A stretch of 64,000 bases of DNA, taken from assembly GCA_029834535.1 (NCBI GenBank), contig JAQMWT010000133.1, forward strand, positions 1 through 64,000. Reading direction: 5' to 3'. The first letter of the stretch is position 1, and the number at the start of each line of letters is the position of its first letter. Positions 1-64,000 of this stretch are shown in pieces. Position numbers and translations under genes: made by a program. Origin of the DNA: Chrysophaeum taylorii (taxonomy: Eukaryota > Sar > Pelagophyceae > Pelagomonadales > Pelagomonadaceae). Below the pieces are notes generated by a model. The model was not told where the DNA came from, did not search any database, and saw nothing but the letters and a program-made list of their open reading frames with translations.

Positions 1-330
1 TCTCTCTACTTTGGCTCCTAGCATGAAGGCTCAAGGGACCTCCCCTCCCCATCGGACATGTCGTTCAGGCGTAACAGTCCCATACTTGGAAGATTCGGGC
101 CTCTGCTTATTCATCCCTATCAAATACCCCGGACAGCCGACTAAGGCTAAGCTATCCAGCCATCTTGGTTCCGTATACGCTCACGTACGTACAGTTAAAA
201 AAAAAACGAAGCCGCCTACATCAGTTTCCCGGACCGCCATATCGCCGATGGATTTACCAAACCCTTTGGACTCCACTTTGTTAGCAGATTTCCGCACGTT
301 ACTCGGTCTTACACCATCCCAGTCCAACAA

Positions 331-1920
331 GTGGTTATCATTACCCCTCCATTATGGTCCGAAATTACGTTTAAACTAACCCTGCTATGCACAAGTTACT
401 GGCTTGCTACATTGAAATGCCTACATAATGTTGGATATGGAATTCTCTCATGGATGACTCCCACTAAAAACAAAGATGCTGGCGAGCCGACGCCACTCTA
501 CCATGAACCGGGGTCGCGGTGGTGGTATATTTCACTGTCTCCACCTTTTAATGCTCTAACTCCAAGCGTTGCACCGAAACTAGTTCCCCTAATCGGAAAC
601 ATCAAACCTATTTGTGGGTGGCGCAAAAAAAAGGGACATCAATCGACGCCCAAAGCAGCTGCCCAACAACAGTCTAAATCGCAAGCAACAAAGTCCGAGT
701 ATTTCCTGCTCAAACATTGTAAATTTGACGTATTAGCGATGATGTCCGGGAACGTTACTGCCCTTGGCTCATCACCACCCAACTTCCTTATTCCGCAACA
801 CAAGGACCCCCAGTGCTGGTTTAAGTCTTTGCAGCAGCTGCTTACGGAAGCACAACAGACAGAGTTTGTAGACAATGTCCAATATCTCAGCTCCGTGTTG
901 TGTGTCAAGACTAAGCGTATCCGAAACGCCCCCGCTATATCTCCTAACGAAGGAATCCGTCTTCATCGCTTCCCACCCATTAAAGGGGTTGTCAAAGTAC
1001 ATGTGACGTGTACAAAGTGCTACAATAAAGTTGATGCGCCAGGCACACCAGTCGTGCTCACCATTTGTAATGAAGATGAACTTAAAACTGACAGGATTCG
1101 CCAAATTATTGAGGATCATCTCGCGTCTGAACAACATGCATCCCACTGCTTCGACGTACCGCGCCCTTTCTTCTTGTTGATTTGTGCGCTGTGCGATCGG
1201 TCACATCATGGGATAGCTTTAATTCGCAACAGTCAGCAGCCCTTCCAACTTTCCTGCTTTAACGATCCAGCGGCCCACATCAGGGCTATAATCCTCCGCC
1301 TTGGAAAGTCTATTGCTATTAATAGGCAGCTCAAAGAGGCAATCATGCAGACTGCGACATCCCTTAAAGTTGATGCCTCTAAAATCATTGTTAACCTTGA
1401 CGATAGCACCGTGCTTTTACTTCAGCTGCCCTTTATCTCGAGTGTAAATCTTGAGATTCTTGTAGCAGCTTGGTCTTTGTTACATTCTGTTGAAGATAAA
1501 GTATGTGTAGTAACCAACCAGGATGAGCTGCTTAACGTGCTTGTCGAACGCTTCGTTAATGATGTTTCCCACCAATTTAACGCAATCTTCTCCGAGACGT
1601 TACCGCCAATGCTTAATTATTTTCGTCAACTATCACCTATACAGCAAGCTGCCTTTGAAAATGTGCTAATCCAGGTTGCGTACCCTTCGGACATAAGTGA
1701 TGTCTTTTCAGATGATACTTCTTCTGAAGATGTTTCGCCGGAGCCGATCGACAATCCACCCGCTGAACCCACGCTAGATAAAACTAACGATAATATGACT
1801 GAATCTTTACATCAATTAAAAGAAGAGGTTCGGTCTTTATCCTTGCGTCTCACTAATACCGAACAGCAATTGAAGGCGCAAGAGCAACAACTATCGCTTG
1901 CATTAACATCTCTCACATAG
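331..1920 (+). CDS. Putative USP-like cysteine peptidase with coiled-coil tail
   Basis: The frame opens at 331 without an ATG; its first ATG is at 454. It contains a possible ubiquitin-specific-protease signature. Near 811 the residues CWFKSLQQLL resemble a C19 Cys box. CTKC and CALC pairs could form a zinc ribbon. Near 1200-1260 a SHHGIALI...CFND stretch resembles the His/Asp box. After about residue 470 the protein is acidic and ends in a heptad-like coiled coil. Base composition is more AT-rich than the host genes to the right, and the fossil tail of an LTR-type pol lies downstream, so it may be cargo of that element. The USP assignment is motif-based inference from weak matches. Confidence 0.4.
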   Translation: MVIITPPLWSEITFKLTLLCTSYWLATLKCLHNVGYGILSWMTPTKNKDAGEPTPLYHEPGSRWWYISLSPPFNALTPSVAPKLVPLIGNIKPICGWRKKKGHQSTPKAAAQQQSKSQATKSEYFLLKHCKFDVLAMMSGNVTALGSSPPNFLIPQHKDPQCWFKSLQQLLTEAQQTEFVDNVQYLSSVLCVKTKRIRNAPAISPNEGIRLHRFPPIKGVVKVHVTCTKCYNKVDAPGTPVVLTICNEDELKTDRIRQIIEDHLASEQHASHCFDVPRPFFLLICALCDRSHHGIALIRNSQQPFQLSCFNDPAAHIRAIILRLGKSIAINRQLKEAIMQTATSLKVDASKIIVNLDDSTVLLLQLPFISSVNLEILVAAWSLLHSVEDKVCVVTNQDELLNVLVERFVNDVSHQFNAIFSETLPPMLNYFRQLSPIQQAAFENVLIQVAYPSDISDVFSDDTSSEDVSPEPIDNPPAEPTLDKTNDNMTESLHQLKEEVRSLSLRLTNTEQQLKAQEQQLSLALTSLT

Positions 1921-2454
1921 ATGCAAGAGACTTACGAAAATTTAAACACCCAAGTGATTGAGAACATCAATCATGTGTCTCTATTAGACAACATCTTGTC
2001 AAGTCTTCAGATGCATCAGGACATCATAATCCCGTCCTCTGCTGTATTTGTCCATATCATTTCTCGGTCACTTATCTCATCTATTGGACAGCTCCCTCCA
2101 GATACGTATAATGAGGCTCAACAAGTTCAAATCGACGCAGCAGCTCATCATCTCCATGCAGCTATGTCTGATGCAAATGATCGTGTTATTCCTGCATTGG
2201 ATCTACACGCTTTTACTCCCGACTCTGCTATGTCTTTCCTTTCATCTGTCATATCACCCTTGGTTACCTTGAGTGATGCAATGACTACGCACAATACTAA
2301 CACTACTAACGACCCACCATCTGATGTTCATAATTCATCTTCTCCAGAGTTAAAGGAACTGGATGATAATAGCGAAGACGAATTGGACCATACATCTGAC
2401 GTGGATACTGATACAGCTTCTTTGCGTAACATTACAACACGCTCGACATCATAA
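1921..2454 (+). CDS. Hypothetical acidic protein
   Basis: A 177-residue ORF directly follows the USP-like ORF. It has a helical N-terminal two thirds and a Ser/Asp/Glu/Thr-rich C-terminal tail. I recognise no family. Its AT-rich composition matches the preceding ORF and differs from host genes such as RFC1, so the two probably belong to the same locus or element. The 2455-2833 gap that follows is pyrimidine-rich and holds no recognisable gene. Confidence 0.35.
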   Translation: MQETYENLNTQVIENINHVSLLDNILSSLQMHQDIIIPSSAVFVHIISRSLISSIGQLPPDTYNEAQQVQIDAAAHHLHAAMSDANDRVIPALDLHAFTPDSAMSFLSSVISPLVTLSDAMTTHNTNTTNDPPSDVHNSSSPELKELDDNSEDELDHTSDVDTDTASLRNITTRSTS

Positions 2455-2833
2455 TTAGTTTGTCCTGTTCTGTTGTTGTTTGTTCCATTGTCCACTGTTG
2501 TCATGTATATTGCACAAGTTCCGCCTCAAGAGCGTCTGAAATGCATAAACTGTTTCCACACGTTGAGGGGGTCCAGAGAGCTACACTATTATGTGTGCGA
2601 CACTGGAACATTTTCACACCTCTCTCTACACGAGGGTTTTCTCTCCGTAATACGGCTTTCCCTCTTTCTTCCTTTTCCTTACCCTTCCGCCCCTTTTCTT
2701 TCACGACTATGAAGAACCCAGTCTGAAGCTCTTTTCCAACATGGAGTAGGCCTCCAGGTGCGTACCGTCGGGTACGGGGTTTTCTGTTTAATTAACAGAG
2801 ACTTCGTTCCCCGTTGTCAGTGTAAACGCTTCT

Positions 2834-3853
2834 ATGGGACCTAATGTCCTTAAGGAGTTAGGGCCTAAATCCCTACCTTGTGTAGTAGCATGTGACAAGC
2901 GGAATGGTCTGTACACGCCTAAGACTGCACGCAGTCTCTACCATGTACCCGGAGAGGGTCAAATCTCTCCAGCCCGTCTGCTGCCGAAGACTCGCTCCGA
3001 TGCAGACGCTGAGACTCGTGAAAGATCGAAGTATTATACGAAGATCGTCAACGACGCTCGTAATAAAGCTATGAAGAAACAACGACTGGCTTACAACGCC
3101 GATCATGTCGATGTAGAATATAAGGAGGGATCGCATGTTTTGCTCTATATTCCTTTCCTTCAAAACAAGCTTCGACCGGAATGGCGAGGACCGTTTATTA
3201 TCAAGGAACGCCTTTTCCCGGTCACCTATAGGATTGAGTCTCTCGACTCTCCGCCCGAAGAACGACGTGTTCATGTTAGTCAGATCACGCCTGTGATGGT
3301 TCCTCCGATCGTTGATCAAGCCATCCGCAAACCCGAAGAAACTTTCCGCGACGATTATCAGCACGGTAAGTTTGTTGTTTTCCGGATTCCTGACCGGAAG
3401 CGCTCTGATTGGCGCAAGAAGATCTACGTTCCTGAAGTTTACGAGCCTTACGATTACCAGAATGATCGTGCTGCTCTACGCTTCTACTCCGATTTGGGTC
3501 CGAATGACGATGTCGCTTATTTCAAGCCGACCTCTCACCTTTCGAACCGCAAGCTTAAGCCTGAGTACAAGGACGTTGACGGTCGCAGTTTCACCGTTTC
3601 ACCGACAAGTCCAAGATCTCATCCAGCACAACTCCTTGTGTCACGGATTTCGCTCCGCACGAGATTGATGTGTTGGTCCCCAAGTTCACTTTACGCAGTG
3701 GTCGAGTTCCCGAACCGATTATCACCCGCGCTTACAAGAAGATTCGTGCACGAGATGCTCGTAAGGCGAAGCCGGCTCCTCGCGCTAGCCGCTCGCTGGG
3801 GCAGCTCGTATTCTCACCAGGGGAGTCCTGTGGCGGAAACTCCCTCCTCCTAA
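2834..3853 (+). mobile_element. Fossil Ty3/gypsy-like LTR retrotransposon, 3' part of pol
   Basis: The translated product resembles the C-terminal end of a Ty3/gypsy integrase: a helical segment rich in Lys/Arg and Asn/Ala, then a VLLY motif and a W-R-GPF stretch followed by VTYRIE, and a basic region. Only this portion of pol is visible, and I could not find paired LTRs, so the element is an incomplete, broken fossil. The ORFs at 331-2454 might be its upstream cargo, but this is not shown. Age cannot be judged without LTRs. Confidence 0.6.
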
Positions 3854-4722
3854 GGCTTACCCCTCCTTTAGCCCCCCCCTTATCAGGGGTACCCTACTCC
3901 GATCTGATGATGTCAGTTTTCTCTGTGACATCATCTTCCTTTTCTGTGACATACGTCACCCTGATTTCTGTGATTCAAGAGTATCTTAATCATAAAGCAA
4001 CAGCCGATCCTCAAGTTGTGAGGATCAGGCAAGGAAGTTGTTTGTGGTTGTGTGGCGGGAGAACGGCCTTCCAGTCCGGCGACTCGATCAAGAGCACGGG
4101 CGTGAGCGGCGAACCTAGACTCGAAGGTGAGCCTAGGTAAGGAAATTTCCCCGTCCGCCACAGTAATAATTTTGAATGACGTGCAGAAGAAGATCCTCAA
4201 GCCGACGGCCCAGGACCTGACGTGCCGCGAGATCCTGAGAGACGCCGGCGGCGAAGGGGCGACGCAGAAGCTCGCCGCGCGCAAGCTCAACGGCCTCGGC
4301 ATCGTCAAGGCGCACTGCGGCGTCGCCAACGATCCAGGCCGCATCGCCTAGCTCGAACGCGCAGCGAGACTCGCCTCTTCGGTCTCCGGAATTACGCGCG
4401 TCAGCCAAGCGGTGAAAAAATCGAAAAAGGTAGCTCCGCAAGCCAGTCTACTCGACCTCGCGCCCAAGGCGGTCGCCATACTCAAATCCAAAGGCAGCGA
4501 CGTCACAAAGATCACGGTCCGCGAGATCACCTCCATCCTCGGCCGCTACTTCGGCGTAGCCGAGCCCATGGTTTGACAAAGCGGCCCACGTCAAGGCCCT
4601 GCAGGACGCCATTGAGGCCAAACCTGACGCCCTCAGCGCGGTCCAGTTGGCCGACACCGGCACGCTCGGCCCGGACGCCGAGCCCGACGACGACGATATC
4701 GACGAAAAAATCCTTTGGTTGA
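3854..4722. other. Decayed coding-like DNA, unclassified
   Basis: From about 4150 to 4730 the plus strand has short open stretches of Lys/Ala-rich and then Asp-rich protein-like sequence ending in DDDDIDEKI, split across frames. It looks like the relic of a basic protein gene with an acidic tail. I recognise no family. Nothing clear is seen at 3854-4150. Confidence 0.3.
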
Positions 4723-4862
4723 AAAACTAGCCCTCTCGAAGAGCGGCAACCGGATCCATCGAGCCTATTTGAATGTGGGGGGATCATGAACTAAAACTAG
4801 CCCTCTCGAAGAGCGGCAACCGGTTCCATCGAGCCTATTTGAATGTGGGGGGATCATGAACT
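4723..4862. repeat. Two-copy tandem repeat, 70-bp unit
   Basis: The stretch from AAAACTAGCCCTCTCGAAGA to GGGGGGATCATGAACT occurs twice head to tail with a 70-bp period. The copies differ by one base (cggatcc versus cggttcc), so the duplication is recent. It lies at the 3' end of the minus-strand beta-helix gene, whose predicted stop at 4835 falls inside the second copy. Confidence 0.9.
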
Positions 4863-7800
4863 TCAAAGTCTACGACCTCCTCGTTATCGGGCCTGGAAGA
4901 TAAGGAGGCATGGGTTATTTTCTTGGAGATGCCCTCGCGGAATTCCGTGACCGTCGACTTGAGCAGGAAGATTGCTTTTGACCTGTGCTCAAATGATACG
5001 AGAGTAAGAGACGCACGTACTCGCTGCGGAGGTCCCGAAATGCGAGATACAGAGCCCAGAGAATAACGCAGGGAATGAGGAGGACCATGAAAATGTCGGC
5101 GCCCGCGAGGGACGCGCTCTCTGTCGAAATCCCAAAGAGCATGACGTTGAGAACGAGGGAGAGCCACTGGACGCCTTGATACAGCAAGTTGTCGCTGTCC
5201 TGCAGGAATGGCGTAAACGCGTAGTAAAATCGCGTCGACCCGATCGCGAGGGCAGCCGAAATGAGCATCGTCGTAGACGGCGACGCGGTCACGACCATGG
5301 GCGTACACGTCACGATCATTCGCCGGAGCGACCTGCGAGAGAGTGTCTCTTCTGTTTGAACGACAGAACGGCGCCGGGAGCTCGCTCGACGACTTCCCAC
5401 CTACGACGACGATGACGCGGTACGAGTGATAGAAGGTGGGCGCACCAGAAGTATTCCAGGCGATAGACGCACCACAGCGGGCGGCTCGCGACGACAGCGG
5501 GGTTGAGATTGCGCGCGTCGGCCGTTTGGGAGATGCGCTCTTTGTACTCGTTAATGGACCTGTCTAGATCGACGCGGACGCGCTCGCCGTCGACGAGCGG
5601 ACCGAGGATGTGACGGGACCTCCAGAGAATAAGAAAGTACCAACAAGGGCATCCGACGACGAAGACGGCGATGCAAAGGCCCGCGTAGATGCTCCACGCG
5701 TTCCAAGTGGGACCCTCCGCGCGGAGCACGGGATCGACGCGGAGAAAGGCGACCTTGGCACCGTTGGGCCGCGCCGCGTTGGGGTCGTCGAGCTCGTCGT
5801 ACGCGAAGCACGAGATGATGCTCAGCGTTATCATCGGGTAGCAGACATAAGTGATGAGGATGCCGCACCGCGTCGCGACGTCACAAACGTGGCGGGGTTG
5901 CTCTTGTTCTTGTTCTTGTTCGGCCGGAGAGAGGCGCCGCTTGGAGATCTGGCGGTGCACCGACTTCCTGGTGTGATTCGACGCGACGCTGAGGAGGACG
6001 ACGATTGCCGTCAGAACGACGGGACCGACCGTCATCGCGGCGAGGCTATGGTAGTACGTGTAGCGTTTGAAAGACCGGAGGCAGTTCCCAGGAACCGAGA
6101 GGGTGAAGACCCGGAGGAAGCCGAGCGAGCGCGCGAAGTTTTGAGGAAGGACGAGATCCGGCGCCGCGAGCGGCAGCGCGGCGTACTGCTGGAGCGCGAC
6201 GAAGACGGCGCGCCACTTGAGACGCAACTTGTTCAAGAGCCGCACGACGAGGGCGGTGCGGCGGTCGTCCTTGGCGTCATTTTTTTGATGCTGCATTTTC
6301 GCGGTCATGGATGCGCCCGGCCCGGCGAGGAGCGCAACGAGGCCGACGGCCAACGCGACCGTCGCCGTCCTCATAGCAAATCCTTGGCTTTTGTAGTCGG
6401 CGCACGTGTGGCACTTGTAGCTTCCTTTGTCGTAGTAGTAGTCGCGCTTGCACACCTGGCACCGAGGTCCGCGGGCCTTGGCGTCGCAGTCGACGCGCTC
6501 GCCCTCGGTTGCTTTCCCGCAGGCAGCGTTGTCCCTGCCGCCGTCGCACAGCACGGGCCTGTATGCCCACGCGCTCATCCGCATGTACCCGGCTGACAAA
6601 GCGAGCCGCCCTTGGGGGCCGACGATACGGACCGAGAGTGGGAGGTCAGACCGTTCTTCGCAGTAGAGGCCGACGTAGTCTGCGCAGTCTTTGCACGTGC
6701 CGTCGACCCAAAATTCGCTCGATTTGCACGGCGAACACTCGACGACGCCAAAGTTGGTCGGGATTTCGACGTACCCCATGGGACATGCGGTGATGGAAAT
6801 TCGGGTGGGCGGCGAGACGAGACCGAAATCTTGAACTTCGAACGTGATCTCGACCGTCTCGCCTTGCGGCGCGAAGACGGTCAATCCCGCGAACGACGCG
6901 ACACCTAGGTCTGTCGTCGACTTGACGTTCGCCGCGTACGCGTCCGACGTGCTGTGGAGGAGGTTCGCTATGACGACCGTACTCGCGGTCTTGACTGTCT
7001 CGCCGTTGCGGTCGGCGAGTTGGACGCTCAGGACGGGGGTCACCTGGATCCCACTCGCGGCTCGCACGACATCCGACGTCGACGCGACGAGCCTGCGAGG
7101 CACACAAAATGATAGACAAAAAACGAGAGGTTGTTGTTGTTGTTGAGGAACACAAAACTCACGCTACGGGCGGCGTCGCGTCGAAGGCGCCAAACCCGGC
7201 GGTGTTGTTGAAGGCGATGATGTTGTCGAGGCCGGACGGGGGCGTCGCGTCGTTCCAGAATATAGCGCCGCCGCCGCCCGCGGCAAAATTTCCGGCGAAG
7301 ACGCACGCGGCCGACGTGCTGGAGCCAGTGTCGAAGGTCGCCATCGAGGTCGTCGTCGATCCCTCATCAAATTGCGGCTCGCGGTTATCGAGGACGATGC
7401 GCGGCTTTCCCGTCGTCGTCGTTGGGGAGAAGACGAGCGCGACAAGCGTGCCGCCGAACCACGTCCGTTGTACCGTCGAGTATGCCTCGATCTCGTAGGC
7501 GCCGCCGTCGTCCAAGCAAATTTCGTAGTCGAGCAGCGTCCCCGTCTGCGGCTGACCGATCAGCGCGGGTGTTCCGTTACTGAGGAGTGTGAAGTAGTTC
7601 TCTGCTCCGAACTCCGTGTTCTCGAAACAGACGCACCCGTCGCACGGGCCACCGTCGCCGTACGACGGAAGTGCCGATTTGCGCACCATATTGCAGATGC
7701 CCATGGTGCTGTCGCAATCTCGAACAAGCAAGGACCCGATCATCTCGACTTGGCGACAGACGGGCTCGATCTCCGACCAGTCAGCGACGACAACAATTCG

Positions 7801-10572
7801 GGAGCACTGCTGTAGGCCGTTCTCGAATCGTACGTCGCCGCCGTGGGCCGCGACACCCCCCCCGCCCGAGCCGAGTGCGACGTTGTCTAAAAATCGCGTC
7901 GTGCTGCTGACGTCGATAAACGAGTCGACGGCGTACAATCCTCCGCCCGAATCTAGGGCCTTGTTGCCTTGGAACGTGGCGCCGACCACCGAGACGCGGC
8001 CTTGCTGGCAGTTGGAGAAGCTTGCACCGCCACCCATCTCGTCGGCGACATTTCCGGCTACCACGACAGATTCGAGCGTCGCCTCGTTGACGGCGTCGAA
8101 CATTGCGCCGCCGCCGTCGCCATTAGCGGCACCGTTCTCCTCGAGCGTCGAGTTGGAGACGCTCGCGCTCGAGAGCATCGACGCGTAAATTCCGCCGCCG
8201 TCGCCGGCGCGGTTCCGCCGCACGGTGACGCCGTCGAGCTCGCAGGTTGACAAGACCCCGACGGCAATGCCTCCCCCCCGTCGTGATGCCTCGTTGCCTT
8301 GGATCACCACGCCGGTGGCGACGAACTTGGCCTCGTCTGCGACGGCAATTGCGCCGCCGTCCTCGAGCGCTGCGTTGCGACTGAACGCGAGGTGCTGGCC
8401 CGTCGACGCGACTCGAGCGACGTGCACCGAGGCGGCCGTGGCCGCGTGGACGCCGTCCGGGTGGTCGCGGCTCGTTTGATGCACGTCGAGGACGAGGTCG
8501 GCGGGCAAGTCGAGCGCCCACCGCGCCTCCCCCCAGGCCTCCGCATTCTTGGATGCTGTGTGAAGATCGTAGCGAGTTGCCTCGCGAGAAGCGTCGAGGC
8601 AGAACTCGGAGGTTGTGACGTCGCCGCTCCTTGGTCGGACCACCGTCAACTTACCGCGACCGTCGACGAATCGCTCGGAGGATGACGACGACGACGACGA
8701 GAGGAGCCACGCGTGCGCGAAGGAGGCATCGATGCTGTCGTCCGAGGTCCAATCGAGCCCCAGCACGGCGAAGCGGCAGGTGCGAGCTGCGTAGAGCGCG
8801 GCCCCGATGCCGGCGACGTGGACGGCCCCGCCCGAAGCAGACGCCACGTTGTCCTCGAACAACGTCGGACCCGCGAGGTGGACGACGCTGTCGCTCGCGG
8901 CAATGGCGCCGCCGTCCCCACCCATCGCCACGAGTTTGGTAAGCGCACACCCAACAAAACTCGCGCGCGACCCCTGCTCGACGACGATCCCGCCGCCCGG
9001 CCCCAATGCTTGGCACCGCGAAAAGCTCGAAGCCCGCGCCGTGATCGTCGACCCGCCCGTCGCGAAGACGCAGCCGCCGGATTGTTGAGCGTCGCAGTCT
9101 TCTACGCGGCTCTTGTTGTCGAGGTGGATGGTCGAACCGCCCGAGGCGAATATACATCCGCCGGCGGCGTTGGCAACAACAGCTGCGAAGTCCTTGACGA
9201 GGCTTGCGTCGACGACGCGAAACGAGCTCTCGCGCTCGGCAGTTACCGCGCGGCCGACGCCGTCCCGTAGTTCCGTGCCATCGGTAACCTTAAGCGCGGC
9301 GCGCTGAAGGAAAAACATTTCCTTGCTACCGCCGCCGCCTCGGAGCACTTTGGATCTCACGAAGGTGGCGGTGTTACACATCTTATGTGCGCAGTCGCTT
9401 TCGAGAACTGCGGCGAGCACGCTGCCCGTCGTGGTCGCAAACGAGTCAGCGATGAGCACGTCGGCCGCATGGAGTCGAATATTTTGCCCGAGCATCAAGA
9501 CACTTCCGCCGGCGACGCTCGCCGTGCAGCTCGTCATCGTCGAGTCGCTCAAGTTAATCCGCATCCCGACCCCCACTGCGAACACGCAGCCGCCGCGAAT
9601 GCCCGAGCTCCTGGCGAGCGACGAATTATCGAACATTTCGAAGGTAACGCCCGTGCTTATCATTACCGCCCCGCCACCATAATACCCCGACGAGTCGGTC
9701 ACAACCGTCCCGTCTCTTAGAGTAACGTTTGCCCGTGGTCCGGCGCCTATTCCGCCGCCCATCAGTGAAGACCCGAACGCAAACGTCGACGCTATGGCGT
9801 CAAGCACCCCACGCGTGTGCACGTACACCAGACCCCCTACCACGCCGCTCGCAGACAGCGTGATCGTCACGCCAACCAAAGTGAGCCGCGACGCGGTCAT
9901 GCCGAGGATGGCCCCGCCGTAGTAGGACGTCGCGCACTCGGAAAACGCCACGTGCCGTGCCTCCAACGTCCCCGCCGACCCGACGGCGACGCAGCCCCCG
10001 CCGATCCCGGCCGAGGCCGTGCCGCCGCGCACGACGAGGTCTTCTAGCGACAACGACCCTCGCTGCTCGACCGTAAAGAGCCGATGCGGCCCCTTAGCCT
10101 CGACGACTGCTCGCCGCGCCGAACCGCGGATCTTCAGCGGCTGGTGCCCACGTGCGACCAAGACGGCCGACCCTTCGATCGCAATGTCATCAGTCAGCTC
10201 GACCAACTGGCAACTTTGAGTAACTGCAGACTCTGCGATCTCCCGCAGCAGTCCCCCATCGCTGATGCGCGCTTCAGAGCAGTTCGTCGTTTGCGGCACC
10301 GCCGCGGGCACCTCGTACTCTTCGTTGTCGTTTGGGCACGTCGCATTCGCGCACTCGCAGAACTCTCCATTGAATACGACTTGGGACGCCAGGGTTTCGC
10401 CGGAAAGATCATCCGCACAGTTCGTGCCTAGCACAACCAGTTCCCAATCGTCGCATGACGCAACCAAGTAGCATCCCTCCGCCCTTGGCGCTGGGGTTGG
10501 TTGCCTGGTTACGTTTCTCACTGCCGCGGCCATCACGCCGACCTTTATTAACATCATCATCATCGTCATCAT
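4835..10572 (-). CDS. Large secreted beta-helix repeat protein with multi-pass C-terminus
   Basis: Proposed exons on the minus strand are 10572-7163, 7092-5446, 5332-5021 and 4982-4835. The introns are 70, 113 and 38 nt, all GT-AG, and the model closes in frame to 1,838 residues. The ATG is followed by a hydrophobic Met-rich leader compatible with a signal peptide. Residues of about 100-1130 are dozens of Gly-rich turns with GGA/GGG and short Ser/Thr/Val strands, typical of right-handed beta-helix or Pmp-like repeats. Exon 2 adds a Cys-rich domain with CxxC pairs and then several hydrophobic helices separated by basic loops, with more helices in exon 3. This layout matches a surface or endomembrane protein family common in algae and oomycetes. 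The ligand is unknown. The 38-nt intron is the least certain junction. Confidence 0.75.
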
Positions 10573-13418
10573 TATGATGCGTTACTACGGTTAGTTATAG
10601 AGCAAACTGCAACTACTACTATTTTCGTATCCAAACAAGTTCTTGTACCTCAACGTACCATATTCATTGCACCAAGGGGATATCAATAATACCCCTTGAT
10701 GGTACCATATCAGCGATTATTTTATTTAGGCGACGAAATAAAGTTTCGTAACTGCCTGCTTTGGTGTACGTAACCAAAGAAAGCAGCGTGCCTCCAAGGG
10801 GTTATCAATATATATAATGATTCTACCTATAGGGCAGCGCCGATCAATCACCAACGTAAGGAGCCCATCAGGCGTTCACTCAATCAGATCTCGTCGAATT
10901 CGCGAACTCTCCTGTATTGTTTTGGTGCTCGTCTCGAGTCTGCGATTCTTTCTAGCGAACTATTACGACGGACGACAGGCGCGACGGTACTTCATCCCGC
11001 GAACAAACGCACTTGTTTTAATGTCGTGGGGTGTAGATATTAGAACCACACGCTCTGAGGAAACGACATTGTGATGCCACTTTTGTTTTGCTCCGGTGTC
11101 GCTCGCTCGTCTTTGGTGGAATCTGCGTCTCGCGGTGCGTGTTCTTGGAAACGTCAGAAGCGGCAGTTCCCCACGAATAGGTGTGCCCATCCCACGAACA
11201 AGGCAGCACATCGAAGAGCTTGTTGGGTCCGTCACCTTGGCGTAGCGCGCCCAGAAGCTGACCGCGGCTGCCGAAGCGCTCGCGTGTCCGTCGGGGCCGT
11301 TGCGAGGCGCAGCGTTTCGCCGCGGCTGGACTCTCCAAGCGCGGTAGGACATAGATTGCCGCCGTTGTCGACGTTCTCTTCTGTTCGATCGTGTAGGGGT
11401 CCGGCGGACGCTGAAATTTGTACTATCCGTCTGAATTTTTGAGCGTGTTCCAAAGGTGCAGGTATTCTTGGCTCAAGCCATAGGGTCGTCAATCAATCAT
11501 GGCGCTTCCTTCCGCGCGCGGGTCCTGGCCGGTGGGAAGTAGCGACTGATGACACGGCGGCGGAGCGGAGCTTATCCTCGTTGCGAGAGTTGTGGCGATG
11601 GTGCTCGGTGTCGTGGCCTAAAGCGAGCTTCTTGATAGCTTCGAACGTGTTGACGCCGTCCGGCTGGTTCAGGCGCGAGCGTTGCATCTCCTGTTGTTGT
11701 TCCGCAGGCCGGTGGCCGAGCATCCGTCGATGGCCATCTTCAGGTTCTTGAGCTCGCTCAGAACCTGCCACACGAGGGCGACGGCCTTGGAGGGCTGGCA
11801 GGATTGGCGTAGCGTCTTCAGCATGTTCTAAACGGTGCGCAGGTTGAACGCGCGAAAATCTCTGACGACGTCGCCAAACCTCTTCAAGAGTCGTGAGGGG
11901 GATTACCCAGAGAAGAAAAGCGTTCGTCGTACGGCAGGTGATCGATCGAAGCATGCGCCGCGTGCCTCCGCGTATTCCCGGAACAGCAGGAGGATGCGAT
12001 CGCGGGCGGTGTGGTGCATCAGCGTCTACAGGATGGATGTCCGGCGAATAGTGATGGTGGGAGACCTCGTTCAACACGCGCGTGCGTCGAATTGGTCCTG
12101 GTCCCAATAGTCGACGCGGATCTTGTCGGCGTCGAGCTTGACTGCGCTTCGGTTCGAGCTCAGTGCTGCTCTGGAGCTTCGCTAGCGCGTTGCCCACGAG
12201 GTCGCTCATCATCATCTCCATGATTTGTTGTTCCTGTTCGTCCTCGTCTGTTGTTTCTCTTTCGTCGCGAGTCTTAGTCGTGCGGGTCGGCTCGATTCTT
12301 CGCTCGCGCTGCTACGCTGCGCTTCCTCTTTTCGTTGGCGGGCTTGTTCTGCCTGATGCCGTCCTGCGTCTTCTCGCGGCTCGTCATATCTTTCGCGTCG
12401 CTGGCGCACATTCTAAGCGCGCGTGTCTCATCATCTCCTCTTGCACGGCTTAGCCGGTCATTTTCGGTACGTAGCCGTTCCATCTGCAGCTGAGGTTCTT
12501 GTATCTTGGGTCGAGCTCTTGCCCCGGCGCTTGAAGGCTCGGATATCGTTATCGTCAATCCTCCTCTGCTCATCGTCTGAGCGTGATGTGGTTGTTGCCG
12601 GTCGAGAGTTTCGGTTCCCTCCGGGCGGTTCGGCAGTCGTCGGCTCGCGTGCTGCTTCGCTTCCGTCTCCCAGCGCTTCGGCGACGTGCGCCACGTATAT
12701 AAGCGTCGGGTGCTGGTAACACACGGAATGGTGCGAGGAGGGCACGCACGAAACCAACGACGAGACGTCGTGAAGCTCCCGAGCCGAAGACTAGGTGCAC
12801 CATTTTCCTGTTTAGTAGGGATTGGTGCGCGCGCTCTTCGAGAGGTCGCACCTTGGCATGAACTGGAAAATGAGCTCGCTGCTCGCCGTTGGGCATAATA
12901 CGTTATATACTGAAAAGTACTTGAAACGGACGCCGAAACGGACGTAATTGTTCGTACTAATACTAAATTTCACTATGTATTGTTAGTACGAAAATACAAA
13001 TTTTCGGTATGTTTGGCGCTCCAAAATCGCTTTCGTGATTTTATTTTTTTTGTCGTCCGAAGCTAGCTGTTGACAATTTTGAATTATGGCGTGCGAGCCG
13101 TTGCCAATAACGACTGAAAAAGATTCCGAGAACGGTCGAGTATATGTCCTGCGAGCCATTAACAGCTTCTACCTACAGCATCGAAAAACACGCCGTTATG
13201 TCGGAGCCGTTGGCTTTTCACTTTTTCTTGAGTCTTGAGGAGCGCGCTCTTGAACATTCCAAGAACGATGCTCATGCGTCAGATTCATAATAACGTAGCA
13301 CTTCAAAGTTCGACCAATTCGAATAACGACTTCCAAGAATTCCGAGAACAATTGAAAGCCTCGAAAATTTTTAATTGCTTCGTGGTATAGCCCCGTTGTC
13401 TGCGTCGACAGACTTCGC
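10573..13418. other. Intergenic: decayed DNA, no intact gene
   Basis: The first 300 bases form the AT-rich probable promoter side of the beta-helix gene. From about 11.2 to 12.6 kb the minus strand has broken coding-like stretches: a coiled-coil segment (QMERLRTENDRLSRAR, near 12.48 kb) and Ala/Leu-rich pieces in changing frames. This suggests a decayed mobile element or gene that I cannot classify. 12.9-13.4 kb is AT-rich without features. Confidence 0.35.
10676..10698. repeat. Short hairpin, CAAGGGG/CCCCTTG arms
   Basis: The inverted arms CAAGGGG and CCCCTTG flank an AT-rich loop containing ATATCAATAATA. A related direct copy (CAAGGGGTTATCAATATATA) lies near 10795-10815. It could be a terminator-like hairpin or a MITE end upstream of the beta-helix gene. 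Function is unknown. Confidence 0.4.
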
Positions 13419-14455
13419 GTGAACGCAGCAGTTCAAAAGCTTCGAACAGAAAGCATAGAAAAAGAGAGATTTGATGCCCACGTCTCAGGAACTCGGCGGA
13501 CCAGCGACGGCGTCTGCTCCAAAAAGAGCGGCGCGGTCGCGAGAGACACGAGCGGTGGCGACGAGGTTGCGATTGCGAGGGCGGCGAAGAACGCCAACCG
13601 CAAGGCCGCGATACGAAGCCAAGAGCGCGCCTTGCGCGCGGCACGCGACCAGGCTGCGATAAGGAGGGCGGCGAAGAACGCGAACCGCATGGCCGCGAAG
13701 AGGATCCATGAGGCTGCTGTCGTCAGGAGTCGCAGCGTTGAAGCTAAACACGATAATGCGGTCGACACCACCGGCGAAACTGATGCGGTACATGAATGCG
13801 ACGATGACAACCAGGCTGCGAGAGAGACGCAAGACGACGATGCGCTCGGCACCAGCAGCGAAAGTGATGCCGTTCATGAACTCAAGCATGACTACGAGGC
13901 TGCGGTCGCCACGAGGGGCAAGGACGCGGAATGCAACGGCACAAAACCTGGCGAATACCAGCCACGACCGAAGCCAAAGATGACAATGCTCTCATCACCA
14001 CCGGCGAAAGTCACGCGGTAGATGAATTCGGGGATGACGACCAGGTCGAGGTTGACAACCACGCTGCGGCGCGACGGGACCAGAAAACAAGCGCAACGCG
14101 TCGACGGCGCCACCTTCTTCGTTCTGACGATGCTGCAGCACATGAACAAAACCTCGAAGCGAGACGAGATGCTTGGATGCGTCTGCGTTCTGACGCGAAC
14201 GCTGGCGATGCTTGGGTGACAAGCGCAGTCGAAGCTCAGGCTGCGAGTAAGCGGCGGCGCCGTGCTACTCCCGCGTCTGATACGTTCGAACGCTACGCAC
14301 AAAAATTTTGCCTCACGGCGCGGGAAGTTTCGGATTACCTCGCAAGCAACGAGCCGACATGCTGGAAGCTTGTCATCGAACATACCACATGTAGTGGCCC
14401 ACGAACTTTCTGCAAGGACAAAGATTTCGTTTTGATCGTGTTCCTTGCAATGTGA
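13419..14455 (+). pseudogene. Relic ORF with Arg/Ala/Glu-rich tandem repeats
   Basis: Two open stretches in different frames (about 13419-14021 and 13931-14455) encode a basic part with twice-repeated RAAKNANR-MAAK-like units, then imperfect acidic units containing TGETDAVHE and SSESDAVHE, then EARRDAW and RRRRATP. The frame change near 13.95-14.02 kb means it is probably broken. Arg/Glu-rich repeats of this style often precede helicase-type mobile-element ORFs (Helitron-like) in algal genomes, but no helicase motif is visible here. The family call is inference. Confidence 0.35.
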
Positions 14456-16064
14456 CTCAGTCCACGGCGTCGTCAGAATATGACCGAGTTATCCTCGACG
14501 GCGCGACCCTTCAACATTTTCGAGACAACGCCGCTCATCTTGGCGCTTTGCATCTTGTCTTACGAGCATCGTCAGCTTCGCACTTTTAAGGCAACCAGAG
14601 CTTGTTTTGCGTTGGACACTACCATCGCAAGAAATGCAAAACGACGAGATTCTCGCGTGCGGAGGCCACCGACCCTTACGAACACAAGAGAGCCCGAATA
14701 TCTCGAACTACCGATACAGTTCCCCCCAGATACCACGATATGCCAGGATCAACACAACTACGCCGGTTTTCGATGTTTTTTTGGTCGCCTTAGAGACGAA
14801 GCTACTCTCGACATGTTCTAATCCACAGAGGATAACTGGCTGAAACATTTAGCCGGCAACCAAGACCGCTTTGCCGGTTTCTCGTGTAGAAGTGATGACA
14901 ATGACAATAAAATGAAGACTGTGGTTCCACCACTGTCGTCATTCGTGGGGTCACCACGCGACATGCAGGAACGCATCGCCGACGCTCTTGCGACCGTCCG
15001 TCACAAGGGACCCCCACTGCTTTTTATAACGATCACCACGAACCTCGTTTGCGTATATAAAGCTGCGCCTACACTCTCGACGCTATCGCCACACATCGCG
15101 CGCGGATGTGTTTGGTCCGTTCTCTGAAGGATGTGCCTGAAGAGCGTACATATAGGTACTGGAAAAAAAAAAGTCTGCGATTCTCAACTCGTTGATGAAA
15201 AAGGCAACCTTGGCCGACACGGCGGCCCGCGCGGCGTCCTCGACACAGCCCTTGCCTTGGGCCTCCGAGCGGCAGCTTCATTGGCGCGCCGCGTCGCGAA
15301 AGGCCGCCACGGTGCTCTTTGTTCGCGGGAGGATGAACGCTGTTGGGGATCACGTGTCACTAGAAGCAAAAGCGCGGAGCCGGACGGAATTTGGTGCCCG
15401 CACGTCAATCATATTCATCGTGAAGTAACGACGAGAGCCCTCGACTGTCGTGCGCACGGATGAAGTGACCTCTTGTTGTCGTCCATCCCACTCCGGATCT
15501 CGCCGCTCGGGTCTATCGGGTTCGCGCTGAGTCTCATCGTCAACAACGGCTGGTGCGGCTTTGGGTGAGGACTGCGACGATGCGTCGTCGGAAAGCGAAC
15601 GTCTAAATCCTCGGCGGAGAGTCGCTGCAGCAAGCCACCCGCCGAAGAGCGCGGGCGCCTTTTTTTGAACGAGTTCTTATTGGTGACCTGCCGTTGACAA
15701 CGCAGCAAGGGCCGACGCCGCCTGGATCGCGCACATGCGCGCTGGGATGCAGTACGAGACGGCCGACCCGGATTGGCGTCGGCCCTGCGATATGGTCGAG
15801 CCGCTCTTCTGCTCACAAGATCCTTGCTGTCTTTCGAGTCGACTCATTCGGACGCGACGTCGCAGAAAGCACCAACAGCCTCTCCGAAGCCTGGAGCAGC
15901 AGTGGCCAGAGATTAGCAACACCAGCCACTTGCTCGCAAACCAATGCTGCGGGCGATCGCGGAGGAGCTGGTCATTCGAGAGGTCGTTGGCGACTTCTGC
16001 CCATCCCCTTTTTGTTCTGAGTCAGAAGTCTGACTCATCATCGTTTTCGTGACTCTCCGCACAC
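14456..16064. other. Intergenic: no intact gene
   Basis: 14.48-14.82 kb holds short overlapping open stretches that may continue the preceding relic. 15.4-15.8 kb has minus-strand coding-like fragments rich in Arg and Pro. Nothing could be assigned to a family. The last few hundred bases are the likely promoter region of the DUF2256 gene. Confidence 0.3.
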
Positions 16065-16670
16065 ATGCTAGCCGTGGCGCTGCTAGCTCGCTTGGCGACG
16101 ACGACAGGGCTTCCGAGAGCGTCTTCACTGACGGTGATCGGACAGCCCCGAGTGAGCATATCGATGCAGGCGGTCCGCAACCCGAACAACCTGCCGACGA
16201 AGGTGTGTGTCGTCTGCCAGCGACCATTCACGTGGCGCAAGAAATGGGAGCGGTGCTGGGACGAGGTTACCACCTGTAGCAAACGATGCAATTCGGAGCG
16301 CAAGAGAAATAAACGGGTCGCGGCCGATGAGATGTCGGTGGCGTCCACCTCATCGTCGTCGGTCGCGGAGCCGCAGAAACCAACGACGAAGGCCGAGCGG
16401 AAAGTTGCGACAAAGGCCGCCAAGGCTGCGAAGCGGGCACGACGAGAGGGCAAGTCGACGGGCGGACAGAAGGAGTGCGACCTGTGCGCGCGGTCCGTCG
16501 ACCTGCTGGTCCGTTGCCAGATTGACAGTACCTCGAGTTGGAAGATGGTATGCGGGCGGTGTTGGAAGACGCCGGCGGTGGCAGGCGGTGTGCCCGACGG
16601 CGACGGCTCGAATCAGTATTATAGATACGGCGGATTGTGGAAGAATCTGCATCTCCCTTCTAAACGGTGA
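16065..16670 (+). CDS. DUF2256 zinc-binding protein, probably organelle-targeted
   Basis: This is a 201-residue protein. Residues 46-84 match DUF2256: CVVC, then FTWRKKWERCW, then CSKRC, giving Cys at about 48, 51, 64, 71 and 75, enough for one zinc site. The central part is an Ala/Lys-rich basic linker. The C-terminal part has a second Cys set (CDLC ... RC ... VCGRCW) followed by a YYRYGGLWKN motif, an arrangement I recall from related algal proteins. The first 33 residues are hydrophobic, Ser/Thr/Arg-rich and nearly free of acidic residues, so they could be a mitochondrial or plastid leader; the alternative start is Met34. The biochemical role of DUF2256 is not known. Confidence 0.8.
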   Translation: MLAVALLARLATTTGLPRASSLTVIGQPRVSISMQAVRNPNNLPTKVCVVCQRPFTWRKKWERCWDEVTTCSKRCNSERKRNKRVAADEMSVASTSSSSVAEPQKPTTKAERKVATKAAKAAKRARREGKSTGGQKECDLCARSVDLLVRCQIDSTSSWKMVCGRCWKTPAVAGGVPDGDGSNQYYRYGGLWKNLHLPSKR

Positions 16671-17568
16671 TGATATATGATAAATAAATTTGCTGGAGGT
16701 GCCGCCGGGCGAGTCGTCGGCGCGCCGTGCTAGGATATGGTTTCGGTAGTCGCGCGTGATAAATAAGAATAAACGACGAACGACTCGACGCTCGGGGGGG
16801 TGAGAGACCTTGCTTGACTCCCCATCAGCCGCGCACCGGCGGCTGACATGTGCATATGGTGGGGGTTTTGGCGACGAACGTCCTCGAGCCTGGACGAACT
16901 TTAGAAAATAGAACCTGGCGGTGTCGCGTTAAAGGAAGGAAGGAACAACTCCGAATAATAAACGAATGACACCACCTCGAGCGAGTTGGGGGATAGATGC
17001 ACCCTCTGCTGCGCGTGTCGATATAGTAGCAGGAATGGCCACTGTAATAATAATAATAGTCTCGATTATGCAACGAGTCGCGACGGAGTACTCCCTGTTT
17101 TCACGACGACCCCCCCCGGCGTAACCGCTGCTCGTTCATTCAAACCGCGCCTCCGCCCTGGCTCTGAGGGCCTGGCGGTCGTCGCGCGAAATCTCAATTC
17201 GATACTCGCGTCTCGCCGGATGGTTGGTTGCTAGGGGCAGGCTTTCGAGCTTCTTGGTTGTCTTCTTTTGACATTCCTAGCTTATCATGTTGTATGGTTC
17301 ACCACCCTTTTGCGGGCGGGCAGGCAGGCAGGCAGGGGCGGCGGCGTTGTCGACAATCTCGACGTCTTCGGCGGTCGGTTTCCAAAACCTGGTTGGCGGC
17401 GCACGATTCGGAGAACTCTGCTTCCAGATATGTGCCGGGTCGACGACGACAATGGGGTTGCCACCAATAAGTCGGAGAATGATCTCTCTTATTGTCCTCC
17501 TCCACACGGCAGGGGGGACGAGCGTGGTGAGGGTATGAGTGTTTAATTAGTTTTTGTGAGGAGCGCAC
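16671..17568. other. Intergenic between DUF2256 gene and RFC1
   Basis: There is no credible gene. A short GGCA run lies near 17322-17337 and AT-rich patches near 17040-17060. The last 100 bases before the RFC1 ATG are probable promoter and 5' UTR. Confidence 0.5.
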
Positions 17569-19677
17569 ATGGCGGACATCCGGAGCTTCTTTGGGAAGAA
17601 GAAAAAGAGGTCGACGCAGTCGGTTTTGGATCTGACGGGGGAGACGTCGTCGTCGGAGGGTGCGGAATGCGTCGAGGAGGAGGAGAAGCCGGCGGCGAAG
17701 AAGGCGAAAGCGGCGAAGGCTGGAGAGGAAAAAAAAGAGGTTTCGGTTTCGGCGGCTTTGAAAAAGAAGAAGGTTTTGAGCTTTGTGTTTACCGGGGTGC
17801 TCTCGATCTCGAGGGATGATGCCGAAGCGATGGCAAAGTCAAAGGGGTGTCGCGTCGTGGGATCCGTCTCTGGGAGGACGGACTATCTCGTCGCCGGGAC
17901 GGCTCTCGAAGACGGGCGACCGGTCGCGGAAGGGAGCAAACATCAGGCGGCCCGCGAGAAGGGCGTTCGGATAATTGGCGAAACCGAGTTCCGAGAGGTT
18001 CTGGACAGCATCGTCGAGCGTCGTCCGGTCTCGGTGGTCGCGGCCGTCCCGAAGAGCTCCGCGCAGAGCTGGGCCGACAAATACAGGCCGAAAACGGCGA
18101 AGGACTTGCTCGGAAACGGCGACGTCGCGAAGAAACTCAAGTCTTGGCTGGAGAGCTGGGCGCAGTGTCACATTCACGGGACGAAGAAGCTGGCACCTCC
18201 TTTAAACCAGCGCGCGGCGCTGTTGTCGGGTCCGCCCGGGATCGGGAAGACGACGATGGCGACGATCGTCGCTGCCGCGTGCGGCTTCCGCGTCGTCGAG
18301 ATGAACGCGTCGGATTCGAGGTCTAAAAAATCGTTCGGGGCACTCAGCTTCGACAGCCTGAGCGTCGTCGCGTCGAAGCAACAAAAGTGCGTGATTATGG
18401 ACGAGGTCGACGGCATGAGCTCGGGCGACAGGGGGGGGTCTCGGGAGCTCGCGCGAACGATAAGAACGGCGAAAAATCCCATCGTCTGCATCTGCAACGA
18501 CCGGCAGGCTCCAAAGATCCGGAGCCTCGCGAATTCGTGCGTAGACCTCAGGCTCAAGCGGCCGATGAAGGCGACGATCGCCAAGAGGCTCGTGCAGATC
18601 GCGGGCCGGGAAGGTCTCGACTTGGAACAGAACGCGGCCGAGCTCCTGGCAGAATCGTGCGGCAACGACATCCGCCAGTGCCTCACCGCGCTCCAGATGT
18701 GGGGCATCTCGAGCTACGACGAGATGCGATCCAAGCTCAAGAAAATCAACAAGGACGCGGTGCTGCGCGCCACCGCCTTCGACGGTGCCAAGATGATCCT
18801 GAGCGACGTCGAACGCAAGACCCTCGCCGAGCGCGCGGAGGCCTACTTCATCGACTACAATCTCTGTCCGTTGTTGGTTCAGGAAAACTACGTTTCGGCT
18901 GCCGCGAACGCCAAGTGCGGTCAAGCGGAGAAAATGGATCGCCTCGCCGCCGCGGCCGAATGCCTGAGCGACGCGGACGCGATCGAAAAAAGGATTCGCT
19001 CGGATCAGGCCTGGAGCCTCCTCACGACGCAAGCAGCCTTCGTCGTGCGCGCTGGCGTCGAAATTAACGGCATGTGCGTCAACCCAAACTTTCCGTCTTG
19101 GTTTGGCAAGAACTCGACGACCGGTAAGAATTACCGTCTCTGTTCCGAGCTCGCGACTCACTTATCCTCGAAAATCTCGGCCGCGCGAGCCGCGATCCGC
19201 CTCGATTACCTCCATAGTCTCCTCGAGTACTGCGGCGGTCCCGTGCTCAACGGAGACGTCGAAACGACAATATCCAGGCTCGACGACTACGGCCTCAGTC
19301 GCGACGACCTGCTGGAGTCTATGTGCGATCTCTCGCTCTCGGGATTTGCCAAAAGTCTAAAATCGCTCGACGCAAAGGCCAAGACCGCCTTCACCAAAGA
19401 ATACAACAAGGGGCGCCACACCTCCCAGGCCCTCAACGACCAGCAGGTCGCCGTCGTCAAAAAGAAAAAAAGAACTGAGTTTGAGGACGACGACGACGAT
19501 CCGGACGACGATCCGGACGACGACGACGACGTCGAGGCTAAGGAAAGAGATCTCGCCCGGCAGTTTGTTGCGGCCAAGAAGCAAAAGACCTCCTCCTCCT
19601 CCTCCTCCTCCTCGAAACCGGCCGCTGCCAAAAAACCGGCCGTCCGCCCCAAAACGGACTTTTTCAAAAATAAGTAG
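17569..19677 (+). CDS. RFC1: Replication factor C large subunit
   Basis: This is a single-exon, 702-residue protein. RFC1 is the large subunit of the pentameric clamp loader that opens PCNA at primer-template junctions in the nucleus. MADIRSFFGKK at the N-terminus is a PCNA-binding-like motif typical of the family. Residues of about 67-148 form a BRCT domain. The AAA+ module follows, with Walker A GPPGIGKT at 221-228 and Walker B VIMDEVDG at 275-282; lid and collar segments reach about residue 600. The C-terminus has a KKKKR patch, an Asp-rich stretch and a Lys/Ser-rich tail, likely for nuclear import. It is shorter than animal RFC1 (about 1,150 residues) mainly because the N-terminal linker is short. 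Composition is typical of the host. Confidence 0.97.
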   Translation: MADIRSFFGKKKKRSTQSVLDLTGETSSSEGAECVEEEEKPAAKKAKAAKAGEEKKEVSVSAALKKKKVLSFVFTGVLSISRDDAEAMAKSKGCRVVGSVSGRTDYLVAGTALEDGRPVAEGSKHQAAREKGVRIIGETEFREVLDSIVERRPVSVVAAVPKSSAQSWADKYRPKTAKDLLGNGDVAKKLKSWLESWAQCHIHGTKKLAPPLNQRAALLSGPPGIGKTTMATIVAAACGFRVVEMNASDSRSKKSFGALSFDSLSVVASKQQKCVIMDEVDGMSSGDRGGSRELARTIRTAKNPIVCICNDRQAPKIRSLANSCVDLRLKRPMKATIAKRLVQIAGREGLDLEQNAAELLAESCGNDIRQCLTALQMWGISSYDEMRSKLKKINKDAVLRATAFDGAKMILSDVERKTLAERAEAYFIDYNLCPLLVQENYVSAAANAKCGQAEKMDRLAAAAECLSDADAIEKRIRSDQAWSLLTTQAAFVVRAGVEINGMCVNPNFPSWFGKNSTTGKNYRLCSELATHLSSKISAARAAIRLDYLHSLLEYCGGPVLNGDVETTISRLDDYGLSRDDLLESMCDLSLSGFAKSLKSLDAKAKTAFTKEYNKGRHTSQALNDQQVAVVKKKKRTEFEDDDDDPDDDPDDDDDVEAKERDLARQFVAAKKQKTSSSSSSSSKPAAAKKPAVRPKTDFFKNK

Positions 19678-20501
19678 GCTTTTTTTCTCCAGCCAGTCGG
19701 AGCCTCCTGGCTCGTTAATCTACCCGTCACTTCACTCCTCCGCGACGGACGGACGAACGGACGGACGGACGGACGGACGGACGGACGGACTCACCCACCC
19801 TCCAAGATGATTATGGTGTACTACTATATACGATTCCCAAACACCTGTTCTGTCGTCGTCGTCGCCGTCGTCGTCGATTTGGTGCGCACCAAAAGTTTGG
19901 AGCTTCTCGTTGAGAACCAGAGGCATACGATCGATCGATCCTCGAGGCGAAGTGCCTTTCATTCACCGATGATGACCGGGCGTTCACTTCACCAAAGATT
20001 TCACGATCGTGGCGACGTGCGTGTCGTGTGAAGTGAGTCGGAGCGCCAGGCGCCCAAGACGAAGCCTGCGCCCAAGACGGCGGACGCTGAGAAGAAGCGG
20101 CATGCGCAGCAGATATATCTTCGCGGAGGCCGTCAAGTACTGTCAGGAGGACCGCGTCCGGGCGAAGAGGTGCTTGCGCCCGGAGTGGGAGGAGGGCGTC
20201 ATCACTGCGAGGACCGGCTCAACAAAGGGCGAGTGGTCTCCCAAGAGGACGCACGTGCGCCCGAACCGCTTCTCGCGGAGATCGAAGAGAGGGCGCTGGT
20301 GTGTGCAGAAGGCAGTCGGCAACGAGGAGATCTGCGTCGCTAGATTTTGCTGACGAGGCGGCCAAGAACTTTTAAGGACGGCCGCGAGATCTTCAACGAC
20401 GGCGGGCGTGCCCGAGGACACGGTTTTCGAGTTCTTTTACGTCCTCGAGCAGGCCCAGTGCATCATCAAGCCTAAGGTCAACGCAAGGACGCGGTGACTA
20501 A
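19678..20501. other. Intergenic with decayed coding relic
   Basis: After RFC1 comes a GGAC tetranucleotide tract, then from about 20.0 kb broken plus-strand protein-like stretches (for example DTVFEFFYVLEQAQCIIKPK near 20.41-20.48 kb). The relic appears to continue after the SINE-like insertion, to about 21.3 kb. I do not recognise the family. Confidence 0.35.
19744..19790. repeat. GGAC tetranucleotide microsatellite
   Basis: About eleven uninterrupted or nearly uninterrupted GGAC units with one variant unit (GAAC), just downstream of the RFC1 stop. Confidence 0.95.
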
Positions 20502-20878
20502 CTTAACTAACTAACTACTAACTTCAGACCTCTCCCGAGCATGGGAGCCAGGCCGGACCGACAGGAGCCAGTCCGGAATCACGGGCCTGTAGACGAGGGG
20601 CGCCGAAAGGTGGGTCGGCGGAGAGTGATCATCAAGCTTGTCGCCATGCGACGAGGAGACCGCGATGTGACTGACAACCAACTCGTCGATAACCTTCCAT
20701 CTTCGCCCCCCAGTCATACCCCGTCCCACTGCGAACGTTCCGGCTGCCAACCGGCCCGCCCGGGAGGCGAATAGGTGCCAACCTACGCCGGGAGGGCGGA
20801 TGCCCTCGCAAGGCTCAGGATTCATGAGGCACCGTCCTCCATCGCAACCACGCGGTCGGCGATCAGGGTAATGTATTA
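20502..20878 (-). mobile_element. SINE-like retroposon, copy A, with 10-bp target-site duplication
   Basis: This 377-bp segment is the reverse complement of the insert at 47307-47665. The 10-bp target CGGTGACTAA flanks it directly at 20492-20501 and 20879-20888. Its 3' end, on the left here, is a run of CTAA units, that is (TTAG)n in element orientation. No protein is needed to explain it. A weak A-box-like TGGTTGCGATGG lies near the 5' end, but no good B box was found, so a tRNA origin is only a suggestion. Confidence 0.85.
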
Positions 20879-20888
20879 CGGTGACTAA

Positions 20889-22379
20889 GCCGACCAAGAA
20901 GAGTGTCTCGTCGCGCGTTCGGATCACCTTCGAGAATATATGTCAAGCTGTCGGATCTCCTGGGCAAGCTCAAAGCACAGGAGGTTGCCCGCACCCAGGA
21001 GGACTAGGCCAAGCGCGCCGAGAACCGAGAAGCGCTCCAAGCAGGAAGCGGCCAACGCGGAGCTACTGGCCGCCTTGACGTGACGCGAGAACGGGTGGAT
21101 CATGCGCTGTGAGGACCTTCCGATCTGTGTGGAGGCTTGCGACGCCATCCGCCTCATCAGGTGCGAGACCTACTTCGACTTGAAGAGGAAGCTGGGCGGG
21201 AAGAGTATGTGCGGAGCCGAGCGCGAGGCTGGTGCAGACGTTGACATCGACGAGGACGGTGACGGGCATGCAGGCGCCACCACCGAATGCTCCGGACAGA
21301 AAGGGAGAACTTTTCGTGCGAACCCGCCTGCCTTAGGAGGGCCCGACCGAGCCCGACTTTACTTGGCTTCAAAGAAGCAGCCAACTGCTGCTGCACCGCG
21401 GGTTCTTACACGTGCCCACGCGACACCGCAGCGCAGATGAGAGACTGGGCGTGTAGCATGAAGGGAGGTGACAGACTCGAGGTGGAAAAGTCCCTGGGCT
21501 GAGCATAAGTAATATAGAAAGTTCCAGACACACCCCGCTAGAAAACCAAGACTCGCAATGTGGGGCATTGGGCTGCCGCATGCGACCACACCAGCGGAGC
21601 ATCTCTGAGGGAAATTATGACCTAGTTTGCGTAGTAGTGCTTTCGGCAGACTATCGCTGAGGGGAAATTATGGCCTAGTTTCCATAGTGCTTTAGGCCGG
21701 GGTAATTCATAAAGTCAGGCGGAGTTGATGGATGGTGTGAAGACACGTAGCATCATCGCGCTAGTCTTCTATTCAAACTCACGAGCGGCATATTCCAGCC
21801 CTGGACTTGCGCATCCTAGGACATGTGTAGAACACGCTATAATGAATTTGCTGAGTCTGCAGAGTCAACGGAGAGGTGATGAGAGCAAGTGGCGTGGGGG
21901 AAGCGTTCATCAAATATAGCCACCTGGCGCGTACGCGTCAGCAGGTAGTCATACGTGCGACGACGTCCTGCTGAATGCAGGCTGCTGCCTTGTTTGCAAG
22001 TGGCAGCGGCGTGGTGATGGCGAACCGAGACCTTCCCAAAGCAGCTGCGTGGCCCCATCCGTGGGAGATGCGGCGGAGCTGGGGCGCCGTGGCCGCGGTG
22101 ACGTTCGCAGGTGCGGCGGAGCTCGTGGCACATCGCGGTGGCTTCGCCGCCGGCGCCGAGTACGAGGCCATCGACGTTGCCGTAGCTGCGTAAGCGCTAG
22201 ACTGGGACCAATGGGGGCGGGCTGCCGCCCTAATAAGCTCGCGAAAATAGTTGCTGCGGACTCGCAGGGTATAATGCGGGCCAGCGCGCACATTCGGTGG
22301 AGCGAGCGGACCTTAGCGCGAATAGTTCCATAAAGATCACTCGTCGGTCAGCCTCTCGCGATGCAAAGCAGAGACGACA
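20889..22379. other. Intergenic: relic continuation and small repeat
   Basis: The relic coding sequence interrupted by the SINE-like element resumes at 20889 (Lys-rich, then Gln/Ala-rich, with stops). An imperfect direct repeat, CTGAGGGAAATTATGACCTA / CTGAGGGGAAATTATGGCCT, occurs near 21606 and 21657. The remainder shows no gene. Confidence 0.4.
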
Positions 22380-23130
22380 TATTTGGTCCTCGGCCGACAC
22401 GTACGCCGGTCACAACGAGGCCCATCGGTCACAAGAGTGATACCGGCGAGAGTGCAGGTGTCGTCCGGCGCGACTTGAGCGAGGTGCGGGACAATGGGGT
22501 GGTTCAGGAGACCGGTGCCAAAGCGCTCACATAATATGCCGCGTTCTTGTCCGGGCAGAGCTCCTCGTGGCTAGCTTGGACGTCACAAATATATACGAGA
22601 AAGCCTCGACAATCTCGCAAGGGCAAGCGGAGGCGTCGTCCATGCCGACGCGCGCGGAGCAGCCGCGCGAGCGCGATCGAGGCACGTGTACCTTCACAAG
22701 AGTCGGAGTTGGTGCGAGAGACGCCCGTTGGTTGGGCCGTGGACCGACCGACCCAGCACTTCAGCTGAAATTGCTTGAACGTGAATAATGGCCAAAGGCC
22801 CGCAACTTTGCATCGGCACCGCGAGCGAGATTGTCCACGACTTCCAGCGCTTGGGCTTGTCGCAGGCATGGCCTTTGTCCAGCTTGATGACGACCTGGTT
22901 GGAATACTCTTCGGCATGCGTGCGAACGCAAAAGACGAGGTGCGAGGGACCGCCCTCTTGATACCCACCCTATCGGATACAGCGCCTGTGAACACTTCTC
23001 TCGAACGCTTGGAGTGGAGGTCGCGCACCGTCCACACCGCTAGTGCGCACGTCACGCGTGTGACAAGCGTCGGCGGCTGGGTGTTTGACGAACGGTAGGA
23101 GATTCGCCGCGGTAGCACCATCATGCGGGC
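22380..23130 (-). mobile_element. LINE-like reverse-transcriptase fragment A
   Basis: The minus strand encodes, across shifted frames, NQVVIKLDKGHA, which corresponds to reverse-transcriptase motif A (LDxxNAFN). Further along is an APDDTCTLAGI stretch like the segment downstream of the RT catalytic motifs in non-LTR elements. Parallel fragments lie at 43.3-44.1 and 62.25-63.05 kb. The frame is broken in several places and both ends are missing. Confidence 0.5.
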
Positions 23131-23187
23131 AAGTCCGCCGACGAAAGACGAGAGGACGGCTACTTTTTTCGATTCTTGTGATGGCAT

Positions 23188-23400
23188 TCGAACAACAACA
23201 GAATCCCACGGTTATCCTGTCCTCACTAAAATTTTAATGTTATTTCGGATGATTTGCGGCAGCAAAATTTTCGGGAAAGGCTTTGAATCCCCGATTCCAA
23301 CAACAGAATCCCACCGTTATCCCCACTTATCACGTCCTCACTAATGTTATTTGGAATGTTTGTGGCAGCAAATATTTCGGGAAGGGTTTTGAATCCCGAC
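23188..23400. repeat. Imperfect direct duplication upstream of array copy 1
   Basis: Two units of about 105-110 bp share CAACAACAGAATCCCAC, GTTATCC, TCCTCACTAA, AATGTTATTT, GCGGCAGCAAA-like sequence and TCGGGAA...TTTGAATCCC. They lie just upstream of the start of the first Pls-like gene and may contain promoter or element-end sequence. Inverted versions of the core occur upstream of copies 2 and 3. Confidence 0.75.
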
Positions 23401-23574
23401 TTTAAAGAATCTGACCCGAGAGCTCTCGGAGGAGACAATGCTTCCCACAACAACCACTTTACAGTTTTGTGAGAAAAGTCAAGTGCAGAAAAATCCACAA
23501 CGTTGCGACATCGTTCGCGGCTGTGCACGCGTTGAACTTGACACCGCCCGCGCGCCGCAGAGGAGGACACCGCT

Positions 23575-26500
23575 ATGACGTCGAGCAAGCCGCAATGGTG
23601 GTCCCCCTGGAGCGCCGAAGCGAGTTGGCAGGCTCAGGCACGCAAAACGGCAGCTGCTCTTGACAAGGAAGCGTTCCTGACGTGGCTCGACGGTGCTGGT
23701 GTCGAAGCTGCCAACCTATCTTACGGCGAGGTCTGGATCCGCTCGGCTTTCGTGGCGAACTGGCTTCTCGGGGATATCGGCCTCGCGCTGGGGGATCGCG
23801 CCATGCTCGTGTACGCTCCCGGCCCCGAGTTCTTCGTCGCCTTCGTCGCGTGTCTTCGCGCTGGCGTTTTGGCCGTACCGAATTATCCTCCAGACCCGGC
23901 CCAGCTTCAACGAGGCCTCGAGAAGCTGGACCTCGTAACCACAAACTGCGGTGCCGAGGTGGGTCTTACCGACAGTATTGTGAATAAGCTGCGCGTGACG
24001 ACGAGCATATGGCACTCGTGGCCCGGGATACGCTGGTACAACACGGAGGGCCTTGGGGAGAGTGACAACGATGACGACCCGAGTAGAGCACTGTTCCATC
24101 GGCTGGTGAGCTCACGCGCGGAGTTTGTACGGTCGACATCGTCTCGCCACTTTGTTACGAGCGACGATGCCGCCTCGGCGTTGTTGGGTGACGCCCGGCG
24201 ATCAGAGGACGCCAGACCGCCAGTCGCCACCGTCTCCCTCAGCCACAGCCTCGACACAGGGTCGAGTGAATCACTACAGGAGCAGAGCACCAGTATTCTC
24301 GAGCAGTCTCCCCCCGATGACGTTGCCTTCCTCCAATTCACGTCCGGCTCGACAGGGTGCGTTTGTCACAGGGGCCGAAATTTCCTGATTGCCTTCCACA
24401 GGGACCCCAAGGGCGTCATGATTTCACACGGCAACATCTGGCATAATCTCAACGATATTTTCTTGCCCGCGCAGCGCCGATGTTTCGACCTTCGTTTGGG
24501 TGAGGCCAGCAGTAGCCGTTTGTGCAATCTGCACGAACCGTCGGTGCGCGTCCTGGCGGTCTCGTGGCTACCGCAGTTCCATGACACGGGTTTGATGCTG
24601 ACGTTGCTCGGTCCGTTCTGCGCAGGCTACCACATGGTCAACTTCTCGCCTCTCTCGTTCCTCGCCGACCCCCTCATGTGGATGCGCGCCGTGTCGAAGT
24701 ACCGCGCGCTGTGGACCGCGGCACCAGATTTCGGCTACCAGCTGTGTACAAAGCGCGCCGCCGGCGCGTATATCAGCGACATCGACCTGAGTTGTGTGGT
24801 CATTCTGGCTTGTGGCGCTGGCCAGCGATGCGTGCCTTCGATCCTCCGCGAGTTCGCCGCGTACTTCGCCATTCACTGCAAGTTGCAGGACGACGGCAAT
24901 CGCAGCTTATTCGTGCCGAACTATGGTCTGGCTGAGCACGTAGTCGCGACGTGCGCCGAGGCCGAGGGCATCATAACATCCCGGCGGCGGCCAGACCTCG
25001 CCTCGTGTGGCTCCGAATTCCAGATTGACCTCCGCATCGTCGATGCGGAGACGCGATGCGTCGCTCCAGACGGTACGCCCGGCGAGCTGTGGTTGAGCTC
25101 TGGATCGGTCGCCCTGGGCTACTGGGGCAAACCGGACCTCAGCTCCGAGACCTTTCACGCCCGACTCGAGCCGGACGATGGCAAGGTATACCTGAGGACG
25201 GGCGACGAGGCGTTCATCGAGGACGGCCGCCTCTTCATTTGCGGCCGAATCAAAGACATGATCATCATCGGCGGCGAAAATTATTACAGCGACGACGTCG
25301 AAATTGCTGCGACGGAGGCCATGGTCGACGCCGTGAGATCGGGATGTATTGCCGCCTTTTCGGTCGTCGGCTCTGACGACGACGACGAGTGGTTGTGTAT
25401 CGTGCTTGAAGTCCGGGATCACGCTGCATCCGAGTGCGATGTTCTCGCATCGACGCTCACAAAATGCGTTCGCAAAGCGGTTGGTCTGGCACCGCGCCGT
25501 GTCGTGTTCATCAAGCAGAAGACCATTCTAAAAACGACGAGCGGGAAGCTACGGCGCCGGGCGATTCGAGACGCGCTGTTAGCTGGCGAGCTAAGCGTCG
25601 TCTTTGATTCGAACCCAACACTCGGCGGCAAGCGACAGACACTATCCAGCGGGGCTGATTGCGGGCCCAACGTTTCCCGGAGCAACTCAGCAGATGATGG
25701 CGCCAATTTTTCCCAGTGGCTATGGCGGCTCGTCAGCTCTGTGAGTGATACGGTAGGTTACCCCCTCGATTCAACGGGCCTGGCACCACCAGAGGAGGTG
25801 GATACAGAATTTACCGCAGAAGCAGATCTGACATTAAAGTGGTCCGAGTGCTTGCTCGCTGAAGCTCAGGCTCAGGGACGCTGCTACGAGCTTTCTGACT
25901 TTCTGGGCGTGTGGGAAGTGCTCGACGACCACTACGTGATTCGAAAATTCGAAATCAAGGCCGAAAACACGATCGACGACAGTCGTAACCAGAGTCACAA
26001 TCAAACACATGCTGGGATTTGCCTAAGAAAGTCTATGCAACACTGTGATGAATCACAGCGAAGATTTTTTTATTTCCACAGGTAAAAACCTCTACTGCCA
26101 GCACCATCTGGGCTGTGGGCGTTGCGCGCACGAAGGTGCTGTGGTTGCAAAGATAGTCATATCGAAGGACGACATCGAGACGCGACCCTATGTTCAAGAG
26201 GACATAATGGCACAACTGCCGCACAAGGTCTATGTGCTTGTCCTCCATCAAAATGGCGTCGTCAAGTTCGTCCCTCACGCCTCGAGCTCGCGTCTCCTTC
26301 TCGCGGCGCTTGATAGCTGCGACAGCCTCGATAAGGAGATGAATCTTGCGCATTCGACAGAGTCGTGGAAGAGGCGATGCGTTGTGTTGTGTGAGCGCGC
26401 ATTTTTAACGTGACTTTTTGAGTCTAGGCACGCTGATAAATTTGGGTGCTTCTGCTTTGGCATCGTTGTTGGCAAGAGCCGAGATCGCAGAATGATTCGC

Positions 26501-29500
26501 TGCAATCGATGGGCAACGGACAACCGCTATTTCTGGTCCGCTATCAACGTCACAACTGACTTTCATCCAGACGAAGTCGGTGAGCATCTCGTTGCGCCTG
26601 GCCTCGCGGCGCACTTCGGTGTCGACGGCGCGACTCCTTCCGGCGCGCTCCGCGACGCTATTGTTGCGATCGTTGGTGAAGGCTCTGGCCAGGAAGCCAT
26701 CGCTTCAAGAGCAGCAAGTGCGGTCGCCAAACCAGCTGTCGATGATTTATTGTTTGCGTGGCAATCCGACAGCACCGAGGGCTTGCACTCTCTCGGCTTG
26801 GCTCTCGTCGACCGCGTAGCGGACGAGATCGTTGGACTCTTTCCGCCACACACCTCGCTTAAAGACCATCCAGATATGCCAAGCATACTGCGGCAGCTTG
26901 ACGTTCCGGAGGAGCTGATGCATCGTCTCGAATACGACGAGTCTGTTGTCTATGTCCCAGCTTTCGTCGATGCGGTCAAGTCAGACCTCATCAAGATGCC
27001 CGTGGTCCTGCACGTCGCGCAAGATCTCGAGATCAAAAAGCCCGGCCGCGGTCTCCCCATTTCAGATGAGCGCGCTGCCGCCGACCTGCGCCATGCGGTT
27101 GTATATTGTTTCGCTCTTCACACGCTCGCGATCTCGATGATGCGGCCGTCTGCGCCACCAGGAAACTCGGACTTCTTGCTCGACTTTTTGAAGGCCCAAG
27201 AAGCTGCCATAAATCGCGCGAATGATACCATGGTAGTGAATACATCTTCACCTTTCGAGTATGACCCTCATGTGTTCCAGTTGACTCTACGCAAATCAAA
27301 CGCAGGCTCATGAAACACGAGGCGGTTCTATCGGCTATGCGGAACATAGCCGAGACGAGACGCGATTCGAGTCAACTCGCCACCGCGCGCATAGCTGGGG
27401 GGCTGCTTGCGGACAATATCATAATGGCAGCCATCGAGGACGTATCGAAAATTTTCGACCGCAATGCACGCGCTACGCCAGTGTCCGTGTTCTCAATTGC
27501 GGTTGTGCAAGGCAAAATGCATACGCGTGCTGAGCACGGTCGTCTCAGGCGCTGGTTTCGAGCTCGCTTACTGGAGCTGCGTGCTTCAACAACCAACCGC
27601 ATGTGTAGAAAATTTTACGAAGACAATGTATTCAGGTGTCGCAGAGTTAGTGCGCTTTGAAACGTGCCCAGCTATGATGTCGGAATGGGTCCAAGTGTAT
27701 ATCGTGTGGAATCTTACGTTTGGGTTAGCAGAGCCGCGCCCTTTCCTGCCTCACGTCGCGAAGCTTTTGGTACCATGCTTGCTATCGTTGACGAACGAAG
27801 ACCCAGCTTTGTTTCCATGGATGCGTCTCGTGACATTAAATATGCACGCCACTTCTTTGGCGTGTCATCCCGAGCTTAGGCAGATATCAGCGACGACGTA
27901 TGACTGGCGTTCGACAGAGACTAGCAATGCTTTGGGCGCGCTCAGCGAACGTCTTGCGTGCCAATCAGAGTTCGAACTTTCTCGTGGTTCTTGTCATCTG
28001 ACGTGTTAAACATTATATGTTGAGTTTGTATCGCTTTCGTGTGAAATTTCGACCTCAGGTGCCAACTCTCAAATGCAATCTCGGCGAAGATCGCCAAAAA
28101 CAGCCGATCTCGGTGCAACGTGAAAAGCGATGCACAGCTCGCAACGTTGTTTTTAAAGACGCGGCACGAGATCCTCGAGAGGTATCAGATGTTGCATGGT
28201 GCGGCGCTTAACAATCAAAGTGGTGCTCTCGGCATCGGATGGCTCGACAAGATTCGGTCGCGCGTGATGAGACGAGGCGAGGCGCCCGAAGAAGAACCTA
28301 ATGGAAGTGGGAACTCGATCCGTTGTTGCGGGAATGGGCTCTCTGAAAAGCAAGATGTCGTCGAAATAGTAGACGTTTGTGACAAGTCCGAGATGGCAGA
28401 GCGGACAGATTCTCGGGAGATGAAGGTGCGACGAGAACAGCTTGCGTACGTACGAGCGACTCTCCTTCACATTCTCGCGTCGATGGCAGAGAGCGACATC
28501 GACGCGCAGACAACGTCCGTCGCACATCTTGGCCTGTCTTCCCAAGACGCTCTGGTGGTACAGACAAATCTGCGGCGAGAGTTGTCTGTGGAAGTGCATT
28601 TCGATACGTTTATGGATCCAAATATTTCAATCGCAGAATTGGCCGATAAGATTCTGTGTATAGCGCGTGGCGAAGATGAGCACCAGATCGAGCCTCTTGC
28701 CGCACTCCCCAATGATTTCGTTCTCGAATCTACTTTGAGGTTGCCGCAATGGGCGTGTGACATGATTCAGGCATTGTCGGTGGTCGTCGTCATCGTCTTG
28801 GTCTCGATCGCGCTCGTTCCGTCGTATCACTGGGGGCACTGGGTACAGTGGCGAAAGAAGTCGATAGGCTCAAGTCGCATCGACGTGAGGCGCGACGACG
28901 CCCCGTGGTCACACATCAAAGTAGAGGGCACGAGCAAGGTCTTCGTCTATGGTCTAGGAATTCCACTCGTGATTCCGACATTCATGATATCACTCTCGCT
29001 GGTTGCAGTCAGAGTCCAACAGTCTTCGATCATAATTTAGTCCACGCCAAGAACGCAGAGGCTGTATGCTGCGTGTGTGTGTGTGTGACTCGTGTGAATA
29101 ATCCTCGCTCGTAGGTTGTCATATGTGCCAAGTGGATATTGGTTGGTCGTCGTCGGCCGACCGCCGTGGTTGTCGGATCCTTGGATTATTTGCGCTGGTG
29201 GGTCGTTGAACGGCTCTTCGATCAGTGGGAGTTATGGTGCGGCGAGTTCATCAAGGACACGATTCTCATGAACGGCTTCTACCGTGCCTGTGGTTGCAAC
29301 GTTTCGATTTTTGGTGGTGCACGGATCGACACCTTCTTGCGAGATGTCGACCTGGTCGAAGTCGGTCCCGGAGCTTCGATTGAGGGAAACGTCTACGCAC
29401 GCACTTTTTTTCGCGAGGGCCGGGATTTAGGCCTGCGTTTTGCGCCCGTGACTATTCGGGGCACTGTCGAAAAATCTGCGGTCGTGCAGCTAGGGGTCGA

Positions 29501-31140
29501 AATTGATGACGGAGCCATCCTGAAGCATCTGAGCGTCGCGCCGCCCTTTTCTCGCCTGGAAGGGGGAGCCAAGACTACTATGACGCACATGTCTCTGCCC
29601 TCGTGTTGGATCGAGCTCGCCAAGCTCGCTTCGCTCGTGCCGCTGCTGTACGCGCCGTTCGTGACGACGTCTGCCGTTGTCGCTTGGACAATGCGGCGCG
29701 TCGGGTGGTTTGCCCTAACTTTCCGTTACCGCCCTCTCCTTTGGTGGGTAATCTCGTACTACAGCGGGCTTCTCGTATTGGTTCTTTTCTCTATCATATG
29801 CAAGTGGCTGCTGATCGGTCGCGCGCACTCCGGTTCTCCTCGTTCGGTCGTGAGAGCGTGGTTTGTGGACTATGTTTGGCACCGAATCGTAGTGCGGCTC
29901 TCTGGGCTGTTGTTTCAAGGCAATGGTATCGCGACAAATCTCCTCCTGCGGGCGCTTGGTGTTGACATGGCTTGGTCAGGCAGATTTGTCTCGGCTGATG
30001 CGGTTTCGGCTTCGGAAGCAGACGTGATTACCGTCGAGGCTGACGCGCAAATATCGCAGTGTGTTGTTTCATGTGTCACGGCCGCCACCTCTTACGCTCC
30101 GGTACGCATCGGACGCGACGCCGAGGTAGGACTCGACGCTTACATTGAGGCCGGCACCGAGATAGGAGATGGTTCCGTGGTCGCGCAGCAGACGCTGGTT
30201 TCGTGCAGCTTGGCAGCAGGGTCGGTGAAATTGGGCTCGGCCACATTTCGGCATGCAGGTGGCGCTCAAAAGCGAAAGATCGTTGATCCAACTGGGGTCG
30301 ATCGCCTCGCCGTCATCATCGCCCCCTTCGTATCTCGGGCCCTCTTGCTCGCGCTCGTGGGGTTCGTCGCCCTCATCCCCAGCTACGAACTAGCCGTTCG
30401 AGTATTGTTTGGTTCGGCGACCTTCTACGATGACGACGAGTACCTGAGGGGTGTGAAACGTGATGGTTCGCGCTGGACGCCGCCCGTCGACCGGAACATT
30501 GGTATCCTCTGCATTGGCCCCATCGCCCTGGTCGCCTTCGCGTGCATGTCATTCGTTTTCCGGTTTTGGGTGTATCTTATCCTTGGCAACTTCCGCAACC
30601 TTGACGGGACTTCGCGGTGGGTGTTCGAAAAATTCCACGAGTACCAGTTCATGATAATCTATGCCTCGCACAAATTTATCATGCCTCTCGTACGCGGTAG
30701 TCGTTTGGCGATTCTCTACATGCGTTTCTGGTGAGATACGTTCACCTTGATTGCTTTCGTGCGTACGGCGACCAATCGGCCTGTTCCTGTTGCGTAGGGG
30801 CGCCAACGTCGACGCGTCGGCATTCGTCAACAATCAGGTCTTCTACGAGCCACCGCTTCTCTCTCTCGAATCGGGCTGTGTTGTCGATGAATGCGTGCGG
30901 CATCTTGGCCACGTCTTCATACATAACATCAGTGTTTTTTGAAACAAATAAATCTTGTGCTGCAAGTTGTACTGACTTCTTGCGCAGGTATTCATGGGAG
31001 GGGGCCTAGTTTTCGCGCCGAATCGCATCTGCTCTGGCGCCATCCTGCACCCGAACGTCATCACCTGGGCCGGCGACGTGGTACCCTCCGACGTGGTGTT
31101 GGGCCCGCTTACACGTGTGACAACGATTCGAAGGTGCTGA
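23575..31140 (+). CDS. Pls-like FAAL-carrier-beta-helix synthetase, array copy 1
   Basis: Predicted multidomain membrane synthetase. The adenylation domain (23575 to about 25570) has FLQFTSGSTG|DPKGVMISHG once a 45-nt intron (24357-24401) is removed, then WLPQFHDTGL, GRIKDMIIIGGENYYSDDVE and the A10-type lysine in TTSGKLRRR, which is typical of fatty-acyl-AMP ligases. Next is an unrecognised module (about 26082-28150) with CQHHLGCGRC. A carrier with LGLSSQDAL (phosphopantetheine Ser) lies near 28440-28680. Transmembrane helices and hexapeptide beta-helix segments, including KWILVGR and RWWVVERL, follow to the stop at 31138-31140, as in the C-terminal part of Pls/PosA proteins. Other clear introns are 25985-26081, 26389-26427, 27958-28058, 29008-29114, 30731-30797 and 30913-30987. 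Two junctions near 27.26-27.31 and 27.48-27.56 kb could not be closed, so a lesion there is possible. The substrate is unknown. Confidence 0.75.
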
Positions 31141-34100
31141 TAGAAGCGGCTCAGGTGGAGCGAGTCTATGCAGTGCGCGCAAAGGATGTCTGCTGAGAGT
31201 GTAAAGTCGAGCTTCCGGAGAGAGAGGCAAGCGCGTGGCATCAAGTAGAGGGCTACGCAAGCGAACAGAAAGGACTGAATTGGTCGCGATAGGAGCGTGC
31301 ACAGTTCGCGGCTGATCGGAGCGTCCGCGTCGCAAAATCTGGGGGAGTGAGTGAATGAGTGAGGGGACCTCGATAACCAGAAATCGTGCGAGCACAACGA
31401 AAGCGAGAATCAACTCGCTCCGCCACAGGTCAGTAAGCATCGGATGAATACTCTTGCGCGCCAAGCTGATTTCGTTGAGCAGCAAAACGGTAAGGTGTGA
31501 ATATATTTGGCTCACGCGACGCCAATAACGAACTATGTCTATCACCCTTGTGTCAACGACGACCAGCTCTCTGAGGTCTTGCAGTAGTGTAGAATTCTCG
31601 GATAGCAGCACCATGCGCAACAAGATCCCCCAGCAGTCTAGGAGTGGGCGGTAGGGAGGATCGAGAATTGCCAAAGGTGAGACTGAGTTGTGCTCTGTGG
31701 CGGGGGTTCTACCGCCATATGCCCCTCGAGAATTGCCAAAGGTGATACTGAGTTGTGCTCTGTGGCGGGGGTTCTACCGCCATATGCCCCGAACGAAGCA
31801 AGCAGGGGGAATCCGGCAAATAGAGGACCTAGGCAGGTCCGTGAATGGCGGCAACGAAGAGTCATAATAAACGTTGAATGCACGCACAGATTATTTGAGA
31901 GAAACCGCAAGAAGCCGAGGCGCGCCGGCGCCGCAACAGCCGCCCGGCGGACAGGGAGGAAGCCGCACCTGGCGCCATCGTCCTGCTCTCACACGCCTCA
32001 TGATCCCTAGCCGCAAGCACTTAACTGGGACACAGGGGCAGCTCGCCGCCGCTTCCTGGGCCTGCCGAAATATGCCTGCTCGCAGGGTATGATGATGATT
32101 TTGAGCTTGAGCAGCTGCTTCAGCCGCTCTTGTTCGACAGTGTTCACCTTGATTTCCTTGACGGATTTGATGCCGGCTGGCACCTCCCTCAGTTTGGCGT
32201 CACTACGGGACGCAGGCGCGAGCCGGCATTCGTACGGGAGACGTAAGGTGCGTTGCCTCACGGCGCTGCTAGGTAAGAAGCCTGTGCCTCTCCAAGGACG
32301 ATGGTGGCCGGGGCTGGCGGAAAAGGCAAGCTCTCTCAGCCGGCGTCGCCATCGCGTCGAACCACTGAACCAGCCTGTTGGCCTTCGAGCTTTTCCGTGA
32401 TTTGAGAGGAGGACGGTCGTCTCGGGATCTCAAGTAGTCGCTGGCGAGGCTGTCTCTGATGGTGGTCTCGGTAGAGTGTCATGTTGACGAGGGGCTGCTT
32501 GTTGCTCGATGGTGGGCGTGGTCGCGCTGCTTGAAATGCTTGAGCGCGGGCTGAGGAAGCTGGAGCGGGACGAGTCGCGTCGATCGCCATCAACCGAATG
32601 AAGGCTGGATCGCAGAATCGGCCGCCGGTTCGGGCCGTTGCCCTCGAGGCAATCACCGCGTCAGTCGAGTCTGGGTCCAGAAGAGGCGATTCGGCTGGCC
32701 GAACCGTGCATTTGCCAGCTCGAGGCACGTCGGCACCGTCTTCTCCGCGATCTCGCACCCGAAGATGCTCGCCAGCGTTCCACAGCCCCGGCGGAATCTT
32801 GTAGGTCTCGGCGAGAAAGGACGCGAGCAAGGCTTCTTTCTTCTGTGAGACATCATCTCTGTTGCTCCCAAACATCGACGGACACCCCGTCGTCCGCGTG
32901 TGGCACGTAGACATCGGCGCCGCGATCTTGGTCCACCAGGACGTCGACGCGCCCGCACTCGCGATTTCCGGTGTGGTGGCGCGTCACCAACAAGAGGAGC
33001 GCCGACGGCGTTTCCGGAACCTCTGCGTTACCACACACACCTCTGCGCTCCCTTCGCGCGCGCGGCCGTCGTGGTCAAGAGAAACTTCTGGGTGGGGGGA
33101 CCGCGAGCCCACGGTTCGCTCGGAGCGCTGAGGAAGCATTACAAGGCGCAGCAAGTGGTAGTCGACGACGCGCGAAGCATCGAGAGCGTCAAGTTTTTTA
33201 TCCATAGGCGCTATGCGGGAGGGCGACAAGTGCGGCCGAGCCATCGCCGCCGCGAAAACGCGAAGGGTGACGCTCTGAAACTCGCGCGAGGAAGGTGCTC
33301 GAGCGCACGAGCAGCCCGTGGCTCCGCCGACACCGCCGTCGTCGACGGTCCGGCCGGCGCCTCCCCGAATTAAACACGACGCCGCCGCCGTCGCCCAGGT
33401 GCGCGTCAACGCTAGGCTCTCAACGCCCATTCAAGGGTTGGACGAGAGCCTCGCGTCATCGCTCCGCCGTCGCAATAAGTTGGGCGGCTTCTCCGCTCGC
33501 GCGACCCGCGTTGTTGTAATCCAGCAGCTCGATATGCCCAATGATAAAGTGATCGCGGCATTCGACATGCGGATGCAGCGACAGAACGCCGCCTCGCTCC
33601 GCGAGCGTGGCAGGTACCGCGGCCGTATCTCCATCGCCGTGCCCCTCTCGTCGGGGCGTTCTTGGAGCCCGGGATCCAGCTAAGAATCTCCGTGACACCA
33701 AGCGAGCCGGCTACTACTTCGTCGGCGAGTAGAGCTACATACAGTAGGACCCCACGTTGACGCTGGGCCCCGGCCAAGCTAGCCTCCAGCACCAACCTCG
33801 ACTGGACGACGACCGAAGACTAAGAAGATGACCGTATCCGCGCGGCCACTACTGCTGCCCCGCACGACGCGACAGCAGCAGCCGGACGTGTCGAACTGGC
33901 CGCCCGCCCGAAAGATGGAGGAAGAATGGACTCAAGGCGGCGGACGGGGCGTTGTTGACGGCGATGGGTCCGGTGATCCAGCGGTCCCCGCTCCCCATCG
34001 AGCGACGTCGCGGATCTCGGAACAAACTGGAACGTGCACGTCGAGTACGAGATTCCCTTTGCTCGAGGAGGAGGCTGCCAGCAAGGAGCCGAGCAAGGCC

Positions 34101-35131
34101 AAGGCCATGGCAAATTTGTAATTTGCCGGGCGACGTCTGGGAGAAGCGCCGCTCTGTGGTCCACGGAGCGGCCAATCGCCGCCGCTTTCGGGATGACCGT
34201 CGCGAAGCTCTGTTGTCTAAAGTCCTTCATGTACGGCCACACCAGCAAGGGCGCCAAGGCCAAGAACAACAAGGGGAATGCGGTCGTGGAAGAGGTCCGC
34301 TTCCACGTCGACAAGCACCTGCTTCTGCCTCCGACGCCAGCACCAGCTCGACAAAACAAGCGGCTGCCCCCAAAGATGGGCCCGCCGTGCCGCCCTCGCT
34401 GACGACGACAACAGCCTGGCCGAGAGCGAGATTGTCGGTTTCTTCGGCGATCTTGTCGATGACTCCGAAGTCGATGCTTGATTCCTGCCCGCGCTGCGGG
34501 CCCCGCGACTCGCCGTGCACCTCCAAGTCACCACCCTCGAGACACATCCGCCCTCACTGGTGGGGCTTCTCGTGGCCCTTCCCTTCCTCGAATAACGCCC
34601 ACCCCGTCTCGAATGTCTGCCTCGTCCCACAAAAGGCCGCTTTCGTGCGCGAAAGTAGAACAAAACTCGCCTCAGAAAGACCCGGCGTTGACGCGACTGC
34701 CACACCTTGCAGTGCCAGCCACTTCTGCGGGTAAACTTCCCCGGTGTGGGCGCGGAGGACATCGAGTCTGTGTTGCTGGCTCGGCCAGGGGTCGACCTGA
34801 TGTAAAAAAAAACTGGCGCATCTATAACGTTGCTTGCCCGGAGCGTCCCAAAACCATTTTTTGCCAATCTGGTCAAGTTCTTTCTTTTCGTCGTCGGGGC
34901 CCGAACACATTTCGCGCTTTTATTTCTGCCACAAAATACGCAAATAGTACGCAAATTTTACTCAGGGAGTGTTTTGATGTCGTAAGAGGGGATAACGGTC
35001 GGATTCTGTTCTTGGAATAATGCCACAATAATCATCGAAATGAATAGCCCTATTTGCACGAACACTCTCAATTGAGGTGCGCGCGCTGAACTTGTTGACA
35101 CCGCCCGCGCGCCGCAGAGGAGGACACCGCT
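31141..35131. other. Intergenic between array copies 1 and 2
   Basis: 31.1-31.9 kb is the 3' flank, homologous to the flank after copy 2 (42654-43100). About 32.0-34.9 kb holds decayed coding-like stretches on the minus strand (for example KEIKVNTVEQERLKQLLKLK near 32.1 kb, and a GKKWFWDAPGKQRY-containing segment near 34.8 kb) that look like remains of mobile elements but match no family I recognise. This block is absent between copies 2 and 3, where a LINE-like fragment sits instead. Confidence 0.45.
31661..31792. repeat. Two-copy tandem repeat, about 66-bp unit
   Basis: The stretch from GAGAATTGCCAAAGGTGA to GGTTCTACCGCCATATGCCC is duplicated head to tail with very few differences. The equivalent flank after copy 2 (near 43010-43060) has only one diverged unit, so the duplication happened after the array copies separated. 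Confidence 0.85.
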
Positions 35132-38100
35132 ATGACGTCGAGCAAGCCGCAATGGTGGTCCCCCTGGAGCGCCGAAGCGAGTTGGCAGGCTCAGGCACGC
35201 AAAACGGCAGCTGCACTTGACACGGAAGCTTTCCTGACGTGGCTCGACGGTGCTGGTGTCGAAGCTGCCAACCTATCTTACGGCGAGGTCTGGAGCCGCT
35301 CGGCTTTCGTGGCGAACTGGCTTCTTGGGGATATCGGCCTCGCGCTGGGGGATCGCGCCATGCTCGTGTACGCTCCCGGCCCCGAGTTCTTCGTCGCCTT
35401 CGTCGCGTGTCTTCGCGCTGGCGTTTTGGCCGTACCGAATTATCCTCCAGACCCGGCCCAGCTTCAACGAGGCCTCGAGAAGCTGGACCTCGTAACCACA
35501 AACTGCGGTGCCGAGGTGGGTCTTACCGACAGTATTGTGAATAAGCTGCGCGTGACGACGAGCATATGGCACTCGTGGCCCGGGATACGCTGGTACAACA
35601 CGGAGGGCCTGGGGGAGAGTGACAACGATGACGACCCGAGTAGAGCACTCTTCCATCGGCTGGTGAGCTCACGCGCGGAGTTTGTACGGTCGACATCGTC
35701 TCGCCACTTTGTTTCGAGTGACGATGCAGCCTCGGCGTCGTGGGGCGACGCCCGACGATCGGAGGACGCCACACCGGCAGTCGCCACAGTCTCCCTCAGC
35801 CTCAGCCTCAACACAGGGTCGAGTGAATCACTACTTCATGACGACCAGCACGAAGTCGCATATCTATCACGCGCGCACGGTGACCAGGAAGAAGGGAACA
35901 GTCTCCTCGAGCAATTCCCCCCCGACGACATTGCCTTCCTCCAATTCACGTCCGGCTCTACAGGGTGCGTTTGTCACAAGGCCAAAAGCTTCCTGATGGT
36001 CTTTCTTTCTTTTTTTCTTTCTTTCGCAGGGATCCCAAGGGCGTCATGATTTCACACGGCAACATCTGGCACAATCTTAACGAAATATTCTTGCCTGCTC
36101 AACGCCGAGCCCTCGACGTGCGCTTAGGTGAGGCCAAGAGCAACCGTTTGCACGATCTCCAGGACCACTCGGAACGTATCGTTGCGGTCAGCTGGCTCCC
36201 GCAGTTCCATGACCTGGGCTTGGTGGCCATGCTGCTCGGGCCGTGGTGCGCAGGCTACCACATGGTCAGCTTGTCGCCTCTCTCGTTCCTCGCTGACCCC
36301 CTCATGTGGATGCGCGCCATGTCCAAGTACCGTGCACAGTGGACCGCGGCGCCAGACTTTGCCTACCAGTTATGTACGAAGCGCGCCGCCAATGCCGATG
36401 TCAGCGACATCGACCTTGGCTGTGTGGTTTACTTGGTTGGCGGGTCGGGCCAGCGGTGCGTGCCTTCGACCTTGCGGGAATTCGCGGCGTACTTTGCCAT
36501 TCATTGCAACCTCCCTGACGACGGCGGCCGCGGTATCTTTGTACCGAATTACGGCCTGGCAGAGCATGTAGCTCCGACGTGCGGCGAGGCCGAGGGCATC
36601 ATAACGTCCCGGCGGCGGCCAGACCTCGCCTCGTGCGGCTCCGAATTCCAGATTGACCTCCGCATCGTCGATGAGGAGACGCGGTGCGTCGCTCCAGACG
36701 GTACGCCCGGCGAGCTGTGGTTGAGCTCTGGCTCGGTCGCCCTGGGCTACTGGGGCAAACCGGAACTCAGCTCCGAGACCTTTCACGCCCGACTCGAGCC
36801 GGACGATGGCAAGGTATACCTGAGGACGGGCGACGAGGCGTTCATCGAGGACGGCCGCCTCTTCATTTGCGGCCGAATCAAAGACATGATCATCATCGGC
36901 GGCGAAAATTATTACAGCGACGACGTCGAAATTGCTGCGACGGAGGCCATGGTCGACGCCGTGAGATCGGGATGTATTGCCGCCTTTTCGGTCGTCGGCT
37001 CTGACGACGACGACGAGTGGTTGTGTATCGTGCTCGAAGTCCGCGATCACGCTGCATCCGAGTGCGATGTTCTCGCATCGACGCTCACAAAATGCGTTCG
37101 CAAAGCGGTTGGTCTGGCACCGCGCCGTGTCGTGTTCATCAAGCAGAAGACCATTCTAAAAACGACGAGCGGGAAGCTACGGCGCCGGGCGATTCGAGAC
37201 GCGCTGTTAGCTGGCGAGCTAAGCGTCGTCTTTGATTCAAACCCAACACTCGGCGGCAAGCGACAGACACTATCCAGCGGGGCTGATTGCGGGCCCAACG
37301 TTTCCCGGAGCAACTCAGCAGATGATGGCGCCAATTTTTCCCAGTGGCTATGGCGGCTCGTCAGCTCTGTGAGTGATACGGTGGGTTACCCCCTCGATTC
37401 ATCAGGCCTGGCACCACCAGAGGAGGTGGATAGAGAATTTACCGCAGAAGCAGATCCGACATTGAAGTGGTCCGAGTGCTTGGTCGCGGAAGCTCAGGCT
37501 CAGGGACGCTGCTACGAGCTTTCCGACTTTCTGGGCGTGTGGGAAGTGCTCGACGACCACTATGTGATTCGAAAATTCGAAATCAAGGCCGAAAACACGA
37601 TCGACGACAGTCGTAACCAGAGTCACGATCAAACACATGCTGGGATTTGCCTAAGAAAGTCTATGCAACACTGTGATGAATCACAGCGATGATTTTTTAA
37701 TTCCACAGGTAAAAACCTCTACTGCCAGCACCATCTGGGCTGCGGGCGTTGCGCGCACGAAGGTGCTTTGGTCGCAAAGATAGTCATATCGAAGGACGAC
37801 ATCGAGACGCGACCCTATGTTCAAGAGGACATATTGGCGCAACTGCCGCACAAGATATATGTGCTTGTCCTCCATCAAAATGGCGTCATCAAGTTCGTCC
37901 CTCACGCCTCGAGCTCGCGACTCCTCATCGCGGCGCTTGATAGCTGCGACAACCTCGATAAGGAGATGAATCTCGCGTATGTGGCAGTGTCTCGGAAAAA
38001 AAAGCTATGCGTTGTTTTGTGTGCGTGCGCATTTTTAACGTGACTTTTTGAATCTAGGCACGCTGATAAATTTGGGTGCTTCTGTTTTGGCATCGTCGTC

Positions 38101-41100
38101 GGCGAGGGCCGAGATCGCAGATTGATTCGCTGCAATCGATGGGCAACGGACAACCGCTATTTCTGGTCCGCTGTCAACGTCACAACCGACTTTCATCCAG
38201 ACGAAGTCGGTGAGCATCTCATTGCGCCTGGCCTCGAAGCGCACTTCGGTGTTGACGGCGCGACTCCTTCGGGGGCGCTTCGTGACGCTATTGTTGCGAT
38301 CGCTGGCGAAGGCTCTGGTCAGGAAGCCATTGCTTCACGAGCAGCGGGTGCGGTCGCCAAACCAGCTGTCGATGATCTATTGTTTGTGTGGCAATCCGAG
38401 AGCAGCGAGGACGTGCACTCTCTCGGCTTGGCTCTCGTCGACCGCGTAGCGGAGCAGATCGTTGGGCTCTTCCCGCCAGACACCTCGCTTAAAGACCATC
38501 CAGATATGCTAAGCATACTGCGGCAGCTTGACGTTCCGGAGGAGCTGATGCATCGTCTCGAGTACGACGAGTCTGTTGTCTATGTCGCAGCTTTCGTCGA
38601 GGCGGTCAAGTCAAACCTCATCAAGATGCCCGTGCTCCTGCACGTCGCGCAAGATCTCGAGATCAAAAAGCCCGGCCGCGGTCTCCCCATTTCAGATGAG
38701 CGCGCTGCCGCCGACCTGCGCCATGCGGTTGTTTATTGTTTCGCTCTTCACACGCTCGCGATCTCGATGATGCGGCCGTCTGCGCCATCAGGAAACTCGG
38801 ACTTCTTGCTCGACTTTTTGAAGGCCCAAGAAGCTGCCATAAATCTCGTGAACAACGCGGTGGACATAAACACGTCTTCGCCCTTCGAGTATGACGCGCA
38901 TGTATTTCATGTGATTCGATGCAAATCAAATGTAGGCTCATGAAGCACGAGGCGGTTCTATCGGCTATGCGGAACATAGCCGAGACGAGACGCGACCCGA
39001 GTCAAATCGCCAATGCTCGCGCAGCCGGCGAGCTGCTCGCGGACAATATCGTGATGGCAGCCGTTGAGGACGTCTCTAAGGCATTTGACCGCAACGCTCG
39101 CAAGTCGACAGAGCCCATGGTTTATTCATTTCGTCAAACGCAAGACGCGCTTTTGTGCCTGTGAGTGTATGACAACCCCCATCTTAGGCGCTGGGTTTGA
39201 ACTTGCCTACTGGAGCTGTGTGCTCTACCAACCAACTGCACGCGTGGAAGTTTCCGCAAGTCCGCTGTATTCGGGCCTCACACAGTTGGTACGTTTCGAA
39301 GTGTGCCCAGCTATGATGTCGGAATGGATCCAAACTTATATACTCTGGAATCTTACGTTTGGATTAGCAGAGCCGCGCCCTTTTCTACCTCACGTCGCTA
39401 AGCTCCTGGTGCCATGCTTGCTTTCGTTGACGAACGAAGACCCGGCGTTGTTTTTGTGGATGCGTATCGTGACACTGCACACGCACGCCACTTCTCTTGC
39501 TTGTCACCCCGAGCTTAGGCAGATATCAGCGACGACGTATGACTGGCGTTCGACAGAGACCACAGCTGCCTTGGGCGAGCTGAGCGAGGCGCTCGCATGT
39601 CAACTGTCAAATTTAATTGTGGCAAAGCTGGCCAATAGTCGTCAATCTCAAGGCGACGCGCAGCTTGCAACATTGTTTTCCAAGATGTGGCACCAAGTCC
39701 TCGAGAGATATCAAATGTTGCATAGAGCAGCGTGGAATGACCGGAGTGGTTCTCTCGGCCACGGGTGGCTTCACAAGATTAGATCGCGTGTGGCGGAATC
39801 TTTCGACGATAAGGCACGCGAAGTACATTCTGTTGATGGTTCTGCCCATTCGGCCAGCGGACTCTCTGAAGAGATCAACCCCATCGACATATCCGTGGCT
39901 TGGGTGCCTGAGGTGGTCGCGTCGACGGACGCACTTGAGACCGCCGTGCGCCGCGAACAGCGCGCGTATGTCCAAGACACTCTCCTTCGCCTTCTCGCGT
40001 CCATAGCAGAGACGGACGTTGACGCGCAGACAACATCCCTCGCACAGCTCGGCTTATCGTCGCAAGACGCACTGGTAGTGCAGACACAGTTGAAGCAAGA
40101 GCTGACTGTAGACGTACATTTCAACATACTCATGGATCCAAATTTTTCGATTGCGGAATTGGCTGACAATATTCTATGTATCTCGCGACGGGAAGATGAG
40201 CAGCCGCACGCACCGCTAGTGCCACTCCCCGATAATGTTAATCTCGAATCTCCTTTGAGGTTGCCGCAATGGGCGTGTGACATGATTCAGGCATTGTCGG
40301 TGGTCGTCGTCATCGTCTTGGTCTCGATCGCGCTCGTTCCGTCGTATCACTGTGGGCACTGGGTACAGTGGCGAAAGAAGTCGATAGGCTCAAGTCGCAT
40401 CGACGTGAGGCGCGACGACGCCCCGTGGTCACACATCAAAGTAGAGGGCACGAGCAAGGTCTTCGTCTATGGTCTAGGAATTCCACTCGTGATTCCGACA
40501 TTCATGATATCACTCTCGCTGGTTGCAGTCAGAGTCCAACAGTCTTCGATCATAATTTAGTCCACGCCAAGAACGCAGAGGCTGTATGCTGCGTGTGTGT
40601 GTGTGTGACTCGTGTGAATAATCCTCGCTCGTAGGTTGTCATATGTGCCAAGTGGATATTGGTTGGTCGTCGTCGGCCGACCGCCGTGGTTGTCGGATCC
40701 TTGGATTATTTGCGCTGGTGGGTCGTTGAACGGCTCTTCGATCAGTGGGAGTTATGGTGCGGCGAGTTCATCAAGGACACGATTCTCATGAACGGCTTCT
40801 ACCGTGCCTGTGGTTGCAACGTTTCGATTTTTGGTGGTGCACGGATCGACACCTTCTTGCGAGATGTCGACCTGGTCGAAGTCGGTCCCGGAGCTTCGAT
40901 TGAGGGAAACGTCTACGCACGCACTTTTTTTCGCGAGGGCCGGGATTTAGGCCTGCGTTTTGCGCCCGTGACTATTCGGGGCACTGTCGAAAAATCTGCG
41001 GTCGTGCAGCTAGGGGTCGAAATTGATGACGGAGCCATCCTGAAGCATCTGAGCGTCGCGCCGCCCTTTTCTCGTCTGGAAGGGGGAGCCAAGACTACTA

Positions 41101-42653
41101 TGACGCACATGTCTCTGCCCTCGTGTTGGATCGAGCTCGCCAAGCTCGCTTCGCTCGTGCCGCTGCTGTACGCGCCGTTCGTGACGACATCTGCCGTTGT
41201 CGCTTGGACAATGCGGCGCGTCGGGTGGTTTGCCCTAACTTTCCGTTACCGCCCTCTCCTTTGGTGGGTAATCTCGTACTACAGCGGGCTTCTCGTATTG
41301 GTTCTTTTCTCTATCATATGCAAGTGGCTGCTGATCGGTCGCGCGCACACCGGTTCTCCTCGTTCGGTCGTGAGAGCGTGGTTTGTGGACTATGTTTGGC
41401 ACCGAATCGTAGTGCGGCTCTCTGGGCTGTTGTTTCAAGGCAATGGTATCGCGACAAATCTCCTCCTGCGGGCGCTTGGTGTTGACATGGCTTGGTCAGG
41501 CAGATTTGTCTCGGCTGATGCGGTTTCGGCTTCGGAAGCAGACGTGATCACCGTCGAGGCTAATGCACAATTATCGCTCTGCGTTGTTTCTTGTGTCACG
41601 GCCACCTCCTCTTACGCTCCGGTACGCATCGGACGCGACGCCGAGGTAGGACTCGACGCTTACATTGAGGCCGGCACCGAGATAGGAGATGGTTCCGTGG
41701 TCGCGCAGCAGACGCTGGTTTCGTGCAGCTTGGCAGCAGGGTCGGTGAAATTGGGCTCGGCCACATTTCGGCATGCAGGTGGCGCTCAAAAGCGAAAGAT
41801 CGTTGATCCAACCGGGGTCGATCGCCTCGCCGTCATCATCGCCCCCTTCGTATCTCGGGCCCTCTTGCTCGCGCTCGTGGGGTTCGTCGCCCTCATCCCC
41901 AGCTACGAACTAGCCGTTCGAGTATTGTTTGGTTCGGCGACCTTCTACGATGACGACGAGTACCTGAGGGGTGTGAAACGTGATGGTTCGCGCTGGACGC
42001 CGCCCGTCGACCGAAACATTGGTATCCTCTGCATTGGCCCCATCGCTCTGGTCGCCTTCGCGTGCATGTCATTCGTTTTCCGGTTTTGGGTGTATCTTAT
42101 CCTTGGCAACTTCCGCAACCTTGACGGGACTTCGCGGTGGGTGTTCGAAAAATTCCACGAGTACCAGTTCATGATAATCTATGCCTCGCATAAATTTATC
42201 ATGCCTCTCGTACGCGGTAGTCGTTTGGCGATTCTCTACATGCGTTTCTGGTGAGATACGTTCACCTTGATTGCTTTCGTGCGTACGGCGACCAATCGGC
42301 CTGTTGCTGCTGTGTAGGGGCGCCGACATCGACGCGTCGGCATTCGTCAACAGCCAGCTATTCTACGAGCCACCGCTTCTCTCTCTCGAAGCGGACTGTG
42401 TTGTCGATGAATGCGTGCGGCATCTTGGCCACGTCTTTATACATAACATCAGTGTTTTTGAAACAAATAAATCTTGTGCTGCCACTTGTACTGACTTCTT
42501 GCGCAGGTATTCATGGGAGGGCGCCTAGTTTTCGCACCGAATCGCATCTGCTCTGGCGCCATCCTGCACCCGCACGTCATCACCTGGGCTGGCGACGTGG
42601 TACCCTCCGACGTGGTGTTGGGCCCGCGTACACGTGTGGCAAAGTCCGCGTGA
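35132..42653 (+). CDS. Pls-like FAAL-carrier-beta-helix synthetase, array copy 2
   Basis: Same domain order as copy 1. The adenylation domain is split by a 65-nt intron (35965-36029) inside the core SGSTG|DPKGV motif; WLPQFHDLGL, GRIKDMIIIGGENYYSDDVE and TTSGKLRRR follow. The unrecognised module with CQHHLGCGRC begins at 37709. The carrier LGLSSQDAL lies near 40030-40060, and membrane plus beta-helix segments run to the stop at 42651-42653. Further introns are 37613-37708, 38019-38057, 40528-40634, 42251-42317 and 42433-42506. Copy 2 lacks the intron that copy 1 has at 27958-28058. From 40261 to 42250 it is almost identical to copy 1, while 38830-40260 is clearly diverged. Junctions near 38.89-38.94 and 39.12-39.18 kb are not fully resolved; at the second, a GT-AG intron closes in frame. 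No internal lesion is evident elsewhere. Confidence 0.8.
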
Positions 42654-43299
42654 CGTGATCTGGAGGAGTGAGTGAGTGATTGAGCGAGTGAGGGGGCCTC
42701 GAGAAACAAGCATCGTGCGACAACAACAACGAATGCGAAAATCAACTCGCTTCGCCTGTCTCTAAGCATCCGATACTCTTGCGCGTCGAGCTGATTTCGT
42801 TGAGCAGCAAAAACTGAATCGTATGAATTCAGGAGGTTCAGGCGACGCCAATAACCAACTATCACTCACCCTTGTTGTCTCAGCAACGACCAGCTGTCCG
42901 ATGACGTCGTGTTGTAGTGTTGAAAGCTCGGATGACACCACCATGCGCCACAAAGTCCCTTAGAAGTCTAGTTGTGGGCGGTGCGGAGTAGTTGGCGGTA
43001 GGGAGGAGCGAGAATTGCCGAAGGTGATACTAATAAGTTGTGTTATGAGAACCCCCGCCATATTCTTCGAAGCAAGCGCGGGGAATCTAGCAGAGGAGAC
43101 AATTTAGGCAGGTCCGTGTACGGCCGCAACGAAGGGACGTAGACAATGAATGTACACGACGAAAGAGACGTCGAAGTAGATGTGTACGCAGGGAAGCTAG
43201 ATGAGAGACAGAAGACAGTAGACAAGCGGACGCCAGCGGGGCCAGCGCTGCCATCGGAAGCTACTGTCGAAGGGAGTGCGGATCCTAGAAGTGCCAAAG
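42654..43299. other. 3' flank of array copy 2
   Basis: This is homologous to the sequence after copy 1 but collinear only in part. It has no gene. It runs into the LINE-like fragment upstream of copy 3. Confidence 0.5.
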
Positions 43300-44060
43300 C
43301 CAGCAACAGTCGGAGACAAGGAGGTGGCGACAAGGGCGCATCTCGTTGGCGCCTGGCGCGACTTGAGGTGCGGGACGTCGGAGTGGTCGAGAAGACCGGC
43401 GCCAAGCGTTGGTCATAATGCCGCACTTTCGCCCGCGGGTGAAGCTCCTCCCTACTAGCTCGACAACCTCGCAAGGTCGAGCGAAGTCGACACCGTCGTC
43501 CTTGTCAACACGTGCATAGCAGCCACACGCGCGCGATCGAGAGCCTGTGCGGCGTCGTGGGTCGCCAAGCACTAGGCAGGAGAGTAGGTGGGATCGCCGT
43601 GCAGGCCGCCTTCCCGAAAGTCGGAGTGGGCGCGAGCGACGCCGCAGCTCGACCGCCCCACGCAGGACGTCAGCTCAAGTTGCTTGAACATGAACAATGG
43701 CCAAAGGGCCGCAACTTGGCATCGGCGCGGTGAGCGAGATTGTCCAAGACATTAAGTCATTCGTTGAAGGCATTGCCTTTGTCCAGCTTGATGGCGATCT
43801 GGTTGGGATACTGCTCCGCATGCGCGCGGGCGCATAACACGAGGCGCGAGGGACCTCGCTCTTGACACCCACCGCGTCGATGATCGGGTACAACGCTGAG
43901 AAAACTCGGAGTGGAAGTCTCACACGAGGCACCGTCCACACGGCGGCGGACGGTGCCCATAACGGTAGTGCGCACGTCACGCGCGCGGCTAGCGTCGGCG
44001 GCGGGGTGTTCGACCAGTGGTATGAGATTCGCCGCGGTTGCACCAAGCGGCAACGCCGTG
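43300..44060 (-). mobile_element. LINE-like reverse-transcriptase fragment B
   Basis: The minus strand near 43760-43810 encodes YPNQIAIKLDKGNAFNE, a clear match to reverse-transcriptase motif A with its catalytic Asp, preceded by a VGVK segment that resembles the conserved block before motif A. Surrounding frames are broken. It is homologous to fragments A and C. It sits immediately upstream of array copy 3, as fragment A does for copy 1, so it was probably carried along in the duplication. Confidence 0.55.
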
Positions 44061-44267
44061 AACGATGTCTCGACGTCGTGGATATCCATTCTATTTCCTC
44101 AAGAACGGACATTACTAATCAATTTGGTTTGTGGTAGCCGGCTGAGTAATGTGGCAACTGCAGAAAGTTTCTTACGCTCGTTGTCAGGTCCCTTGTGTCG
44201 GGACCTCAAAATCTTTCCAGAAATAATGCACAAACAGCACTGAGAGAGGATAATAATTCGAGCCGAG

Positions 44268-44289
44268 AGGGGATAACCGTGGGATTCCC
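44268..44289. promoter_or_regulatory. Shared upstream motif GAGGGGATAACCGTGGGATTC
   Basis: The same core occurs upstream of copy 2 (34986-35008, GGGGATAACGGTCGGATTC) and, inverted and twice, upstream of copy 1 (23201-23217 and 23306-23324). It lies roughly 85-370 bp before each start codon. It could be a promoter element or the end of a mobile sequence. Confidence 0.35.
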
Positions 44290-44374
44290 AAAAAGTAGCC
44301 CTCTTCCTCATCTCCATTTGAGGTGCACGCGTCGAACTTGACACCGCCCGCGCGCCGCAGAGGAGGACACCGCT

Positions 44375-47300
44375 ATGACGTCGAGCAAGCCGCAATGGTG
44401 GTCCCCCTGGAGCGCCGAAGCGAGTTGGCAGGCTCAGGCACGCAAAACGGCAGCTGCTCTTGACAAGGAAGCGTTCCTGACGTGGCTCGACGGTGCTGGT
44501 GTCGAAGCTGCCAACCTATCTTACGGCGAGGTCTGGAGCCGCTCGGCTTTCGTGGCGAACTGGCTTCTCGGGGATATCGGCCTCGCGCTGGGGGATCGCG
44601 CCATGCTCGTGTACGCTCCCGGCCCCGAGTTCTTCGTCGCCTTCGTCGCGTGTCTTCGCGCAGGCGTTTTGGCCGTACCGAATTATCCTCCAGACCCGGC
44701 CCAGCTTCAACGAGGCCTCGAGAAGCTGGACCTCGTAACCACAAACTGCGGTGCCGAGGTTGGTCTTACCGACAGTATTGTGAATAAGCTGCGCGTGACG
44801 ACGAGCGTATGGCACTCGTGGCCCTGGATACGCTGGCACAACACGGAGGGCCGGGGAGAGGGTGACAACGATGACGACCCGAGTAGAGCACTCTTCCATC
44901 GGCTGGTGAGCTCACGCGCGGAGTTTGTACGGTGACGCCCGACGATCAGAGGACGCCAGACGACCGCCAGTCGCCACCGTCTCCCTCAGCCACAGCCTCG
45001 ACAGGGTCGAGTGAATCACTACAGGACCAAAGCACCAGTCTTCTCGACGAGTCTCCCCCCGATGACATTACCTTCCTCCAATTCACGTCCGGCTCGACAG
45101 GGTGCGTTTGTCACAGGGCCCGAAAATTTCCTGATTGCCTTCCACAGGGACCCCAAGGGCGTCATGATTTCACACGGCAACATCTGGCATAATCTCAACG
45201 ATATTTTCTTGCCCGCGCAGCGCCGATGTTTCGACCTTCGTTTGGGTGAGGCCAGCAGTAGCCGTTTGTGCAATCTGCACGAACCGTCGGTGCGCGTCCT
45301 GGCGGTCTCGTGGCTACCGCAGTTCCATGACACGGGTTTGATGCTGACGTTGCTCGGTCCGTTCTGCGCAGGCTACCACATGGTCAACTTCTCGCCTCTC
45401 TCGTTCCTCGCCGACCCCCTCATGTGGATGCGCGCCGTGTCGAAGTACCGCGCGCTGTGGACCGCGGCACCAGATTTCGGCTACCAGCTGTGTACAAAGC
45501 GCGCCCCCGGCGCGTATATCAGCGACATCAACCTGAGTTGTGTGGTCATTCTGGCTTGTGGCGCTGGCCAGCGATGCGTGCCTTCGATCCTCCGCGAGTT
45601 CGCCGCGTACTTCGCCATTCACTGCAAGTTGCAGGACGACGGCAATCGCAGCTTATTCGTGCCGAACTATGGTCTGGCTGAGCACGTAGTCGCGACGTGC
45701 GCCGAGGCCGAGGGCATCATAACATCCCGGCGGCGGCCAGACCTCGCCTCGTGTGGCTCCGAATTCCAGATTGACCTCCGCATCGTCGATGCGGAGACGC
45801 GATGCGTCGCTCCAGACGGTACGCCCGGCGAGCTGTGGTTGAGCTCTGGCTCGGTCGCCCTGGGCTACTGGGGCAAACCAGAACTCAGCTCCGAGATCTT
45901 CAGCGCCCGACTCGAGCCGGACGATGGCAAGGTATACCTGAGGACGGGCGACGAGGCGTTCATCGAGCACGGCCGCCTTTTTCATTTGCGGCCGAATCAA
46001 AGACATGATCATCATCGGCGGCGAAAATTATTACAGCGACGACGTCGAAATTGCTGCGACGGAGGCTATGGTCGACGCCGTGAGACCGGGATGTATTGCC
46101 GCCTTTTCGGTCGTCGGCTCTGATTACGACGACGAGTGGTTGTGTATCGTGCTTGAAGTCCGGGATCACGCTGCATCCGAGTGCGATGTTCTCGCATCGA
46201 CGCTCACAAAATGCGTTCGCAAAGCGGTTGGTCTGGCACCGCGCCGTGTCGTGTTCATCAAGCAGAAGACCATTCTAAAAACGACGAGAGGGAAGCTACG
46301 GCGCCGGGCGATTCGAGACGCGCTGTTAGCTGGCGAGCTAAGCGTCGTTTTTGATTCGAACCCAACACTCGGCGGCAAGCGACAGACACTATCCAGCGGG
46401 GCTGATTGCGGGCCCAACGTTTCCCGGAGCAACTCAGCAGATGATGGCGCCAATTTTTCCCAGTGGCCATGGCGGCTCGTCAGCTCTGTGAGTGATACGG
46501 TGGGTCACCCCCTCGATTTGACGGGCCTGGCATCACCGGAGGAGCTGGAAAGAGAATTTACCGCACAAACAGATCCAACATTAAAGTGGTCCGTCCGAGT
46601 GCTTGCTCGCGGAAGCTCAGGCTCAGGGACGCTGCTACGAGCTTTCTGACTTTCTGGGCGTGTGGGAAGTGCTCGACGACCACTACGTGATTCGAAAATT
46701 CGAAATCAAGGCCGAAAACACGATCGACGACAGTCGTTACCAGATTCACAATCAAACACATGCTGGGATTTGCCTAAGAAAGTCTATGCAACACTGTGAT
46801 GAATCACAGCGAAGATTTTTTTTTTTTCCACAGGTAAAAACCTCTACTGCCAGCACCATCTGGGCTGTGGGCGTTGCGCGCACGAAGGTGCTTTGGTCGC
46901 AAAGATAGTCATATCGAAGGACGACATCGAGACGCGACCCTATGTTCAAGAGGACATAATGGCACAACTGCCGCACAAGGTCTATGTGCTTGTCCTCCAT
47001 CAAAATGGCGTCGTCAAGTTCGTCCCTCACGCCTCGAGCTCGCGTCTCCTTCTCGCGGCGCTTGATAGCTGCGACAGCCTCGATAAGGAGATGAATCTTG
47101 CGCATTCGACAGAGTCGTGGAAGAGGCGATGCGTTGTGTTGTGTGAGCGCGCATTTTTAACGTGACTTTTTGAATCTAGGCACGCTGATAAATTTGGGTG
47201 CTTCTGCTTTGGCATCGTTGTTGGCAAGGGCCGAGATCGCAGAATGATTCGCTGCAATCGATGGGCGACGGATAACCGCTATTTCTGGTCCGCTATCAAC

Positions 47301-50300
47301 GTCACATGATCGCCGACTGCGGTTGCGATGGAGGACGGTGCCTCATGAATCCTGAGCCTTGCGAGGGCATCCGCCCTCCCGGCGTAGGTTGGCACCTATT
47401 CGCCTCCCGGGCGGGCCGGTTGGCAGCCGGAACGTTCGCAGTGGGACGGGGTATGGCCGGGGGGCGAAGACGGAAGGTTATCGACGAGTTGGTTGTCAGT
47501 CACATCGCGGTCTCCTCGTCGCATGGCGACAAGCTTGATGGTCACTCTCCGCCGACCGACCTTTCGGCGCTCCTCGTGTACAGGCCCGTGATTCCGGACT
47601 GGCTCCTGTCGGTCCGGCCTGGCTCCCATGCTCGGGAGAGGTCTGAAGTTAGTTAGTTAGTTAGTTATCAACGTCACAACTGACTTTCATCCAGACGAAG
47701 TCGGTGAGCATCTAATCGCGCCTGGCCTCGCGGCGCACTTCGGTGTCGACGGCGCGACTCCTTCGGGCGCACTCCGCGACACTATTGTTGCGCTTGAGGG
47801 CGAAGGCTCTGGCCAGGAAGCCATAGCTTCACGAGCAGCGAGTGCGGTCGCCATACCAGCTGTGGATGATCTGTTGTTTGCGTGGCAATCCGACAGCACC
47901 GAGGGCTTGCACTCTCTCGGCTTGGCTCTGATCGACCGTGCAGCGGAGCAGATCGTTGGACTCTTCCCGCCAGACACCTCGCTCAAAGACCACCCAGATA
48001 TGCCAAGCATACTGCGGCAGCTTGACGTTCCGGAGGAGCTGATGCATCGTCTCGAGTACGACGAGTCTGTTGTCTATGTCGCAGCTTTCGTCGAGGCGGT
48101 CAAGTCAAACCTCATCAAGATGCCCGTGCTCCTGCACGTCGCACAAGATCTCGAGATCAAAAAGCCCGGCCGCGGTCTCCCCATTTCAGATGAGCGCGCT
48201 GCCGCCGACCTGCGCCATGCGGTTGTTTATTGTTTCGCTCTTCACACGCTCGCGATCTCGATGATGCGGCCGTCTGCACCATAAGGAAACTCGGACTTCT
48301 TGCTCGACTTTTTGAAGGCCCAAGAAGCTGCCATAAATCTCGCAAACTACGCGGTGGACATAGACAAGTCTTCGCCCTTCGAGTATGACCCTCATGTATT
48401 TAAATCGAGTAAACGCAAATAAAACGCAGGCTCGTGAAACACGAGGCGGTTCTATCGGCTATGCGGAACATAGCCGAGACGAGACGTGATTCGAGTCAAC
48501 TCGCCACCGCGCGCATATCTGGGGGGCTGCGCGGACAATATCATAATGGCAGCCATTGAGGACGTATCGAAAAATTTCGACCGCAATGCACGCGCTACGC
48601 CAGAGTCCATTCTCAATTGCAGTTGTTCAAGGCAAAATTCATATGCATGCTGAGCACGGTCATCACAGGCGCTGGTTTCGAACTTGCTTACTGGAGCTGC
48701 GTGCTTCAACAACCAACCGCACGTGTAGACGTCTTCACGGAGACAATGTATTCAGGTGTCGCAGAGTTCGTATGTTTTGAGACGTCCCCAGCTATGATGT
48801 CGGAATGGGTCCAAGTGTATATCGTGTGGAATCTTACATTCGGGTTAGCAGAGCCGCGCCCTTTTCTACCTCACGCTGCTAAGCTCCTGGTGCCATGCTT
48901 GCTATCGTTGACGAACGAAGACCCGGCGTTATTTTTGTGGATACGTATCGTGACGCTGCACACGCACGCCACTTCTTTGGCATGTCACCCCGAGCTTAGC
49001 CAGATATCAGCGACGACGTATGACTGGCGTTCGACAGAGACCACCTCTGCCTTGGGCGCCGCGCTGAGCGAACGTCTTGCGTAACAACCAGAGTTCGAGC
49101 TTTCTCGTGGTTCTCGTCCGTTCACGTGTTAAGCATTACATTTATCCGCGTTTGGAGGAGTTGTCTCGCTTTCGCGAGAAAATTCGAGACCCCAGGTGCC
49201 AACTCTCAAATGCAATCTCAGCGAAGATCGCCAACAACAGCCGAACTCAGCGCAAAGTCGAAAGCGATGCACAGCTTGCAACGTTGTTTTTAAAGACGCG
49301 GCTTGAGATCCTTGAGAGATACAAGTTGTTGCACGTTGCGGCATTAAACAATCAAAGTGGAGCCCTCGGCGACGGATGGCTCGAGAAGATTCGATCGCGC
49401 GTGACGAGACTGGACAAGGAGGCCGGAGACGAACACGCAGGCGGCGAAACCTCGACCCATTGCGGAAGCGGGCGCTCTAGAAAGCAAGGCATCGTCGTCC
49501 GAATATTAGACCGTTGTGGTCGAGTTCGAGATGGCAGCGCCGATAGACTCTCTGGAGATGAATGTGCGACAAGAACAGCTAGCGTATGTACAAGCTACTC
49601 TTCTTCACATTCTTGCATCGATGGCAGAGACCGATATCGACGCTAATAGAGCATCCGTCGCACAACTTGGCCTTTCTTCCCAAGACGCGCTGGTGGTGCA
49701 GACACAGTTGCGGCGGGTTTTGTCCGTTGAAGTGCACTTCAACACACTTATGAATCCGAATCTTGCGATTGCTGAGTTGGCTAACGAGATTCTTCGTACT
49801 GCGCGCGAGGAAATTGAGCCGCGGCTCGCAGCGCTCGTGCCAATCCCCGACGGCATTGAACTTGGGTCCACAACAAGACTGCCGCAATGGGTCGTCGACA
49901 TGGTTCAGGCGCTCTCGGTGATCGTCGTTGTAATCTTGGTGTCGATCGCGCTCGTTCCATCGTATCACTTTGGGCGCAGGGTGCAGTGGCGTACCAAGTC
50001 GCTAGGTATGAACATCAAAGCGCATCGAGGTTCGGCGTGACAATGCACCGTGGTCACACATCAAGATTGCCGGGACGGACCGCGTCTATACTTATGGTCT
50101 CTTACTACCGTTGGTTATCCCGCTCTTCATGGTGTCGCTTGCAGTGATCACCATTCTTGCAAAGTGGCTTGTGATCGGTCGCTACCGTGTCGGAGCAACA
50201 TACCGAGGCACGCCGTAATTTTTTGTGTTGGTGGCTCGTCGATAGGCTTCTCGACCAATTCGACTTTTGGGTTGGCGCATTCAACCACGACACGCTGTTC

Positions 50301-52359
50301 GTTAACGTGTTCTGTTTAGTAATGGGCGTGCACATCTCGGTTCGTGCGTCTGTCGAAGTTATGTTCCGATAGTTCGACCTGATCTCAGTTGGGGAGCACG
50401 CACGAGTAAGCGGCCTTTGTTACGCCCGTATGTTTGAACCCGATGGCCGTATGCGCTTCGCGCGCGTTGTCATCGAACCACACTCAATGGTCCAATCAGG
50501 TAGTGTTGTGATGCCAGGCTGCAAACTAGAGGACGGTGCTGTGCTAGACAACGGCGCCGCAACAACGAGCGGCCAACTTCTGGCCCGTGAGAGCCTGTAT
50601 CAATCGAGCCCGGCGCAATTGGCGGGCGTTGTGAACATCGCGCACGTCGTCGTCGACACGTCGCCGCCGATCAATTTGTTCTGTTTCGAGATCGCGAAAC
50701 GTGCGACGCTCGCGTGCTTCCTCTACGGATCGCTGGTCGGGTCGAATGTGCTCTAGAGTATCTTTTGCGGCAGCTCGATTGGTACTCGTGGCGATTTCGA
50801 TATCGCGAGCTTATTTACTTCGTATCGGGTTATTTCTTGGCGATGTTTATCTCGGCAGGTGTTGGCGTTGTGGTGTTCAAGTTGTTGCTTATCGGCCGTT
50901 TACGTCTAGGGGTACACAAGTGCGAAGATTGGACGTGGCGTCTGCGGACATGGTTCGTTGAGTGGATTTGGTATCACTTGTCTTGTTGAAATTCGGGGCT
51001 TTGGTGTGGGAAGAAAATGGCTTGTTGAGTTGACGTTGATGAAGGCTTTGGGCGTGCGCGTTCACTCTACGGCAAAAAACATGGCAAGCGTCTTTTTCTT
51101 TTCACCTGTCGAAGCGGACTTGATCGAGGTCGCAACAGCAGTGTTCTTGCTTCATCTCCCAATGATACTTTTGTTGTGAATAGCGCAATGAGCACCCTCT
51201 GATATCACTGACTATTCGCCACCTCTCAGGTCAGCGAGTTTGCAACTCTGTCCGTGTTTGTAGTTTCTAGCTAAGGATTCACAGGAGAGTATAAACCGAT
51301 CAGGATCGGGGTGGGGGCACAAGTTGGTCTTCGCTCACGACTCAACGCCGGCGTGGTCCTCGAAGACGGCGCAGTCGTGGGACATCAAACGGTGGTACCG
51401 GAGAACTTCGTCGTCCAGACGGGGTCGACGTACTTTGCGTCCAGCGTCTTCTCGCGCACGACTGTGCCTGTGGACGGTGAACAGAAAAATAAAAAGGTAC
51501 GACACGGCATTGTTGCGCTCATTCCTGCGTGCGAATGCGCCGTTTGGCTACTCTACAAGAGAGCAAATTACTTCAAATCTGACTACTACAACAACGGATT
51601 CCGTGTCCGCGACTCCGGGCGAATCCGAGTATGGCAGCCCCCGGTGGCGCGCACTCCCGCGCTCGTGCTCGTCGGACCCATCGCCCTCGTTGCTTACGCG
51701 TCAATGGCAGTAGCCTTCCGTGCATGGCAGTGGCTGATAATGCGCGACTGGAAAAGCGCAAGCGACACCGTGTGGTCGCCTTGGCAAAACTTGGCATACA
51801 TGGATTACCAGATGATCTTCTTCAGCCTTTGTGGACAAATCATGCCACTGATCCGCGGTAGTCGACTCGCCATTGCATACATGCGTTTGTTTGGCGCAAG
51901 GGTTGAATCTACCGCCTTTGTGAATAGCTACTACCTCTTTGAACCACCGTTGCTCACGATCGGTACTGACGCCGTCTTAGACGAATTCTCGGCGAATTAT
52001 GCTCACGTAGTGAGGCGGTGTCCTAGACGCATGCTTGGGTGTGCTAGAAAGAAGTCGTGTACGAATAGGTTGACGCAGAAACGCAGTCGTCTGACATATT
52101 GGTTTGTGCTCAGGTCTTCGAGCACGGGCACCTCACTTTCCAGAGAAAGATAATTGGCAGAGGCGCGATTTTGCATCCGGGATCCATTACTTGGGCTGGC
52201 GACGTCGTCCCTGCTGGCGTCGTATTAGGCCCCAAAGCACAGCTTGAAACCCGTGACACTTTGATCTACCCACCTGGATCGTACCTCCAAGGCTGTCCGG
52301 CCCGAGACTACGCGACACTGCTCTACAGTTCTCGTGCAAAGCACACGCAGCTTCTATGA
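44375..52359 (+). pseudogene. Pls-like synthetase, array copy 3 (decayed)
   Basis: Homologous over the full domain order to copies 1 and 2, but broken. Relative to copy 1 it has a 56-bp deletion at about 44934 that shifts the frame, a one-base gain near 45977 in the GRLF motif, a TAA in place of a Ser codon near 48282, a SINE-like insertion at 47307-47665, and several further frame breaks between 50.0 and 51.3 kb. The adenylation intron is 45102-45147. The carrier is near 49660-49690. In the 3' half it lacks the introns that copies 1 and 2 have at 29008/40528 and 30731/42251. Its last exon (52114-52359) keeps a longer C-terminus ending in YPPGSYLQGCPARDY, the usual end of hexapeptide transferases, which copies 1 and 2 have lost. 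Confidence 0.85.
47307..47665 (+). mobile_element. SINE-like retroposon, copy B, with 13-bp target-site duplication
   Basis: This 359-bp insert interrupts copy 3. The 13-bp target TATCAACGTCACA is present at 47294-47306 and 47666-47678 and only once in copy 1. The insert ends in GAAGTTAGTTAGTTAGTTAG, a (TTAG)n tail. Apart from about 15-20 bp missing at its 5' end, it is nearly identical to copy A at 20502-20878, so both insertions are fairly recent. Confidence 0.95.
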
Positions 52360-54230
52360 TTTCACTGCGCGACGTGTCTCATATACGAGTTGAGTGACAT
52401 TCATGGTACTCCAAGCCAGGCTAAATATCGCGCCGAAATCGCACGATTCGGCGAGTCGCGACCTTTCGTCGGCACCCTCCCTCCAACCAACGCGCGTGCA
52501 GCCACCTGTCCAGGATACGCTTGGATTTGGTTGGAACATGTCGTGTGTTTAAGGGTGGACGGTTAAGAGGGGGGGAATGACCACGCATGGTGTTCAGTGG
52601 TTTGAGGGTGACTCTGTACCAAGCTACGTTCTAGGCTTGTCCGTCCATTGTAGGCTTGTCCTCCAAGCCGTCATTGGGTTGATGTCACACCTGCGCAACA
52701 CCCCGCCCTGTTTAGTGTTGCACAGGCCTTGATGAATTCTCTCACATGCACCTCAAAGTTTTCTGTCATGGTTTCTCCCCCACTTGTCACCAAGATTTTC
52801 ATCCCCGTGTGGATCTTAATATGACAGTTAAGCCTTATATAGCGGGAATCCAGAGACTTTTGCCCATATCCGGTTATTATCTCGATGTGTTTCCTCAGTA
52901 CTCGGCGCTTTTATGACCTTCTTTTCTTTATGAGGTTTTCTCTCCGTTCCGTAGTACTTTCCCCCTACCTTCTTGTTCTTTGTCACACTTACATTTTCCA
53001 ATACATTTGAGTCTTCCTCTTGGTTTGTCCCTCACAGTCAGTCCACACCTCGCGTGCCGTAAAATGCAGAGTCCTACTGTTTAGCTAGCAGTTATTTGCG
53101 TTTCTCTGCCAGTGTGAAAGCTAGCGGGCGTAATGGTGCCTGCGAAGTAAGTTTGCTAGGAGCATGCGGTGAGGGGGAATGGTCTATTTTCATCTTTGGG
53201 CAGCATCGTCCCACCTCTCTGGAGGCTATGGGCCCAGATTGCGAAGATGATTTAATCGAAACTAATGCACCAATTATGTTTGTGCGCATAAGATTCTTTT
53301 TTTTTTCTGACGCAACTTGTCGCCAGGCCTTTTTGTGAGTACAACGGTTAAAATTGAATGTCGGTCTCCAGTACATATAGACAGCACCCGAATAGAACTA
53401 ATCTCGCGCGGGTACCCTGTACATCGCCATAGATGTTTTTGATTGCGATGTCCGCTTCGCTATTCGAAGCCGCGAACGAACGGGGTCGTTTTGCCAGGAT
53501 TTCGTACGATGAACGCCCCACTGGGCATATGCGGCTGAGAGAGTTAAGAAGTCGGATTTATTGGGCACTTGAAGTTTTGGTCTAAGCGTGCGTCAGTCAT
53601 AAGGGGCAAGTCTACTAGCGCAAGAACGGTGCTTTGCGGACAAATAACCCCTTCCCTGATCTCCGGCTCCCATCGTCACATGTCTCAAAAACTATACAAA
53701 ACAAAAACTTTGAGGTGGATTTCTCGAAATTAGGTCGTGTCACTAACTTCGGCTTTGTAACTCTCTCAGCCACATATTCTCTTTTATGGACTGTCCAGCA
53801 AAGGTCAATTCCACATTGTTATTATCATCCTGTAATGCACGATTGCATTGCTTTGTGTTGTACATAGTCTTCGACGCCACCAGGGTACTTTGGCTCGCGT
53901 GCGTCCTGCACATGGCCGCTTATGCGAGGTCCTTTCTTTCTGACATTTTCTGACGTCCAATAGTAATGTCTTACTTGCCGTGACCAACTGCAGGTTTGCG
54001 CATGACAAGTCATGGCCAAGCAGATAAATCTAAAGCTGACATTATCAAAGCCAAGCAAGTCCTCAAAGACAAGGTCTAATAGCTAGCGCTTTGTTGAGAA
54101 TTCTACGAAGGTTAGTTTGCAAATTGACCAACTTGAAGGTATCTCGCGTTTCCTCATGCCGACGCTCCCTTAATTAAAGTATGATTCGCTCGAAGCGTTA
54201 TAAGAGATGCTCCGCAGTAGGATACTATGT
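52360..54230. other. Intergenic after array copy 3
   Basis: No gene seen. The stretch 52.6-53.1 kb is pyrimidine-rich and more AT-rich than the array. Its GAGGTTTTCTCTCCGT (52932-52947) recurs almost exactly at 2632-2648 next to the LTR-element fossil, hinting at a shared element fragment. 53.1-54.2 kb shows only short open stretches without recognisable domains. Confidence 0.4.
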
Positions 54231-55045
54231 TGTCGGCTGCGATCGACGAAACATTCAGCGCTTACATTGAGGCCGGCACCAAGATAGGCGATGGCTCCGT
54301 CGTCGCGCAGCAGAAGGTGGTTGCATTGCATTGCATTGCATTGCATTGCGTTGCATTGCATTGCGTTGCATTGCATTGCATTGTATTGCACTGCATTGCA
54401 CTGCATTGCACTGCATTGCACTGCAGCGGGGTCTGTCAAATTGGGCTCGGCCACATTTTGGCAAGCAGGTGTTCCTCAAAAGCGAATGATCGTTGATCCA
54501 ATCGGGGTCGAGCGCTGACATCGTCGCCTCCTTCGTATCTTCCGGTTTTTGGTGTTTCTTATCCTCGGTAACTTTCGCATCCTCGACGGGACTTCGCGCG
54601 GTGGGCGTTCGAAAAACTCCGCGAGTACCAGTTCATCACGATAATCTCACCGCCTCTCGTACGCGGCAGCGGATTGGCGCTTCTCTACATGCGTTTCTGG
54701 TAGATACATCCGCCTCGTTTGTTTTTGTGTTCGGCGATCAATCGGTGGTTGCTGGTGCACAGGGGCTTCAACGGCATTCGTCAACAACCAGCTATATTCT
54801 ATGAGCCGCCGCTTCTCTGTCTCGAAGCGGACAGCGAGGAAGTCGATGAGTGCGTGCGGCACCGCTTCACGCCTCGAAAAAAAAAAAAACTTGTGCTGCT
54901 GCTACGCGTTTAGTCGCGCAGGTATTCATCCATCCATCCATCCATATGGGTTGCCCAGGTGCTGCTTTCGCACAAAATTGCATCTTCTCTCGTGTCATCC
55001 TGCGCGTCATCACATCGGCCGGCGACGTGGTACCTACCGTCCGCG
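54231..55045 (+). pseudogene. 3' fragment of a fourth Pls-like copy
   Basis: Near 54250-54310 the sequence encodes AYIEAG-KIGDGSVVAQQ, and after a microsatellite AGSVKLGSATF and KRMIVDPIGVE, matching the beta-helix end of copies 1 and 2. A gap follows. Then comes sequence matching the FRFWVYLILGNF...LDGTSRW stretch and RGSRLAILYMRFW, and finally a degraded last exon (GDVVP near 55025). The 5' domains are missing and the frame is interrupted, so this is a truncated relic ending just before the GT2 gene. Confidence 0.8.
54319..54424. repeat. TTGCA pentanucleotide microsatellite
   Basis: About twenty TTGCA units with TTGCG and CTGCA variants lie inside the beta-helix coding relic, exactly between the VAQQ and AGSVKLG segments. 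They replace the SCSLA-type residues found there in copies 1 and 2. Confidence 0.95.
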
Positions 55046-55132
55046 TCGTGTGATCTTAGACCTGAGAAATCTTCTTCTTTATTATTACCACAAAGTAGTT
55101 CGAGAGAAATTCGAGTACGCAAGCTCCCCAGA

Positions 55133-57967
55133 ATGTACGCCTCCGAAGAGGGCGCGCCGCTGGTGGTGAAACCGTCGTCGTCGTCGTCGGAAGAGGAGGA
55201 GGAGGTGGAGGGGTGCTGCGTGAGCGAGGAGACGCCGTGGGCGACATCGACGGGCCGGCGCGTCGCGTTAGTTGTCGGCATCGGCGCGAGCTTCGTTGGG
55301 TTGTCGGTGTTGTTCATCAGCCAGGTGGAAGTTCGTGGGTTCGAAGAGGTGAAGATCGGCGGCGACTTCGTGACTTCGTTTGACCGCACGACACCGTTCG
55401 CCTGCACTCCGCGGCGGTGCCAGTGGACGAACGGCAACGCTTTCTGCGTCGACTGCGACGAGGTCGCGTTCGGCGTACCTTTCGAAGGTTCGAGAAACTT
55501 GTCGGGCGCGGAAATCACGCTCCGTGGAAACTCCGAGTGTTCGTGCGAGTCGAGCAACGTCGCGGCGGGGCACTTGAGCACGCGCGAGTACTTTGGGTAC
55601 GGGAGAGCCGTCGCGACCGCGCGGTTTTTGGGCGAGGCGCGGGGGTCGTCGGCGCAGATCGCGTGCTTCGCTCTCTTCTCTGAGCTCGGCGGGAAGTCGT
55701 CGCGCGACGAGATGAATTTTTGCGTCGACACGAAAACTCGTCGACGGCTGAGTCTCTCGTGGGTGAAGGGCAGCTTTACTCATTCGATCACCTACGATCC
55801 GGGGTTCGATCCGAGGGCAGAGTTTCGCGAGTACGCGCTCGAATGGAACGCGACGGCGATGAGGTGGGCGGTGGACGGCGAGATCGCGTACGAGCGCATG
55901 GAGGGGGGGTGCGGGAGGGGCCCCGCGATCGAGAACGCGACCTCGGTGACCTATTCTAAGTACGAGAACGGCGAGTGGCATTACGAGGACTTCTTTGGAG
56001 ACGAATGCGAATTTTCTTTCGATCCGTCGTCGTCGTCGACTTTGACCGAACCAATGCAGATTCGATTCGTGGCTCATCCCCTCGGCGCCGTGTCATCCGA
56101 CGACATCTTTTCCCGAACAGATCTGGTATCGGTGTCCTACGAGAATCATCTCGACGATCGCTGGCGATCTAAGTGGGACGGCTATCGGTACGACTGCTGG
56201 ACTCGGGTTGGCGGCGACTCGAAGAAATTACGATCAGGAGACTGCGGGAAGTATGGCGTGCGGTACTTCTTGAACCTGGCCAAAGATTTCTTTCCGTGGA
56301 TTCTCGCGCTGATCTTGGGGGTCTTCTGCGGTACGATCTTCGGGACGTGCGCGCGCCTATCGAGGAGACAGCAGCAGCAGCAGCAGCAGAAAACGAAGAA
56401 AAGTAATCTCGCCGCCGCCGCGTCGTGGACGCCCGTCGGAATCGCCGGAATCTACGCGCCGCGTGGAAGCAGAACGAGATGCGTGCTGTGGGTCTTGTTT
56501 CTCGCGATTCTAGCAGCCAGCTTCGCGCCCTTCGCGAAATCTTGGTGGCACCTGCTCTCTCTGCGCGAGACCGAGGCGTCCTTCTTCAACACGGTCGTCC
56601 TCGGCCTCGCGTTGATGCAGACCTTCCATTTCATCGCGCTCCTCTTTACCCCGCTCCCCTCTGGAACGAATAAAACGAACAACATCGCGGGGTTGGTAGG
56701 GGTTGTGATCCCGTGTCACAGATCCGCGAAGGAAATCGCGAAAACGATCGAATCCGTCTTGGCCGCCGGGATACTAAAACAACACGTCGTCGTCGTCGAC
56801 AACGCAAACGCCCAGACCCCGCCCGACAACACGATGGAAGTCGTGAGCGGGTACGGCGTCCATTACCAGTACGTACCGATTGGACTCAAGTCTCTGGCTT
56901 TGAAGAAGGGCGTCGCCGCGCTTCCGGCGACAGCAAAATTTGTCCTTCACATCGACGACGACACGATATTGCCCGAGTCGATGATCTTCGACGGGCGACA
57001 CTTCGACACCGATCCAGCCGTGTGTGCGGTGAGCTACGGCATTGTGTGCTTCCGCGACGGCACCGTCCAGCGCCTCGTCGATTTCGAGCTCGCGTTGTGG
57101 AGCCACTGGCGCCTTTACAGGGCGAAACACGCGGCAACCGCTTGGTTTTGCCACGGCATCGCCGGCCTCTGGCGCCGCGACCGACTCGCGGCAGCCCTCG
57201 AACAACACCCCTACCTTCCCTTTGGCGAAGACGGCTGGCTCGGCGCCATTTCCCTAGCCAACGGCGACCGGATATCCCAAGAACTCCGTTGCTCCGTGGT
57301 TACGTTCGCGCCTCCGCGGCTCTTTCCGGGCGGCTCGCGTCTCCAGGGCTACGGCGCCGCGTCCGTATGGAAACAGCGTTCGATGCGATGGTTTGTCAAC
57401 GCGCCGCGACGCCTGCCCTACATCGCGCTCTGGTTCCTCTTCTACAGCTCCTCCGACCGTTCCTTCGTCGCAGATCTTCTTTTTCGAGTCGAAGTCGCGC
57501 GTCACGTCGTCATCACCATGGTCATTCTCGCGTACCCGTGCTTCCTCCTGCGCGTCTTTTTCGACAACACCTGGCTCGACCTGCTCTACTTGAAGCTCGT
57601 CCTCTTCGTCCTCGACCTCCTCCTCTACGCCGGGATCAACTATATCCTATGGCGCGATCACCGCGCCCGGGCCTCGCTCGACACCGTCCTCCTCTACCCT
57701 TTCTACCGCACCTTCCTCCGCGCGGCCTACGTCTTCGGCCACTGGCGCTGCATCCTCTACTACATACCCTGCGTCCCGATGCGCACGGGAGAGTACCTCA
57801 CCGCCGACGACCCCTTCTTCTTCTTCAAGCCCACCTTCGCCAACTTTTTCAAATGGCTCACAAGCCGCCCATTCTACTACGTCCCCGACCGCACTCCGAT
57901 CAATTATCAACAACCTGCTGATGCGAAGAAGCTTCTCGCCTCAGAAAATAATCCGTTCGAAACATAA
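55133..57967 (+). CDS. Membrane GH16-like / GT2 processive glycosyltransferase fusion
   Basis: This 944-residue protein is read from the ATG at 55133; sequence upstream in the same frame is relic of the fourth array copy, so the longer start was rejected. Residues 44-63 form a transmembrane anchor. Residues of about 80-345 resemble a GH16 beta-sandwich (FREYALEWNATAMRWAVDGE), but the position of the catalytic ExDxxE motif reads DEMNFCVD, so the second Glu is missing. Helices at about 385-405, 448-466 and 485-507 follow. A GT2 catalytic domain covers about 520-755: VVIPCHRS, DDD at 608-610, GED at 698-700 and QRSMRW at 748-753, the signature of processive synthases. More helices complete the C-terminus. 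A role in beta-glucan or cell-coat synthesis is likely; the exact product is unknown. Confidence 0.85.
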   Translation: MYASEEGAPLVVKPSSSSSEEEEEVEGCCVSEETPWATSTGRRVALVVGIGASFVGLSVLFISQVEVRGFEEVKIGGDFVTSFDRTTPFACTPRRCQWTNGNAFCVDCDEVAFGVPFEGSRNLSGAEITLRGNSECSCESSNVAAGHLSTREYFGYGRAVATARFLGEARGSSAQIACFALFSELGGKSSRDEMNFCVDTKTRRRLSLSWVKGSFTHSITYDPGFDPRAEFREYALEWNATAMRWAVDGEIAYERMEGGCGRGPAIENATSVTYSKYENGEWHYEDFFGDECEFSFDPSSSSTLTEPMQIRFVAHPLGAVSSDDIFSRTDLVSVSYENHLDDRWRSKWDGYRYDCWTRVGGDSKKLRSGDCGKYGVRYFLNLAKDFFPWILALILGVFCGTIFGTCARLSRRQQQQQQQKTKKSNLAAAASWTPVGIAGIYAPRGSRTRCVLWVLFLAILAASFAPFAKSWWHLLSLRETEASFFNTVVLGLALMQTFHFIALLFTPLPSGTNKTNNIAGLVGVVIPCHRSAKEIAKTIESVLAAGILKQHVVVVDNANAQTPPDNTMEVVSGYGVHYQYVPIGLKSLALKKGVAALPATAKFVLHIDDDTILPESMIFDGRHFDTDPAVCAVSYGIVCFRDGTVQRLVDFELALWSHWRLYRAKHAATAWFCHGIAGLWRRDRLAAALEQHPYLPFGEDGWLGAISLANGDRISQELRCSVVTFAPPRLFPGGSRLQGYGAASVWKQRSMRWFVNAPRRLPYIALWFLFYSSSDRSFVADLLFRVEVARHVVITMVILAYPCFLLRVFFDNTWLDLLYLKLVLFVLDLLLYAGINYILWRDHRARASLDTVLLYPFYRTFLRAAYVFGHWRCILYYIPCVPMRTGEYLTADDPFFFFKPTFANFFKWLTSRPFYYVPDRTPINYQQPADAKKLLASENNPFET

Positions 57968-57970
57968 TCA

Positions 57971-58057
57971 GAAAGAAAGAAAGAAAGAAAGAAATGCTGC
58001 GTTTCGTTTTTTTTTTTTTTAACGGGCGCGTTGTTGTTGTTGTTGTTGTTACGAATT
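57971..58057. repeat. AAAG run, T-tract and GTT run
   Basis: Short microsatellites: AGAAAG units at about 57971-57993, a T tract near 58010 and GTT units near 58032-58050. They lie between the GT2 stop and the next start and are probably a 3' UTR and promoter boundary. Confidence 0.8.
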
Positions 58058-58109
58058 AGAATTAGCACCCACCCCCCCCTTTTTTTAGCAGCCCCGACCG
58101 ACTTTTTTT

Positions 58110-59120
58110 ATGTGGAAGGCTGGGCGCGTGGTCCTTCTTCGGGTCCGCGGACTCCCGCGCGTCAAGCCCCTGCGCTGCCTCACCGCAGGCAAGGAGGAGG
58201 AGGACCCCGTGCACGCAGCGCAGCACCAGTTGGAGCATCGGGTCAAGGAGAAAGCCGGAATCAAAGCAGCGGAGCGCGTTGTCGAGCGTTTGGTGGAGCG
58301 CGGGGCGGAGACTGCTGAAAGGGCTGGCGAACGTTTTGCTGAGAGGGCCGGCGAACGTTTGGCTGAGAGGGCCGGCGAACGTTTGGCTGAGAGGGCCGGC
58401 GAACGTTTGGCTGAGAGGGCCGGCGAACGGTTGACTGAACGCGCTGGCGAACGGTTGGCTGAGAGGGCTGGCGAACGGTTGGCTGAGAGGGCTGGCGAAC
58501 GGTTAGCTGAGAGAGCTGGCGAACAGTTGGCTGAACGCGCTGGCGAACGGCTTGCTGAGAGGGCTGGCGAACGGTTGGCTGAACGCGCTGGCGAACAGTT
58601 GGCTGAAAAGGCTGGCGAACGAGTCGCCGAACGCGCCGGCGAACGACTCGCCGAACGCGCCGGCGAACGACTCGCCGAACGCACGAGCGAACGTATAGCC
58701 GAACGCACGAGCGAAGGGCTGGCCGAACGCGTTGCCGGGCACGTCGGGGACACGGCAAAGGTGGCGCGACGGACGACGCAAAGTATCGGAAGAAGGACGG
58801 TCGGGGTCGGCGTGGGGCGGCGCGTGCTGATCGCTTTACCCGTGGTTGGGGGCGTTTTTGCGAGCTACATGTGCTACCAGGACAGCCGGCGGATGGTAGA
58901 GGAGGCGGAGAAGGAAAATAAGCGGAGTGCGGTGTTGTTCGGCGTGGCCGCAGGCGCCGACGTCGTGGACGCCGCGAGCCACTTCGTGCTGGCGTACGGT
59001 ATGTACGTTGATTGGCCCCACGCGTCCCTGGCCCTTCCCGAGGAGGTGTCGATAGGGGCAGCGATCGTGTCGATAGGGGCCGCCATTTCTGGGGAATTAG
59101 TGTCGCGAGGCTCGAATTAA
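58110..59120 (+). CDS. Octapeptide-repeat membrane protein, possibly mitochondrial
   Basis: This is a 336-residue protein. The first 27 residues (MWKAGRVVLLRVRGLPRVK...) are basic, hydrophobic and lack acidic residues, as in a mitochondrial targeting presequence. Residues of about 67-200 are some sixteen or more copies of an eight-residue unit, consensus AERAGERL, with variants such as AERTSERI; this should form a long charged helix. The C-terminal 130 residues have hydrophobic segments (VLIALPVVGGVFASYMCY and VLFGVAAGADVVDAASHFVLAYG) compatible with two or three membrane helices. No enzyme motif is seen. The 24-bp unit is exactly in phase with the codons, so copy number can change without frame loss. 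Confidence 0.75.
   Translation: MWKAGRVVLLRVRGLPRVKPLRCLTAGKEEEDPVHAAQHQLEHRVKEKAGIKAAERVVERLVERGAETAERAGERFAERAGERLAERAGERLAERAGERLAERAGERLTERAGERLAERAGERLAERAGERLAERAGEQLAERAGERLAERAGERLAERAGEQLAEKAGERVAERAGERLAERAGERLAERTSERIAERTSEGLAERVAGHVGDTAKVARRTTQSIGRRTVGVGVGRRVLIALPVVGGVFASYMCYQDSRRMVEEAEKENKRSAVLFGVAAGADVVDAASHFVLAYGMYVDWPHASLALPEEVSIGAAIVSIGAAISGELVSRGSN
58309..58735. repeat. 24-bp coding minisatellite (AERAGERL units)
   Basis: Successive 24-bp units such as GAGAGGGCCGGCGAACGTTT repeat through the gene, more regular on the left and more diverged on the right. The period is a multiple of three, so several other frames are also open across it. Confidence 0.95.
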
Positions 59121-59181
59121 TTTACTAAGATTCCCCACGAGTTTCCAGTACTTTGGGCGAATACCGGAAACGAAATCAAAC

Positions 59182-59931
59182 ATGTGGCACAGCAAAAGAA
59201 CGTTTGCCGAGAAGGCGCGGGCTGACAAGGCGCTGACGGGGACGGTGGACCTGGCGTACCGCACGGCCCTCGAAGCGCGCGGTCCGCAGGCAACGGAAAT
59301 CGAGGAAGATTTGTTCCGCCGCGCGTTGGACTTTAAGGAAGATCGTTTGTTGCAGCAGGCGATGCGGACATACAGGGCAACTATCGTGGTCGGGGGGAGT
59401 GCCGACGCGCACAACAACCTCGGGGTCTGCTTCGAGGAGCAGGGACTCTACTGGGAAGCCTTGGACGCCTATAACGAAGCCTTGGTGGCCGCGCCGGAGC
59501 ACGCGGCCGCGCGACAGAACCGAGACGAACTGATGGATCAGCTCGGGCTGGACGACGACTGGTCCGGCTGCGAGGACCCGCGCGTCGTGAGCCTCCGGAG
59601 GCAGCAGAGCGCCAAAACCGAGAGCGTCGCCACTCCCGAAGCCGCAGTATCTCCCAACAGTACTCGAAGCGACGAGCCCGAGGGTATACACCCCAAGGTT
59701 ATATTCGAGATCCTCCAGGAGTCCGTCTCCGAAGACACGGGTCTCCCCGACACCCCCCTCACCTACGGCGAGGCCATGTCATACTTTCCGAGAACCACAA
59801 AAGTCTGCGACCTCAGCATCACGATCCCCCCCGAGCGCCGAGTCCGACCAAGGCAATTGTCCGACTACGAAGCCCAATTGCTCGCCTCCGCGACCGCCTC
59901 GCCCGCCAAGGGCGGCCTCACCTACTTGTGA
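59182..59931 (+). CDS. TPR-containing protein
   Basis: This is a 249-residue protein. Residues of about 50-110 contain tetratricopeptide-type helices: a partial repeat followed by AHNNLGVCFEEQGLYWEALDAY and NEALVAAPEHAAARQNRDEL, with the usual N-LG-Y/W-A-A-Y-AL-P spacing. Residues of about 115-190 are Ser/Glu/Pro-rich and probably disordered. The final part (LSDYEAQLLAS) is unassigned. TPR proteins usually act as scaffolds for protein partners. It lies 61 bp after the octapeptide-repeat gene on the same strand. No signal peptide or membrane segment is seen. Confidence 0.8.
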   Translation: MWHSKRTFAEKARADKALTGTVDLAYRTALEARGPQATEIEEDLFRRALDFKEDRLLQQAMRTYRATIVVGGSADAHNNLGVCFEEQGLYWEALDAYNEALVAAPEHAAARQNRDELMDQLGLDDDWSGCEDPRVVSLRRQQSAKTESVATPEAAVSPNSTRSDEPEGIHPKVIFEILQESVSEDTGLPDTPLTYGEAMSYFPRTTKVCDLSITIPPERRVRPRQLSDYEAQLLASATASPAKGGLTYL

Positions 59932-60066
59932 GGTCGAGGGACGTACCTTCTTCAACCGCCTCAAAAAGTATCCGTATCACAACACGTTCCGCGAGAAGGA
60001 AGTTCGTTTTTGGTGGTGTATCCTTGTTGTTGGGGGTTATTAAGGCATTGCCGACCAGGCGTAACG

Positions 60067-60840
60067 ATGGTTGGGTTTAAGCAGCGCCTCGACGATGGCG
60101 TGTTCGAGGAGGTCGGCGCGAAGCAGGGGCTCGACGCCAACGAGCTCCGGGAGGTCGCCCGGAGTCTGTTGTGCGACGAAGCGCGTTTCGCCAAGCTCAA
60201 GCCATCGATGCAGACCAAAGTCAGCCAGCACAGGTTCCTCAGCGAGTACGCGAAGCATCGCGGTGCCGTGGCGACGATCGTCGGCGAGGATGAAAATGTG
60301 GCGAAAATTATGGCGCTGACCGACGAGGGGCTCCCGGAAGCCAAGCGGCAGGAGATCCGCGAGGGGGCAGCGCGCCTGGCCGAGGTTATGGCGCTGACCG
60401 AGGAGGAGCAGATCGCGCGTTATCCGGAAGAGGAGCGGGCTAAGATTCGCGTGCTGCGGGAGGGTCGAGAGTCCGCGGCGCTCCGCGGGTGGTGCCTCGC
60501 GCACGGTCTCATTTCGCACCAAGACGACGACGACGACGACGAGGAACCCGTCCTCGTAGAAGTCCCCGACGAACCTGCGGACGACTTTTTGCGCGAGGAC
60601 GACATCGACGAGATATTCGTCAAGGACCGCGGGGCTTATTTGGAAGTAGCCCTGCCCTTCCAGGCCTACGCCCTCGAGACCGACGGGTGGCGCCTCCGCG
60701 TCGACGGCGAGACGAGCGTCGACCTCCCCTGCCAAGTCGTCGCCGGGGACGCGGTCCGCAGCGCCAAGCGCGGCACCCTCACGCTCCGCCTCTTGAAGAA
60801 GAAGAAGAAGAAGAAGAAGAAGATGCCTCCTCCTACATAA
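60067..60840 (+). CDS. Protein with CS/PIH1-like C-terminal domain
   Basis: This is a 257-residue protein from the ATG at 60067; the frame is open upstream but without an ATG. The first 145 residues are charged and helical, containing an ALTEEEQ segment. An Asp-rich linker follows. Residues of about 190-245 (YLEVALPFQAY ... RLRVDGETSVDLPCQVV ... AKRGTLTLRL) resemble the CS-like domain of PIH1/Kintoun co-chaperones, where a VxLP strand and an LTVxL strand end the fold. If correct it would be an HSP90 co-chaperone type protein, perhaps for dynein assembly; the match is weak. The tail is a lysine run. Its last 8 bases overlap the 3' end of the minus-strand RBR gene. Confidence 0.55.
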   Translation: MVGFKQRLDDGVFEEVGAKQGLDANELREVARSLLCDEARFAKLKPSMQTKVSQHRFLSEYAKHRGAVATIVGEDENVAKIMALTDEGLPEAKRQEIREGAARLAEVMALTEEEQIARYPEEERAKIRVLREGRESAALRGWCLAHGLISHQDDDDDDEEPVLVEVPDEPADDFLREDDIDEIFVKDRGAYLEVALPFQAYALETDGWRLRVDGETSVDLPCQVVAGDAVRSAKRGTLTLRLLKKKKKKKKKMPPPT

Positions 60841-61705
60841 GGACGCAGTGGGCGGGCGGGGCCTTGAAGGTGTCGCCTTCGGCGTCGCGGCAGGCGTAGT
60901 GGTCGGGGGACCAGGGTGACTCGCACACGAAGCACCAGTGCTGGCGGCAGCCCGGGCACTCGATGTGATTGCAGCCGTAGGACCGCTGGACACGGAGGCT
61001 GCAGGAGGGGCAGGCGCGCGCCCCCGCGGCGTCGCCGACGGCGGCGAAGTCGTCGTTGGTCGCGAGGCTCCGGCCGGCAAAAGCCACGCAGCTCCTAAAG
61101 TCGTGGCTCTCCATGGGGGGCCGCTGCGTGCGGCACCCCTTCATAGGCTGTTGCCAGGGTCGTCGGCACAGCGAACAGAACGCGCGCCGGCACGAGTTGC
61201 AGTAGACGCGGCGCGCGTCGCCCGACCCTAACTTTGGCGTCGAATAAAGAAAGCGCCGAGCCAAGGGATTCCAGTAGCTCTGCGGCTCGCTTCGAAGCTT
61301 GTTCTTGCGCGCGCTGGCCTCGACGAGAAACAGATTCTCGCAGTCGAGCCCGGGACACCGCAGGACCTCGAACTCGGGGACCAACTCGCGTAGACCTCGC
61401 CCGACGCTCCAGCCCTCCCACCGTCGCACCAGCTTCGCCTTAGTCCGCCAGAACGCGCCGTACCACGTCGCCGCGTTGATCGCGGCACGGACCTCGAGGT
61501 CCGTCAGCTCTACCGCACAGCACGGGCACCGAAGCGGACGCTCGTCGGACAGGACGCCCTCGATGTGACCCATCAGACATCGCCAGCATACTACGTTCCC
61601 GCAGCACGGCCGTTTTTTTAGGTTCAGGGGCACGCCGAATTTGTCCCAGCAAATCGAACACTCTCTCGTGCCTTGCTCCACACCGGCCACGCGCCGCAAC
61701 GCCAT
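60833..61705 (-). CDS. RBR (RING-IBR-RING) E3 ubiquitin ligase
   Basis: This 290-residue protein is read from the ATG at 61705. RING1 starts with CSICWDKFGVPL and continues CCGN, CWRCLMGHIEG and RCPCC. The central IBR/BRcat part has CPGLDCENLF, then VYCNSC, FCSLC and HDFRSC. RING2 reads ACPSC, then YGCNHIEC, where the Cys after Gly is expected to accept ubiquitin in the HECT-like transfer used by RBR ligases, then CPGCRQHWCFVC. The order and spacing are those of the Ariadne/Parkin superfamily. No Ariadne helical domain or ubiquitin-like domain is seen, so it is a short member. The stop codon overlaps the end of the plus-strand CS-like gene (convergent). The substrate is unknown. Confidence 0.93.
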   Translation of the reverse strand: MALRRVAGVEQGTRECSICWDKFGVPLNLKKRPCCGNVVCWRCLMGHIEGVLSDERPLRCPCCAVELTDLEVRAAINAATWYGAFWRTKAKLVRRWEGWSVGRGLRELVPEFEVLRCPGLDCENLFLVEASARKNKLRSEPQSYWNPLARRFLYSTPKLGSGDARRVYCNSCRRAFCSLCRRPWQQPMKGCRTQRPPMESHDFRSCVAFAGRSLATNDDFAAVGDAAGARACPSCSLRVQRSYGCNHIECPGCRQHWCFVCESPWSPDHYACRDAEGDTFKAPPAHCVLM

Positions 61706-62249
61706 CTCACCAAGATGTCGGAGAGACTCACGACTTATCACTGTTTGATGAAAAAAGGATGTGTGTGGTTTATCACACACACGGTGGGTAAGTAAACTCA
61801 AAGGTTAATAAAGTGAGCAGCTTAGTTTGGCGGGGTGAGAGCGGTCGAGCGGGGGACATGACATATTGGGGGTTGGGTTAGCATTCACGACCTTAGCGCA
61901 TTATGATGGTTTTTGCAACTCCCAGGCTCAAAGAGCCAGAATGGAGACGGCCTTTGATTATAACCCGAAAGGCTTCGGCTCCAACGCGTCTTCTGGTCCC
62001 CCGATCCCTCCAAGGGCAGCAGCGACGACAAAGCTGGGATAATATTTATCGTCGCTGCCGAGGCAGTAGCACGGAAGCAATGGTGCAAGATGTAGTTAGT
62101 CCTCTCGCGGAACGATGCAGGAGCAAGCCCGGGCGCACACGCAGCTGGGGGAGACTCTCTCAAGCTTAGCGAGAACGTAGTGCGCACGTAAATAAATTAC
62201 TTGATCGTCGTCACGCTGCGGAGCGACATAGTTAGGAATCCCCAGCAGG
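61706..62249. other. Intergenic: promoter side of the RBR gene
   Basis: No credible gene. The first part is AT-rich and includes short GTGTGT runs near 61760-61780. Confidence 0.5.
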
Positions 62250-63050
62250 CCCGGTACAGGACCCGATGTGTAGACTGTACACAACGAGGCCGTCAGCAAC
62301 AACAACAGGGATTCCTGCAAGAGTGCAGGTGGCTTCCGGCGGCACGACTTGGATGAGGTGCGTGGGTTGACCACCAAGAAGAAGATCCGCGCCAAGCGCC
62401 CAACGGAACGCCGCGCTCTTTTCTGGGCGGAACTCCTCGCCGCTACCTCAGTCGCCACTGAGAGAGAGCCTCGACAAACTCATGAGGGGAACTGGAGGCG
62501 ATGCCGTCGTCCTTGCCAACGCGCGCGTAGCCGCCAAAAATGCGCGCAACGGGCATTGAGGGCCTGTACGGCACCACGCGTCGCAAAGCAGTAGGTAGGA
62601 CCGTCCAACTGGCCATATCTTCCCGAGAGTCGGAGTGGGCGCGAGAAACGCCCGTCAGACCTTGAACCGCGCCACGCAGGACGTTTGCTTAAGTTGCTCG
62701 AACACGAACAACGAGGCCCTCAACTCGACATTGGCGCGGTGGGGGAGGTTGTTCACGACCTTCCGCCGCGTTGAAGGCATTGCGTTTGTCGAGCTTTATG
62801 GCGACCTGGTTGGGAGATTCTTTCGCCGGCGCCAAAAACATGGTGCAAGTGTCCACCCTTCTTGACACGGACCGAGTCGTTGATTAGAAAAAACGCCTCA
62901 GAGAACTCGAAAAGGGAGGCACCGTCCAGTGGCACGGCGGCGGACGGCGCCGCCGATACTGCAAAGGCGGCGCACGTCACGTGGCTAGCGCAGGCCGCGG
63001 GGTGTTTGAGCAGTGGGGGATGAGAGTCATCGCGATGGCGACGAACGAGC
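62250..63050 (-). mobile_element. LINE-like reverse-transcriptase fragment C
   Basis: The minus strand near 62775-62840 encodes SPNQVAIKLDKRNAFNAAE (motif A with catalytic Asp), and near 62300-62420 HLIQVVPPEATCTLAGIPVV, a segment also found in fragment A. It is homologous to fragments A and B, but intervening frames are broken. It lies beyond the array, so the family is dispersed in the genome and not only a part of the duplicated unit. Confidence 0.55.
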
Positions 63051-64000
63051 AACGTACAGGGCCTCGACTTTGTCTATATCTCTGGGTTCCGGGGAGAAGC
63101 TCTTCAGACCTTTGTGCGCTGCGTCATCAAGCTGGGTTATAGTTCGTTTTGGGGCGATAGCAAGAAGTGCTTGCGGCGGAGTTGCTCGGTCTTTTGGGTT
63201 GTGGCCTATTGATCTTGGCAATCGACGAGCGTCCATCTTTTGGGAGTAGCGCACGAGCGGGCTGTTCAGTCGCATCGATCGACCGGAAGATGTGTGGTTG
63301 GCTGCTTCCTCTCGGTGACGGTGTCATTTATTGAGAGGGTAGCACTGCTTGATCTTCCCCGCCGTTGCTGGAGAGAAAGGGATGGCATTTTCAAAACGAC
63401 AAGATCATCTTGCCGCCTCGGTTCTCGAAACGACAGCAGTTCCTCTGATTCTTCGGTGCATCCGCCAGAATCCGACGTCCCGGGCATGGAGCTCCCGTGC
63501 TTGTCGAGCCCAGAGCCCGCGCTCGAAGAGCACCTTCTTGCAACATACCCCTCGAGCTTGTTGAAGGGCGGTGGGTCCTCCACCTGGAAGGTTTTGCGTT
63601 TTGCGCGTCACCAGAACTGAAGAAGGCGGCTTTCATAATTCCGCTGCTTGTTCGGCAAGCCGGTCGATACCTCATCCACGAATCCGCTCTCTCGTCGCCG
63701 AGGCAGCCCTCGTCCACCACCGTGCCCCGAAGGATTCCCACCAGCGCACGGGCGATGTTGAGCCCGTTGAACTACTCGTCGTATCCGGACGAGTGAGCGA
63801 CAGAGAAACTGGTAGCCCCGGATTTCGCCAGATTTCCGCGCGTTTTCGATCCCATCCTCGACCATGGGCACCAGCGTCGACCACTCTTTCGTCCTCGTGG
63901 TAGGGAAGAAGGCGCGTCGGCTGCTTTCTTGGCGATGCTCGCGGCTGAAGAAAGAGACTTCAGGTAATAAGTAACTTCCCGAATCATTTCTTGGCCGAAC
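63051..64000. other. Unassigned, coding-like debris
   Basis: The minus strand has protein-like stretches in changing frames (for example LLAIAPKRTITQLDDAAHKG near 63.15 kb and KKVLFERGLWARQARELHAR near 63.5 kb). They look like a decayed gene or the rest of a mobile element. I recognise no family. Confidence 0.3.

What the first reader, a model, noticed from the sequence alone, without database searches (positions are those of the whole stretch)
23575..52359. Tandem array of Pls-like FAAL-carrier-membrane beta-helix synthetases in a eukaryote
Three head-to-tail genes, each about 7.5-8 kb, combine an FAAL-type adenylation domain, an unknown module, a GLSS carrier and a membrane hexapeptide beta-helix region. 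The last two parts resemble the C-terminal part of bacterial Pls/PosA NRPS-like proteins (epsilon-poly-lysine synthetase family). Introns show these are true nuclear genes. Established knowledge: Pls enzymes make amide-linked homopolymers without a thioesterase. Inference: this array makes an acylated or polymeric metabolite, possibly membrane-bound.
Basis: partly seen in the sequence, partly recalled or inferred. Interest (0 to 1): 0.9.

Follow-up and report, generated by a model that had tools for sequence, protein, structure and literature searches.

The report
Algal membrane-bound fatty-acyl synthetase family
A mucilage-forming marine alga carries about thirty large genes that join a fatty-acid-activating enzyme, a carrier and a membrane-embedded transferase related to bacterial poly-lysine synthetases; the three in this window form a tandem array whose members swap parts, and their product is unknown.

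Summary
The array is real. Gene 1 (23575-31140, 10 exons, 2,291 aa) and gene 2 (35132-42653, 9 exons, 2,300 aa) are intact; gene 3 (44375-52359) is broken and chimeric; a relic follows. Order: FAAL-type adenylation domain, ~670-residue module without a known family, carrier, C-terminal domain with six hydrophobic segments and hexapeptide-like repeats. The C-terminal domain is homologous to that of Pls/PosA but scores far below that family's cut-off, and the adenylation domain is fatty-acyl type; 28 of 28 bacterial or bacterial-looking relatives typed have the amino-acid type. The genome holds about 32 such loci; of 23 modelled, 15 carry the module. Pairs tested show purifying selection, and terminal domains have been exchanged between paralogs, including tandem neighbours. 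Best reading: a fatty acid is adenylated, loaded on the in-cis carrier and passed by the membrane domain (His in 25, Glu in 24 of 25 sequences) to an unknown acceptor. Polymerisation is neither shown nor excluded. New variant of a known kind.

The parts
23575..31140 (+). Gene 1 (intact): exons 23575-24356, 24402-25984, 26082-26349, 26428-27258, 27306-27469, 27549-27957, 28059-29013, 29115-30730, 30798-30912, 30988-31140; 2,291 aa
   Evidence: Hand-set splice sites, seven GT-AG and two GC-AG introns, no internal stop; no transcript data
23575..25620 (+). FAAL-type adenylation domain of gene 1 (motifs FTSGSTG 24337, YGLAEH 24922, YLRTGD 25189, GRIKDM 25243, TTSGK 25534)
   Evidence: NCBIfam FAAL models best; PDB best 7r7g/7r7f/7r7e/3kxw; motif positions
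25837..28236 (+). Unknown module of gene 1; absent from 8 of 23 modelled paralogs
   Evidence: No Pfam family above cut-off, no PDB relative better than E 1.7, homologs P0047/P0048, dN/dS
28531..28551 (+). Carrier motif GLSSQDA, predicted phosphopantetheine serine at 28540-28542
   Evidence: Pfam PP-binding 4.1e-05; Ser in 22 of 23 paralog models, 1 gapped
28750..31140 (+). Membrane terminal domain of gene 1: six hydrophobic segments in three pairs; conserved Glu 30847-30849 and His 30910-30912
   Evidence: TIGR02353 6.7e-20 for the 29115-30731 exon; hydropathy; conservation; positions
35132..42653 (+). Gene 2 (intact): exons 35132-35964, 36030-37612, 37709-37976, 38058-38888, 38936-39099, 39188-40533, 40635-42250, 42318-42432, 42507-42653; 2,300 aa; lacks the intron at 27958-28058 of gene 1
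   Evidence: terminal domain 94-100% identical in DNA to gene 1 over nearly its whole length
44375..52359 (+). Gene 3 (broken, chimeric): 5' half close to gene 1, 3' half close to paralog L018
47307..47667 (+). 361-bp SINE-like insertion inside the module of gene 3, 13-bp target-site duplication, GTTA-repeat tail; inverted copy at 20504-20865
54259..54861 (+). Relic of a fourth copy (terminal-domain fragments)
   Evidence: 75-91% identical blocks; C133:54417-54518 and 54596-54700

Best explanation
Each intact gene encodes one membrane-bound acyl-transferring synthetase. Step 1 (inferred from family): the FAAL-type domain turns a fatty acid or similar carboxylic acid into acyl-AMP. Step 2 (inferred): the acyl group passes to phosphopantetheine on the carrier of the same chain. 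Step 3 (inferred): the C-terminal domain, three pairs of membrane helices with beta-helix-like regions and a conserved Glu...His pair in the third repeat, transfers the acyl group to a nucleophile held at the membrane, giving an acylated lipid, sugar or small molecule. The module in most copies probably sets the acceptor or regulates transfer (guess). Shown here: the domain order, conservation of the predicted catalytic residues, purifying selection in the pairs tested, and exchange of terminal domains between paralogs.
For: A domain: FAAL models 256 bits against 90.7 bits for amino-acid adenylation; the best PDB sequences include FadD23, FadD32 and FadD28. Carrier Ser in 22 of 23 C. taylorii models (1 gapped), Glu in 23 of 23, His in 21 of 23 (2 gapped); across 25 sequences including 9 bacterial-looking ones His 25, Glu 24, carrier Ser 24. 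Six hydrophobic segments in three pairs in WA, L014 and L020. Hexapeptide matches and weak PDB matches to acetyl-/acyltransferases (best E 0.045). dN/dS for the whole gene 0.18-0.39 in 9 of 9 pairs. PosA's C-terminal domain is modelled as six membrane helices with three left-handed beta-helices packed as in sugar-nucleotide acyltransferases (PMC10522769, passages).
Against: No activity, product or transcript was seen. The region after YGLAE, where I recall the FAAL-specific insertion lies, is about 22 residues shorter than in 7r7g, so CoA rejection is not assured. The hexapeptide hits are below Pfam cut-offs. The Glu is Asp in P0022 and Asn in P0020. The crude hydropathy scan counts 5 to 7 segments in other relatives: L012 7, P0006 6 (not evenly paired), P0010 7, P0012 5, P0013 6. 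Genes 1 and 2 end without the last segment found in gene 3 and in the L012, L014 and L020 models.
Confidence: 0.5

Rival explanations
1. Template-free polymerisation as in Pls, but of hydroxy- or amino-acids activated by the FAAL-type domain, giving a polyester or polyamide exported at the membrane, for example into the mucilage.
For: Homology of the terminal domain to the Pls/PosA polymerising domain, including the conserved His; no thioesterase or condensation domain hit in the 10 pieces scanned.
Against: Needs a bifunctional substrate, which FAALs do not usually take (recalled); terminal domain far below the Pls/PosA cut-off; no chemistry.
Confidence: 0.18
2. A eukaryotic poly-amino-acid synthetase with Pls function, as described for fungal Epls.
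For: Fungal Epls has A, T, six membrane segments and three C domains and is tied to epsilon-poly-lysine (PMC7179176, passages).
Against: Amino-acid adenylation model 90.7 bits against cut-off 317.4, while 28 of 28 bacterial or bacterial-looking relatives typed carry the amino-acid type (7 by NCBIfam, one of them, the partial P0016, at 302.8 just under the cut-off; 21 by tblastn; overlap between the two sets not checked).
Confidence: 0.06
3. Loading enzymes for aromatic acids (cinnamate-like) on the way to chrysophaentins.
For: The genome paper proposes N-terminal adenylation domains of the alga's PKS as loaders of such starters (PMC10366177, sections 6 and 8).
Against: No ketosynthase is hit in the pieces scanned; relatives occur in environmental proteins of unnamed source, so the family is probably not tied to this one compound; substrate pocket not analysed.
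Confidence: 0.1
4. A decaying, non-functional expansion, copied by tandem duplication and gene conversion.
For: Gene 3 is broken and a fourth copy is a relic.
Against: dN/dS 0.18-0.39 in 9 of 9 pairs; genes 1 and 2 open over 2,291 and 2,300 codons; predicted catalytic residues kept.
Confidence: 0.08

Closest known systems
Pls/PosA NRPS-like poly-amino-acid synthetases (TIGR02353; Streptomyces Pls, Acinetobacter PosA, fungal Epls)
   Same: Carrier followed by a homologous ~700-residue membrane domain; conserved His and, in most, Glu; no thioesterase seen
   Different: FAAL-type instead of amino-acid adenylation domain; terminal domain 71-123 bits against a cut-off of 423; 15 of 23 modelled copies carry an extra module between A domain and carrier
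Fatty acyl-AMP ligases (FadD32, FadD28, FadD23; 3kxw and 7r7e-g, whose FAAL nature is recalled)
   Same: Adenylation domain belongs here by score and motifs; carrier in cis
   Different: Shortened region after YGLAE; fused to a membrane beta-helix-type domain instead of PKS/NRPS modules; I found no such fusion in the parts of the papers read
DIP2 (DMAP1-binding domain plus two FAAL-like domains)
   Same: A eukaryotic multidomain protein with FAAL-like domains
   Different: No carrier or membrane terminal domain is mentioned for it in the section read (PMC8460268 section 10)
P0010 (EukProt, species not given), P0022/P0020 (ncbi source, unnamed)
   Same: FAAL-type domain (P0010, P0022), carrier-like motif and Pls-like terminal domain
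   Different: No C. taylorii-type module; P0010 has another insert of about 450 residues with no detectable relation to it

Membership tests
Pls/PosA (TIGR02353 equivalog domain) | Terminal domain above the curated cut-off (423.1 bits) | tested here: not met
   71 bits for the window exon, 122.7 for P0006 and 115 for P0010 full length; 7 of 7 bacterial-looking relatives score 537-655
Pls/PosA (TIGR02353 equivalog domain) | Amino-acid adenylation domain | tested here: not met
   TIGR01733 90.7 bits, cut-off 317.4; FAAL models best
Pls/PosA (TIGR02353 equivalog domain) | Six membrane segments in three pairs | tested here: met
   Hydropathy after the carrier: six segments in WA, L014 and L020, seven (one weak) in L012; the method is crude, giving 5 and 6 in bacterial-looking P0012 and P0013
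Pls/PosA (TIGR02353 equivalog domain) | Three tandem beta-helix (C1-C3) regions | tested here: inconclusive
   Hexapeptide hits below cut-off; three matching repeats seen in several bacterial-looking relatives; structure job failed
Pls/PosA (TIGR02353 equivalog domain) | Makes an amino-acid homopolymer | not testable with these tools
   No chemistry available
FAAL | Closer to FAALs than to CoA ligases or amino-acid A domains | tested here: met
   window; P0006
FAAL | FAAL-specific insertion | tested here: inconclusive
   Region after YGLAE about 22 residues shorter than in 7r7g, nearly full length in P0010; its place is recalled
FAAL | Forms acyl-AMP and rejects CoA | not testable with these tools
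   Needs an enzyme assay
Canonical NRPS | Condensation domain | tested here: not met
   No condensation-domain hit in 10 pieces scanned against Pfam at E<=1

The most novel reading that the evidence does not exclude
A eukaryote-specific class of single-chain, membrane-embedded acyl synthetases (FAAL, carrier, triple beta-helix transferase), expanded to about thirty genes in one alga, that diversifies by exchanging terminal domains between tandem neighbours and has acquired a ~670-residue module of unknown, possibly new, fold; its products could be a family of acylated or polyester exopolymers.
Probability: 0.3. Interest if true: 0.82.

Novelty: new variant of a known kind. Interest (0 to 1): 0.62.

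Why it matters
It links two enzyme worlds seen apart in the papers read: fatty-acyl-AMP ligases, and the membrane domain that polymerises amino acids in Pls. If the terminal domain turns out to move acyl groups from a carrier across or into a membrane, that bears on the mechanism of Pls, on what bloom-forming pelagophytes secrete, and on how eukaryotes evolve large synthetases by part-swapping. The C. taylorii records recovered are deposited as hypothetical proteins or AMP-dependent synthetases, and the three that hold the module lack parts of it, so the family is easy to miss.

Tried and rejected
AlphaFold2 of the module (P0048 with 18 further rows, many of them exon fragments): mean pLDDT 35.6, so no fold search was run. 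Profile search of module exons against PDB sequences: one hit at E 1.7, taken as chance. A link between the module and the insert of P0010: hhalign score 17.9, reached by 11 of 40 shuffles (12.7-27.4), rejected. A damage-control-phosphatase (DUF89) reading of the module: only E 0.24 for one exon, dropped. Gene prediction by codon model alone put in too many small exons; rerun with homology. P0001-P0003 skip module parts and were left out of trees. L019 was dropped from the three-part trees (14 of 15 long copies used); L019, L026, P0020 and P0022 from the terminal-domain tree; the terminal-domain tree uses 11 of 23 models. dN/dS used the predictor's models, not the hand-set ones; its region labels do not apply to the short pair L014/L015. 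The constraint test on the A-domain tree failed twice for a file-name clash and ran. The three large protein searches scored only the 7,998-8,000 candidates sharing most words, within length limits.
Full report
Identity of the genome. The window is contig C133 of a 70.8-Mb assembly in 697 contigs. An RFC1-like ORF in the window and the introns fit a nuclear locus.

Gene structures. A self-BLAST shows three direct copies. With hand-set splice sites gene 1 is 23575-31140 in 10 exons with nine introns of 45-101 nt, seven GT-AG and two GC-AG, and 2,291 codons without a stop. Gene 2 is 35132-42653 in 9 exons and 2,300 codons; one intron of gene 1 is missing there. Gene 3 (44375-52359) is broken: compared with gene 1 its frame is interrupted in the adenylation half, and a 361-bp element with a 13-bp target-site duplication and a GTTA-repeat tail sits in the module; intact copies of the same gene type exist. 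An assembly error behind part of the frame damage is not excluded. A terminal-domain relic of a fourth copy lies at 54259-54861.

Domains. The first ~670 residues are a FAAL-type adenylation domain: fatty-acid--AMP ligase models reach 256 bits, amino-acid adenylation only 90.7 bits with a cut-off of 317.4. In the PDB 16 distinct sequences score at 1e-20 or better with most of the second exon; the best 14 are 7r7e-g, 3kxw, FadD23, FadD32, FadD28, 3pbk and others named acyl-CoA synthase, the last two are amino-acid adenylation proteins; that 7r7e-g and 3kxw are FAALs is recalled. The stretch after YGLAE is about 22 residues shorter than in 7r7g, so the FAAL-specific insertion may be reduced; its location there is recalled. 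FAAL landmarks reported for EcFAAL (W224, P226, M231, F279; PMC8460268, passages) seem kept except M231, which is Thr here; I mapped them by motif, not by alignment to 3pbk. The carrier is hit by Pfam PP-binding (4.1e-05). The C-terminal part matches TIGR02353 at 6.7e-20 (71 bits, one exon), but the full-length relatives P0006 and P0010 reach only 122.7 and 115 bits against 423.1. A simple hydropathy scan finds six segments in three pairs in WA, L014 and L020, seven in L012, and 5 to 7 in four other relatives; six in three pairs is the layout reported for Pls/PosA (PMC10522769, passages). In an alignment of 25 terminal domains (11 of C. taylorii, 5 other FAAL-type, 9 bacterial-looking) one His is present in 25, a Glu in 24 and the carrier Ser in 24. 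Among 23 C. taylorii models the Glu is kept in 23, the His in 21 (2 gapped) and the Ser in 22 (1 gapped); among six outside relatives the Glu is kept in 4, with Asp in P0022 and Asn in P0020.

The unknown module. About 670 residues (740-1405 of gene 1) lie between A domain and carrier. No Pfam family reaches its cut-off there; a profile search of PDB sequences gives one hit at E 1.7. Two searches of 5.8 billion proteins, each scoring about 8,000 candidates within length limits, found it only in three C. taylorii records and in two unnamed environmental proteins, P0047 and P0048, at 47-50% identity. P0047 goes on into a carrier-like stretch (Pfam PP-binding 0.0023, below cut-off) and, by sight, a terminal domain. 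AlphaFold2 gave no usable model (pLDDT 35.6). dN/dS in the module is 0.17-0.33 in 7 of the 8 long-class pairs; the eighth, L016/L017, is nearly identical there (dS 0.002) and gives 1.31.

The family. One search lists 81 matches of the terminal domain in the genome; I group them into 32 gene-like loci on 22 contigs, plus two divergent ones and a few fragments; six contigs hold copies within 15 kb of each other. I modelled 23 of the 32: 15 have the module, 8 do not. In the A-domain tree the short copies L012, L014 and L015 branch with environmental proteins (P0005, P0006, P0008) outside the main group; the short copies L023 and L026 are sister to the rest of the main group, and L021, L027 and L028 fall among long ones. 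A tree forcing all long copies together is rejected (p-AU 0.0003). So module presence does not follow the A-domain tree.

Exchange of parts. For 14 long copies the A-domain, module and terminal-domain trees reject each other (p-AU at most 6.7e-4 in all six comparisons; gene 3 models run across its breaks). Terminal domains fall into two deep types. Gene 3 has a 5' part 93-100% identical to gene 1 up to about position 27000 and a terminal domain only 40-55% identical to gene 1 but 82-90% identical to L018, 71% in the last window. Genes 1 and 2 are 94-100% identical in DNA from 28751 to about 31000 but 62-76% just before that. The tandem neighbours L023 (short) and L024 (long) are 52% identical in the A-domain part and 83% from the carrier region on, while L023 and L026 are 75% and 66%; A-domain data reject the pairing of L023 with L024 (p-AU 4e-4) and terminal-domain data require it among the three topologies tested (alternatives p-AU at most 3e-6).

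Outside relatives. A pattern scan of one genome per prokaryote species gave 21 relatives; 21 of 21 have an amino-acid A domain upstream (best 245-582 bits, against at most 79 bits for FAAL queries). In the terminal-domain tree the nine bacterial-looking sequences split off with 100% support. No FAAL-Pls fusion was therefore seen in a prokaryote, within the reach of these searches.

Literature. The genome paper (PMC10366177; abstract, passages, sections 6 and 8) reports 13 PKS and nine NRPS genes, N-terminal adenylation-like domains and beta-helix domains in PKS genes; a word search of its main text finds neither FAAL nor Pls. Fungal Epls shows that true Pls exists in eukaryotes (PMC7179176, passages). 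PMC8460268 (passages, section 10) and PMC11837247 (passages) discuss eukaryotic FAALs; the parts read mention no fusion to a Pls-type domain. Full-text searches for such combinations listed no paper whose title or abstract start describes it; two searches listed only 15 of 49 and 8 of 29 papers, and the library holds open-licence papers only.

Mechanism and limits. The best-supported reading is fatty-acyl activation, loading in cis, and membrane-domain acyl transfer to an unknown acceptor. Everything past the domain order, conservation, selection and recombination is inference. Paralog models come from a simple predictor of my own and carry local errors; terminal-domain structure could not be modelled because the job failed.

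Noticed in passing
window 47307-47667, 20504-20865 (-), L016:1249-1519: SINE-like element: 13-bp target-site duplication (at 47307), GTTA-repeat tail, 97-99% identical copies.
   Followed up: partly
window 27958-28058 against the contiguous 39188-40533: An intron of gene 1 is absent from gene 2 although the genes are close copies; GTGCCAA repeats at both splice junctions, as in introner-like gains.
   Followed up: no
window 54914-57964 (+): A 1,017-aa open frame with GH16 and GT2 hits directly downstream of the array; a polysaccharide link is possible.
   Followed up: no
window 7162-10581 (-): 1,140-aa open frame with right-handed beta-helix and Chlamydia PMP-repeat hits.
   Followed up: no
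window 26350-26427, 27470-27548 and 39100-39187: GC-AG introns in genes 1 and 2.
   Followed up: partly
P0010 residues about 610-1050: A EukProt FAAL-carrier-Pls-like protein carries a different insert of about 450 residues at the same place; no relation to the algal module detected.
   Followed up: partly
G000 C524:205520-206113 and C524:214553-215245: Two divergent (28% identity) relatives of the terminal domain in open frames of 1,352 and 1,392 aa; not fetched.
   Followed up: no
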